Below, in pieces: positions 1 to 64,000 of a stretch of DNA of 64,000 nucleotides; positions within the stretch are counted from its first letter, which is position 1; every line of letters starts with the position of its first letter. The position numbers were made by a program, and so were the translations under genes. The stretch is from Dryococelus australis (Eukaryota > Arthropoda > Insecta > Phasmatodea > Phasmatidae), in NCBI GenBank assembly GCA_029891345.1, contig CM057003.1, forward strand, positions 10,234,209 to 10,298,208. Direction: 5' to 3'. Under the pieces are notes generated by a model that made no database searches, was not told the origin of the DNA, and saw nothing but the letters and a program-made list of their open reading frames with translations.

Positions 1-1049
1 GAAACAAGAAAGCAAAGCTGTGAAATTTGATATATTTCTTTACGCACGTTGTCTGGTATTTGAAATTAATGTGCATAAAAATATGCCTTCTTTATCGGTG
101 GTTCTTACAAGTGGTGTGGTTAACGCGTTATCGTATTTTCTTATACTCTATCATGTAACTAAAACTACAGTATATACCGATTTAGTTAACATTACCCAAT
201 AAAAATGGATGTATTTACTTGAAGGAAATTAAAGCAAACAAGGTTAGACACTTGAGTAACTAAATTACATAAAAAGCGTATGAAACGTAACTAACCAGAA
301 AAAATATCAGTCGAATTTAATAGGTTCCGAAATGCAACATAGGAGAATTAAGATGTGCCAATCCTAGATAAAGGTGTATGCCAACTTTGGAAGCAAATAT
401 TTTGACAATTTGATGAGAGAGTTTTTCACAATATGTTGTGACACACGGTTATGTTGTAACATAACTTATGTGTAGCCATGAACTCTACTATGATCGTCCG
501 CGGTAGGGCGTTTGCATATGTAGGGCGATCAATGCCATTAGCGGTCACCGCTCGTAAACGGTGAACGAGCTTCAACACATTACTATTGTGTATATTTCTT
601 TCTCTCAGTCGTGGTTTTCGACCATCATCTGTGTTATTTCCGTTTTCTCTCGGCATTCTATACTGGAGTTAGTGAGATGTGCCTTAGATACATCTTAGCC
701 GAGCTTCTAATCTACGCAAATCGGGAAATCGTACGTCTATCTACGTATCTGTAAGTGTAAACAAATTAATTTATGGGTTTCAAACTTTTATCTTGTTTTC
801 GTGTCTGTAGTCCTGAGAGCGATTTTCCGACAAATCCATGTACTAGAGGACACTATTTTCATTAAGAAACTCATCCAAAATAAATGAATGAAGATTATTA
901 ATTTTCATAGTATGATCGAAAACCTCACAGTACCCACGGTATGAAATGTAAAGATATACCGCAATGTATTTGTGCACCCCACGCCCTCTTAGTATCACTT
1001 GCAGGTGGTTTTTTATCTTATCTCCAGTGACTCTTTTCAACCAGGCAAA
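1..1049. other. AT-rich DNA, nothing recognised
   Basis: No repeat, RNA gene or convincing coding frame was found. The open frames here are under 80 codons, in AT-rich DNA, and show no recognisable domain. Confidence 0.6.
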
Positions 1050-1860
1050 GGGTTTCCTTTAACACCACCAGAGGTTCACTTCAGCTAGTGTCGCACAGAT
1101 CTTGGCGACTTCATCGGTCGAGAGCCGGGGTTGATGTATTTCCACGCCGCTCTCCCCCAGGGCAGCTCTGATTATCTCCAGGCGGGGGATGATCGTGAGT
1201 AACGCAGGCCGGAACCTGACCCCGAGGGCCCGATATGTCAAGTGGCTGGCTTGCCCTGTGCCTTATGTGGGACTCCGCACGAAGAGTTTCTCGAGCCTTG
1301 CTGGTTGTCCGGCACAGGCGAGGACCACGGTTGCCCCTGTAACCCACCCCTCCCCTCCCCACCCCGAATGTTTTCCACTCCAAGGGACGTTAGCAGGAGG
1401 TCCAGAGGGAAAAAGAAAGACCAGAAATATTTCCTATTGTTGCTACTGGCGTCCTTCCTCTCCTTCCTTCCTTCCTTTCCTTCTGAGCGACCACTCGAGG
1501 AAGTTCTCCTCCCACTATCCCTTCTCCAAAAACGTCTCAACAAACCCCCCCCCCCCCCATTTACCCTTCCCAGTCACATGACAAATAGCCTGGCGTGGCA
1601 GACGACGTATCGGGACAGCCCGGATAAACTACAAGACCTCGACAACCTTCGGGGACAACCCCTCGCAGGTCCTTTCCCAACCCCTTCACCGCATCCTTAA
1701 TCCACTCCCTCCCCTCCCGGGAACCACAGTCATCGTCTAATAACTCGCCGGGTCCAGTCACATTACGTTCCTGCTGCGCAGCTGCAGATGAAGCCCGGGG
1801 AGAATTGATGTGCGCGCGGGTCAAGACTGCAGTCTCCTGGCAGAGTACTTAAACGAGACG
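1050..1860. other. GC-rich, CpG-containing island
   Basis: This segment is clearly richer in G and C than its flanks and contains pyrimidine-rich runs (TCCTTCC repeats near 1455-1485) and a 14-C run at 1545-1558. Several overlapping frames stay open on both strands, as expected where GC content lowers stop frequency. One minus-strand frame (about 1059-1262, no upstream ATG in frame) reads like a soluble protein segment with PRLEIIRAALGE and STDEVAKICATL, but I do not recognise it. The island could be a regulatory region or first exon. No core promoter motif is clear. Confidence 0.4.
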
Positions 1861-2796
1861 TCGAGAGGTTTGTAGCACCAATAATTTTTTTAAATCTAGC
1901 TTCGGGAATAGGTACCTGTTTATTGCCTTGCCCCTTAAAAATAAAAATAAATACATTTGTATATCGTACCCTGGACGCAAGGCTATCAAAACTCAAATTT
2001 ATTTATTTCGACTGCCTCTGTAATGACAACTTAAGTCTTGAGTTCTTTTACTTAAATCTAACCAGGTACAGCACACTGTGTGCATACGTCAAAATAAAAA
2101 AAAAACTATGAATGTTTCAAAATAACAACAGGCGAAACATAAATATAATCATTAAAAAAATATTAAATGCTAGAAATTAATCTGTTTTCTAGTTTGTTCA
2201 TATGTTGAGCAGGGCTAGAAACGAGTAAATGTAAGTATATGAATGTTACTATAGCACAACCATCCATATCATAATATAACTATTTAACAAACATACGTAT
2301 AAGAGTGCAAGACGTCTCAACACACTGAGATATATTGACAAATGCATGGTACCGCACTTATAGATTAATTAATTTGAATAATTTAATCGACAAGTGTAGC
2401 TAGGGTACAGTACTAATTTAGAAAATGACAGTTATTTAAATACTACAGAATAAATGTTATGACGTGTTTCTGCATGCGTGTGAAATCATCGACGCGTACT
2501 TTTGATGAACTTGGTACAGTTCCCCCCCCCCCCCCAAAACCTGTTAGTTTTGTCCAGTTACATACTTTACACGGGTAAATTATTCCATGCTAGTGTAACA
2601 GAAGCGCCAAAAGAATTTGCACGGATGTGGGTTTCGTGAGCGCGTAAAGTTAAGCGAAATATAGTCTTAGCACGAGTGTCAACTTTTTTGTCTTACAATC
2701 GGGAAATGAGGGCAAGAGAACTGTGCCTTTTTTGAAGAGTTCTTATAGCACTGTCTCATCAAAGGGATTCTAAATACTGAAACCAGTTGCGGTGTG

Positions 2797-2803
<7 letters not shown>
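1861..2803. other. AT-rich DNA with a poly-C run
   Basis: The only structure seen is an isolated 14-nt C run at 2522-2535. No gene or interspersed repeat was recognised. Confidence 0.55.

Positions 2804-2856
<53 letters not shown>
2804..2856. repeat. Poly-T homopolymer, 53 nt
   Basis: An uninterrupted run of about 53 T. It could be the reverse-strand poly-A tail of a retroposed sequence, but no retroelement body was recognised beside it. Its length in the assembly is likely unreliable. Confidence 0.9.
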
Positions 2857-2858
<2 letters not shown>

Positions 2859-2912
2859 CGAATCTATTAAACGTACCATTAAAAAGTGCTAATTTACGAA
2901 AAGAAAACACAT

Positions 2913-3254
2913 TTCAGACTACGTCTGTTGGTTACTTTCAAGAAATCACGCACATTAGGAACACCACTTCGGGGCACTCCAACATAGCAAAAAAAAGCTT
3001 TCGCAGTGCGCTGTATCTCAAAGTATTTCAGTTAGATAATAACAAGAGTACTCCAGAGGCATTCACTGAACCTTAATACAGACTTCAGACTATGTCTGTT
3101 GGTTACTTTGAAGACATCACGCACATTAGGAACACCACTTCGGGGCACTCCAACATAGCTAAAAACAGCTTTCGCAGTGCGCTGTATCTCAAAGTATTTC
3201 AGTTAGATAATAACAAAAGTACTCCAGAGGCATTCACTGAACCTTAATACAGAC
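2913..3254. repeat. Tandem duplication, 171-bp unit x2
   Basis: Two adjacent copies of a 171-bp sequence start at 2913 and 3084. Both begin TTCAGACTAYGTCTGTTGG and end TTAATACAGAC. They differ at only a few positions (for example CAAGAAATC against GAAGACATC), so the duplication is recent. The 171-bp length falls in the range typical of satellite monomers, but only two copies are present. A short GC-rich stretch (3255-3430) follows. Confidence 0.9.
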
Positions 3255-3787
3255 TTTCCGCCAGTAAAATTGTAGGCTCGCCGCTTAAAGTCCCGTAGGT
3301 ACACGCAGCTCGACGATAACACTGCACGCCAGTTCAGAGCCTTGCGCGTAGGGGCGATGGCGCACTTGGTGCGCGTGGCAGTGTCGTCCTACTTGTCCTT
3401 ATCGCTTCGCCTCGACCGCGGAGAACAACTCTCGAAAGACAAGCCTCTCAGTATAGAAAAATCTGACATCCAATCCTTTTAAATCTGTTTTCCGCAATGC
3501 AAGATCAATTTATCTGCTGTACCTCCAGAGACAGTGCTGACAATTTTTCACACTAAATAGGAATCAGTTATTTTTTACTGATTGTCAGTTGAAACTGCTC
3601 CATCCGGAATCTGTAGAAAAAATATCACTAATTCATCAGTTAAAAGAAATCTACTAATTCAAGCAGTAGAAAACTACTTATTTATAGTTTGTTATTAATA
3701 AATAAGCACAGAGCATTCCTATGTGATGTAAGTTAGGTGCGATATATTTTGTCGCACAACACAAATAGTGTCTACACAAAAACGTTT

Positions 3788-3880
3788 TTGGAAGTGGTTG
3801 GGCTCGAACCTCCGCCCATAAAGCAAAGCATGATGAAGCTTTCATGATCAGCCATATCCACTGTCCTCCTTTACCACTGC
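3788..3880 (-). other. tRNA-like segment in left arm of F1
   Basis: On the minus strand a B-box-like GGTTCGAGCCC sits beside an anticodon-region-like stretch, but the A-box end is poor. The partner arm carries the matching sequence on the plus strand (4655-4740). It looks like a tRNA-derived SINE fragment or tRNA pseudogene captured by the foldback element, not a functional tRNA. Confidence 0.4.
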
Positions 3881-4654
3881 CAAACGTGTGCTCGTATTAC
3901 GGGTACTGAACCACAAAATGTAACGTCAAATATTGTCGTACGTTTCGTGATGTGAAAGTATTTCTTGTTGACGAAATATACAGATTTTCTGCGCAAGTAC
4001 ATGTCTTCAAAGTTCGAAAGTCAATCAACCTTCTTAATTTAGTTCGGATTCTGTGCTTTAAAAGATAAATATAGTGGTTTCAACGTACTAGGTTATCGAT
4101 GTCCACTAGTATACGCAATTTTACAATGCAACGAGACACTTGAGATTTAAACTGTTATTTTGAGTGACATATTGGTCAGTGATAATTTTACTGACTCGAT
4201 AGTGCGGTGATTCAATAAGAAAGGAGGATTTACACCAACAAAAGTTTTCTGGTCTCTGCAAGTTGACATATCAAATAATGAGGAAACGACAAATTTTATC
4301 AAATATTGCATTGTTTCTAACTTTCCACTGTCTAATTAGCACAGTTATTACTAATCAATCTGTCTCCTCAAAATAACAGTTTCAGTGTGTAAAATCTCGT
4401 TGAATTGTAAAATGGCAGATACATAGAAAACACCGATATCACCGTTAAAACCACTATATTTCACTTTTAAAGCACACAATCTGAACTAAACTTAACTTAT
4501 AATGACTTTCGAGCCTTACAAAGACATGTACCTATATACGTATAATATAGTGTATATTTCTACAACATGAAGTACTTTCACGTTACGAAACTTACAGTCG
4601 TTCGCCATTGTAAGTTTATGTTACCACGCAAATGCGAGATCGTTTATCTCAGTG

Positions 4655-4740
4655 ACAAAGTAGCAGAGTTGGTAGAACGTCAGCCACAAGAAACGAGAGA
4701 ATGTGTTGTGTTTTAGGGTGGTGGCTCGATACAAACCACT
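4655..4740 (+). other. tRNA-like segment in right arm of F1
   Basis: The A-box-like TAGCAGAGTTGGTAGAACG is followed about 55 nt later by a degraded B box, GGCTCGATACAAACC. It pairs with the tRNA-like segment in the left arm. Box spacing is tRNA-like but the B box is damaged, so a working tRNA gene is unlikely. Confidence 0.45.
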
Positions 4741-5160
4741 TCCAAAATTTCCTTGTACATGTAATAATTTTGTTTTACGACAAAATTATTTCACACCTAA
4801 TTTATTTCAAACCGTAATGCACTGTTTTAAACCCTTTTGCTTTTTATTAATCGACTTTAAATAACTGATTTTCTACTGTTTTTGTATTAGTGGATTTCAT
4901 TTAACTGAAGATATTAGTAGTTTACTTTTTATACTGATTCCGGATGAAGCAGTTCCAACTGACAATCAGAAAAAAATAACTGATTCCGATTTAGAGTGTA
5001 GTGATATAATTTTCCTCCTTCCCATGAAAATATTGCTCAAATTCGATTTTACGAGTTACCATAGTTGTGAATTCAGGGCGTACAGCACCTGCTAAAAATT
5101 ACATGCGCGCCTCTTTGTTCACTCTGGGTCTGAATGAGTAAACAACGTGGTATTTAGCAC

Positions 5161-6084
5161 CCATGGTCCATGGTGGTGCCCTGAGGTGGGGATGAAGAAA
5201 TGCGGGAATGAAACGAAAGGAGGGAATGGAAGTACCTCAACAATACCTATTGCCCATGGTCCATGGTGGTGCCCTGAGGTGAGGATGCAGAAATGAGGGA
5301 ATGAAACGAAAGGAGGGAATGGAAGTACCTCAACAATACCTATTGCCCATGGTCCATGGTGGTGCCCTGAGGTGGCGATGCAGAAATGAGGGAATGAAAC
5401 GAAAGGAGGGAATGGAAGTACCTCAACAATACCTATTGCCCATGGTCCATGGTGGTGCCCTGAGGTGGGAATGAAGAAATGAGGGAATGAAACGAAAGGA
5501 GGGAATGGAAGTACCTCAACAATACCTATTGCCCATGGTCCATGGTGGTGCCCTGAGGTGAGGATGCAGAAATGAGGGAATGAAACGAAAGGAGGGAATG
5601 GAAGTACCTCAACAATACCTATTGCCCATGGTCCATGGTGGTGCCCTGAGGTGGGAATGAAGAAATGAGGGAATGAAACGAAAGGAGGGAATGGAAGTAC
5701 CTCAACAATACCTATTGCCCATGGTCCATGGTGGTGCCCTGAGGTGAGGATGCAGAAATGAGGGAATGAAACGAAAGGAGGGAATGGAAGTACCTCAACA
5801 ATACCTATTGCCCATGGTCCATGGTGGTGCCCTGAGGTGGGGATGAAGAAATGAGGGAATGAAACGAAAGGAGGGAATGGAAGTACCTCAACAATACCTA
5901 TTGCCCATGGTCCATGGTGGTGCCCTGAGGTGAGGATGCAGAAATGAGGGAATGAAACGAAAGGAGGGAATGGAAGTACCTCAACAATACCTATTGCCCA
6001 TGGTCCATGGTGGTGCCCTGAGGTGAGGATGCAGAAATGAGGGAATGAAACGAAAGGAGGGAATGGAAGTACCTCAACAATACC
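5161..6084. repeat. 93-bp minisatellite, 10 units
   Basis: Units start at 5161, 5254, 5347, 5440, 5533, 5626, 5719, 5812, 5905 and 5998, a strict 93-bp period. Each begins CCATGGTCCATGGTGGTGCC, which contains two NcoI-like palindromes. The variable segment after CCTGAGGTG tends to alternate between GGATGCAG and GAATGAAG or GGATGAAG types. Because 93 is a multiple of three, one minus-strand frame stays open for 322 codons, repeating SGHHHGPWAIGIVEVLPFPP. This is an effect of unit length and low divergence, not evidence of a protein. Confidence 0.95.
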
Positions 6085-6241
6085 CATGGAAACTTACACG
6101 ACGTTACACGCACAAAATTCATAAACGATTTCCTTCACTATAGGCTTTTATCGATAATTGAGAATTTCACCTCTGTTTCTTTAACAACGTTAACATGAGT
6201 GTAACTGTTTCATTCAAAAGTTTTTTTTAATAACGCTAATG

Positions 6242-6270
6242 TCAGACATTCATAAAAAAAAAAAAAAAAA
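6242..6270. repeat. Poly-A run
   Basis: An A-rich homopolymer run just downstream of the 93-bp array. No retroposon body was recognised. Confidence 0.7.
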
Positions 6271-6429
6271 AACAAGGATTAATAATCTCAGCTGTCAATC
6301 AATCCCCTTCCCAGAAAATTTCTAATTAATCTCTTTATTTTCTCGTTGTCAGCCTACATTCTTCCGCAGCCCCAGAACGTGTCTGCCGCATTCACCTGCA
6401 AATCTCGTTTCCCAATAATTAGAGGCCGG

Positions 6430-6945
6430 GGCTCAATTTTTAACCCATTTTTTAAATTTTCCACCCCTTGCCTTCCCTGGACCGCTTCTCTCCCGACTCC
6501 CTTGGATACATTTCCGTCGTAATTACGAACCTTAATGGGACGAGGCGGCGAGAGCAGTTGGGAGTTCGAGGGATTGACCCTGGCGGAAGCAGCGAGAACA
6601 GCGCCCGGCACGTGGTGATTTCGCTCTGAATCCATTTCCCCTCTCACACACCACCAACCCCCCCCCCCCCCTGTTCACTCTCTCTCTCTCCTGGCCTAAC
6701 ATTTTGCTTTTCGAACCCAAGGACACTCGAGGGGTGCGCGGGCACCGGCAAGCCGGAAATTGCCAGCAAAGCTACGCGAGCCCGCAGAAGAATGCGCCCT
6801 CTCTACGGATACGGCCTGATGCGAGCGGACTCGCTCCCGCGGGGACTGCGATAACGATGTTGACGGCTTTCGCTTCGCATACGGTTCAACTTCTCCCATA
6901 AACTGCATCGAGAAGCAGCTCTTATGCGAGGTAAAATACATCTTA
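6430..6945. other. GC-rich island with poly-C run
   Basis: A CpG-rich segment in an AT-rich setting, with a 14-C run (6658-6671) followed by a short CT repeat. Overlapping frames on both strands are open by composition and carry no recognised domain. It may be a regulatory or exon-proximal region. Confidence 0.35.
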
Positions 6946-6954
6946 AAATCGTGC

Positions 6955-7400
6955 TATGGTTCATTCACGGTTACTTCAGCTCTTTTCTGAAGCCCTGTTA
7001 AAGTTCTACTTCCAGGATATTCCTCCGCCTTGTGCAAACTAAGCTTAACTAATCCTGGAGAATTACACCAGAGGGACAACGCACCACATTCATGCGCACT
7101 AAGTGTAACAGTATTTTGTATAAGGACTATTTCTCACTAGGCGCTACCAACATACCTATTTTCTCCCTGATTTTTTTTCTTCAGATTATGTATAAATGAA
7201 GCATTGTAATATATAGATAAAATATGAATAACATTTCAATTTTACAAAAAAAAAAAAAAAAAGTAACTTTTATGATCACAAGTATAAAACGCTTGTGATA
7301 CAGGGCGTATTTTGGAAATAACTGTCTCCCCACGTCATACATGGGGAGATTTTGCTAAGGTTTGATTCAAAAAGGTCGAAGAAACCGTGAATGGACTATA
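6955..7400 (+). mobile_element. MITE family A, copy A1 (446 bp)
   Basis: The left end reads TATGGTTCATTCACGGTTAC and the right end reads GAAACCGTGAATGGACTATA, giving a terminal inverted repeat of about 20 bp with TA at the edges. The left head continues through CTCTTTTCTGAAGCCCTG, TTCTACTTCC and CCTCCGCCTTGTGCAAAC, a module shared with families B and E. It is non-coding. The interior matches A2 in the opposite orientation, A3, A4 and A5. Confidence 0.8.
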
Positions 7401-8377
7401 TAATATATTCGCGGTTTCTTCAAGCTATTTCAATCAAACCTTTAGGAAGAAAACACCCTATGTAGGAAGTGTTTGAGTAGAGGTCTATTGCAGATCTTGG
7501 CGAGACTCAGTAATTCAATTAAAATTCAACCAATTTCACGCTAAATTCAAACAAATTTCTAGCTCCCCGTCAAATTTTTCAAAGCGCAACGCAAAATCAA
7601 TCATATTTAGGGTCAATATTAAAATTGATTTTCAACCTGTGTTCACTCTTTGTGTGTGGTTCTTTAAAGACTCATTTTCAAGCTAACTCATCAAATTTTT
7701 CATGAAATTCCAAGAGTTTTCATACTTTTCTTGTGATTTTATTTCTGACCAATTGACTTGGCTTTATAAATAACGGTAAATATTTGCCTTATTGGTCATA
7801 ATTGTGGCCTCATTCACCCTGAAAATGGACCGCTGATAAAAAAGTGAGCAAAGAATGTTTTAAAAAAAAAGCGTGTAATTGAGATTGAAGATTTGGGTCA
7901 AATTATCTTGATTTTGGGAGTGAGATTGATGAGATGAATCATGTTTGTAGAAGAAGAGATTGAAAAATTGATGCTTGAAAGTGAGAAATTTGCGTGAAGT
8001 TAATTAAATTATTGCGCTGCGCCAAGATCTGCAATAGTCTTCCACTTGTTTGGTACTTTCCTAAATACTTCACGTATCACAAGCATTTTATACATGTTAT
8101 CATGGAAAAGTAACTTCATTTTGGTGAAATTCAACTTTTAGTTAGATTTTGTCTGTAAATTATAATATTTCATTTAGGCCTATAGCTAATACGAAAAAAG
8201 ACGGACAGAAAACTTGTGTAGGCAATGCCTAGTAAGAAATAATTCTTATGCAAAACATTATTACACTCCGTGAACACGAATGCGATGCGTTAGCCCTGTG
8301 GTGCAATTTTCCAAGCTTTGTTTGCATGAGGCGGAGGAACATCCTCGATAGTTGGCGGTAACTGAAAATGGAGTATA
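7401..8377 (-). mobile_element. MITE family A, copy A2, interrupted
   Basis: This is a reverse-orientation copy abutting A1 tail to tail at a TATATA junction. From its head (8377 going left) it reads the same blocks as A1: CCTCCGCCTCATGCAAAC, GCACCA, CATTCGTG, then CTTGTGATACG and AATCAAACC. It is split by element D (7485-8037). Removing D leaves about 424 bp, close to the 446 bp of A1. Confidence 0.75.
7485..8037. mobile_element. MITE D (553 bp) nested in A2
   Basis: A perfect 18-bp terminal inverted repeat, CTATTGCAGATCTTGGCG, at 7485-7502 pairs with its complement at 8020-8037. The interior is AT-rich and non-coding, with no similarity to the A, B, C or E heads. It interrupts A2, so it is the younger insertion. 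A clean target-site duplication was not identified. Confidence 0.75.
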
Positions 8378-8690
8378 TATGGCACTTTCATACTAACCTT
8401 CATGCGAGAGTATCTCGTGCATGGCGAGACGTAGAAATCATGGGGTGGAAAATGTCATGCAAGTCAGTTTTGCACGCAACTAATGACTCTATTTGTTGTT
8501 CTGTGCTATTCTGTACGGCCAAGGGAAACCATTTCTTTAATGCTATTTTGTGTTTACAGTAACACGGCATTGCTTTGATTCAAAGAGAACGTGGAGGAAG
8601 AGTTGCCTACCAATCAGGGCATGGCATTGCTACAACTGAACACGTAGTTTGCGATTTAACCAGAAACGATGGATACTGGAGCGATGCGCG

Positions 8691-8788
8691 GCGCGCCCAC
8701 ACGCACACACGCCCTCACGCCCACGCGCCCACATGGGCACCCACCCACCCACACACACACAGATATATATATATAGACACACACGCAT
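8691..8788. repeat. CA/CCCA-rich compound microsatellite with short TA tract
   Basis: Imperfect CACACG, CCCACG and CCCACCCA tracts grade into (CA)n, then (TA)5 and GACACACAC. It is low-complexity DNA without coding signal. Confidence 0.85.
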
Positions 8789-10932
8789 AATTAAAGTGGC
8801 AGATCATCTCAGCAGAGAAGATAGCTGTGCAAGGAGGAATCACGTGATAAATATTCATTGCGAAGAAAAATCTTGAAAATTTTGTTTTGGAAATGAAGAG
8901 GAGTTCAGATAGTGTTTTTCTGCAAGTTTTATCTGTGGACTCGTTTCGAAAAGGATTCGCCTGATATCCTCGCATGATAAATCCATTTTGCATCGTGTAA
9001 ACGCAGCTTCCTAATACGTCAATTGGCGTCCACAACATTTTGGAAGGGAAAAATAGAAAATCTTTGAAAAAGCAATACTAGATAATGTTCATTGCCAACT
9101 TTGTAAGAAAATATTTTAGCCATATTGATTCAACTATTTCGTATAATCTTTCACTCCACGGTGACACTTAAAAAAATTTCCGACCGAAAAAATTAAATAG
9201 CTGGGTAGAAATGCATCACTATGGTAAAATATGTGCTTCCAAGGAGAGTAATAACAATTACGTAAGATTTCCCTTAATTTTAGTTTTTCTGTACTGGTTT
9301 CCATAAAAGTGCAAACATAATTTACCCCTAATACGTTAATTTATGTCCCACACACTTGTGAGTGTGCGTATTGGATTCAAATTACAATAAGACTATTCTC
9401 ACTGCAGGTGACGCCCTTCCGTATAAAATACACCTATTAAAATATATCTGAGAAACTGAAAAGATTTTTGTTTGCCTTATTCCTTAAATTATTTCATTTG
9501 TGTGTAATTTTTTAGTTGTACCTTCACTGACTAGATTTCGGCATCATTTAATTATTAGATAAACATTTTAATGTCTCAAATATCGTCGAAAGTATTTGAC
9601 TTGCATTGTTTATGACTTATACTGTTTATACTGAAGTTGTAGTAAATACCCGAAGAAATTACGATTAAAAGTAGACAATTTTTTTTACCTGACCACAGTT
9701 GTGCAGGAGAATACGTGTTCTTCTAAATTACTCACGAGAAGAGTCATGTATTTTAAATAACACCGTTCACTAATTTCATATATAAAATTTGTTATACAAC
9801 TTTCCTTTTTCATGTGTCAATTATACGGCAACATTGCAATAATACAAAGAACGAAGATATCCTGAAAACTTCGATATCAGTACATCGGGAACAGTTTTTG
9901 TAATCTTAATGATTGAATAATGTTGATGTAAGCCGCTTCTTGTTTGGGACCCTATCTTGACCGGCTTACAGACAATTTTCCAAATGTCGACGTGACATCA
10001 GGGTGAGGAAATGGCACCTCACAGCAGCAATTACAGACTCCCGAATAATAAATATGGTTATCTTTTAAGTTAATATTCTCTGACCACAGTATTGGGAATG
10101 CTGTGCAATTTCCTCCTGATTCCACTGATACGTGCTATCCCGTTAGGGACATTTCCATTAACTCGTTCCAGAACAGATAAAATGAGTCACAACGATAGCT
10201 GCTCTATAAAACAATTACCGAAGCGTATTTACATCAACAAACATACTTCCGATTAAAAAAAAAACACCGGCGAAGTTTTAGATCGCAGAGGGATGGAGAA
10301 TTTTTCATCTCGAACAGCAAGTTTACCACAGATTTGGCAGTGAAGCTGGGAAGAGGACAGTCCAGTGTGATATTTTAGTTTATTTCTGTGTTACTCATCG
10401 AACCAAAATTACGTGCATTAAAAGATGCACTTTGCTAGAGGCTGTCCGCCGTAAAATAAGGACTTCTGAGATTCCTGCCTCGCTTCTACGTTTCATCGTA
10501 TCCATACTCATCCACAACATGTAACATTAGCATCACCGTGTGCCTTTCATCTAGAGTATGTGCTTTGACGAAAGACGCTGTGGAATTATAGCTAATATTG
10601 TATAGATAACTATGACGGAATATTTTACTCTATATCTGGGGAAAAAAATTAAATAATTTAATTTCCCGTGCAGTTCACAAACGGAATATTTAATATAACT
10701 TCAATGTAGAGATTTTTTAAAATAATTTTCTCCAAACGATTTAGACAAGACTGTCACTGTTTCCGGTAAAATATGTGAAGTAATAGGCAGGAAGTGTTTC
10801 CAAACATTGATTTAAAAATTCTGGATTAACAACAAACCAGCAATGCAATACAACATACAATTAAATACAATATCTTAAGGGAATTGTATTATAAGAAAAA
10901 CACACTCCGAGTACGATAACAAATGTTGTGAC
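8789..10932. other. AT-rich DNA, no gene seen
   Basis: About 2.1 kb without recognised genes or interspersed repeats. The only local structure noted is a short hairpin, GTAAGCCG (9928-9935) with CGGCTTAC (9961-9968). Confidence 0.55.
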
Positions 10933-13229
10933 CGATACGCCGAGACGTCAGCTGTGCCCTGGGAGAAACTAGCAGCACCCAGAGAACACCCTCTCTTTCA
11001 ATGTATCAGCACCACTCTTCCCCTTCATCACTCCTAATGTACACGAGAACAGGACCTTAGAATCAGGATTGCAAGCAATCCTTTGAAACCTGAATACGAT
11101 ACGCCGAGACGTCAGCTGTGCCCTGGGAGAAACTAGCAGCACCCAGAGAACACACCCTCTCTTTCACTGTATCAGCACCACTCTTCCCCTTCATCACTCC
11201 TAATGTACACGAGAACAGGACCTTGGAATCAGGATTACGAGCAGTCCTTTGAAACCTGAATACGATACGCCGAGACGTCAGCTGTGCCTTGGGAGAAACT
11301 AGCAGCACCCAGAGAACACCCTCTCTTTCACTGTATCAGCACCACTCTTCCCCTTCATCACTCCTAATGTAAACGAGAACAGGACCTTGGAATCAGGATT
11401 ACAAGCAATCCTTTGAAACCTGAATACGATACGCCGAGACGTCATCTGTGCCCTGGGAGAAACTAGCAGCACACAGAGAACACCCTCTCTTTCACTGTAT
11501 CAGCACCACTCTTCCCCTTCATCACTCCTAATGTACACGAGAACAGGACCTTGGAATCAGGATTACGAGCAGTCCTTTGAAACCTGAATACGATACGCCG
11601 AGACGTTAGCTGTGCCTTGGGAGAAACTAGCAGCACCCAGAGAACACCCTCTCTTTCAATGTATCAGCACCACTCTTCCCCTTCATCACTCCTAATGTAC
11701 ACGAGAACAGGACCTTGAAATCAGGATTACAAGCAATCCTTTGAAACCTGAATACGATACGCCGAGACGTCAGCTGTGCCTTGGGAGAAACTAGCAGCAC
11801 CCAGAGAACACCCTCTCTTTCACTGTATCAGCACCACTCTTCCCCTTCATCACTCCTAATGTACACGAGAACAGGACCTTGGAATCAGGATTACGAGCAG
11901 TCCTTTGAAACCTGAATACGATACGCCGAGACGTTAGCTGTGCCTTGGGAGAAACTAGCAGCACCCAGAGAACACCCTCTCTTTCAATGTATCAGCACCA
12001 CTCTTCCCCTTCATCACTCCTAATGTACACGAGAACAGGACCTTGAAATCAGGATTACAAGCAATCCTTTGAAACCTGAATACGATACGCCGAGACGTCA
12101 GCTGTGCCTTGGGAGAAACTAGCAGCACCCAGAGAACACCCTCTCTTTCACTGTATCAGCACCACTCTTCCCCTTCATCACTCCTAATGTACACGAGAAC
12201 AGGACCTTGGAATCAGGATTACGAGCAGTCCTTTGAAACCTGAATACGATACGCCGAGACGTTAGCTGTGCCTTGGGAGAAACTAGCAGCACCCAGAGAA
12301 CACCCTCTCTTTCAATGTATCAGCACCACTCTTCCCCTTCATCACTCCTAATGTACACGAGAACAGGACCTTGGAATCAGGATTACGAGCAGTCCTTTGA
12401 AACCTGAATACGATACGCCGAGACGTCAGCTGTGCCTTGGGAGAAACTAGCAGCACCCAGAGAACACCCTCTCTTTCACTGTATCAGCACCACTCTTCCC
12501 CTTCATCACTCCTAATGTAAACGAGAACAGGACCTTGGAATCAGGATTACAAGCAATCCTTTGAAACCTGAATACGATACGCCGAGACGTCAGCTGTGCC
12601 TTGGGAGAAACTAGCAGCACCCAGAGAACACCCTCTCTTTCACTGTATCAGCACCACTCTTCCCCTTCATCACTCCTAATGTACACGAGAACAGGACCTT
12701 GGAATCAGGATTACGAGCAGTCCTTTGAAACCTGAATACGATACGCCGAGACGTTAGCTGTGATTTGGGAGAAACTAGCAGCACCCAGAGAACACCCTCT
12801 CTTTCACTGTATCAGAACCACTCTTCCCCTTCATCACTTCTAATGTAAACTAGAACGGACCTTGGAATCAGGATTACAAGCAATCCTTTGAAACCTGAAT
12901 ACGATACGCCGAGACGTCATCTGTGCCCTGGGAGAAACTAGCAGCACCCAGAGAACACCCTCTCTTTCACTGTATCAGCACCACTCTTCCCCTTCATCAC
13001 TCCTAATGTAAACGAGAACAGGACCTTGGAATCAGGATTACAAGCAATCCTTTGAAACCTGAATACGATACGCCGAGACGTCAGCTGTGCCCTGGGAGAA
13101 ACTAGCAGCACCCAGAGAACACCCTCTCTTTCAATGTATCAGCACCACTCTTCCCCTTCATCACTCCTAATGTACACGAGAACAGGACCTTGGAATCAGG
13201 ATTACAAGCAATCCTTTGAAACCTGAATG
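10933..13229. repeat. 164-bp satellite array, 14 units
   Basis: Units start at 10933, 11097, 11263, 11427, 11591, 11755, 11919, 12083, 12247, 12411, 12575, 12739, 12902 and 13066. The period is 164 bp, with one 166-bp and one 163-bp unit. Each starts CGATACGCCGAGACGT and ends AATCCTTTGAAACCTGAATA or the AGTCC form. Two monomer types, GGATTACAAGCAATCC and GGATTACGAGCAGTCC, alternate through much of the array, implying a 328-bp dimeric higher-order unit. The first form is nearly self-complementary. The period is not a multiple of three and no long frame persists. Confidence 0.95.
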
Positions 13230-15125
13230 AATTAATGAAAAAAAAAAACTTTTTTGGTTTCCTTCTTTTTGTTCCTTTTGGGGAGTGGATAACCTCCCCT
13301 AATTCACGTGCTCTTTTGATACAATATTTAAGTTTGAATAATTACAATTTTTCATTCCTATATAAGTGCTTATTTCGGCCTTATAGTGACCAAAATTCGC
13401 CAATCTCCGTAAATGCAAAATACTAAAAGTGGTAACAAAAATAACATTAAAAAATATTTACACCCAGGAAATATTAATATTATTACAATTCCCTCAAACG
13501 CTAAGAGTATTTTAAAATCTGGACAGTACTTAACTTATATTTCAAATCAAGACATATGTGTAAAGCTACCCCGACCCTGGCCTGTTGTATGCGTCGAACC
13601 TATATTTGCAATGAAAATCGCTTCCGCACAAATTTTTTTCTGCTATGGTCTCGAACTTCAACAACGGATATTTCGTCATCGTCACAGACGTAGCCATTCA
13701 GCAACATTCTTTATTTTAAACTTCTAAGGCACCAGTAAAACACGTCTTCATTGGATGTGACGTCAGGTGGAAGAGGGGTGAGGGGAGGGGACATAGTCGG
13801 CCATGCCCCGAGCAGAACACCGTAGTTTAAGAGCCGATGGGAGTCATTTCGCCTCCATTTACCACCAATGTTAATATTTAAGAAAACTATACGCGCATTT
13901 GAAACGCAGTTTTCTGGACACAAAAGGAACTTAAAACCTTCAAAATAGTATTTTTAAGAAGTTTAAAATATTATTTTAAATATTATTTTTTGCCACTTAA
14001 AACACGCAGTTTTTTCTGTACAGGCATGTTATAAGATAAAAAGTGTATTTCCCATCGAAAACTAAATGTTTTTATCTAGATGGGTAAATAATTTTATTTG
14101 TGATTCAAAACTGCATTCACCAATGGCTTAATGTTAATACTTTTTAATTTAAGTAACAAGATCTGTTTTAATATATAATACTGCAAAGTACGTCTTGGAT
14201 ATAGGCGTGTTTTGAACTACAGAGTATTTCACGTTGTCTGAAACTTCTCAAGTCGCGTGACAGCTTGACATAGGTAAGCGGGCTCGCCCTCTCGTCGACA
14301 GCGATGTCATTAGAGACTGTGCAAGTTGCACAGGGCAGACGGAGTGGGGAGCGACCACAGAAGCCTGTGATGAGTATTTGCAGTTGCAGTTCTGGAAGCC
14401 TATTCTGGAAAAACCACTTCAAGCGTTCATATACGAGTTGTTTCTCCCGACGGACTATTTTCGCGGTGACTAGCCAATCAGACAAGTGGGTTATGTTGGT
14501 TTGAAATAGGCGGTAACTGTTTGTTGTATCCAACATGGTAGTGGCAGAGTTTAGGTTTCAGATATTAAAATTGTTGAGTAAATCTTCCAACTACATTACA
14601 GACAATCAACTTGAATAGTAGGCCATATCTACGCCGATGCCAAAAAGGTAACTAATATAATTAGGAGTTTATTATTTTTAAAGGGATATTTTAGTGCTAC
14701 AACATTAAAAAATGTGGCACAGAGAAATCTGAATATAAGTACGATTCCATTAATACACTTTGAAAACATTTAATTATACTTGCGTAAAATGCTTTATGTT
14801 AAATAAACAACAATTCGTTTTTAAAATGTAGACATTCAGTAAACCTTTCTATATTTTATAAACTGATAAGGATACATTTAAATAATTTACACTTACATAC
14901 AACTAAAATTCTTTAATAATGAATATAATTTATTACTATTAGCGCTATCTAGTTATTTCCACCGTAACTATTACTGCTGTATACGAATTACACGTTGTGT
15001 CTGTGATACGAAACTGTAAGTAGAAATACTATATAATTGTATATGTAGTGTTCCAAGTTCCATAAATACATTCTCTTAACAGGAATGATTGAATTAGCAA
15101 CCCCATTAGAATTGAAAACATTAAT
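13230..15125. other. AT-rich DNA with little recognised content
   Basis: No gene was identified. A short interspersed motif occurs at 14293-14320 (listed separately), and a CCAAT-type AGCCAATCAGA lies at 14473. The frames in this stretch lack domain signatures. Confidence 0.5.
14293..14320 (+). repeat. Short copy of an interspersed repeat motif
   Basis: CTCGTCGACAGCGATG is followed by TCATTAGAGAC. The same block recurs at 18889-18915. I recall a similar block in interspersed repeats of orthopteroid insects, but that is memory and unchecked. Confidence 0.45.
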
Positions 15126-15255
15126 TACTGGAGTTCGCTCGCTCTCGACCACACGGACAAAGTTCGTATACGAAGACCAAGTTGGTGTTCAAGCATACCA
15201 AAACTGCAATCCACTCAGTGCGGCGGGCAGTTCGTATACGAATGAGAACTCCAGC
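15126..15255. repeat. Inverted repeat with two TTCGTATACGAA palindromes
   Basis: ACTGGAGTTC at 15128 pairs with GAACTCCAG at 15246. Inside lie two identical perfect 12-bp palindromes, TTCGTATACGAA, at 15163-15174 and 15231-15242, spaced 68 bp start to start. It could be a small element end-pair or a paired binding site. No family was recognised. Confidence 0.7.
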
Positions 15256-16071
15256 ATTGGTCCCCAGGCGTGGAAATAATCAGTATCGCCTCATTTCAAG
15301 TGTTGGCGGCACTGTAATATAAATAAATAAATCAATAAATAATGGAACATCGGTACAGTACGAAGGGAAGTGGAAAGTGAAGTGCTCAGCCAAATAAAAA
15401 AAAAACTGAAACATTTCTAAGAATACTACAGCAGAGAATGTAACGCTACGTTTAGTACGTAATATAAATAGTTCGAAGTCTCTTATGATTTTAAATACAT
15501 GTGTCAAAACTTAACATGATTTACAAGATTTTTCTTATCTTACAATAGGTAATTACGTTCATCGTCGATTCCACTTTTCAATCCCCGGACGCACTCTTTA
15601 CCTTGGGAAACTGATGTTTACGATTAGTTTATTTCATTAATAGAACGGAAATACTTTCATTGTTATTTATAGTATCTAAAGAATATCAGTTTTATTACTA
15701 TACACAGAAATGTGCTTCGGCTAGGTTCGCTTAGTTCGTGGTAACATCTTTTGAAGTTCTGGGAAAAGGTGTCTATGCTTTCAACATAATGTTAGCTGAA
15801 ATAGTAGAATTCAGTCTTTCACACTAACCTAAATTACCACCTGCAAACGACACACACATCAGTGGCCAGACCGAGATTCGAACTAGAATCGTTGTGGTCT
15901 GAAGGATTCTGGCATTTGCTAGTTATTTTTAATAATACTCTATGGCACAGTCTGATTAGACAGAATGTTTTATCCTCGATCAATTTATGAATCATCTGAG
16001 AATGACTTACTGTTATTTTCTTTATAAATAATTCCCAACAAACTCTACGATTATAGACCACCTCGCTGACC
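15256..16071. other. AT-rich DNA with a possible SINE remnant
   Basis: On the minus strand around 15840-15935, CTAGTTCGAATCTCGG looks like a tRNA B box with flanking T-arm complementarity, while an A box is not evident. The rest shows no recognised feature. Confidence 0.35.
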
Positions 16072-16220
16072 TCCCGTGTCGCAGTCGGTTGGTGCACCGC
16101 CGGTCTGTGGTGCGGGAGGTTCTGGGTTCGAATCCCAGGTATGGCATGCGTGTTAGTCTAAGTTAGGTCATCAATTACTTTATAAGCCATCCCCTGATAA
16201 GCCAATCCAATAGACTACAT
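16072..16220 (+). mobile_element. tRNA-derived SINE or tRNA-like sequence
   Basis: An A-box-like GTCGCAGTCGGTTGGTGC (about 16078-16095) is followed by a strong T-arm, CTGGGTTCGAATCCCAGG (about 16122-16139). The acceptor halves do not pair and the sequence runs on into a non-tRNA tail (GTTAGTCTAAGTTAGGTC). A tRNA-derived SINE is more likely than a functional tRNA. Only one copy of this body was noticed in the window. Confidence 0.5.
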
Positions 16221-16930
16221 CATCTTGTTTAATTTATCGTTAATTTTAGCGCATATCTCAAAGTGTAGAATTCAATTAGGTACATCAATAAAATGTTACT
16301 GGTTACATTTTTGTAGTTGCAATATGTCTTCGTCGCTGTTGAAGAGGTGTAATTAAAAAGGGGATGTTATTAGGAAACTATAAGTCGTGTAGTTGTGTGT
16401 AGAGTGATAATGACGGGATAGGAGACTAGAAGAAACATTTTGCACTTTGCATAACACACTTTCACCTCGTGTAAACATCTCGTGAAATCTGGAACTCTGA
16501 AATATTTGTAGAAACAAAGCTCATGCACATGCCATTGAATAACCACGGTAACCACGCCTGGATGGCCATCATGTGATGACTGCACAGCCGTGCGCGCGGG
16601 TCTTCTATCTAGTAGGTGTTGTCCAGGCAGGGTCTCTTTAGCATTCCGAGGTACACAGGAACAGCAAGGAGACAATCTGATGTTTACAGCGATAAGATGA
16701 AAACTTCCCTTCCTTGCCCCTCGCTAGTGCAACATTAATCTTCAACAGCCTCGTGCAAAATGGGCATAACAATCACGATGTACCGCGCATCATTCCGGTG
16801 AGAAAAACACGTATTTCAGATAAAGTCCCTCCGACTCCCCGTGCGAAGCGATCATGCTGCCACGACCATGGAGTTGCTCCGTCAAACAGGTGAGTTGCAT
16901 CGACACTGACCAACTCCATCGGGCAGGCAG

Positions 16931-16990
16931 ACATGTACTGTGACATGTACTGTGGCATGTACTGTGACATGTACTGTGACATGTACTGTG
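16931..16990. repeat. 12-bp tandem repeat, 5 units
   Basis: ACATGTACTGTG is repeated five times with one A-to-G change. It contains the palindrome ACATGT. The minus strand reads as repeated MSQY codons, a compositional effect. Confidence 0.9.
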
Positions 16991-17612
16991 ATATGTTTAA
17001 TGTGACACCGTCACCACGTACGATATAATGATCTCATTTCCCTTACGTAACGCTGCTTATTAAAAAACTAAACATGATTGGCGAGAAACCGAATGAGCGT
17101 TTGTCACCAATGGGGGAAGGAAATCCAGTTACATAAAGCCATCCAAGTCCGTTCTCCACAGTGCAAGAAGCAAGGATAGAACCAACAAACTTCTAAACGC
17201 AGGTTGGACACTTTACCCACGATCAGACATCCTGGGTAGTCTTCTTACCTGAGCCTCTTCCGTGGGAAGATGAAATGTGTCCCCGTTTGAAAAATAATTT
17301 CATGCTGACATGCGAACACACACATGTTAAAAATCTTCAGAAATATTTTCTAAAGCTGCCCCCTACTCGACCTGTTGGTGTGGCCAACCGCTGAAGCACT
17401 GCTGCTCGACATACGTCGATTTCTCACGTGCAGAGTTTCCTAGTGGACAACGTGGTCATCTGTTGTTTCAAGCACTTATTCCTGGAGGGACATCTGGCTA
17501 CCGCTTATTGACTTATTTTGTGAAATCAGTGCAATGCAATCGAGTATAAATTTGTTTCAAGCAACTTGCGGGCTCAATTCATGACAACGGCATTGTAGTA
17601 TTAATTTATCGT

Positions 17613-17615
<3 letters not shown>

Positions 17616-17648
<33 letters not shown>
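17616..17648. repeat. Poly-T run, 33 nt
   Basis: An uninterrupted T run. No adjacent retroposon was identified. Confidence 0.9.
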
Positions 17649-17650
<2 letters not shown>

Positions 17651-18441
17651 CATTTATCATTACTTCACGCCAAATCTTAGGTCACATATATCGGTTGTTT
17701 ACATTAGAAGAGGCGTCATGTAAGTCACTAACTCGTACTGAACAGAATAACTAATAACAAAAAACCGAATTTTATGTTAAACCTTTCACCAGTTCTTTAA
17801 ATATTTCATTCCCTGTTTCCACGATCGTGGACATGTTGCGAATGAGGGATATTTATGACCAGTACTGTACACATAAATAAATAAGTGCTCAGTGTTTTGG
17901 GTATTGTCCTTGTAAGTAATCTAATTTGCCAGTTTTTCTGCTTTTCTCGTTTGTGAATGGTCAATAATAATGCCAAACACGCAACACGTTTACTAGATGA
18001 AATAAACACGCTGGACATAAGTACGGAGCAAACCAAGACATCTCACGTTAGCAACGTTCGAGCTTGAAAATTAATTCGGAGCCGGGCGGGTCAAGTATAC
18101 TATATATGTGCAGCAAAATTTGTTTTAACAGTGTACAGTTCACAAAAGCTACGTTACCCGCCCTACCCTCCAAAAAATAGTGTAGGCCCTATTTCACAAA
18201 ACATGATATAACCACTTATCAATTTTCATGTGTTAGATCAACATCTAACGTGCAGTGATTCCTGAACATTGGTTTCTCTGCGTCGCCAATCATCCTCCAA
18301 AATGACCATTGCATATAGACACAATTAAAAAGCATCATATTTTCATGTAACGCTAAATGATATGGCCACGTGACTGCACCTACGCTAACAAGCTCTAACA
18401 GACTGCTGTAATGTCCTTGGGAATGGAGGCGTGTAAGTACG

Positions 18442-18870
18442 TAAAGGCCGTTCACGATAAAGTGAGCACTTTTTAAATCAACCTAAGGAAAAAAATCGCT
18501 GCCCCTGCATACATATATCTTAATGGGCGCACCGAGTGACATGCATCCAGTGAAGTTGGTAGCGATTGAGGAAAAACAGTCCCATAATTTAACGTCGAAT
18601 AAAAAGTGTTAGGTAACCATTTCTGATAATTTAAATTATTTTTGTCGTTTTCTGTTTTTTTTTTCTAATGCATTGAAGTGTGAAAATAAGCATATTTGTA
18701 AAATACTAACTTTTCAAATAATTTCATAGTTTCACTTGACCGACGCACGAATAAAGTGATAGACCCACGTCAATGTAAATTTCACATGATGCGGAAGAAT
18801 ACACAACGTGCGTACAAGTAGATCTTAAGCAGGGCTTTCAAAAGTGTTCATTTTACCGTGAACAGCCTAT
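18442..18870 (+). mobile_element. MITE family B, copy B1 (429 bp)
   Basis: It starts TAAAGGCCGTTCACGATAAAG and ends with the complementary TTTTACCGTGAACAGCCTAT. The right end carries the shared head read in reverse: AAGTAGATCTTAAGCAGGGC, CTTTCAAAAGTG and GCGGAAGAATAC. It aligns end to end with B2 and B4. It is non-coding. Confidence 0.85.
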
Positions 18871-18884
18871 GGGCTGATATTAAC

Positions 18885-18990
18885 GTCTCGTCGACAGCGA
18901 TGCAATTAGAGACGGGGCAAATTTTTCGGAGAAGTAGCGACAAGGAAGGAATCGGCCCCGGCCTGTGTTACGGAACGACCTCAGTATTCC
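18885..18990 (+). repeat. Interspersed repeat fragment sharing the 14293 motif
   Basis: GTCTCGTCGACAGCGATG followed by CAATTAGAGACGGGGC repeats the block at 14293. It continues AAGGAAGGAATCGGCCCCGGCC. It begins about 15 bp after the end of B1. The family was not recognised with certainty. Confidence 0.4.
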
Positions 18991-19179
18991 CGTGGGGTGA
19001 TTAAAAACTACGTTCTTCCGCTCCCATTTTGCCTGCCCGCTTCGACATCGGCGCGACGAGGAAGACTGTGTGTGCAGCGTACAACCTACAACCAGCACAA
19101 ACAAAAATATGTGCGTGTGTTGCTACCTAGAATTATATATATATATATAAAAAACTTACTTGGTGAGTTTTCATACCTC

Positions 19180-19560
19180 GCTTGTTCACGCACGTGATTG
19201 CCTGCCCCGGCAGCCCGACTGTTTCTCGGCAGTCGGACATAGTATGCGACTGTTTCGCGCGCTCGAGCTAGACTGGCAGCCGAGTGTAGGTGAGAGTTTG
19301 ACCCGATGGCGCCAGACCGCGCTGCAGTCGCTGTTGTTGCGCGGCCGGATGTTTAAACGCGTGGCAGGAACTGTGGTGCCGGAAGTGGCCGTTCAAAAAA
19401 CGTTTTCGAATGTAATAGAATATTATGGAGAGTTCCATGGGCCCTGATTGGCCGGACTCTCGTTGCTCCCTACTTGGGAGGGGTAGAATTTCAGTATATA
19501 ACGTCAGGAGTTTGGTCGGGTGGGCAGAGACCGGCACTCCTGGACGTTCAGCTCGCAGTT
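19180..19560 (+). promoter_or_regulatory. GC-rich promoter-like segment with CCAAT and TATA motifs
   Basis: A CpG-rich stretch ends in an ordered set of core-promoter-like motifs. These are CTGATTGGCC (inverted CCAAT, near 19444), then CAGTATATAACG (TATA box, about 19492-19503), then a candidate start region GAGACCGGCACTCC about 30 bp downstream and TTCAGCTCGCAGTTAAG after it. It could drive an unseen gene to the right, or be the U3/R part of an LTR. No paired LTR, primer-binding site or reverse transcriptase is visible. The overlapping 95-codon plus-strand frame lies upstream of the TATA box and is not considered coding. Confidence 0.35.
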
Positions 19561-20699
19561 AAGTACTTTAAAAATATGTCGTGAAAAAAATAATATTTCT
19601 GGTCCGTCTGTCCATTGTCAGGATGACGTCTTTTACGTCATGGCAGGTAGAAATAATTAGGTATTTCAGAAATTAAAGACAGAAATTTTTTGTATGAAAT
19701 AATCGGCTGATTATATATTTATCATCCATGTTTTTACGAACACTCAACAACTTTTAAAGTGTAAAGATGGCAAATTTAGAGTCATTAGAGTCTTTTTTGG
19801 AATTTACAAAAATGCCTGACTCTATACAAAAAAAAGTCAATTGCGTACGCTTATACATGAGAAAATGAGAAAATACTCAATTTTAGACTTTTTTCCTTGC
19901 CGGAAAACAGATCAATATTCAGTATTAATAAACATGTTCAGAGAAGCCTAAAATATGAAAATACATTGTAAAATTCATGTTTTAAATGAGGGTATTTTTA
20001 AAAGAGTTTTCTGAATGTGAGAATACACAGGAATTAGTATTTCTCTGATGAGGACACTAGTAAACTTGGATTCCTGTTAGGGGACATGAAGGAGATACGA
20101 GTTTTAGATTGCCATTGTTTCTAAGCACCACATGTATGCGGGATTCTAGTGTAACCAAGTTAATACTTTTATTGGGTATTTGTATTTTACATTTATTTAA
20201 AATGGTACAAATTTATAAATATTTTAAAACCCACATTATATTTAATCACAGTATTAGTGTTCACTTTTATTGGATTGAAAACCTTTATACAAATAAATCA
20301 TACATATAATGCAAAGGAAGTCATGTGTTTGTCTTTTCAACCACAAATCTTTAAATAGATGTTGTATTGTTGTTTTTTTCTTGTGGATTGGTTGTTCAAG
20401 GGCTCTGTATAGGCCCCGCTGCAACGCCCTTAGGGAAGGGAGTTGAAACCATGGCAAGCTTAAATAAGGCGGCCGGATTGGTTATTCGAAATCAGGTTCC
20501 TCCCGAACGCGAATCCGAAAGTTGACCACTGCGCAAACGCGTTCGGTGGGAGTGGAGATCACAAAGATGTCGATCTCATGGGGATGCAAGGCTAAATACA
20601 GGAGATTCCACGGTGCTACTCAAAGTCTAAGTTCAGACTACCAAACGCCAGTGGTTAAGAGAGCATCGTTATGACGTTTGCGCCAATGCTGACAAATAG
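19561..20699. other. AT-rich DNA with paired CRE-like motif
   Basis: Apart from the inverted pair ATGACGT-CTTTT-ACGTCAT at 19623-19641 nothing is recognised. The pair lies about 120 bp downstream of the TATA-like motif and resembles CREB/ATF sites in sequence only. Confidence 0.4.
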
Positions 20700-20812
20700 C
20701 TGATGTGGACTCCGCCGGGATTTACCGCAACCCGCTCGTCTGTTGAGGTTGGTGGCTAGACTACAGGGTAAGGTGCTCTAACCACCAAGCTTCATAGCCT
20801 GATTACTGTACT
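20700..20812 (-). mobile_element. Possible tRNA-derived SINE head
   Basis: The minus strand reads AAGCTTGGTGGTTAGAGC, a good A-box match, followed by GGGTTGCGGTAAATCCCGG, a damaged B box or T arm. This suggests a SINE head or tRNA pseudogene. No copy of the body was found elsewhere in the window. Confidence 0.4.
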
Positions 20813-21480
20813 TCTTTTAAATGCTTGGTGTGTTATTTGAAAGCACTAGTCGAAAACTGTTTTTTTCTTCTTAAAATATTGCAATTTTATATCTAAATAT
20901 AGTTACCGACGTTTATAGAAATGTAGGGAAGCAAAATCTACCTTAATATTGTTATTCCACTTTCCCCACATTTCCTGTAGTTCAATTTAATTTGCATAAC
21001 TGGACATAGCAACTGAATAATAATATACGTTATTATTTCTGAAGACGAGCTGTGTGTGGTATATGAAAGAGTATTTTTGCTGAGCGTTCCTGTCTTGTTC
21101 TCTATGTGATAAACTAACAACTTAGAAAAGGTTTTATTTTTCAATTTATAAATCGGCAAACTAAATTACTTAGTTAAACTATGAGAAACCATATTAACAT
21201 TTAGAATGCTCTTTTATTCGTAGATTCCGTTAAAAGTTAGAGGCGGGTGTTCTTCACTGCTGCCTTAGAAACAGTCGAAAATTCGAAACAATCAATTTAT
21301 TTTGCACACGAGTAATGTTGTTTCAAGTTGGAATAAAATTTCTACGGTTCTTTCCTCGCGAACTGTTTAGTGCATATTTATGTGAAGCACGTATATTTTA
21401 TTTTTGCACGCGCTCTTGTAAACGTAGCGTCTTTTATCTCGTAGAATCCACCCGTTACGGCCTTTTTTTTTTTTAAATTC
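20813..21480. other. AT-rich DNA, nothing recognised
   Basis: No repeat or coding signal was identified. Confidence 0.5.
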
Positions 21481-22060
21481 CGTCCGAAGAACATGCAAAG
21501 CAAAATACTCGTGGCTTGTCTCCAGCTGCGAAAACGAGAGTCCCAAGACACCGGACAATGCGTTGGAGACACATTACTGCCCTCACGCCGCATGCAGTTA
21601 AAGTTCAATGGGGCGAGGGTAAAAAGATCTGCGTTTTCCTGCAGAGAATCTCCCCCCTTTTCATGCCTCCGCGCCCCTTCTTCAACCCTCCTCACGCGTA
21701 ACGAGAGCGTGGAAAAGGGCTCCAAGGGATGGGTGTCTACCAGGAATCCATTGAAGAGACGAGCGAGGGAGGAAGAATTTCTGAGGTTCCACCCCCCCCC
21801 CCAGCTACCCCTCGAGGGAGGGGTTGGGAAAGCATCTGCCGGGGAAGGTAACGCATCATTAACCAGATACTCCAGTAGCCGAACAGGGCTTCCTTTTCAC
21901 CCGTGCGTCTAGGGACGCCTCGAAGATTTCTCCAAATAGCAGGAGGGAAGAGATTACCTCTCCACCCTCCCCGCCATTTTTCACGACCCTGTTTCGCCAA
22001 AAAAAAAAAAAAATGTGATAGGCGAACACGCCGTCAATGATGCTTCACCCGTTTAAGGGG
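21481..22060. other. GC-rich island with poly-C run
   Basis: A composition shift with overlapping open frames on both strands, an 11-C run at 21792-21802 and a poly-A run near 22000-22013. No domain or core promoter motif was recognised. Confidence 0.35.
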
Positions 22061-22711
22061 TTGGAGGGTGACGCAGGGATTTTTGTTTACCAGAGTGCCG
22101 GCTCCTACAGCGCTTTCTCGCTGCTTTTCAAAAATAAAAGCCATAACTTACTTAAAACTTACTTTCCTTGATGATAAAAACTGACTTCGTTATAACATTT
22201 TCAGTGAAACAATGCCCATTACAAAGTATGACATTATTTTGTCTTAACTTTTGTCAAAACACTCGCTTAAAATTGAAAAATATTCTACAACCCCTAAAAT
22301 AATTTAACGAGGGCAAAATACCTCAACATTTTTGTGCATTGTACTTGTTACTCAGTAAACATCATAATTTAAGTCTACCTTGTAAAGAGTATAAACAAAC
22401 TGCAGGAACTATTATTAATATTCAAAACCAAAAGGAAAGCAATGTTTAATGCCTAACAAATTTAAGGCAACCAATGTTCTACGAGCTGTGACAATTGAAG
22501 AAATGTAGCAAAAGTTGAAGTCGTTAAATACCTTGACGTAGTATTGTGATTATAAAAATAAAATGAAATAAAATAGGTTGTCTCCGAAATAAAAGCTGAC
22601 TGAGATACGAATGTATAACAGTATATAGAAATTTGAAAGATACTTGTAGCAAAAATGAAACCGATAAATGGCCAACACCGAGAATGTAAGGTAGGAAGAG
22701 TCAAAAACCAT
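22061..22711. other. AT-rich DNA, nothing recognised
   Basis: No supported features. Confidence 0.5.
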
Positions 22712-23141
22712 TAAAGGCTGTTCACTATAAAGAGAGCACTTTAGAAATTAACCTTAGAAAAAAGTCACTTCCCTTGCATGCATATATTTTAATGGCCGCA
22801 CTGAGTGACATTCGCCCAGTAAAGTTGGTAACGATGGATGGAAAGTAGTTCCATATCTTAACGTCGAATAAAAAGTGTTAGGTAACCAATTGTGGTGACT
22901 TAAAATTATTTATTTAGCTTTCTGTTTTTTTTTTTAATGCACCGAAGTGTCAAAATTAAGAAATTTGTGAAGCATTTACTTTCTTAATAATTTCACAGTT
23001 TCATTTTACCGACGGATGAATAAAGTGATGAGGCCAATAGAAATGGTAATTTTACATGTGGCGGAGGAATACACAACGTGTATACAAGTAGATCTTAAGC
23101 AGGGCTTTCAAAAGTGCTCATTTTACCGTGAACAGCCTATA
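22712..23141 (+). mobile_element. MITE family B, copy B2 (430 bp)
   Basis: It runs from TAAAGGCTGTTCACTATAAAG to TTTACCGTGAACAGCCTATA. Interior landmarks shared with B1, B4 and B6 are GAGTGACATTCG, AAAGTTGGTAACGATGG, AACGTCGAATAAAAAGTG and TTAGGTAACC. The head module GTAGATCTTAAGCAGGGCTT is at the right end. The plus-strand 61-codon frame is internal and not conserved as an ORF in the other copies. Confidence 0.88.
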
Positions 23142-24314
23142 CGCCATTGGCAACAATTGGAAGGAAATTTTACTGATGAAAGTAAAGAATGTACAAACTA
23201 AGAGTAAAAGACAATTTATTAATGGCAACTGTTAACATAAGGAATTGAGAGCATGGAATTGTGAAAGTTTGCTATTAAAACCTCAGTTCGAAAGAAGAGA
23301 CAAGGTTGCTTGAATATACGCAGAATATACTGCCATACGTAAAGTGATAAAATCTTAAATAAAGAGCTTTTAGTATAAAAATTACGACAGGGATAACTGA
23401 TAAAGACTACCTAACAAATTTGTAATTCGATTTAATGTTACTGATTAAATAGACCATTGTATGCATTGCTCCCTATAGAAATATCGCGATTAAATTTGAC
23501 CGGTTTTGCTAAGTAGGGAGTGTTACCGTTGTTTATCCACGTAATATTCCATTTCTATTATAGGCGAACGGTATTTCCGTTTAGTAATATTGTCCTTTAT
23601 ACTGGCCTAAAAGTTTGGCTATATGGACTTACAGGTGACCATTTTTGCTCTTTCAATTTTGTTTAGATCTTAATAAGGTTTCTCATTAAATATTTAGTGA
23701 AACATATTTTCTTAACCATAATGGATAAAAGTTATACTTAAATTAAAAATTTATATGTACTTATTTTTCCATTTATTAAAGTAATATTTTATCACACAAT
23801 TTTTCCGAACTCCATTAAAAAAAAAAAACATAACAGTTCTTAAGAAACTTCAAAACATATATTTGTGTATCAGAAAGACTAGTTTCTTAATTTTTCTGAT
23901 ATACAATTTTAATAACAATTTCTTGTTTCAATATATTTTGCCCGAATTTTCGCACCGAGTCACTTACATTTGATGTTCAAAATTAATTCCGGATTTTATC
24001 CAGCAGATGGTGCAATGAAGTGATTACAGAAACCAGATATCTTAAACTACGAGTTGGACGATGTGCTTGTTGCTCAAAGCACTCAATGGCCGTAACTTAT
24101 CTACTAGAAGGATTATTATCTTTGCCAGAGATTTTTGTTGTTTGCTGGCACACCATAAACTCTCATATCAACTTCTCCCAACGTCGCTAAACAAACATCC
24201 ATCGCTGCCAAGTATTGATCGCGAGTCAAACGAAACGTGTCTCCTTCGACGTAAGAGAAAAATCTTTCAGGCAAACCTACTTCCTCTCAATGGCTATGGT
24301 CAGTGATTTATTGG
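23142..24314. other. AT-rich DNA, nothing recognised
   Basis: No coding or repeat feature was supported, apart from a short poly-A tract near 23817. Confidence 0.5.
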
Positions 24315-24555
24315 TATAGGCCGATCACGGTAAGTGAGCATTTTTTAAGGCCCTCCCAACATGCATTAACCGCTATTAAATATGCTTTATTGCAGGCTCA
24401 GACGTTACATTTTGAGAGTATTCAATTGTATACACTTTGTGTATTAGCCACATTGCACTGTTTAGATTAAAGAAAGGCTGATAACTAAAAATTCACTCCC
24501 AGGAAAATTTTAGCAGGGCCTTAAAAAGTGCTCACTTTACCGTGAACGACCTATA
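24315..24555. mobile_element. MITE family C, copy C1 (241 bp)
   Basis: The left end TATAGGCCGATCACGGTAAG and right end TTTACCGTGAACGACCTATA form an inverted repeat extending about 43 bp inward through AAGGCCCT. The interior is AT-rich. The ends match the family B terminus, but the body differs from B and is shared with C2 and C3 (TATTTTTAATA-like block, GCACATTTCACC or CCACATTGCAC block). Confidence 0.85.
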
Positions 24556-26587
24556 TACACATGTCACCTAAATGCGCAGCGCCCGTACATTTTATAAAAG
24601 AATTAAACAATTCCGTATGTTATTCTACAGAAAAACATTGAAATGCTCGCTCGTAGGTGCGTTCCCCTCACCCAATATTTACGCGAAGGAATCTCTAATT
24701 GCGGATAATTATATGTTTTATACGTATTTTTATTTTCGTGGAAATTGTAATTATTACTTTATTTCTTCGTCTGAGTTTTCTCGTTCCTTTACTAACTTCT
24801 CTCAAAAGTTTTTGTCAACCACAAACAAAAAAATGCAGAAAATTCGCAGTCATATTAGGCTTATCGTGTGGACATTAAAATTTTGCTTGCAGATAGTTGG
24901 GTTAGTTGCGAAAAATACGACGTTTTTGTACATAACTACTTATTGAGTAGAACAGTAATTATAAAAGTAAAATATAGACAGTACTAATGGCAGTTGTGAA
25001 AAAAGACGATGCAGTATAAAAGACAAGGGGAACTCTGTGCCCATGTTAGATAAAGATAAGTAAATGTATGAACACATAGACTACACGTGTAAAAAGATAA
25101 TGAAACCACAAAAATATTGAACTCAATGTATGGGAGAAGATATTCGAACAGATTCAGGTAATACATTTTTGGGAGAAATGGGAAGACTATAGTGCATTCG
25201 GCTGCTACTATACCTACAAAGCACAGGAATATTTTCTTATTGCATTTGTGAAGCGTCCAATGACAAACATTACAATTTTCTGAAAAGTACTGTAGCATTA
25301 TTTAAACTGCAAAATAAATTGATGCTAAGACCTATAATTTTTCTACTTGGATAGAACACTCAAAGAAAGCACGTTGCAAGAAAAGATGGATGGGTGACCT
25401 TGGGCGACACCAGAGGAAACACTTGAGTACAAATAAAATAGCAATATTTTGGTAACAGGCAACTATTTCATGGTTGAAACTTCGTTTTAATGTATTATTT
25501 CCAGTTAGGTTTATTTAAAATACACAGTTGAATACTGAGTCAATTATAAATGTTTGAATTTGAAGTGGCTGGTTATTGACCAGTAAGTAAATACGCTTGT
25601 TCCAGGATAACCGACGAAGTCTAGGCGCAGACAAGAGTAATGAAGCGAATTTTTCGAGGATACATTATTTGATCGATCAGCCTGTTGCCATTTGTTCATT
25701 TTTTAAACCTCATTCAAATTCATCACTCAGGCACCACAATACGATTTTTTAAATTATAAATTGAAACGTTTTTATTTTCAACCAAAGAAAGCTCTTTAAT
25801 AACAATTCATGTTTTTTGGAGCGGGAAAGTAAATATGACAAGTCCATTTTTTATGCTATGCGTAATGCCAACAAATTTTATAAACGACACATATTTGTCG
25901 CTCCAGTATTGTAAATAAAAGATGTAATTATATAGCTCATAAATGACAGAAATCACTAGCATTTATTTACAGTTTATTTGCACATATAACAATACTTACG
26001 AAATCACATATAAAGCGAGTCTTAACCAGGCGAATTGACTGTTACAAATTACTGCATTTTAGTTTCACTGGCAAGGTCCTTTTTTAAATCCGTTTTCTCA
26101 GTGATATATGTATATATAATGTATCATTTTAAACACATAATTATGTTATGCACAATAAAAGAAATTATAATTATATAATTCACTTCCAATTATATTAAAT
26201 AATCAATCTTTTAACATAAATAAATCAGTTTACACGTGTAAATAATATACATTTTTTTTGTGTGAGTGTAATTGTAGGAATCCTACTAAATTTAAACTTC
26301 CCGCGCTGCTGGCGACAGTGGCGTCATCAAGCTCGCAGTTGGCAATTCTGAATTTACAGGCAGCTACAAGAGTTGGCAGCCGTACTCCTCCAATTCACCT
26401 TCGTTGTGACCAATTTCTCAGCAATTTTAGAAGTTCCTATATGTGAGTTGTGGTGTTATAACTGTATTAAAAAAAAAAAAAAACACTATATAAATCTCAA
26501 GAGGACGGTGCTAAAATTAATTTGCCAAGTATAGCCATGAATAAAAAACTGCATGATTCTTTAAGCTGTATTCATGTTAAACCTTCA
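24556..26587. other. AT-rich DNA, nothing recognised
   Basis: About 2 kb without supported features. Open frames of 104 and 124 codons exist on the two strands but have no domain resemblance and strongly AT-driven codons. Confidence 0.5.
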
Positions 26588-26717
<130 letters not shown>

Positions 26718-26722
26718 GACAG

Positions 26723-27150
26723 TATAGTACACTCAAGGTTACTTCCAACTTTTCTGAAGCCCCGCTAACGTTATATTGGGCTACACCTCCGCCTCATGCA
26801 AACAAAGATTAACTGAGACTAGAAAATTACACCAAAGGAACAGCATTCCTCATTAGTGCGCACTGAGTTTAATAATAGTCTGCAAAATAACTATTTAATA
26901 CTAGGCCTTACTAACGCACATCTATTATTTCTGTTTCCATCCATTCAAATGTTAAATAAAATAGCATAATTTATAGATTAAATGTACGTAAACGTTCAAT
27001 TTAACCGAACATGCGGTAATTTTATGTCAAGAGAAAGTGCAATACGCTTGTGATACATGAGATATTTAGGAAACAGCAAAACACGTAATGAATGGGGCGA
27101 TTTTTCAAAAGTTTGAAACCGAATATGTGAAGATACCGAGAAACTGTTTA
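26723..27150 (+). mobile_element. MITE family A, copy A3
   Basis: The head reads TATAGTACACTCAAGGTTAC, CTTTTCTGAAGCCCCGC and CACCTCCGCCTCATGCAAAC, then follows A1 and A2 through GAAAATTACACC, GCGCACTGAG and CGCTTGTGATACATG. The right end is eroded. Similarity persists to about 27150 (GGGGCGATTTTT, then ACCGAGAAAC). It is non-coding. Confidence 0.7.
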
Positions 27151-28325
27151 CAACGTGTTTCTAAAACATGGGAACAGACTTTCTCGTCATTTATATCGCC
27201 TTACTCCGTATTGTGGTTTGCCTACATGGTATGCAACACACTTGAAATTTTTTTAATGTTAAACATGAATTATCTCCCAAACGGTTCACCTGAGAGTGTT
27301 CCGACAAGTCCATCTTTTTTGTTAATTTAGACGTGCTGATTCACAGATTGTGTTTAGAAATTCCGTAGAACATAGTGTTACAGAGTTTAATGAAAACATA
27401 AGCTGTCAACTGCCATTTCCAAAAGGAACACTCTAAATTCAAATCTGTGGAAAACCCCTGACTCGCAGTGAAATTCAACGACTCGAATTAGTAAAAATTG
27501 TCCCACTTGGAATCGGTGGATTGAATTATTGACGTGAAGTATTTTCACTGACGAGTAAGTGACAGCCGACTGCAGCGTCGAATGAAATAATTACGTGAAG
27601 CAAATAATTACGTGAAATAAACATATTTACGACAGTTTTATATTTATATTGCGCAAATTTGTCGAAATTTAAAAGAGTAAAAAAAAATTATTCGGAGGTG
27701 GTCGCGATTAAGCTCACGCACCTTTTCCGCTTCGCTTCTAAGGCGTTCCCTTGCCGTCTTATTTGTCGTTTTAGTAGTTAGCGAGCTCAAATTGGACAAA
27801 CGTGCAGACAAATTATCAGTGCGACAAGCGAACTGAAGATCTGCCGTGGAGCGGCCGGGACGCGAATACACGACTCTTCGACTACAAGTTGGCCATCCTA
27901 CCCTTGAGTTACGGAGGCAGGGCGCGTTCTGGGCTACTATGTCAAGTTAAAAAATAAGGAAAATAAACGTGTTATAATTCTTGTCGAATCTTGAAGATTT
28001 AAATTCTATGGCCTTATTGTTCGTTTTAATTTGTAGCGTTAGAATTGTTAAAACTAATACTGTAGTATATATGAGTGTACTCTCTACACCACTTTTTATG
28101 TCGTTTAAACCTTCAACAGAGCTCTGTGATGGTTACACGACAACGAAACGATAGACGTAAAAATGGAAGAAAAGGCTGAATGTTCATATTACCTCGTAAA
28201 ATGGTGTTTTGAAAGACGAAACACATTTTAGGAAGTATTTTGTAGTGGTTTTATTACTTTATTCGTTGCTATTTCACTTGTTACACGTTGTTTAACGGTC
28301 ATTTTTAAACGTTGTTCGACGGCCA
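27151..28325. other. AT-rich DNA with a tRNA-like segment
   Basis: On the minus strand at about 27850-27925, GTAACTCAAGGGTAGGATGG is A-box-like and GTATTCGCGTCCCGG is a weak B box, suggesting a decayed tRNA-derived SINE. A duplicated AATAATTACGTGAA lies near 27587-27620. No gene was supported. Confidence 0.35.
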
Positions 28326-28356
28326 TTTTTACACGATGTTAAACATCGTGTAAAAA
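28326..28356. repeat. Perfect 31-bp palindrome
   Basis: TTTTTACACGATGTT, one central A, then AACATCGTGTAAAAA: two perfectly complementary 15-bp arms. Two imperfect direct repeats (ACGTTGTTTAACGGTCATTTT and ACGTTGTTCGACGGCCATTTT) lie immediately to its left. It may be a small foldback element or a site for a dimeric factor. Confidence 0.9.
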
Positions 28357-28374
28357 TTATCCATCAGTCAAAAA

Positions 28375-28571
28375 AACACACCACTGAATAACAGTGAAAA
28401 AATTTTCTGATGAATCAGTGGAAAATGTCACTGAATCAATAAGTGAAGGAAATCTGGCATTTTTCCACTGATTCATCAGTTAAATTCACTGAAGTGACTG
28501 CTGAATCAGTCAAGATAATGTTGACTGGTTGAAACAGTGAAATCCTCACTGATTCAAATTTAGAGTGAAGG
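28375..28571. mobile_element. Short foldback relative of F1 (F2)
   Basis: The right end GATTCAAATTTAGAGTG resembles the F1 right end, and repeated ATCAGTG/CACTGATT blocks fill the element. Internal inverted copies TGATGAATCAGTGG (near 28409) and CCACTGATTCATCA (near 28465) make it self-complementary. It is about 200 bp and non-coding. Confidence 0.6.
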
Positions 28572-28841
28572 GGCATGATATTACCGACCTCGTTTTTAGA
28601 GGTGTTAAGATCCCCTTTATACAGAACGCCATTCACCGATTTGCTACTTAATCACGAGTAGATTTTGATATTTTTTAACAAATCGTATTTTAAAATTCAA
28701 ATTTTGGGGGCACATAGCTTCCTTAACAATCACTTTAAGGAAAAATTTGCACATTGATTTTTGTCCTATAAACAGCTCACAAAAAGTCTGGACTATTATG
28801 AGATATGGTAGTTCGTGCGGTGGGATTTATGCAGTTCTTTT

Positions 28842-29000
28842 GTGATCAACATAGAGCGCACTGTCTGGGACAAGCTGAAAACAGCAGTTAATAATCGTAC
28901 GAAACTTACAGACACACTTCCAGATCCCATAAGATCTTCCCAGATGGCATGGGATCTTCTTCCAGGAGATGACATCAACACATTGATTCCAAGCACGGAC
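28842..29000 (+). pseudogene. Tc1/mariner-like transposase C-terminal remnant
   Basis: The plus-strand frame reads VINIERTVWDKLKTAV, then a linker, then MAWDLLPGDDINTLIPS. This resembles the end of Tc1-type transposases, where a DLNPIE..WD motif carrying the last catalytic acidic residue is followed by a conserved segment with tryptophan and LI before the C-terminus. Only about 50 residues are recognisable. The DD part of the catalytic triad, the N-terminal helix-turn-helix and the terminal repeats are not seen. It is a broken fossil. Confidence 0.4.
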
Positions 29001-29024
29001 CCGTACAATGCACACGAAGGCCAT

Positions 29025-30759
29025 GCACAGTCCCAGCTGCAGTGTGAAGAAAGAAACACTCCCTAGTCTGAGATACCCTTAAGTTAATTTAGTTTTACTT
29101 CCGTGTTTATTTAGACGTGATATTGGGATTTTTTTTGTTAGAAAAACTGTTGATTTCACGTTTTTTATCGGTGCCGTTTGTAACGTCTAATTCCTATGCT
29201 TACGTTACGTATATTTCATACGTTGTTACGCCCTTGCCCCTACGCCCTTGCCCTTGCGGCAAGGTGGGCAAAAACTGTCCGCAGAACAAGAAACCCAATA
29301 AAAGATAAGACCCTCATTTGAGCAGAAAATGAGCAATTATAACACAAGATATTAGAGTGATATATCAGAAAGCAAAAACTATGAGTGATTGCAATGTTTC
29401 TTATATTTTGTTCTTTCGTTTTCTCTTTCTCTCATAAAACATTAGTTGCTTGCAACTTTGAACACTTTAAGATTATAGATTTTTATATATTTGTTTCCAC
29501 ATGTATTTGTTAACCTTTTAAATGTATTATATTTGTACCACAACATATACAATTTTAATAAAATGGCCTATATAATATTTTTTAAAAATATATACAATTG
29601 GAAGTTTTCTGATAGAACGAAAATTAGTTTACAAAGTTTATCAACTTTTGCCTCAATTTTAGGCCTATAAGCCTCCCAGATGAACACAAGATAAAAATAT
29701 AGTAATTGAGTACTGTCTTACACCAGGCAATTACATAAGTACACAACAGTGCTATAGCACATTGAATACCTTTCAATTTCATATTTTTTATTAGAAAATT
29801 TCATTTATACTGCTACTATCGCTTATAGTTTACCAAAAATATAAAAACAGAGGAATAGTGCTCCTACCACCAGATACAAACATAATTATTTTTATTTCTA
29901 TGGCCATTAAGCTAAAAATACAAGGCCACCTTTCAAAATTTAGAAAAAATTTTAATTATTTTTATAACTTACAGGATGATTTTAACACCAAGGCCAAAAG
30001 CTTAAAACTCCTAATTTATTGCTTGAAATTTCCTCTGGGTATTCGGACTAATAAAAGCAACAAATTATGACTCCTGATATTCCATTTGCAAATACTGGCA
30101 AAAAACATTAATTTTCAAGGAAAACTTTTCTAAATTGTTGGCTAGTTGGACCACAAAAGGCCAATGAGAATGACAAATTCTGTTTAAGTGAAACACTTTC
30201 AGAAATCATTAACTTTTGAAGAAATCTTCCAATTAAAAACATCGTAAGCTTTATCTTTCCATTTCCGTTTAACATAATTAACACTTTGTTTTTTTTTTTC
30301 TACTTTCTTTTCTCTTCTTTATGATTGAAACATTCTCAAAAAAAATTACGTTATAACCTGGTCGCCAACATGACTCCCAAACTCCTAATTCAATACACAA
30401 AGTGTGTTAGCCCTGAATCCGCCATAGAGGCCTTCTGAAACGCAAGTATTATCTTAGGAAACCATTACTCAACTTTGCTGGGTATCCTCCCTCTGGGACG
30501 GTGGACAATCGACCCCCATCCAGAGATCGGGACAGCATTTATACCAAAAATACAGGCAATGCCCCTGGGAGGGGTACACACATTTCTTCGGCCAATAAAA
30601 AACTAGATGGACAAATAAGGTAACAGATGTTAATTGTCTTTAGAGGGTGAGCATTTATTATTAGAGGGGTGCAGTTATGATAGTCCAATAAGATGTCGGG
30701 ATCAAAAATATGTCCAAATATGGGTGACACATGCACATCGCCATAATCACACTTCTGCT
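29025..30759. other. AT-rich DNA, nothing firmly recognised
   Basis: A small GC-rich tandem ACGCCCTTGCCC with the hairpin CCTTGCGGCAAGG lies near 29227-29262. The remainder has no supported feature. The 65-codon minus-strand frame near 30600 has no domain signature. Confidence 0.5.
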
Positions 30760-31560
30760 TCTCTGAGTGGGGCCGGATGTGTCGTCACTCTTGCCGACAG
30801 CCAGGTAGCAACGCTCACTGGCTGGCAAGTGGGTGACGTCACTGGAGTAGTTCTCATAGTTGCCACGCGATAGTAGCGCACGGCTGCCAACACTTTGCGC
30901 TCCGCAGTCGAGTGCGACCCAGGTGCGTTGTACGTTGGGTTGATGAAGCTCTGTACGGTGTCGGATCCCAAGGTCATTTGTCCAGCCCGTGGCGAACGGC
31001 GTCGAACGCAGCTATCCACACACGCCGCTGCATGTCCAGGCACTAAAAATTTGCAGGTACGCGGTGCCCCACCACGTCTTTTCAAACTTTTCGGGCAGGT
31101 AGACAAGGAACGTTTCAAGTATTTTAAGGTGAATTTTTCGAGCGCCCACACTCGGAAACATGGCGTAAATTTTTTGATTAACGTCTAAAATGTGTGAGGC
31201 GTCACGAAGTTTGTGCATTAGGTATGTATATTCCAAACTTTTTGCGAGGTGTTTATTTTCGTAAGGAATTGCTGGCCGAAGTTTGTGACCATGTTTCGGA
31301 AACACGCTGTAAAACCAACTCGGGCGAACTGTTTGGCACGGTGTTACACGCTGTACCGGAATACCGCCGCGCCGGCAGAATATTGCGCGTAAACAGATGT
31401 AAACCACGAGTTTCCCTGTAGTAGGATGCCAACTCGGACAGGAGAGATACAGAGCGGCGGGGATATGAATTGCAAAGTGCCTGAGCCAAGTGTAACTACC
31501 CTGGGAGCGGTCGATTGCGGCAGTGCGGCAGTTAACGCGGAGCAAATCTAGAAGCTGAAT
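30760..31560. promoter_or_regulatory. CpG-rich island with CRE site, candidate promoter or first exon
   Basis: An 800-bp CpG-rich segment has a perfect CRE-type GTGACGTCAC at about 30833, flanked by further CpG-rich sequence. Two good 5' splice-site matches on the plus strand (GACCCAGGTGCGT near 30920 and TTTGCAGGTACGC near 31052) would fit non-coding first exons. Frames on both strands are open (97 and 75 codons plus, 177 codons minus), but none has a recognised domain. Which strand, if any, is transcribed is unknown. Confidence 0.35.
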
Positions 31561-33286
31561 ATCTCCGCTGAGAGGGGAAAAAAATTGCTAGGAATGGAAA
31601 ATTCGTACGCCATAACTTTCCTTCCCTGGAAATTCAACAACGTCATTGTCCGTCCCTATCCTGGTAATTACCGCAGCTTGTTATGCTTGGCATGATCCTA
31701 CTGATAACTCTTAGCCTGGTTTTAGTAAAAAATTACTTGCCAGTCGCAAGAGAAACAAATACGTTGTTATATTGACAAATTCAATTTCAGATTTATTTAT
31801 ATGTATGCATAAATGCACACACATATACAAACATTTACACACTCGTGTATGCATACATACGTACAAATACGACCAGACTAATCCTGTAATTAAATTAAAA
31901 ACACCTTGAGGTTGTTTATTATTCGAGATAAAATACGAAAAATAATACGATCTATGACGTTTTTTGATGATTTGTCCAAATAGAGGTACAAGCTAATTAA
32001 ATTAGAAATTTTTAAAAAGTCAAGACCACTTAAAATTTAAAAATCCTGCAAACTAATCTTTAACAGAATATATATCTGTAAATAATTTGGGGATATATCA
32101 TCTCACTTTCAATGGATAATTAAAGCCCTAACTCCCTCTTTCACGTTGCATAACTAGTAGGCAAAACGTGCACACTTTAAAATATTTCAGTCACTTTCCC
32201 AAGTACCATTCACCTAGGGTCTCGTTAAATACACCTACTCTGATAATGTTTCAAAATTATTAATGTACATCATAAAACCTGATATCAGCCTCTGGTTACA
32301 TAATTTCGCACAGAAAACACAGTATCACCAATTTCTTGATGCAAGGAGATGGTATTTACCACAAAAGTTCCCCGTTTATATATTTCAGTTAAATAAACCT
32401 ATGTCTAAAATTTTAATTGATATTAAGTACATTACAATTATATTGATACAAATTATGATATGAAATCTCCATGTGTAAGTACACATATTGATGGTTTCCC
32501 GGAAACCATCTTACCGTGCTGGGAAGTTTAACGATAAAAAATTCGCATTACCCTACTTTATGAAGTTGAACACGTGCCTTGAAGTAAGTTTATTTCACTA
32601 TAGAAACATACGTAATGGAAAGTATGTCCTTCGCGAACAGGTTTTAAACTAGTGAACAGAATTTCACCAAACTCGGTTCACATCTTCTTTGCAGTGTAAC
32701 TTGCATATCTACAAAGACGCCTGCTGAATTAATGCAACGACAAGGTAAGATTATCGTAGTCATTATTCTATAGATCAAATGGAATTTATGTCTGTGGAAA
32801 GCCTACTTGGCAGTAGTTCATATTTATACAACTCTTCTTTGCGGTGACAAATAATGTGTTCCAGCTAAGAAATAATTTTTAAAAATCTCAAACGGAAAAC
32901 AACATACCGCATACGTGCATTGAACAGACAAAGAAAAATAAATATTTTATACATAGGATTTAAATGTGTTTCTAACGTTACATTTCTGAAAACCTTAACA
33001 TGGGAGTAAGCAAAGTTATCTTTATAAATAACAAAAAAATCTAAATGGAATAATATTTTACGAGATCACTATCTCTTACTAGTAATTTCCGACATTCATT
33101 TTTGCTCTCTGTTCTTAACTTATAACGATTATTAAGTAAACATCATAATTTATTGACGAAATATATGCCAAAGTATCAAACCAAATATGAAAGTACGTTC
33201 GTTGAAACGTTAGTAGAAAACGCTTATTGTATATGATTACTTAAGAAACGTACGTACATGTAATGTCATACGTGGACTGAATTTCA
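31561..33286. other. AT-rich DNA, nothing recognised
   Basis: The only local structure noted is the near-perfect hairpin GATGGTTTCCCGGAAACCATC-like palindrome at 32490-32510. No gene or interspersed repeat was supported. Confidence 0.5.
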
Positions 33287-33289
33287 AAA

Positions 33290-33518
33290 GTGGTCTTGAT
33301 AGTCGATAAGGGGGAAGCGAGGTGAGTGTGGAGCAGCGCTGGAATGCTAGGGCGGGGGGAAACGGAAGATACCCGAGAAAACCCGCCGACCAGCGGTATC
33401 GTCCGTTACGATTCCCACGTGCAAATATCAGGGGAGGGCGGGGGACTCCGCTGGGGAGCGAACCCGATTCGCTTTGGTGGGAAGAGAGTAGTCTAACCAT
33501 TACGCCACCGCGGCCCCT
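33290..33518 (-). mobile_element. tRNA-derived SINE (copy 2)
   Basis: The minus strand reads GGCCGCGGTGGCGTAATGG then TTAGACTA (A box, 33491-33514), ATCGGGTTCGCTC (B box, 33456-33468), then the SINE body with CGGGTTTTCTCGGG and GCTGCTCCACACTCA. It matches copies at 55033 and 63738. The extra segment GGGAATCGTAACGGACGATACC is shared with the 63738 copy, while the 55033 copy lacks it. Confidence 0.85.
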
Positions 33519-33520
33519 AG

Positions 33521-34130
33521 GGCATGCGAAGGTACTATGCGAAGGCTACACCCTCGTCCCTCGCGTGAATTCCGACGTTCCAGGTATCCTATCGTCAGCT
33601 GGTAGCTATCGGAGAGGGAGAGAAAATTGACTCTGGTGTGGGAAACGATGAAGGAAAGAGGGATAAAAAGGGCGAAGGGTGCGGTAGTGTCCAGCCACTG
33701 GAGTGACGGCTCGCTGCTCCAACCCTGCACCACCGAGATCCTAAATGCTGGGACGTAAAAAAAAGGCTCGGGGTTGGCCTGGCGGTGCGCGCAAGTGGTG
33801 AGCGGTTAATATTTCACCCGCAGTTAATTGACGTCACGGCTGCGGGGCACGTCCGCCGAGGGTGGTTTTGTGGAGATGGGGGGGGGGGGGGAGGGTGTGG
33901 GGTGGTTAAATATCGCAGGCCATAAAGCCGTCCCCTCCGGCGGTAGATACGGCTGTCCGCAGGGTGCGACGTTTTGCGATTCGGTTTTTCGCTCGCGCCT
34001 TTTATTACGTCAGGTGAGCTGGGTGGCCGCAATCACCCGCGGGGGGGGGGGGGGGCGGCGTCAATTTCCATGCGGCGAGCTGCCAGGGCCGGTGATTTTT
34101 CTGGAATACAAACACGTCATGGATCCGAAC
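33521..34130. other. GC-rich island with two poly-G runs
   Basis: A CpG-rich stretch holds G runs of 14 (33878-33891) and 15 (34041-34055), an AATTGACGTCACGG CRE-like site near 33826, and TTTTATTACGTCAGGTGAGC near 34000. It could be a promoter or enhancer. No frame is convincing. The G-runs may form quadruplexes and may be mis-assembled in length. Confidence 0.35.
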
Positions 34131-34208
34131 TCGAGCAGAGGTTCATTTAGAAATTATTATGGGCATTCTGCAGTAAAGTTCTGCAACCTTTAAGCCAGCA
34201 AGTTAGCT

Positions 34209-34597
34209 ATAGTCTATAAATAACATTTTTTTAAAAACACCTCATGGATGACTTGTTTAGTTGTTTCGTAAATGTGTCATATGTCACAAGTGTTTTATAA
34301 TTCTGGTAACAAAAAATTATCTTATTAATTGTAATGGAACTTTTACTTATATTTTATCTATACATTACAATATTTCATTTCTAAGTAACACGAATAAAGA
34401 CAAAGAGAAAATAGTTGTGTTGGCCTGGTAAGAAATATTTCTTATGCAAAATACTATTACACTGAGTGCGCACGAATGCGGTACGTTAGCATATGGTGTA
34501 CTTTTCTAAACTTTGTGTAAATGAGCGGAGGGATATTCTGGAAGTAGAAGTTCGGCAGGGCTTCAGAAAAGTTGGAAGTGTTCGTAAATGGACTAAA
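34209..34597 (-). mobile_element. MITE family A, copy A4
   Basis: This is the reverse orientation. The right-hand end carries the head (GAAGTAGAAGTTCGGCAGGG, CTTCAGAAAAGTTGG, GTAAATGGACTA). Going left it shows GAGCGGAGGGATA, TGCGCACGAATGCGG, TACTATTACACT and ACAAGTGTTTTATA, as in A1, A2 and A5. The left end TATAGTCTATAAATAAC is worn. Confidence 0.75.
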
Positions 34598-36939
34598 CCG
34601 TGCTTATTTCGAAAGTTCCCATTGGTCTTGTCCGTTTGTAATCAACGAAGTGGAATTAGTTTGCAAATAAAGACTGTGAATTAGAATGGTAGTTGTGATG
34701 CACCATTCTCGCTCCATGTTTTGCTCATTGTGACGTCATAGTAGTTTTAGTAAGCCAGTATAGGCAGTTTAACTTCAGGCATTTTTATTTGCAGCACCAC
34801 CATATTCGTTATTTTTTTATGTTCTACAGTAAATTATTATTTTTCCCTTCTGTGAGCCAACCTATTTGTAAAGGTAGCTAGGGAAGTTGTTTATAACTAT
34901 TGCAGCAGTTTCTTCATTTAATGGAAGTAAATATTTATTTTCCTGTTCCTGGCTTCAGTCAGGTTATGCTAAAGCTAGGAATCCTTTCGTGGAATAAATC
35001 TAGTTTCACCTCATTGGATTGAGATCGCATTTTATCTTGCTCTTGAAGAATATCTTGCTGAAGCTTTAATAAATAACTGACGAACTTACTTGCTCAACTA
35101 TATACACCATGTTATATTAAATGCTAATAGTTTGTTCTTAAATCTACTTGAAAAATATGCATTAAATAACGTAACATCATTTCGGTTTTTTTTTTTTTTT
35201 TCACACATATTGGAACAATCTCTAATTTAAATTATTCAGGCGGGTCTAAAAATTATGGTTCCCGCACACATTCAAAGTTAAAACATTCCTTATTTTTATT
35301 TAAACGGTATCTCCAAAGACACGCCAAGTCTCTTCAGGGCTAAATTAAGTAAAATGTTACCATGTTTGTCTGGTAATTTGGTAACAAGTCCGAGTTATTT
35401 TGACGTTAATGGTCGATTGTGGTTTATCTTGGCAGTAAGATGACAGATTTTCTCTCTGCGATTTCTCGTCTTCCGTGTATAGTGGTGTTCTTTTAGTCAT
35501 TTCAGAAACTAAAAAGATTTTCGTCGCGTCACATTATACAGAAAAGATATGTTTTTAGTTATTTATTTTAACCAGAATATCATAATATAAAATATATATA
35601 TATATTTTGGAATACGATTCAAGCAGTTCGTTTTGCTTTCACACTGTGAATATTATCTTTAAAAAAATTTCTGCTGTTACAAAATTAAATCGTATCAACC
35701 CTGCCAATCTTTATGTCATTGTCCAAGAATAGGGTTTTCTGTTTGAAACATTACTTTCTGACGAAAATTCTGATGTTTCATTTCCCTCACCTCGCTGACC
35801 AGATTCTCTGGAATTACTGACAAGAATCGGCGTTAATAATATTGTGCAGATATTGCGTTGTCTTGTAAATAAGTTAAATTTATATTTACTGTCTATTCAT
35901 TATAATATCCATGATTTAATAATTTAAAACTATTCAGTTGTAAGTAAATTAAGTGAGAATCCCCGAGAAAAGACTTATCAATACAGCTCCGATTATTTCG
36001 CGTATTGATGTGGCGGCAAGTTAGACTCGATATTCCTCTACACACTCGAGACACCATCGTTTTCTTATTGGTTACTGCGATCAAGAGAGGCCTTTGTACA
36101 GCACTATTCAACATTCACTCAAACTTCTGCTTTTTATTAATTATTACTGGCTCACTGTTAAGTGGAAGTGGCTAATAAACGACGGTCAAATCACAGTAGT
36201 AGTAGAAAAAAACATATGTTTGGAGTCTACCTCGGTGCCGAACGAATTAGCGAAATTCTCGGGGCTCTACAATTGTATCTATACTTCTTTTAAGAAATTA
36301 TAAACAGAATGTACCTTAATAGAGGTAACACAATGATGCACTGGACCAGAAAATTAGTAAATGTTGATGGATGAATGACTGATTCAAAAACCATACTTAT
36401 CAGGAGTTAACATCGTTTTTAAGCACTCTGTTCATAATAACGCACTAGGAGAGCAAAAGCAATGTATCTGCTGGGTGGTTTATTCATTTCATCCCCAAAG
36501 TTACTTCAGAAGCTAAGGAATTTGAACCGAGGCAATGACAGAGTTTAATGTTTCCACTGAACAAAGGTCAGTTTTCGCTACTGGGTAGAAGTTGTACAAT
36601 CGAATGCCAATTCAATCAAAAGAGAACCCCAAGCAAGCAAGTGAGTATTCAGGAGCTGGCCTCCCCTATTATTCTAGGTTCCAAGCATTAGCATGGCTCA
36701 AGGGCTGTGTACTGGTTCATTGGTTAGCCATAAGCGTCCCGCGTCGAGGGCCCCCATGTCTCTGCAGGTTAGGAGGTTTCATATGAGTATTCTCACAGCT
36801 GTGATGTACTTTCTATGGGAACTGCTATTCGATTCCTCGCCTAAGTATTCTATGATCACCAGAATTGTCTCATACATTATTTCTAGACTGGCCGGGAAAC
36901 GACACATCTGTCTATCAGAGAAGGGCATCTTGTTCACTT
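34598..36939. other. AT-rich DNA, nothing firmly recognised
   Basis: About 2.3 kb without supported genes or repeats. A short tRNA-like GGTTCATTGGTTAGCC near 36714 lacks a B box. Confidence 0.5.
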
Positions 36940-36980
36940 CAGAGCTAGTTCAACACAAGTATGGCCATATCACTGAATAC

Positions 36981-37143
36981 AAAGGATACTTTACAAAGTG
37001 AAGCAACTTATCACTAAATTTAAAGAGTACTAGAAAGAGCGAAGCTACATATCATTGAGTCTACAGTACTAGAAAGAGCATTACTACGTATGACTGAACA
37101 TAAAGAGAACTAGGAAGATGGAAGCGACATCTCACTAAATATG
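36981..37143. repeat. Degenerate 41-bp tandem array, left part
   Basis: Units at 36981, 37022, 37063 and 37102 share AAAGAGTACTAGAAAGAGC, GAAGC and ACATATCATTGA-type blocks. The array resumes after element E1 at 38994 with CAAGAAAGAGCGAAGAAAC, showing that E1 inserted into it. Confidence 0.75.
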
Positions 37144-38993
37144 TATAGTCCATTCCCCACTGGAAGCAACTTTCTCGGAGCCCTGCTAAATATCTACTTG
37201 CAGGCCCGCTTCGTATCCTTCCGCCAAATGTAAACACACATTGCCATGTGACTGTCATGTATCATCTGTCAAAATCAATGTTTACATGCCAATGTGTGTA
37301 CATGTGTTCGTATACTTTCGCTACACCTAAACATAAACATTGAAATGTGACATTTACTTTTATACCTGTCAAATGTGTTGTTTACTGTTTACAGAGTTTC
37401 AAATAATTCTGTCGTAGGTCTACTTCAAAAATCATTTCGTACAAATATTCACAGTTTGGGCCTATTACATTATTTAGGTCAGCTTTATGACATTTTAAAA
37501 ATGCCTGAATTGACGATAATTCTTACGGTTATGTTACATTAACATATTTGTTTTCCACGACATAGCACATTACATGTAATGCACGTTAATATTTTGCCAC
37601 GACTGTGTTTAACACTGTTCAACTGAGGGGGTATTGCTTTAAAAGAACGTCTTCAGTTCCAGTAACGAAGGAATAATCAGTCCAACGGAAAAGAGACATT
37701 AAAATCAAGCACGCAACTCATGTCGCTCATTTTTAGTCATACAAACTTACAATCTAGCAGTGAACATGCACACAAATAAGCCTACCGTAATTTTTATTCC
37801 TCTCATATTTATATGTATTGCTACTTCCTGTGTATTATTAGGTTTATTGAAATTTTAAGTGGGGCTGGCCTTGGTAATTTTGTTGGAATTGGTGGTAAAT
37901 CCAATTACATGACTGTGTTTCAAACACCCAGGCCATAGGTACAAAGTTGGGATAAATAAACAGACGTGGATGTAAATAAATAACTTCGTCATAAAAACAG
38001 TTCACATCAAGTATTTGAAGTCATGCACACACACACAGATTCAGCGTAATGATCACTACGCAGCGACGCCACACTATTTTACACACAGCGGTTAACAAAA
38101 GACACCGTAATAATATATTTATTACTGCCGCGGAATCACATATTTATCACAACATCGTAAATTGCTTAGGTAGGTTTAAAAAACACAATGTCTACACACG
38201 TGATGTGGTAATTTGAAGTATTTTTTGGAGTAAGTATAATTTACGCTTCGTTTGGTAAAAAAGCAACACGCCATGTCATGGCTCGCCAAGTCTGCCAACT
38301 TCACTTTGTTTCTGCCCCGCCGTCATATCTTAATATATTAAAATAAGTATTCAAACATTAAAATCTCTTTTCGGTTGTAAATTACACATTCAAAAATCAT
38401 TATTTTGCTGTAATAAGTATGAAATAAGAAATATGCTTGAAAACATGTATAATATAAGTGTTTACTAGCGAAGTGAAACTTCCCGAGTATGAAAGAGACA
38501 AAAAAAAAACAGAGCGACAAGCCTCGCTCAACAGACACTTGCTTTCTCGCTCGATAAAACAACACCATGCCATTACGGCCTACTCGCGGTATTTTCCGCT
38601 GTTATGCTAAACTGTAAAAATTAGTTATATTGCCATCGGGGCTACCTAAATATTCCAATATTTCGATAGGCACCATTTAATTTACAAATAGTATACTAAA
38701 AAACGAGATTAAAATAATATTTTAACTGTGAACTATTTCTTACCGGTCGTTGCCAACACGTCGCTGCACTCGCTGTTGTTAATTCATATTTAAAAAGAAA
38801 TAAATATTACAAGTTATAGAAGATATTAAGGCAAAGTTTAATTTATTCAATAATACAGTACTCTAAAGTTAACCACGGTGTTATATATTTGTGGAATACC
38901 GGTTATTGAAAAAAACAAATTGACATGTTATGCCTAGAGTGTTTTTTCAAAGGTTGATTTTTATAAATCGCTTCCACTCGGGAATGGACTATA
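37144..38993. mobile_element. Non-coding TIR element E1, complete (1850 bp)
   Basis: The left end TATAGTCCATTCCCCACTGG and the right end CCACTCGGGAATGGACTATA form terminal inverted repeats. The flanks are the two halves of one 41-bp tandem array, which fixes both ends and is consistent with a TA target duplication. The left terminus continues with the shared head (GGAGCCCTGCTAAATATC, TACTTGCAGG, CCTTCCGCC). No transposase frame exists. The interior (TGACATTTACTTTTATACC, ATTTTGCCACGACTGTG, CAACATCGTAAATTGC) matches E2 along most of its length. Confidence 0.85.
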
Positions 38994-39045
38994 GAGCACA
39001 AGAAAGAGCGAAGAAACATATCATTGAATATAAAGCAACTGAAAA
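38994..39045. repeat. 41-bp tandem array, right part
   Basis: The continuation of the array interrupted by E1: AGAAAGAGCGAAGAAACATA then TCATTGAATATAAAG. Confidence 0.65.
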
Positions 39046-39249
39046 ATTACTTCTTCGATTTTAACTTTGCTGACCCGATACAAGGCGGCTATGTAATCCT
39101 TCACGTCTCTTCATGGCGCCATTATGCGGGAGTCATGTCCCTTTCATATTTCACTCCGCATTCTTCTACGACAGCCAAAAGTCGTTTCTTTACTTCATCC
39201 AGTATTTGAAAGTTGTCTGTCTTACTAACAGCTGTAAAACTCGGCGATT

Positions 39250-39330
39250 ACTTACTTACCTTCACAGAAGTGGTACCAAAATATTGTTACATGTCTTTTT
39301 CCACAAAAGTGTTATAAAGTGTGACGATCA
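39250..39330. repeat. Decayed copies of a 39-bp minisatellite
   Basis: TACCTTCACAGAAGTGGTACC and TCTTTTTCCACAAAAGTG repeat the motif seen at 40262-40612, about 1 kb away. The intervening DNA includes a GC-rich segment. Confidence 0.45.
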
Positions 39331-39399
39331 CTTTCTCACACCCGCCTGGGTCCTGGGTTTAAGCGAGACGTGCCCATCTAGGTCGTCACCTCAGTGATT

Positions 39400-39810
39400 A
39401 ATTAATTTTCACTGTCTATGCGAGGTGATGTTATAAACCAAATTGCGGTAGCCCAGAAGCCGAAATTCGGTCGCTATTGTATTGTTAGTCCCAATTTCCT
39501 CATCGAAAGTACAATAAATATAATCACCGCAGGCATCGCTCTTTACTAGCCGTCCCCCCTGAACGCTCAGGGCGCCTATCCACCAGCGGGAAACAACAAA
39601 ATATCGCGGCTTCACGCGACGCCCCCGACCTCCAAGGGAAACTCTCAGACGGCGGGTCTACGGCGAGTGTTAGAAATGCAACCCTGGTTCCTCAGACCGC
39701 GGCTCCGAAGCGAGGCAAAACGTCTCAGCCAATCAGGTGCTCCCAGTGCAAACAATAACGAAATTCCTTGTCGGTTTCGGGTGCCCCGTTAATTGCACCT
39801 TGATTAAATT
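39400..39810. promoter_or_regulatory. CpG-rich segment with CCAAT motif
   Basis: A moderately CpG-rich segment (CGGCGGGTCTACGGCGAG, CCGCGGCTCCGAAGC) is followed by CAGCCAATCAGG near 39727. No TATA or initiator was assigned and no exon was supported. Confidence 0.25.
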
Positions 39811-40261
39811 TCTACATGTTTACATTCATGTACTTATGTACCAACATATCCAACAGTCTCATTGTAAGCATTAGTAGTTATCAGTCTAATTATTAATGTT
39901 CCCCGCCTTCTGGGCGTGTGGATTCTCCTCCCACACAACTGCCAAAGCTGGCCTCCTTTTCTTTTCTGTCCCACGAAAGTCGCAAAAGTGGCCCTGTACA
40001 AAAGGGACTGGATTAGCACCCATTACGCTATCAATTATGGCCTCTTCCCTGATTTAAGCGTCCTCTTTACTATAAAATATTAAAGTTGAAATTTTTTATT
40101 ATTATTACTACCAATACAAACAGCTCAGTATGCTAATCATTGCAGATAAATTAAATTTTCAATCAATTCTAGACAATTATAACAAAAGTTATTTCTAATG
40201 GTACTTATATTCAATTTACTATAATACAGGCAACACTAAAAATGACCTGTCACAAATGTGA

Positions 40262-40612
40262 TAGTTATTTGTCTTCCTCCACAACAGCGGTATCATTTTA
40301 CAGGTTCTTGTCTTCCTTCACAAAAGCAGTTTGACTGTACAATTACCTATTACCTAGTATTCCTTCACAACAGCGGTATCATGTGAGAAGTACTTATCTT
40401 CCTTCACAAAATTGGTATCAAATTATAGTTACTTGCCTTCTTTCACAACAGCAGTATAATGTTGCACGTACCTGTCTTTCTTCAGAAAGGTGGTGCAATG
40501 TGACAAGTGCTTTTCTTTCTTCGCAACTGCGGTATCATGTGTTATTTCCTTGTCTTCCCTCACAACAGTAGTATCATGTGACAGTTACTTGTCTTCCTTT
40601 ACAACGGCGCCG
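40262..40612. repeat. Degenerate 39-bp minisatellite, about 9 units
   Basis: The repeating consensus is CTTGTCTTCCTTCACAACAG then CGGTATCATGTGACAGTTA. Units differ at many sites, so the array is old. It is open for 62 codons in one frame because the period is a multiple of three. Confidence 0.85.
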
Positions 40613-42449
40613 CATTAACGCAGAGGCGATTGGAAAGACAGCTAGTTTCGGCCAAATGCTGGGATCAACTACGAGGGAAAACATCACGCATAGTTGACGT
40701 TCATTTAATAAGGACTAAGGAGAACATCAGGTACATGGAACATGGTGGTAGAACAGGAATTACGTACCTATTATGGCGATGTCCGAAAGACGATAGGGAC
40801 TCTGGTATATAATTAGACCGGGATTAATTGGTTGTCGTGTTCTGCGGTACATAAGGGCAATATTACGGACAACACTCGAGATATCCTGGGATCAGTCCAA
40901 CCCCTGTTACCAGCGCGGATGAAATGAAGGGTCTGTGTCAGTGGAGGGAATATCGGAATACGGGAAAAGGGGTTGGTTCGGACGGGGTAAGAGGCGGGGT
41001 GGCTCTGGAAAAGCCGGAGAGGAGGAGGAGGTAATGTTTGAGTTGAGTCTTAGTTAGCTGGCCGGCTCGCAGGCAAGTGGTCCTCCTCCCGAGCTCTAAT
41101 TAGCTCGTTAAGTCCCTCGTTTCTTGCCTGAAGGGTAGAGGATTAAGGTCTCCGGAGGGACCTACGACGCTGTCCTACTAGACCGGAGGGCTTCAAGGGC
41201 TATATTTTTGTCTTCGCCTATCCTTACTTACCTCGTCGTAGGATGCACAGGAGAACGGCTAATTTTTTCCTACATGTTTTCCTGTGTTTACGTTATAGAC
41301 CTAATATTATCTCAATTGCTTCTTTCTGCCTCGTGCTGATTATTTATCCAGATTCTTGGCACTCGATGCATTCACTTTTCACTAAGTATCGACGAACATT
41401 GAAGTCATCGATTCAGTTTTAGAGAGTAATGCATTTATGTTTCTTCCAAAAAAGATGTTCAGAACTAAGTGCACGGCTACACATCTTAGTAGCCTACACC
41501 ACAGACCACTGACTTTTATGATTGGAAGTTCATACATAATTATATATAAGTGGATAGCTGAAAATAGTAGTCAATTTATTACTTATGTGCAGTGATTTGC
41601 TTTTAATAAGATAGGAGCATGGCCTGTTACTCCAGAGCCAACATGACAATAATGTGAATCGGTTTTTGCCCATCCAATTCAGAGTAATGAAATATCTGCA
41701 GCAAACAATGTTCGTTTAAGACGATGTGAAATATATTGCGAATACATAATACTGGTTTGTTTTGTGGGTGCTAAAAGTTAAACAGCACGTGAACATGGTC
41801 AAAGTTTTCTTACTAAGAATACGATGGCCAGGTACTTCGAAAGTGTTGGAGTTATACATATTTTCTTTTGAATTGTTGTCATTTCTGTTCATCATTCTTT
41901 GCTTTCCCTACAAAATAAATGGGGACAACGGGAACTAAAATATTTGCAACTTGATTCAACATTTGTTTTATAATATTGACAGTTCTGTGTTTGATGTTTG
42001 GTGACTACCCAACAGATCGTTAAAAATTAATATTTCCGAAGTTTTGTGCGAATGAAAACGTATGCGACTTTTTCTGGATATGAGAATGGCTTCAGATCAA
42101 TTACTTACGGAGAAATTGGGCGGCTCTTAACAGCGAGGTCTTGAAAACAATCAATCGTTGATCGTTTAACGTGTTCATAAGGGGAAGTTGGAGCTGTGAA
42201 TCAGAATGAAATTTCCAGGAACGGTAGCGTCCTGGAACGAACTGAGACGAAGGAGTAATTTTAGAACTGATAAAAGGAAGAGAATCGCGGATTACAAGAC
42301 AAATTCCAAGACGAGAAGGTTTTTATTTTAACTGCGAAGAAAGGGAGGGCAGAAGGGGGAAACAATGGGTTGACCTAGATTGTAAGTTATGGAGCACGTT
42401 AGCAGAGATGTACAGCATGTTGGCTGCCAAAGATTGGAGTGTAAAAAAA
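40613..42449. other. Mixed DNA with a GC-rich stretch, no gene supported
   Basis: A purine-rich and GC-rich stretch (about 40840-41180, with GAGAGGAGGAGGAGG) is followed by AT-rich DNA. No domain-bearing frame or known repeat was seen. Confidence 0.45.
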
Positions 42450-42515
42450 AAGGGGGCGGAGATATAGCATTAACCGGATACAAAGGGGGCGGAGATATAG
42501 CATTAACCGGATACA
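42450..42515. repeat. 33-bp tandem duplication
   Basis: Two identical units of AAGGGGGCGGAGATATAGC then ATTAACCGGATACA, starting at 42450 and 42483. Confidence 0.95.
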
Positions 42516-43284
42516 CTGTTGAGAGCTCTCTATTTTTATGTTTTCTTTGCACGCACACAAAAGTGTATAATTAGTTACCGATTGTATGTAGGCAAACAGA
42601 ATTGAATAAACGTATTTTATTTCAAGACAGCAGAAGAGTTTTCTTTTAAAAATCAATATATTATTTGAAAATTGATGGGTAAATGAGGGGTGAAACGCGG
42701 GTGTAATATAATACTAATTATTGTGTTACTTTCTCCAACCGCGAGTCTTTGAAGATAATCGTGTATGAATCCTCTCCTTACTTTGTTTTCAGCTAGTGCT
42801 CCAAAATATTTTATCAATGACCATCAATACTGACAATGCAATGAACACCAGAAAAAAACATTATAGGTTCATTATTCTTTTTTAATAAGAGCTTTTGTTT
42901 GGGTTGTAGTATTTGATTTCACGAAACTTTTTGATAACTTCGCGCCTTCTGGAAGATTTTACTTTTTTCCCCCTTTTATACTGTTTCTTGTCGCTGGTCT
43001 GCGCCGATGACCTTGGCCCGCCCCGCGCGAGCGGGTGGAAAGGAAAGACAGAGTAGTGATATGATAGCAGGGCGGCGAGTCATAAAGGCATCTTTTATTG
43101 ACAGGCGAGCGATAATCCCTCCAGTATTTCGAGTTATGAAGGCATTCTGTAGCAACAAACCTTTGGCGGTTCGCCGCTCCTGATCTCCGGCTGATAGAAT
43201 TTCTGTGTTTATCTTAAGAATGTTCTGGATTGCTGACCTAGATTCTCTCAGCGTAACTCGGGGTGCGTTGAACCTTTAGATGGT
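42516..43284. other. AT-rich to mixed DNA, nothing recognised
   Basis: No supported features. Confidence 0.5.
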
Positions 43285-43465
43285 CAGGGCGACTGATATA
43301 AAAGCGCATCGGGCCCCCGAATCGACGAGTGGAGTGAGTTGCTGAATGGATCAGGGGCTGACGACGAGCGGCGAGAGAATGACCAGTGGAAAGGAACTGT
43401 GCGACTGCGAGTATCAAGCAGTGAAGAGTGCGGCTGGCAGACTGGACTACTGGACTGGATGCGTG
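43285..43465 (+). promoter_or_regulatory. TATA promoter and candidate non-coding first exon
   Basis: GACTGATATAAAAGCGC (TATAAAAG at about 43297) lies at the end of a GC-rich region. About 30 bp downstream begins GAATCGACGAGTGGAGTG, and a purine-rich, stop-poor segment runs to GGATGCGTGAGTG, a good 5' splice-site match near 43460. This arrangement fits a TATA-driven first exon on the plus strand. No acceptor or coding exon was identified downstream, and an LTR promoter is an alternative. Confidence 0.35.
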
Positions 43466-45789
43466 AGTGAAAGACATTACAAATGATGGAAACAAACATA
43501 CTGAGCGTGTGTTAATGATCAGTGTGGGTTAATTAACTATATCAGAACAGAGACATTAAGAATTACTTTAACCGAAGTTGAAATAACATTAAACATTGCA
43601 CGCACTAAATAATAAAAAGCGTAATAGTGGAGATGGATAGATTAATGCTGTAAATAATAGCTTCATGAATAACTTAAAATTAAATTTTGTTCTTTTATTT
43701 TTATTAAGACCTCCATCCCACACAAACTCAGATAAACCCCTCTGGCATTCATGGGGCGGTATGATAACATGGCTTAAGGAATTTTATAGAAGTTAAATGC
43801 TGTTTTATTGCATGTGCGAATAGTGCAAAATGGTTGTTAACAGATGGTTTTTGCAAACAAGATTGATTATTACAATGTGCGTTTGAAAGTGAACCGAGCT
43901 GTTTCAAACGTGTTAGTGAAGGATATCAGGAAGACTACAAAACCTCCACTTTTTGAAGTAGGTTAAAATGTTAACATAATTAATAATGATCCAGCATCAA
44001 GGCTATTGCTAAAATACATAATAATGGAAGTTTAATAAGTTTTAGATGGAAACATATAATGCTCCTTTAAACTACTCCTTTACTTTCAGAAACTTTTTGA
44101 ATTTTAGTTAAGAATTATGGTACATGTGTACTTCTAGAAACTACTAAATACAAACTTAAATGAAAATTATTTTTAGAACCAAGGAAGGAGGTATGCGCCC
44201 AAAATTGAGTCACCCATGGCCAGAACAGCTGTCAAGTCACATGACCAACAGTGAAGAATGTGTTTGTTTAAATTTAAGTTTTCAAGACAAATTCTTTATA
44301 TTAATAAAATATTTGAATAACTTAAATATATCGTAGGTGCATTAAAAAAAGTTAGATCAAGTGTTCAAATGTCTCCAAACACATATTTGAATAAACAGGT
44401 TCCAAACTCAAATTCTAGCAAAGTTGTTGTTGATCGTGCTATTGGCAGAAACACTGCCTAATGTTAGAACAAGGAACGCGGTTACTGCGCACCTTGCATC
44501 TTCCCTCTACGGTTAGAACCGACATAATAGAATAAGCTTCGTTCTTCGCACTGGAGTGGAAAGTAAAAAAATATGACGTCCTCATGTTGTTTAATATTCT
44601 GTGATAAAACTGGATTTCTCAAAACATTGGATTAACAGTCACTTTATTTGAATGTGACAATGGAATTGAGAAATGTCTTTTCGTAACAGCTATATTTATC
44701 TTACCCACCTTTAAATTCGAAACTTCGGTTATGCTATTATTAGCTCCTTTAAAAAAAAACTAAATATGAAATTTATATTTTTCTCACGCTTGTGAATACC
44801 ATTAATGGGCGTGAATAATTAGACTATAGCATATATAATTTTCTTAATAATCTGACACAAACTTGTATGCATACAAAAGTAAATACATCTTTTCTGTATT
44901 TACCACAAGCTTAAAGGTGTTAATCACCAAATATATTCATAATTTTATACTTATGTGAAACCCCGCTCAAATTCTAGACATAACGTACAAGTATTGTTCC
45001 TCAGATAAAAATTTTTGACCACAAAGTTTTTCAATCATGGCATGCCAAAATTATAATTTTATAGTTTTGGGGACGTATAAATAAAATAAAGAAATTATTT
45101 ACAGCAAACTGAACAAAGGTGATTGAAAGGCAATGGCATAATACATTTTAAAGTATAATTAGCAATACCTATTTTACAAATAGTAATACACTTCTAAAAA
45201 TTAAGCATTTTTTTTAATTGCGAAAATATTTCACAGCGCGAGTTTAAAGCTTACTTGATGTTAAACATGATATCTTATTTCAATGCGAATTATCTGATTT
45301 CGGCGAGTTAAGTTTTTTTTCTCGTAAGTCCCAAAAAACTTAACATATAATTTTGACAGGCACCTGTGTAAAAATATGTCATGTTAAATTTTTTATTCAA
45401 GTAAATAACACTCGTAAGTAAGGTCTACAAATTGAACAACGTTTCGTACAAATATAAAATAATGCTTTTTACGGATACCAGCGCCCTGTTGTGATCAGGC
45501 CTTAGGTGGACAGCCTGCCTGATCACGCCTTCAAACATCGAACCAGGACACGAGCGTGATTGCAGTGCTCACCTTGCGACCGCAGTTGCAGAAATCCCCT
45601 CCATCTGCCAGCAATCGGGGCCGAATATGTTACATAACGTGTCCGATATAGGCCATAGAAACACGAGACGCTGCGTCGTTCATCATCAAGCAATCGCAAC
45701 GAGAATACACGGAGATGGGTATGTCCGGCCGTCGTTAACCGCCTACCAGAAACAGCCTCCGGCACCTTGAATAATTTGGGGTCTTTCCA
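43466..45789. other. AT-rich DNA, nothing recognised except a hairpin
   Basis: About 2.3 kb without a supported gene. GTGATCAGGC (45491-45500) pairs with GCCTGATCAC (45517-45526). The 80-codon minus-strand frame at 45523-45765 reaches a donor-like CAAGGTGAGC near 45570 but has no recognised domain. Confidence 0.45.
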
Positions 45790-46114
45790 AATATACTAAT
45801 GAGCATTTTTGAAATCCCTGCTTAAGATCTACTTGTATTCCCATTGTAGATTCTTCCGCCTTATGTTAAATTAACTCTGACATGGGCCTCGTAGCTTTAT
45901 CCATGCGTCGGTCGAGTGAAACTGTGAAATTATTAGAAAAGTAAATAATGCACAGATCTGCTAATGCATCAAAAAATATAAAGCGAAATAAATTATTTAA
46001 GTACTGAGTGCATGTTACTCAGTGAGCCCGTTAAAATATATGCAGGTAGGAGCAGTGACTTTTTTTTTCTAAGGTTCATTTCTAAAGTGCTCACTTTATC
46101 GTGAACAGCGTTTA
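45790..46114 (-). mobile_element. MITE family B, copy B3, internally deleted
   Basis: Reverse orientation: the head is at the left (GAGCATTTTTGAAATCCCTG, CTTAAGATCTACTTGTAT, TTCTTCCGCCTTATG) and the other terminus at the right (AAAGTGCTCACTTTATCGTG, AACAGCG). It is about 100 bp shorter than B1 and B2, having lost the GTTGGTAACGATGG to TTAGGTAACC region. Confidence 0.8.
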
Positions 46115-46454
46115 GATTGCAATAATAGTGGTGTGTGGTATTTAAACATAACAGTTGAAACTAGCATCATGATATCCTATTTAAGCTCCCCCAATTAATA
46201 ATCACGTAATTAGGTATTGTATGATCATCATGTTCGATAAACCCCATCATTTACTGTTGAGCTCTACCTTATAATTCACTCATTATTCAGCTACGTCATC
46301 AGCCCCTTCCACGTATGAAATTGACCATAAGACAATTCATTAGTCCGTAAGAGCGATTTCTTTAAGTATCGGCGTACCTTTCCGTAGAAATTTTCCCTAC
46401 GCCAGTCTCTCTCATAAGAAATCTGGGTTTCTTCACAACCTGAATAGACTACAT
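46115..46454. other. Spacer between B3 and B4, nothing recognised
   Basis: AT-rich, with no supported feature. Confidence 0.5.
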
Positions 46455-46878
46455 TAAAAGTTGTTCACAATAAAGTGAGCACTCTAGAAATGAACCTTAG
46501 AAAATTTCACTGCCCCAGTCAGCATACATTTTAACGGGCGCACTGAGTGACATTCGACCAGTAAAGTTGGTAACGATGTCTGGAAAGTAGTTCCATATTT
46601 TAAAGTAGAATAAAAATGTGTTAGGTAACCATTTGTGATAACTAATTATTTCTTTCGCTTTCCGTTTATTTTTAATGCACCAAATTGTAAAAATGAGCAG
46701 ATTTGTAAAGTATATACTTTTCTATGAATTCCACAGTTTCACGCAAGCGACGCATGAATAAAGCGATGAGGCCCATGGCAATGTTAACTTTACATAAGGC
46801 GGAGGAATACACAACGTGCATACAAGTACCTGGATCATTAGCAAGGCTAAGTGCTCATTTTACCGTGAGCAGCCTATA
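46455..46878 (+). mobile_element. MITE family B, copy B4 (about 424 bp)
   Basis: It runs from TAAAAGTTGTTCACAATAAAG to TTTACCGTGAGCAGCCTATA. It shares GTGACATTCGACCAGTAAAG, AAGTAGTTCCATATTTTAAAG and AAGGCGGAGGAATACACAAC with the other B copies. The segment at the head end (ACCTGGATCATTAGCAAGGC) has diverged from the usual TAGATCTTAAGCAGGGC. Confidence 0.85.
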
Positions 46879-47419
46879 GAAAAACTCTTCGCCAACGTTG
46901 CCATGCTAACTCCAATCAGTTTTACGTTAGAACAGTTACAACAGAAGAACCTATTTTTTTTACAAGCTTTAATTTTAACTTCACTTGTTTGTATGTACGC
47001 TAGGTGTCTGTGAGTTGCCTCTCCGGCGCCCACCGAATCACTGGCAATCACGATGTATTTGGTGGACAAGCTGACGATCACTGGTCGCGTGTAGAATTTC
47101 AGTGCCGGGGAAGTCCTCATTCACACATGGTCACGTGAGTAAAAGACCATCCAAACTTTGAAGATGAACTTTGAATACGTGTAAGATGAATAATGAATAT
47201 TCAGCACGCCGTTTCAACTTCCCGCGAAAAGAGTGCACTGAAAGTCACCTGATCGCAAGCGATACAGATGACGGACGAGTCTGCGAATGTATAAATAGTC
47301 TACCTATATAATGAGAATAAGTGAGACTAAAAGGTGAAAAATAAATTAATTGTAAAAAAAACCTTTCAATACGAAGCTTTGATTTTTTAATAAACTCAAA
47401 ATATAAAAATAATTGTAAG

Positions 47420-47713
47420 AGTAGTTACAGAATTTGCAGAACTTGAAAAACGTGGTCGAACAACCGTAATAAATTTTACTACAAATTTTTAATTTTGTAT
47501 CAACTTATATTTAGTATATAAAAGCTTGGAGCAATATAGAACGTATACCTCATTTGGGCAACAGTAGTAAGAACATGTCTTGCCTAAGGTTCTTAACTTT
47601 TCCCAACAAGCTTTTATATACTAAATATAATTGATACAAAAATATTAATTTGTAGTAAAGTTTAGTATGGCTGTTCGACCACGACTTAAAGTTCTACAAA
47701 TTCTGTAACTACT
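47420..47713. repeat. Inverted repeat with about 110-bp arms
   Basis: The left arm (47420-47529) starts AGTAGTTACAGAATTTGCAG and ends TATATAAAAGCTTGG. The right arm (47607-47713) starts CAAGCTTTTATATACTAAAT and ends ACAAATTCTGTAACTACT. The spacer is about 77 bp. Weaker complementarity may continue outward. It is a probable foldback MITE with no coding content, unrelated to F1. Confidence 0.85.
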
Positions 47714-48933
47714 CCAATGAGTATTGTTATCTTTTTAGTTCATTTATAAATAAAAGCTTGGTTTTAAAGTTTATTTTTATCAGATAATTTTTATGTTTAA
47801 TTTGCAAATATTAAATTACGCGTGAGCCAGGTTTACCCACTTCATAAATGTGGAATATAACCAGAAACGAATAGAGTTTTGTTTTTCTGTGCCCAGTTTC
47901 CGCATTCGTCAGGAATTTTTTCTCCCTTTTCAAACAGCAAATTCACGTTGCCATTCCAAGCGTGGGCGACGATGTACGATCATGGGCCGGAAAAATTCTT
48001 CGTACAGTATCAAGGAATCGCCACTTACAAAACCACATGCCACTTTTTCAGCTACTGCAAGATCACACACTGGGTCGACGTTTACGCATACATGAAGCAT
48101 TTGATGATGCTGCCATCACCGCTATTACCGCCTTTTTAGCTTTATTTTTTTCGTCGATGTATAACACACCGTTGCTTCAGTGACACGGGCTATTTAATTC
48201 GCCGCACTGTCCCAGCTAAATTGACATGGTGCAGTGACCGTATATTATATTTAATTGCGCCGAAATTTCTGTAATCTCGTTAAATGCTTCACTCAAAAAA
48301 TTTTCAGGAAATCCAATGCGTTCATTACATCAAATATAAATTACCAGTTTTTTTTTTTTTTCGTATGCACGTATTCGAAAAAAAAATTATAGCGTGCAAA
48401 AAAAATACGACATAGCACCATTTAGATCACAAGTAACCCATTCTGATCATTATATTGTACGCGTAGAGTCTTGAAGAACGTCCAATTTCTTAATGTATTG
48501 TGATAGCATTGGCTGAATACACGCACCTTTCCAATTCTTAAATTCTTACTGCCTCAAAACGTTTTCAGCATATAACCTCTGATATTTTCCTTAGTTATTT
48601 CTTTTTTTCCAGTTCTTCAAACACCTTATTCTGTACTCACATGTTCGTGGAATTTATACCCAGCACCAAAATTACAATAATAGTTTTACAGTTGGACAAG
48701 GCCTCCCTGAGTGCCTTTGAAATAAATTGGATATTAATAGTTGAGTGCCAATATTAGGGATGTGAAATGTGTTTATCTCAGAGATTCATTGATTCAACTT
48801 GTAACTTGAACATTTATATGATTGAAAATTGCACCAAAATAACTACAGAAAATTTACGGGATATATATTAATATTCACACGGTATTCATAATAAAAAATC
48901 CACATTCCTCATTCCTAAAGCAGAAATGTAAAT
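47714..48933. other. AT-rich DNA with overlapping short frames, nothing recognised
   Basis: Three overlapping plus-strand frames of 73-86 codons (47850-48183) lack recognisable domains. Poly-T near 48348-48361 and A-rich runs follow. Confidence 0.45.
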
Positions 48934-50193
48934 TATAGTCCATTCACGGTTACTTAGCACTTTTCTAAAGCCCTGTTTGAGTTCTACTTCCGGTCACCGA
49001 TCACGTGTCCTTCTACTACATAAACACAACCATGTGTCGTTCTTAACTGTCAAATGCTTTGTTTACTGTTTTCAGCTGTTCAAAGAATTTTGTCATATTT
49101 CAAAAACTATTTAGTATGAATGTCATCAATTTAGGCCTATAACCTTATTTAGCTCAGCTTTATGACTTTAATACAATGTCTATATTGACGATAGTTCTTA
49201 CGGTTAATATTTTACATGATTGACATATTTGTTATACACGGCATAGCATATTACGTAAGCGTTAATATTTTGCCGCGACTGTGTTTAACCCTGTCAAAAC
49301 TGCGGGGAAAATAACTGTAGTATTTAACATCGTGTTATTGATATCCGTTGGATTATTTCGTTGAAAGGATGGCCTCAGTTGGAATAATAATTGAAACGAA
49401 GGCACAACCAGTCTAACGAAAAGACGCGGTGAATTCAAGCACGCAACTCGTGTCGCTTATTTTCTGTACGTAGCAGCGACAAACTTAAAAGAATGTGTTA
49501 AACACACGCACAAATAGCATTACCGTAACTTTTATTCCGCTCGTATTTCTATTTTCTAGGTTTATTTCATTATTTATTTAAATTTATCTGGCTGGGCTTA
49601 ATGTTTTGTTGGGGCTGTGGCAAACGTTCAAATCTCAGAAATGAAAGCACTTTACACAGTTGTGTTTGAAACACATACGGTAAGGTTACAACGTTGTGAT
49701 AAATAAATAGACGTGTTTTTCATAATAGAAACAATTCACGGTTATAACGTGCAAATTTCGGACGTCTGATGTTTTATCATCACATACACACTGGTCCAAG
49801 GTAACGTAATGACTACAATATTATTCCGCCCACACAGCGGGCACGACGCACGTCACGGTATATTTATTCCTGTCGTAGAAGAACATATTCATCACAACAT
49901 CGTAAATTGCCTGGGCAGGGTTAAAAAAAAACATAACGTGTACAAACTTGACGCTTCGTTCTGAAACACGCCTTGTCACGTCGCCACGCCACTGCTAGTC
50001 GCCACTTCTGCCAACTTCGGATTTGTAACCATCCCGCCATAACATCTAAATAATTATTCAAAAAATATAAACTCGTTTCAGTTGTAAATTACACATTCAA
50101 AAAAATCATTACTTTTCCTGTAACAAGTATGAAATATGCTAAAATTGAAAAAACCTGTATGATTTCTGCTTCTACTAGCGGTACGAAACTTCC

Positions 50194-50283
<90 letters not shown>

Positions 50284-50610
50284 CGCGACAAGCTCCGCTC
50301 CGGCTGTTGAAGTTTCTTTCTCGAACGAAAAAAAAACCATGTCACTAGGACCCTACGCATGGTAATCTGCGCTGATATTTTTAACTTTGACAATTAAATA
50401 TGTTTCCTTCAGTGCTACCTAAAAATTTTAATATATCAATTGGCAATGTTTTATTTACAAATAGCATACAAAAAACTAGGCTAAAACAATATTTTATACC
50501 ATGAACTACTTCTTAATAGCCGTTGCTGACACATCGCTACTAAGTGTTTTTAATTCGTATTTAATACGAAATAAATGCACAAAGTTTATATGGACAACTG
50601 TAACACAAAC
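48934..50610. mobile_element. TIR element E2, right end eroded
   Basis: The left terminus TATAGTCCATTCACGGTTAC continues with AGCACTTTTCTAAAGCCCTG and TTCTACTTCC, the shared head. The interior follows E1 in order: TTTGTTTACTGTTTTCAG, ATTTTGCCGCGACTGTG, ACGCAACTCGTGTCGC, CAACATCGTAAATTGC, CTACTAGCGGTACGAAAC. Similarity continues to about 50600 (TTATAGCCGTTGC-like block, then AAATAAATGCAC). The right TIR was not found. It contains the microsatellite cassette absent from E1. Confidence 0.75.
50196..50312. repeat. Microsatellite cassette in E2: (TA)n, (GA)n, unique head
   Basis: (TA)n at 50196-50252 and (GA)n at 50253-50281 are followed by GCGCGACAAGCTCCGC then TCCGGCTGTTGAAG. It is the reverse complement, in the same order, of the cassette at 26588-26716. 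At the equivalent place E1 has only a short GAGTATGAAAGAGAC and a partial GAGCGACAAGCCTCGC. Confidence 0.85.
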
Positions 50611-51060
50611 AGTATACAAGTAAAGCATTTCGTTCAAATGTAGTACGTTTTGAAAGCGTAGGTCTAACTGAATTAAGCAAACTGTATGTCTCAATTCAAG
50701 GAAAGTATTAGCAAGCTACAAATAAAATACTGTCGGACGCTATTTTTATAGTATTTTTAAAAATGAGCTCTTTGTTTAGAGCCTGTTTTCTTTTGAGATT
50801 TTATTAAGACACTGCTTCTGTTTTAAGTAACAATAGGAAAAAGTTTAAATCAGAGTATATCTTAATGACGTAAATAATTGATTTACTTTTTCCCATTTTG
50901 AATTTATATATTATTACATTTATATTAATAATAACTTTAACGTCCATATATAAAGAGAACATAAACATGAGCAAGAGCTAATTGGTGAAAAACTGTGAAT
51001 GACGATACCATGGCACTGCAATAGTGTTTTTTTTTTTTTACTAAGAATGGAGGTAAAAAA

Positions 51061-51591
51061 TTACCAAAAGAAAACACTTTTAGTGAATCCGGCTACAATC
51101 GAACCTGCTACCACCAGAACACAGCTCAAACTTGCCAACGCACTATCCAAACTCAATACATGACTGCTGGTTGAAAGTCTTAGATCTCGTTGTATATTCG
51201 GCGTATCTTTTACAGCAACTCGTTTCAGAAATACTGTTTGCAAGCGGTCGTTGGTTGTAAAGTTGAATTTGAAGACCGGCCAGGAAACTGTATTGTAAAA
51301 AAAAAAACCCATCTCTTCCTCGCCAGCAGCACTTTCTTCGTAAGAAATGTCTTTAACACTTTGAAAACTATGCCCAAGTATAGCGCGGGCAAAGCTAGTA
51401 TGACTATTTCTCTGCCCATAAACCACAAAAGTGCTTTGGATGTAGCTACTCTGTTTCCTTATTTTTATCGCGATATTATCACAAAACAACACAGCACTTA
51501 TAACAATTTTCGTAAATAAAAACGAAAATTTTTCAACAATTTCTGAAATGAGCCCGATGGACTCTAAATACTGTTCATCGCGAAATACCAT
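51061..51591 (-). CDS. Unrecognised 176-residue ORF, hypothetical
   Basis: This is the longest open frame in the window that is not in a tandem array. The start follows a CCAA context with G at +4. Residues about 20-40 (FSFLFTKIVISAVLFCDNIAI) and about 150-172 (ASLSCVLVVAGSIVAGFTKS) are hydrophobic enough to be membrane segments. Between them is a polar stretch with EESAAGEEE. I recognise no domain. Other frames here are also partly open (109 codons plus), so chance is possible. A CCAAT-containing promoter-like segment lies just upstream (51595-51800), which is the main reason to list it. No intron signals were assessed as necessary. Confidence 0.25.
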   Translation of the reverse strand: MVFRDEQYLESIGLISEIVEKFSFLFTKIVISAVLFCDNIAIKIRKQSSYIQSTFVVYGQRNSHTSFARAILGHSFQSVKDISYEESAAGEEEMGFFFYNTVSWPVFKFNFTTNDRLQTVFLKRVAVKDTPNIQRDLRLSTSSHVLSLDSALASLSCVLVVAGSIVAGFTKSVFFW

Positions 51592-51594
51592 TTG

Positions 51595-51800
51595 GTTGGC
51601 TGACTGCCAACACCACTTTTAGTTGGCTAACATACGGCTTATAACGAAAGCCGGGGGCGGTTTTGACCAATAGGACGACGGTAAAACAGAACAGAGACCA
51701 ATAGAATAAGGTGTCTTTGCATTGGTGTAAATAAGCGACTCACTTCTAGCTTGTCTTTTACGCTGGTAAAAGTTTGCCGACTCCAAAGTGTTAAATCATG
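51595..51800. promoter_or_regulatory. CCAAT-rich, possibly bidirectional promoter
   Basis: There are two GACCAATAG motifs (near 51665 and 51697) and a CATTGGTG (near 51721). TGTAAATAAGCG is a weak plus-strand TATA, and on the minus strand CGTTATAAGCCG lies about 50 bp upstream of the 51591 start. Motif order allows transcription either way. Confidence 0.35.
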
Positions 51801-52222
51801 CCATGAGACGTCCCCTCTTACAGTTCGAGAATTTGGGAGAAAAATGGTCTGAGAAAATTCTGTCTCCCCCCACCCCTTTCTCATCAAAACCTCGCTGGTT
51901 TCGTCAGACGGGCAAGAATCACACTTTGTTTATGGTAGCTATAAAATTGGGGTTGTGTTCGTGACTGGGAAAGAGAGGGTGTTTGGAGAGGGGAGGGGGG
52001 GGGAGATACAGATGAATTTCTCGGAGGCACACGTTTACGCTCGCATGTTCGAGGCAATCTTAGCTTCTTAGGCGGAAGGGAGAGAAGGGACGGCTGGGAG
52101 GCGTTTAGACTGTAAAATGCAGCGATGCCTGGCGTCTCGACGTCTCGGCGCCTGCCGTGGCGCAACATCTCCAGACCCACGACGGGACGGCCTCGCGAGC
52201 AAGCCTGGTCCACACGTGTTTA
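51801..52222. other. GC-rich segment
   Basis: A GC- and purine-rich stretch with GGGGAGGGGGGGGGAG near 51990. The minus-strand 109-codon frame has no recognised domain. It may be part of the same regulatory region as 51595-51800. Confidence 0.35.
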
Positions 52223-53243
52223 CAGACAAGCTGAGAACTTCCGGAAGCCTTGCTTGAGATCTACCTGCGTGCGCATTGTGTATTCGTCCTCTCGTACGTC
52301 AAATTGACATTTCCACGAGCCTGCTCACTTAATTCTTGCGTCGGCCAAGTGAAACCGTTTATAGGCTGTTCACGGTAAAGTGAACATTTTTAGGCCCTAG
52401 TTACTTTTTTTTATTTCAGCCATTTTTTATACTTTTGACTACTTTTTAAAATAAATACAGTGTGCACATTTCACCGCACTCAGAAGTTAACACCTAAGAC
52501 TAAAATTAAATATATTTACTGACTATTATTACAAATAAGAAGGCTTTCAAAAGTGCTCACTTTACCATGAATAGGCTGTAAGTAATTATTATACCAGTTA
52601 AGGCTGTTGCCTGTTTTGAAAGCAATAAGAATTTGGTATAGGAAAATATACGTTAACGAAATTCGATTTTTTGAAGTCAATTTCGATGACATTTACTTGA
52701 AATAAAAACTAAGTGGGAGAAATTATACTCTAGTTTGAATCTAGGCAAATATAACAATTTGTTTTTCACTCTTTCCATTTAATTATAAATATTTCTAATC
52801 TTTCCAGGAAACCGTCTATACGTAAATATTATAAAAGGCTTCGATAGCATGGAACCGCGTATTTTTCTGCTCAAAAAAGTCCCGGGTTGTATAGATCTAT
52901 CTTTAACAGGGACGCCAAAAACCCAATTTCATTAACATGTATTTCCCTATTCCAAAGTGTGGCTGCTTTCAAACCAGACGAGAGCCTTAATAGTTCACAA
53001 ATCTGCTAATTCTTACATTTATAAGCATTTAAAAAGCAAAGAGCAAAATAAATCATTTCAGTACTAACAAATGTTTACTTAACACCTTTAATTCAACATT
53101 AAGTCGAGTAACTACTCTCGCTCCGTTGTTATAATCTTTACTGAGCGCATTATATACAGGATGTTCGTTTACATGCAGGCGAGGGCGGTGACATTCTGCA
53201 AAAGTTTATTTCAAAAGCGCTCACTTAACCCTTAAGAGCGAAT
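52223..53243 (-). mobile_element. MITE family B, copy B5, split by insertions
   Basis: Reverse orientation. The head is at the left (GAGAACTTCCGGAAGCCTTG, CTTGAGATCTACCTGCG, TATTCGTCCTCTCGTACG) through CGTCGGCCAAGTGAAACCG, ending at 52359. C2 then intervenes, followed by about 400 bp of unassigned DNA. Family B sequence resumes near 52985 (ACAAATCTGCTAATTC, AGAGCAAAATAAATCATTTC) and ends at AAAAGCGCTCACTTAACCC. This gives a clear insertion order. Confidence 0.7.
52360..52580. mobile_element. MITE family C, copy C2 (221 bp), nested in B5
   Basis: TATAGGCTGTTCACGGTAAAG at the left pairs with CTCACTTTACCATGAATAGG at the right. The body resembles C3 (GTGCACATTTCACCGCACTC, AAGTTAACACCTAAGAC). Confidence 0.85.
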
Positions 53244-54330
53244 GTTTGTGTAACCGGCTACTTTACGCCTTTAAGAACATTTTTTTTTTATAGCTATCTG
53301 GTTTCGAAAGGTTCAAAGTGTTGAATTAGAGTCTAAGCGCGGCGTACTGCATTTGTGTCACAAGCTACGAAAGGAATAAAAACTACCTTTCCTCTACAGT
53401 TTACGGTTTAAACTATTTATTAAATGAATGTTATCAGTTTCGCTTGACTGAACAAAAATATATTTACAAGCCTGACCCCTATGTTCAACAAAATTCAGAG
53501 TACCAATACTCGCTCACCTGTTTATAAATCGCGTTAATACTGAATCAGCATGTTCTGCACACCATAAAGATTGCATTGAATGCAATTTGACTGGGGAAAA
53601 AAAAAACTAGGAGCAAAGTCTAGTATGCTGCAGAATTTGAAAAATTAAGGCTTTTGAGTGTTATATTTTGAAAACTATAATGATTTGACAACTAATAACT
53701 CCATTAAGAGGGCACTTTTCGAAAGTTCTTTCAGATAATCAAATAAAAAAATGAGAAATATGACCTTAAGTTGTATGTTCGGCCAATAGCTGACTGCATA
53801 GTATGCTTTTAGTTTTATAAGACTTCTCTTTTTTCGCTTGGCAGTGATTGCTCCCGCGTGCTTTTCACTCGTCTTCATACATGAACCATATCGAAATTAA
53901 TACCTGAGCCAAAATAGTTTTCGATTATTTTTGTAAATTTATATTTGCTAAGAAACAGAATTTTGTAGGAATCAAACACAGCAGGAAATCGGCTGATAAT
54001 TAAGATGCCATTTTTCCAAGCAGCAAAAAATAAATATATATTTTATTGTTAGGAAAATTGACAGACGGGTTAATATACACAGTGGAAAACGACAGAAATA
54101 ATCTGTTTCACTTTACAGATGACAAAGTCGTCAATAATTATTTTCTTATATGATGCAATATTAAAAAACACAAACCACACTCTTCGGGTGGGAAAACTTG
54201 ATGGTTTTGGGCCCACCTTACTTTAATGCGCAACAAGATCTCCACGAGGTAAAAGTGAAGGTATCATTATGAGAAGAGAGAGAAAAAAAAAAAACAGAAA
54301 GTCTCGCTAGAAGTGTTTCACGAGCTAAGA
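53244..54330. other. AT-rich DNA, nothing recognised
   Basis: No gene or repeat was supported. Confidence 0.5.
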
Positions 54331-54995
54331 CGCTAAACTCATCACCGTGGCCCGAGCAAGCTTCGGGCACGCGTCAAAACACTTTGCCGCAGGGGAAAGT
54401 TTATGCAAGGCGATAGATAGCCCCTGGGAAATTTCCCTCCTGAGGGAATTTCCAATTAGCTCAACCCTCTGCCCCCTTTTCGACCCTCCGTCCCACGCCA
54501 TGGGGTCCACCCCTATCCCCCCACCCCAAAAACTCACCGTGGAAGGCGAGTGAATGCAAAACAACTCCCAGGGACGGGTCGATCCGTACACCCCAATTTT
54601 CTCCTGCCTGGAACCCTTCTCCTCTCTTTGCCCGGCGGAAAGAATGTCCTTAATTACATTCCTCCCACACCTGCCTGCGCAAGGCGGAGGCTAATTAATT
54701 GCGCGTCCCCACATACCCGGTCACATGCGGGCTTCTTGTTGGAAAGAGAGACCGGCAAGGGGGGGGGGGGGGTTGTTTGGGGGGAGGCTGCCAATCTCAT
54801 CTTCTCTGCTAACGCCCCGCGCGGACTGCTGCCATTACGCCCCCAGAGAGCGGATAGGCCGCAGCCGCTTGGCCGCTGCTCGATGTCCGAGATGAGCTGC
54901 TGGTTTCCAACGCAACTGGATTATACAGTCACTTGCTGGTTGCAGCTCTGGTATTTTGCACTGCGATCTAGCTTTAGCTCCTAAACGCTCTTCAT
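54331..54995. other. GC-rich island with poly-G run
   Basis: A strong GC shift with a 14-G run (54759-54772) and AT-rich homeodomain-like sites inside GC-rich sequence (CTAATTAATTGCGCG, CCAATTAGCTC). The 144-codon plus-strand frame is open by composition and ends shortly before a SINE. It has no recognised domain. A cis-regulatory region is plausible. Confidence 0.35.
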
Positions 54996-55032
54996 GGATT
55001 ATGCGGATTTATGAAGTTTTCTTACTGAACAC

Positions 55033-55265
55033 GAAGCCGCGGTGGTGTAGTGGTTAAGCTACTGGCCACCCCCTTAGGTGAACCGGGTTCAATTCCCGGC
55101 GGGGTCACTCCTGGATTTTCGCATGTGGCGGGTTTTCTCGGGGATCTCCGTTTCCTTCCACCCTTGCATTCCGGCGCTGCTCCATACTCAGATCACTCCA
55201 TCCTCATCGGTCGGCTCTCAAGACCTCGATGTTGAAAGCATCCCAAATCTCTCCACTATTACAAA
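55033..55265 (+). mobile_element. tRNA-derived SINE (copy 1, best preserved head)
   Basis: The head begins GCCGCGG and carries TGGTGTAGTGGTTAAGC (A box, from 55043) and GGGTTCAATTCCC (B box, 55085-55097) with a paired T arm. The acceptor halves do not pair, so it is not a functional tRNA. The body follows: TTTTCGCATGTGGCG, GGGTTTTCTCGGGGATCTCC (55130-55149), GCGCTGCTCCATACTCA and GGCTCTCAAGACCTCGATG. The internal pol III promoter could still be active. Confidence 0.88.
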
Positions 55266-57430
55266 AAAGCTCATTCCTGTTGCAAGTAGCAGCATAAGCT
55301 GTTCACGAACCTAATGTGTTGTCCTACGCTGGCCTGAACTACGATAAAACAGTACACATCACGAAAAATGTTTCATTGTCACGTCCAAAATAGATCATTA
55401 ATCTGTTTTATGTGTGAAATGGCTTGTGTATTGAAAGAGAAACCAAATGTTTTAATAAATTAGAGTTTGTTTGGAAGTTTTATTTCGTACACAGCGCAGA
55501 ACGTGCTCAAGGTTGAAAGCGTCTCCAAACTTATCACAAACTTGGCAACGGTGCAGATGATTCTGCTTCCCTCCCCCTCCCTCCCTCCAGGAATGTTCGT
55601 GGCAATTGTTTGATTACCCCACAGACAGTAATGTTCTTGTCAATCAGTTACTCCTTCTTGGTACCTGGGTTTCATGAACTTATGGTGCTAGTCTCATCCC
55701 GAAGCGTGAATTCGATATTCACAAGGATTTCGAGAGCAATAAAATAAACTATACATTGTAAAACCGTCCAGTATGCAGGGGATGAATGTAATATTCCCGA
55801 TGGATAAAAAAAAAACAGACTTTGTGATCTCTACATAATCATTAGTCAAATTAATGATTTAAGATTTTTAAACTGAAAATGCACAGGAGAACTTTTGTTT
55901 TATCACTCATGTAAGATTAGTATACATATAATATAACCATGATGAAGTGAATCACTGCTCAGTTATATATTAAAATGTTTGGGTGGACAATCAGTGGCGC
56001 ATAATCAATATGTGTCTATAAGGAAAACAGACAACTCAAGAAATTTTCGCCTTATGAGGTGATTACAGAAAATGCCGGTTTGGTGTTGGTCAACCTTCTT
56101 GCAAAATATTCTACAGTGATGAAGAATAAATAATTTTACTGAGAGATCGTAAACCACATTTCTTTACGTCAAAATCTTATTTATAGTTCTGTGCACCACT
56201 CCTCTTATACTCTCACGTTGTAGTTAACTAAATAAAGACCATACATGAGCGTAATGCAGTGTGACTAGTAGTCACTCCGCTTTTGTAGCTGTGTGAATTA
56301 TGCTATATTTTATGAAGCCCATTCAGCTGTATGAAAATAATCACTGCGAAATAGTACAAAACTAGTAACTTTGACTGATTTTGAGATATTTTTACGAATA
56401 CAAACCAGTTTAAAATAAAAACAATAATATCCCTTGTGGCTTAAAAAAAAAGCAGTTGTTTTAATAAATTTATAGATATTGTGACACTAATCGGGAATCG
56501 CATTTATTCGTGAGATCAATGTCACAAACTATTTAATTCTGTAATAAGTATTTATCTTAAAACAAGTGAAAATGTTTACGAATGGTGTGTTGTCGACGAA
56601 AATCACTTCATCACATTTCGATTTTATGCTGTTTGGAAAATAGGGGGCGCGGAATAGCTCACATATGAAAGTAATATAAACACATTAAAAATGACACAAT
56701 ATATGTTGCTTAGCCGTTATCAGAACTCAATAAATTGTGTTGTTAGGTATAGCCTAGTAATTTCGAACATAGTGGTTACAGGAAAGAGGAGAAATAACTT
56801 GTTAATTTTTATAGTGTTGTTTTGATATTACCCAGAATAATCCTTACCTTGGTCACGTGTACATAATTCAAAAGTTTCAACTCTCTAAGAGGTAACTGCT
56901 CGCGTTATTTATGAAGAAGTGTAATATTTCAATACATGTTAACTGTATATTTAGCAGGTTTCTCTCTATAAGGCATTTTACACAACGTAACACACATACA
57001 GATTTAGAAAATTCAACTTGTTTGACATTACTTTTATTCCACTACACATTCGGCAACCTGGAGACTTTAGTGGTGTTGGGTCTTTAAATATTTGATTTGT
57101 CTAATCTAGCTCTCTAGTTATCATGGAAAAAACATAATTCCTTGAAATATCTTTAAAAGACCACATTTTCGAATATTAAAATGAAAACTTGTAGCCACAA
57201 CTCCCGAGTGGCGTATACGGTGACAGGCAGTTATCTAGGCGCGGTGATGCAGTGCAAGGGGGTCGCCGGAGAAAGTGGAAAAAAGGGGTGGGAAAAGGGA
57301 TGCGCGCGCAGCCGACAGCCGTGTATCGGCTGTTCGAAAAACATAGGTAGCAGACAATGCGCATGATTGAAGATGGAAGAGAATGGTAACTCGCAGAGAT
57401 GCAGTAAAGTTATTCACATCAGAGACTGGG
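55266..57430. other. AT-rich DNA, nothing recognised
   Basis: About 2.1 kb without supported features, apart from a short CCCTCCCTCCCTCC run near 55572 and a small GC-rich patch at 57230-57330. Confidence 0.5.
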
Positions 57431-57624
57431 AAATACTAAATACTCCGATACTCCGATACTGACGACATTTACCATCGTTCGCATTTAGTACAGCCATTAT
57501 AAATACTAAATACTCCGATACTGACGACATTTACCATCGTTCGCATTTAGTACAGCCATTATAAATACTAAATACTCCGATACTGACGATATTTACCATC
57601 GTTCGCATTTAGTACAGCCATTAT
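57431..57624. repeat. 62-bp tandem repeat, 3 units
   Basis: Units start at 57431, 57501 and 57563. The first is 70 bp because ACTCCGAT is duplicated inside it. Each contains ACGACATTTACCATCGTTCG and TTTAGTACAGCCATTATA. The copies are nearly identical. Confidence 0.92.
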
Positions 57625-59381
57625 AAATTCAGTAAAATTAGTTCTCTTTTCTTTTTAGGTATTGAAATTTAACGTTGTTAAAAAAGTATTTTTTAAAGAA
57701 CTGCTTAAGAATTTACATATGAAACATATTTACATACCAGAATTTTAATGAAATTGAGATAGTTTGTGTAGAAGATATTAGCTCTACAGATTTTTTGTCT
57801 ATCTTACCTATTCGCCTTTAAATTTAGGAAGTGCTTGTAGGTAAAAGATTTTGTAACTAAAGCTGCACTTTTTTTAATACACAGGGGCCTATCACATTCA
57901 GTAAAACTTATCCACAACAACTGAAAATATTGCGTCTTTTTTTACGGCGTAAAGTGTGATGACAAATATGTATCTATTTATCTGCCTACATCATCTGTAA
58001 GTGTATAACTATCAGTAGCAATTATTATATTAACATCTATCTGCTGCAGTTTTATTGAACTAGAATGGTCGCCCGATGAAGAAAAAAATCTCGCACACTG
58101 TGCACATCGATGAACCTGTCTTAAGATCAATGATGCATCCATTTATGGTAACCATCTTGCCTGCATAGTTACTGGCAACCAGCTTATCTTTTATCTTATG
58201 ACATTTGTGAACTCGGGCTGAAGTACAATGCCGCTCCACCTTAAAAAATAGAGGGTTTTTTTTTTGTGAGAGAGAAATGATAGGTTTTTAAAATACGTTA
58301 TTTACGTTGCTGGTGCTTGTATAACAGCTTAACACTCTTTCACTTCTAATTAGAATCATACTTCGTGCATTCCGATAGACGAAATCTGTAGGAGGGTGTT
58401 TTACTGCCGCATCGAATAATTCCGTGAACTGTATTCTGATATTTAGGAGCGATTAAATCACTGGATTTGCACATGTTTTCGGTCCCTTTATTGGCGAGTA
58501 GCCTCATGATGCTGCCTTCCTACAGATGCTTCTCAGCTCACCACGAGCAACCCCTTGCCCTTGTTGTTGAACGAAGAACTCGTTCTTGAGGTCCCGGCCT
58601 CGAGGACCACAAACACCAACCAGTATTGAGTCGCAACAGGGGGTGAGCTACATTATGCATAATCAGCCGACTCTCCCAGTAGGCACCGGTGGGCTGACAT
58701 CACTGGCAAAGCCACCTGTTAGGATAATTGTAAAATATATTCAACAACACTACTTCTTTAATATGGCTATCAACTTTATGTGATACTATTATATCTAATT
58801 TGTAGGGATTATTAATATTTACATATTTTAGTTTACAGATAATTTGGCAATACAGTTAAGCTTGAAATCATATATATATATATAACATATTTTTACTGCA
58901 TCACATTAATTATCTCGGCATACTGTTAACGTGCATTTATACTCATTATAAACTAAAAAAATATACACAGCAGCTGATTAGATACTTTTTGTTGAATACC
59001 ATTACACGAGTCTCTGTACACATTTTACTTGCAATATTAGTGTGGCTTATTTTGTAACTTTGTGTCCTTTATTATTAACTATGTTATAGTACGGTTCATA
59101 CACGTGTGTGTGTGTGTGGGAACGTACGTATTCTTAAAATGTGAAATTTACAAACTTCGTCTCTAGGGCTGTGCAGCGAATGTTGTCCGTCCTGCTCTTA
59201 TACGGCCGGCGTCCGACGGCTGTCGCACAGCCATTGACCTGTCTGTAATGGACACCCCTCAAGCCAGGACTAGGGAATTCGCGTGCCGATATAACTGCCG
59301 GTCACTGTACATAGATACTGTAGTTTGGTTTAAATGCACATTCGCTGAAATATCTCTTGTTGTTGAAACGGCAAATTACAC

Positions 59382-59429
<48 letters not shown>

Positions 59430-59955
59430 TACGTACACAAAACAAGGATATTATTGACATGCCTTCTTTCCACAAATAGTAACGTAGCTCTACATGAAAA
59501 TAAATCTCCGGAAGAAGCAGCAAAACATAAAAATTACTCATAATTGCAAATAACAATGTCACGGATTGCCGTGGTTCAATTATTTTACATTTCCATCAGT
59601 CTAGTTATATAATATGAGGTGTAACGTATATGCACGTAAATTGTTGAAATACATTTTTTTCGCGCATTTTAAAAAGTTACTTGAAGAACGTACGGTACAA
59701 AAATACTACGCACAAATGAGAAGCTGAACAAAATATCTCATAAAATAAAATTTTTTAATTATTTTGAAAAATATTTTTAAACTATGATTTGTACCTCAGC
59801 TACCATTCACTATCAATCCAAGATTGTTTTTCAAGCAGTTTGCTATATGGATATTATCAATTTCAAAAGATGAATCGTGTAACAGACATATAAATAAATA
59901 GACAATGCGTTAAAATCATAAGCTAGGAACATATCTCGACAAGAAAATCGTCAGA
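57625..59955. other. AT-rich DNA with a (GA)n microsatellite
   Basis: (GA)n lies at 59383-59424, with short (TA) and (TG) tracts near 58870 and 59105. A small GC-rich patch is at 59180-59290. No gene was supported. Confidence 0.5.
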
Positions 59956-60358
59956 ATAGTCTATTCGCGGTGTTTTCACATTTTTAAAATCAAACCCTTT
60001 AAATAATAACCCATGTCCACATATAACGTGTTTCATAGTTTTCTAGACATGTCATGTGTCACATGCTTTTTATAATTCTGTTAACATAAACGTACCTTAT
60101 TTTTGGTTAAACAAAATTCTTACTTATTTATATTTATATAAAAATTATAATATTTTATTCGTAAATATTATTAATATAAACAGAGATAATATAGATGTAT
60201 TGGTGATGCCTAATACGAAATTGTACTATTACAAAATATTATTAAACTGAAATTTTATAACTTATTTAAGCTTTATTTGCATGAGTTGAAGGAATAAACT
60301 GAAAGTAGAACTTCAGTAAGGCTTCAGAAAATTTGGGAGTTATAATGAATGGACTATA
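59956..60358 (-). mobile_element. MITE family A, copy A5 (403 bp)
   Basis: ATAGTCTATTCGCGGTGTTT at the left and GTTATAATGAATGGACTATA at the right form the terminal inverted repeat. The head (AAAGTAGAACTTCAGTAAGG, CTTCAGAAAATTTGG) is on the right. Going left, TTTGCATGAGTTGAAGG and ATTACAAAATATT follow the family order. It is non-coding. Confidence 0.8.
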
Positions 60359-60858
60359 AAAGAGGTAATTATAATAAATATGGCGCCTCGAGAATGAGGA
60401 AGACACTGCCAAATAAATGTTAAGATAACGTAAAACAAAATAAAATATTTTGTCTTGTAAATACATATTTTTAAATACCTGCGTTTAAATTCCGTCTGAC
60501 CTAATGGAGCAATTTGTAGTAACACTTTAACTCATCGACTTATCTATATCACTAAACTGACACTGATCGTTGTTTCAAAAGCAGAAAATTCTTCTGAATA
60601 TTTTAAAGCATATCTCTGAATATGCTGCCCGTCTCACTCGACACACGAGCACTGGCCTACGATGATTAATCTCCTTTTTACTCACAGTAAATACACAACC
60701 ATAATCGTATTACGTTGTGGCGGTCACGACAAAATATATCAATCGAAATATACTAGACTTATTCGCCATTAGCGTAATATAATTAAAATTTCCCAAAAAA
60801 AATATTCGGAAAAAATTTCTGTTAACCCATTTTAAAAGAAAAACATTGCCAAGTAAAT

Positions 60859-61614
60859 AAAGGAACGTACAGTACTTGTGTGAGCGGCATTCACAACAAT
60901 AAAGGAACGTACAGTACTTGTGTGAGCGATATTCACTACAATAAAGGAACGTACAGTACTTGTGTGAGCGGTATTCACTACAATAAAGGAACGTACAGTA
61001 CTTGTGTGAACGGTATTCACTACAATAAAGGAACGTACAGTACTTGTGTGAGCGGTATTCACTACAATAAAGGAACGTACAGTACTTGTGTGAGCGGTAT
61101 TCACTACAATAAAGGAACGTACAGTACTTGTGTGAGCGGTATTCACTACAATAAAGGAACGTACAGTACTTGTGTGAGCGGTATTCACTACAATAAAGGA
61201 ACGTACAGTACTTGTGTGAGCGGTATTCACTACAATAAAGGAACGTACAGTACTTGTGTGAGCGGTATTCACTACAATAAAGGAACGTACAGTACTTGTG
61301 TGAGCGGTATTCACTACAGTAAAGGAACGTACAGTACTTGTGTGAGCGGTATTCACTACAATAAAGGAACGTACAGTACTTGTGTGAACGGTATTCACTA
61401 CAATAGCGGAACGTACAGTACTTGTGTGAACGGTATTCACTACAATAAAGGAACGTACAGTACTTGTGTGAGCGGTATTCACTACAATAAAGGAACGTAC
61501 AGTACTTGTGTGAACGGTATTCACTACAATAAAGGAACGTACAGTACATGTGTGAACGGTATTCACTACAATAAAGGAACGTACAGTACTTGTGTGAACG
61601 GTATTCACTACAAT
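60859..61614. repeat. 42-bp minisatellite, exactly 18 units
   Basis: The unit AAAGGAACGTACAGTACTTG then TGTGAGCGGTATTCACTACAAT repeats over 756 bp without length variation and with few substitutions (AGCGG/AACGG is the main variant). GTACAGTAC near the centre is close to palindromic. Because 42 is divisible by three, one plus-strand frame and two minus-strand frames remain open for 257-333 codons, repeating for example GTYSTCVSGIHYNK. These are not treated as genes. Confidence 0.95.
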
Positions 61615-62639
61615 CAAATGATAACTTATTACAATAATTACCAGATATTTTGACAGATCTGCAAATGGACATAACTGAGAAACGTATCGAAAGTGGATAT
61701 GAAAATACAATTTTATATTTGAATTATACTTATTGATCTTAATGTGTAAATCCTTATATTTATGTATGACGAAATAAAAATTTCTGAGTAATTTTCTTGA
61801 GATGAAAGGTTTTGATAAATAATAAGCAAGCATTGTTCATAGCGTAAATATGTCAGCGTGTTGGAGTAGATAAGTTGTTTGGCTCCCTTTGCACCCCAGC
61901 AAAAAAAAAAAAAATTATTATTTCTGTTGATAAAAGAGAGAATATGTATTGCCAAATAGTTACACATATTTTCAATTAAAGAAAAGAAATGCGAAAAATT
62001 GTAAATAGTAACCAAGCGACAAATACAGTCCTCTGTTCAATTCTCCTGCGCTAGTCTCATTAAAAATATTAAATATCAGTTTTAGAATACAGCATTACTC
62101 TTTCCTCTTTTATGAATTAGGTTTAGCTGTCGATTCCATTGTATCAGACGCAATTTTTTCATTTAATTTAAATACATAAATACACAGATTATTTAAACTA
62201 CACGAACAGCAATCCCATAACCCGTGGTGAAAAATTTAATTTCTCAAATTCTATTTTATTCACATTTGTTCGGGTGAAAATATATTTCAATTCCCAATGT
62301 TACTAAAAAATGTTGCCATTTACAACAAGCAGTGTTATTTTCAAAATAAAAAAATGTATTATCTGCACGCGCAAGCGTTCTGAGTGAGCTAATATTTTTA
62401 CAGATATGAAAAACGGGTTGTGTTAATACAGCAGCATATGTCCGCCCAATTCCAAAACTACAGGTAGCGGAAGAGATTTCGCATCGTAACCAACACATGC
62501 GGATTTCAGTACTGTAGGCTACTCATCTCATTATTACGAATCGAATTTCCGTATGTTTGGTGGACAGTTCTGCAAAATAATATATATGTATTTATTTATT
62601 TAATAAATATCCTGTAATAGAATAAAAATATTTTTGAAA
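61615..62639. other. AT-rich DNA, nothing recognised
   Basis: No supported features apart from a poly-A tract near 61900. Confidence 0.5.
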
Positions 62640-62995
62640 AAAGTTACAAAGGGAAGTTCCGCTGCGTGCGAAAACAAGAGCGAAATCACACACGCCGTTG
62701 TAATAGCCGGCCATTGCTGCAACCAAGAGGCTTGGCCCAATTTTCCGCTTCCACGCCGACGAAGTTTCAATTTCACGGCGGTAAAATTACGCCGCTGCCA
62801 TAAATTCGACCTCCCGGCACGCATAAATAACAAGCCCCGGTCGTATATTAATAACGCTTTATCGAGGGAGGGTGAGTAAGGGGCGGGGATGTTAACTCTA
62901 CAGTTTGAGTGGTTGTGAAAGGGGGGAGGGGGAGAACACGCATGGGATCCATGGCAGGGATGCTGCACAACACGTGTCACGAGGCACTGTCTGTC
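62640..62995. other. GC-rich segment with AT-site clusters
   Basis: It contains TTTCACGGCGGTAAAATTAC then GCCGCTGCCATAAATTCG, CATAAATAACAAGCC and TATTAATAACGC, so homeodomain-like AT sites sit within CpG-rich sequence. A GGGGGGAGGGGGAG run follows. It could be a regulatory element; there is no core promoter or exon evidence. Confidence 0.3.
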
Positions 62996-63009
62996 CCTGT
63001 GACAGTCCC

Positions 63010-63628
63010 TAAATGCTGTTCACTGTTTAGTGAGCACTTTTGAAATCGACCTTAGGAAAAAAAGTCACTCTCCCTACCTGCATATATTTTAAAGGGCGCT
63101 CTGAGTGACATGCGTCTATAGGATGTTCACAGTAAACTGAGAAATTTTTAAGACCCTTCCAAATTTTTCTTTTAAACAAGTTTTTATATTTAAGCCAATT
63201 TTTTAGTATCAGCATTGTCACGTGACTAATAAAATATAGTGTATACTTTCACCACTTTCGCAAGTTAATGTCTGAGTCTGCAGTAAAACATATTTATTAG
63301 TGGTTAATGCCTATTGGGAGGACCTTAAAAAGTGCTCACTTTATCATGAATAGCCTATTGTAAATTTGGTAACAATGGATGGGAAGTAGTTTCGTATCTT
63401 AACGTCGAATGAAAAGTGCTAGGTAACCGTTTCTGATCATCTAAATAATTCCTTTCGCTTTCTGTTTTTTTTTAATTACATTGAAGTGTAAAAATGAGTA
63501 GATTTGTAAACAATTTAGTTTTCTAAAAGTTTCACAATTCCACTTGACCGACGCATGAACAATGTGATGAGGCCCATGACAATGCTAATCCTACATAAGG
63601 CGGAGGAATACAAAACGTGCTTACAAGT
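63010..63628 (+). mobile_element. MITE family B, copy B6, interrupted by C3 and cut by C4
   Basis: It begins TAAATGCTGTTCACTGTTTAG and follows family B to GAGTGACATGCGTC. C3 (63117-63358) then interrupts, and family B resumes with GTAAATTTGGTAACAATGG through GGCGGAGGAATACAAAACG. The final head segment is missing because C4 starts at 63629. Confidence 0.85.
63117..63358. mobile_element. MITE family C, copy C3 (about 242 bp), nested in B6
   Basis: TATAGGATGTTCACAGTAAAC at the left pairs with GCTCACTTTATCATGAATAG at the right. The interior resembles C1 and C2 (TTTCACCACTTTCGCAAGTT, AATGTCTGAGTCTGCAG). Confidence 0.85.
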
Positions 63629-63737
63629 GTAGGCTGTTCACGGTAAAGTGAGCACTTTTTAAGGCCCTTCTGAATTTTTCCTTTCATCCAATTTCCACCT
63701 TTCTGCTGCTTTTTAATATAAACGTTGCAATGCGACA
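63629..63737 (+). mobile_element. MITE family C, copy C4, truncated
   Basis: It starts GTAGGCTGTTCACGGTAAAG and runs through TTTTTAAGGCCCTTC and TTTTTAATATAAACG, then stops where SINE sequence begins. Its right terminus is not present in the window. Confidence 0.75.
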
Positions 63738-63975
63738 GATGTCGAACGGGTTCAACCCTCGGCTGGGTCGTTCCGAATTTTCGCATGTGAGAATCGTGCC
63801 GGACGATGCCGTTAGTCGTCGGGTTTTCTCGGGGATCTCCCTTTTCCCCCGCCATTTCATTCCGGTGCTGCTCCATACTCATCTCAATCACCCCCCGTCG
63901 GCTCTCAAGACCTCTATGTTAAGAGCCGTCCAAGTCTCTTCACTCACTTCACCGGCCCTTGCCGCCGAATGACGA
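63738..63975 (+). mobile_element. tRNA-derived SINE (copy 3), 5'-truncated
   Basis: It begins close to the B box GGGTTCAACCCT (63748-63759); the A-box half is absent. The body matches the other copies: TTTTCGCATGTGAGAATCGT, GGGTTTTCTCGGGGATCTCC (63821-63840), GTGCTGCTCCATACTCATCT and CTCTCAAGACCTC. Loss of the A box should abolish pol III transcription. Confidence 0.82.
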
Positions 63976-64000
63976 GAATACACATGGCGAGTTGAAGCTA

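Follow-up and report, generated by a model that had tools for sequence, protein, structure and literature searches.

MITE families with common ends and diverse interiors are already known. According to PMC1562414, the P-element MITEs of Anopheles gambiae form several families of 205-2450 bp whose subterminal regions match a master element, with one hybrid family among them, and internal deletion with ectopic repair has been proposed for these elements. For rice Stowaway, PMC3660474 describes orphan MITEs that have little similarity to a transposase source and are moved by a related transposase, and reports that subterminal and internal sequence affect activity. The PHIS superfamily, as set out in PMC4482050, comprises ISL2EU, Pangu, NuwaI and NuwaII, with target duplications of AT, ANT, CWG and TNA. 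The coral CMITE (PMC2872659) was also set beside the present lineage for comparison.

We analyzed a 64,000-bp stretch of the Dryococelus australis genome (the window), and searched the 3,415,067,245-bp assembly of 646 contigs. Four families in the window, A, B, C and E (Table 1), resemble the Anopheles P MITEs in having common subterminal regions and varied bodies across families (PMC1562414); P masters are known, whereas here none was found in 39 transposase loci. Stowaway differs in that its link to a mariner-like transposase is established in print (PMC3660474), and none is established here. We consider it probable that all four families, A, B, C and E, belong as non-autonomous (MITE-type) elements to a single cut-and-paste lineage of DNA transposons, shaped by internal deletion and interior replacement, with a TA-targeting transposase as the candidate enzyme. 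An earlier note on this DNA had counted five A, six B, four C and two E copies. All were found, along with an additional A/E-like fragment and a diverged seventh B copy, but C4 is incomplete at the window end and E2 has no tail. The drawn footprints of A, B, C, E and the A/E fragment cover 9,459 of the 64,000 bases.

Table 1. Elements and repeats mapped in the window (position 1 is its first letter).
Feature	Position	Strand	Description	Basis
A1	6955..7400	+	complete A, head left, tail right	fullA profile, E 5.8e-121 (profile member)
A2	7399..8397	-	decayed head; split by unrelated 571-bp element (7476-8046); adjoins A1 with a single TA in common	alignments, profile
A3	26723..27149	+		A profile
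A4	34222..34597	-		A profile
A5	59955..60358	-		A profile
A/E-like fragment	33041..33290	+	interior and tail, head unrecognised	fullA profile, E 3.8e-14
B1	18440..18871	-	head at high end	B profile
B2	22710..23141	-		B profile
B3	46453..46878	-		B profile
B4	45798..46116	+	without head tip and part of interior	B profile
B5	63008..63628	-	split by C3 (63117-63359), head cut by C4	B profile
B6	52206..53240	+	split by C2 (52360-52580) and a TTAA-flanked element (52598-52990)	fullB profile, E 6.3e-36 and 1.8e-21 (outside the profile-building set)
B7	10437..10818	+	diverged B relative	fullB profile positions 2-401, E 8.7e-12
C1	24315..24555	+	complete, head-like at both ends	
C2	52360..52580	+	within B6	
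C3	63117..63359	+	within B5	one-TA empty site is the best fit
C4	63628..63737	+	single end, within B5; cut by SINE-like repeat	
E1	37144..38993	+	complete, 1850 bp, apparently non-coding, within a 41-bp tandem array	
E2	48934..50600	+	E-type, head intact, tail unrecognised	about 71-75% identity to E consensus in two blocks
Element nested in A2	7476-8046		571 bp, TIR AGTrGArGwCTATTGCAGATCTTGGCG, 6-bp direct repeat TGTTTG	
Element nested in B6	52598-52990		393 bp (both TTAA copies counted), TIR GGCTsTyGyCTGkTTTGAAAGC, TTAA duplication	one-TTAA join fits best, 50 vs 36 and 40
Imperfect palindrome	3549-4998		1450 bp, possibly a foldback element	68.7% self-complementary (BLAST)
Imperfect palindrome	47343-47790		448 bp	74% self-complementary
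Satellite-like array	10933-13228		164-bp unit, 14 copies	
Array	5160-6084		93-bp unit, 9.9 copies	
Array	60856-61614		42-bp unit, 18.1 copies	
SINE-like repeat	33282-33428, 55127-55257, 63777-63944		three stretches related to each other; C4 is interrupted by one of them	

The earlier note had described one head module carried by the four families. Our alignment reproduced the layout it gave, in which a 4-base block (TCCA in A and E, GCTG in B and C) and an ACTTTT block are followed by AAGCCCTG or AGGCCCTG. The aligned heads of A, B and E run through TATAG, the 4-base block, TTCACGGT, the ACTTTT block, AAGCCCTGCT, TCTACTT and CCTCCGCC, and thus continue through TCTACTT and a CCTCCGCC-like block as had been noted. 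Pairwise identities were discarded because random pairs scored 0.72. To keep the comparison independent of the tip, the first 17 bp were removed and per-family profiles were scored against the window and 51 controls (the reversed window and 50 Markov sequences). With the A head profile, E1, E2, B1, B2, B3 and B4 scored above the best control (11.8 bits); B5 and B6 lay below it, and B5, B6 and B7 were all left at or under the controls, which counts against a single lineage. The A+E head profile placed B1, B2, B3, B4 and B6 above its control of 10.8. With the B head profile, E1, E2, A1, A3, C1b, C2b and C4 exceeded the control of 9.7, and A2, A4 and A5 fell under it, again counting against one lineage. 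The C profile raised the heads of B1, B2 and B4 and the B1 tail above its control of 9.8 but lifted none of the A and E heads that far, a further count against. These results imply that C has mainly the first ~45 bp in common with the other families, B being the closest. Profile matches with a family left out support the relation across families. The similarity thus persists above the best of 51 controls with the tip removed, so that the shared head is real and extends well beyond the TIR; likeness limited to a few TIR bases was the outcome that the earlier note had named as refuting it.

The tails of A, E and B also correspond, each consisting of the tip and then a segment that finishes near AACCTTAG-AAAA. 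When the tip was left out, the six B tails took the first six places among the non-A/E matches of the A+E tail profile, at 4.6 to 8.6 bits; all six were below the control maximum of 10.0, and the lowest tied with the A2 head. The B tail profile gave 7.6 bits for the A1 tail and 7.3 for the E1 tail versus a control maximum of 12.2, several C ends ranking higher. No single B-tail score rose above control, which counts against one lineage; tail homology accordingly rests on position and ranking, which indicate a tail module common to A, B and E at low similarity. The common part is accordingly described as a pair of ends, a head with its corresponding tail, and not as the free-standing head module first proposed. 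In the reading that we favor, the ~100-bp head and the ~50-60-bp tail of A, B and E, which lie under the tip TAGnnnnTTCACGGT, presumably hold transposase binding sites. One transposase, or close relatives, would move all four families, and the enzyme would be a member of a TA-targeting family. The earlier idea of one machinery acting on common ends is still the best reading of the tip, the head, the corresponding tail and the TA duplication in E and C, with the amendment that the ends, not the head alone, form the unit.

The bodies had been called otherwise unrelated, which proved wrong for A and E. Positions 148-426 of the A profile are collinear with the final 280 bp of E1, terminus included (E 9.2e-17), and positions 1-85 align with the E1 head; the ~60 bp between them (86-147) are unmatched in E. 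All 25 E copies retrieved from the genome gave an A-profile match in this distal part (E 2.4e-18 to 5.9e-11), and at least 21 of their 25 heads matched the B profile. These copies were picked by similarity to E1, so the match is a feature of the family and not 25 independent tests. Unrelated bodies for A and E are ruled out by the collinear match in E1 and in the fetched copies. The alignments identify A as an E-like element that retains the head and the terminal 280 bp but has lost ~1.5 kb of interior.

A possible but less likely explanation is that swapping of interiors predominates: the ends would stay in place while interiors are replaced by interrupted gap repair from another template. 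The interiors of B and C match neither A nor E (the B interior profile found no match in either), and the ~60 bp in mid-A would also fit. Interrupted gap repair has been proposed for the Anopheles P-element MITEs (PMC1562414). Against this, the A-E body difference is mostly the ~1.5-kb loss, so swapping is unneeded there, and searches short of genome-wide found no donor sequence for a B or C interior. The swapping suggested by the earlier note may apply to B and C, for whose interiors no other match was detected, and is superfluous for A versus E. In the single-lineage reading, B and C would come either from internal deletion accompanied by replacement of the interior or from a longer relative as yet unseen.

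A genome search with E1 gave 45 matches and 25 loci, with 40 of 11,223 candidates scored. The 25 copies are 1842-1915 bp long, above the usual MITE size, and retain TA at the left end in 21 cases and at the right end in 21. Conservation along the 1905-bp consensus is even, at 0.89-0.96 per 100 bp. No open stretch in it exceeds 95 aa, and the six that were scanned gave only sub-threshold Pfam matches (best E 0.019), none to a transposase. By inspection, E1 and E2 showed no codon periodicity, and 9 of 35 gaps were multiples of three. The absence of coding capacity expected of a MITE was thus seen in E, the family that this separate scan covered; the evidence supports, short of proof, that E is non-coding. 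A decayed autonomous element was rejected as an explanation of E on account of the even conservation, the 95-aa longest stretch and the lack of periodicity.

P elements duplicate 8 bp of target, versus TA here, and Stowaway duplicates TA. When E1 was removed with one TA kept, the joined flanks gave an ungapped 67-column match to the 41-bp array at 80.6% identity; joins with no TA, one TA and TATA scored 56, 63 and 61, a small margin. At another locus (L065), a C copy lies in a B copy, and its one-TA joined flanks align ungapped to B1, B2 and B3. For C3 in B5, one TA was again best (116 vs 109 and 109). C2 in B6 scored 48, 48 and 45 and has 4 extra bases, a misfit to simple TA duplication that counts against it. 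These alignments show TA duplication on insertion of E1 and of C copies. Different duplications among the families had been listed as a check on common origin; TA agrees wherever an empty site measured it (E and C). The TA duplication of Tc1/mariner elements was thus found at the E1 and C empty sites, and not the TWA of PIF/Harbinger. Nor do they show the AT of ISL2EU, the one-TA joins being ungapped; with an AT duplication, two bases would be left over in the same alignments. Among arthropods, ATon of Aedes aegypti is likewise an abundant non-autonomous group with TIRs and a dinucleotide target, but ATons insert at AT (PMC3422177) and the empty sites here fit TA.

TA is preceded by C in 17 of the 25 E insertions (background C before TA 0.15) and followed by G in 18, and no longer direct repeat is evident. 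At 33 other TA-preceded ends, G stands before TA 12 times and C 11 times. The preference for C-TA-G is strong in E, and the other ends show a general C-or-G preference only, which counts against a single lineage. A palindromic target with fixed flanking bases is also a feature of PHIS elements, NuwaII C-TNA-G being comparable to C-TA-G of E, but the duplications reported in PMC4482050 do not include TA, and the tips are absent at 4 of 4 DDE_Tnp_4 loci inspected. Three of the four C copies in the window are nested in B; with TA sites taken at random, p is about 0.0004, the question having been chosen post hoc. Outside it, 1 of 15 near-full C copies was in B and 6 of 15 represent one insertion by their flanks, and a preference of C for B as a target was dropped. 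The same-flank C copies are at six Tc1-gene loci (L015 338-575, L022 328-566, L027 15-253, L029 31-268, L034 34-271 and L035 2901-3138), and their shared flanks suggest that this insertion was amplified together with a host repeat.

The stronger C-TA-G preference of E, relative to the mixed other ends, could also point to two sister transposase lineages, one for A/E (TCCA) and one for B/C (GCTG), with homologous heads and machineries that no longer cross-react. Beside the tip, A1 and E1 have a TCCA-like block at each end; in B1 and B2 this block is GCTG-like, again at each end. A and E also have interior sequence in common that B does not. However, intermediate blocks (GCTA, ACTA, TCTA, TCTG) occur genome-wide and suggest a continuum, and head homology spans ~90 bp across the TCCA and GCTG groups. 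We regard this division as rather unlikely.

The earlier note had stated that no transposase is present. None was found with Pfam in the 40 of 124 open stretches (>=75 aa) scanned, a scope to which the statement should be confined; these stretches yielded no recognised gene, and an Rfam search of the window gave no RNA family at gathering thresholds. The search that it had advised, for an autonomous element with the same termini, was run genome-wide on a small share of the candidates. We inspected 30 Tc1-type (DDE_3) loci (150 scored of 14,198 candidates), 4 DDE_Tnp_4 loci (150 scored of 4,158) and 5 mariner loci (four returned plus L074; 144 matches from 720 candidates). None of the 39 transposase loci had TATAG tips as its own termini within the fetched flanks, which counts against our reading. 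The same tips were seen at 0 of 30 Tc1-type and 0 of 5 mariner loci, with flanks of just 1.5 kb for 34 of these 35. The genome contains many DDE_Tnp_4 genes, and 0 of the 4 inspected (of 4,158 candidates) lay inside an element with these tips.

A pair of tip-like motifs (<=2 mismatches) spanned the transposase at 7 of the 39 loci. At L015, L035 and L071, one of the motifs ends a nested C copy and its partner resembles neither head nor tail; at L020, L067 and L069, both motifs lack such resemblance (at E<=0.01). L070 is a B copy with a nested inverted mariner pair, the motif at 1934 lying within mariner coding sequence. At L024, a B head and a B tail flank a Tc1 gene, but because the B sequence on its two sides joins up without a break (profile 4-361 and 357-428) and the Tc1's own tips lie inside, the Tc1 is nested. 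A 5.3-kb end pair at C1:3310046-3315322 (L065) proved to be two separate elements. Where transposase loci had recognisable tips of their own, these differed (CAGTCGAATCACATTATTATGACC at several Tc1 loci, CTAGTTTCACACACAACG at L067).

Two other observations were made at these loci. L070 (1086-3016) and L074 (847-2784) contain mariner transposase sequence with an inverted repeat of part of it; the arrangement is the same at both loci, which are 86% identical over 1.9 kb, and a third place has paired matches at similar spacing. Near the DDE_Tnp_4 gene of L066 there is a YqaJ domain; YqaJ with DDE_Tnp_4 is the ISL2EU gene pair (PMC4482050).

This lineage was not seen described in the literature searched, and a text search with a piece of the tip returned unrelated papers only. 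It is improbable, though conceivable, that the ends belong to an undescribed TA-targeting transposase group with two-part head/tail recognition and C-TA-G preference, distinct from the genome's Tc1 elements, whose tips differ. Its masters might be rare, very diverged or extinct, leaving at least 125,000 ends.

Our preferred reading, one lineage of non-autonomous families, agrees with the abundance of the ends. TTCACGGT occurs 9 times in the 64-kb window versus 1.81 expected (100 shuffles, largest 5), and TATAGnnnnTTCACGGT with <=3 mismatches 42 times versus 18.8 (largest shuffle 28). Genome-wide, exact TATAGnnnnTTCACGGT was counted 125,819 times (62,988 forward, 62,831 reverse) versus 111 for the reversed pattern (61 and 50). 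The high copy number typical of MITEs is thus seen in the exact ends, and short length, TIRs and fixed termini in the paired tips of A (~0.4 kb), B (~0.43 kb) and C (~0.24 kb). No prokaryote genome matched the patterns searched, and viral contigs contained a single exact 17-mer, apparently by chance, and no match to longer patterns. Convergence or chance limited to the short TIR could draw on that viral 17-mer and on the frequency of the tip with 3 mismatches in shuffles, but is contradicted by the tip-removed profiles and by a genome-wide excess of more than 1000-fold, and can be dismissed for practical purposes.

Seventeen copies in 64 kb had been called dense. The window has 5 exact ends versus a genome mean of 2.36 per 64 kb. 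Ends with <=1 mismatch number 12 in the window, 12 in 100,077 bases at Tc1 loci, a density inflated by the single C insertion that six of these loci share, and 11 in 74,633 bases of E flanks. The window is thus moderately raised, at ~1.3 to 2 times background, but not exceptional.

Given the printed precedents of Anopheles P and rice Stowaway, we regard this lineage as large in scale yet ordinary, one more member of an element type already known. It matters as a very abundant instance: entire end modules, beyond a short TIR, can still be recognised in families whose bodies differ, and the small family A is tied to a 1.9-kb, apparently non-coding relative, E. The transposase, if in hand, would permit a direct test of which subterminal parts matter.
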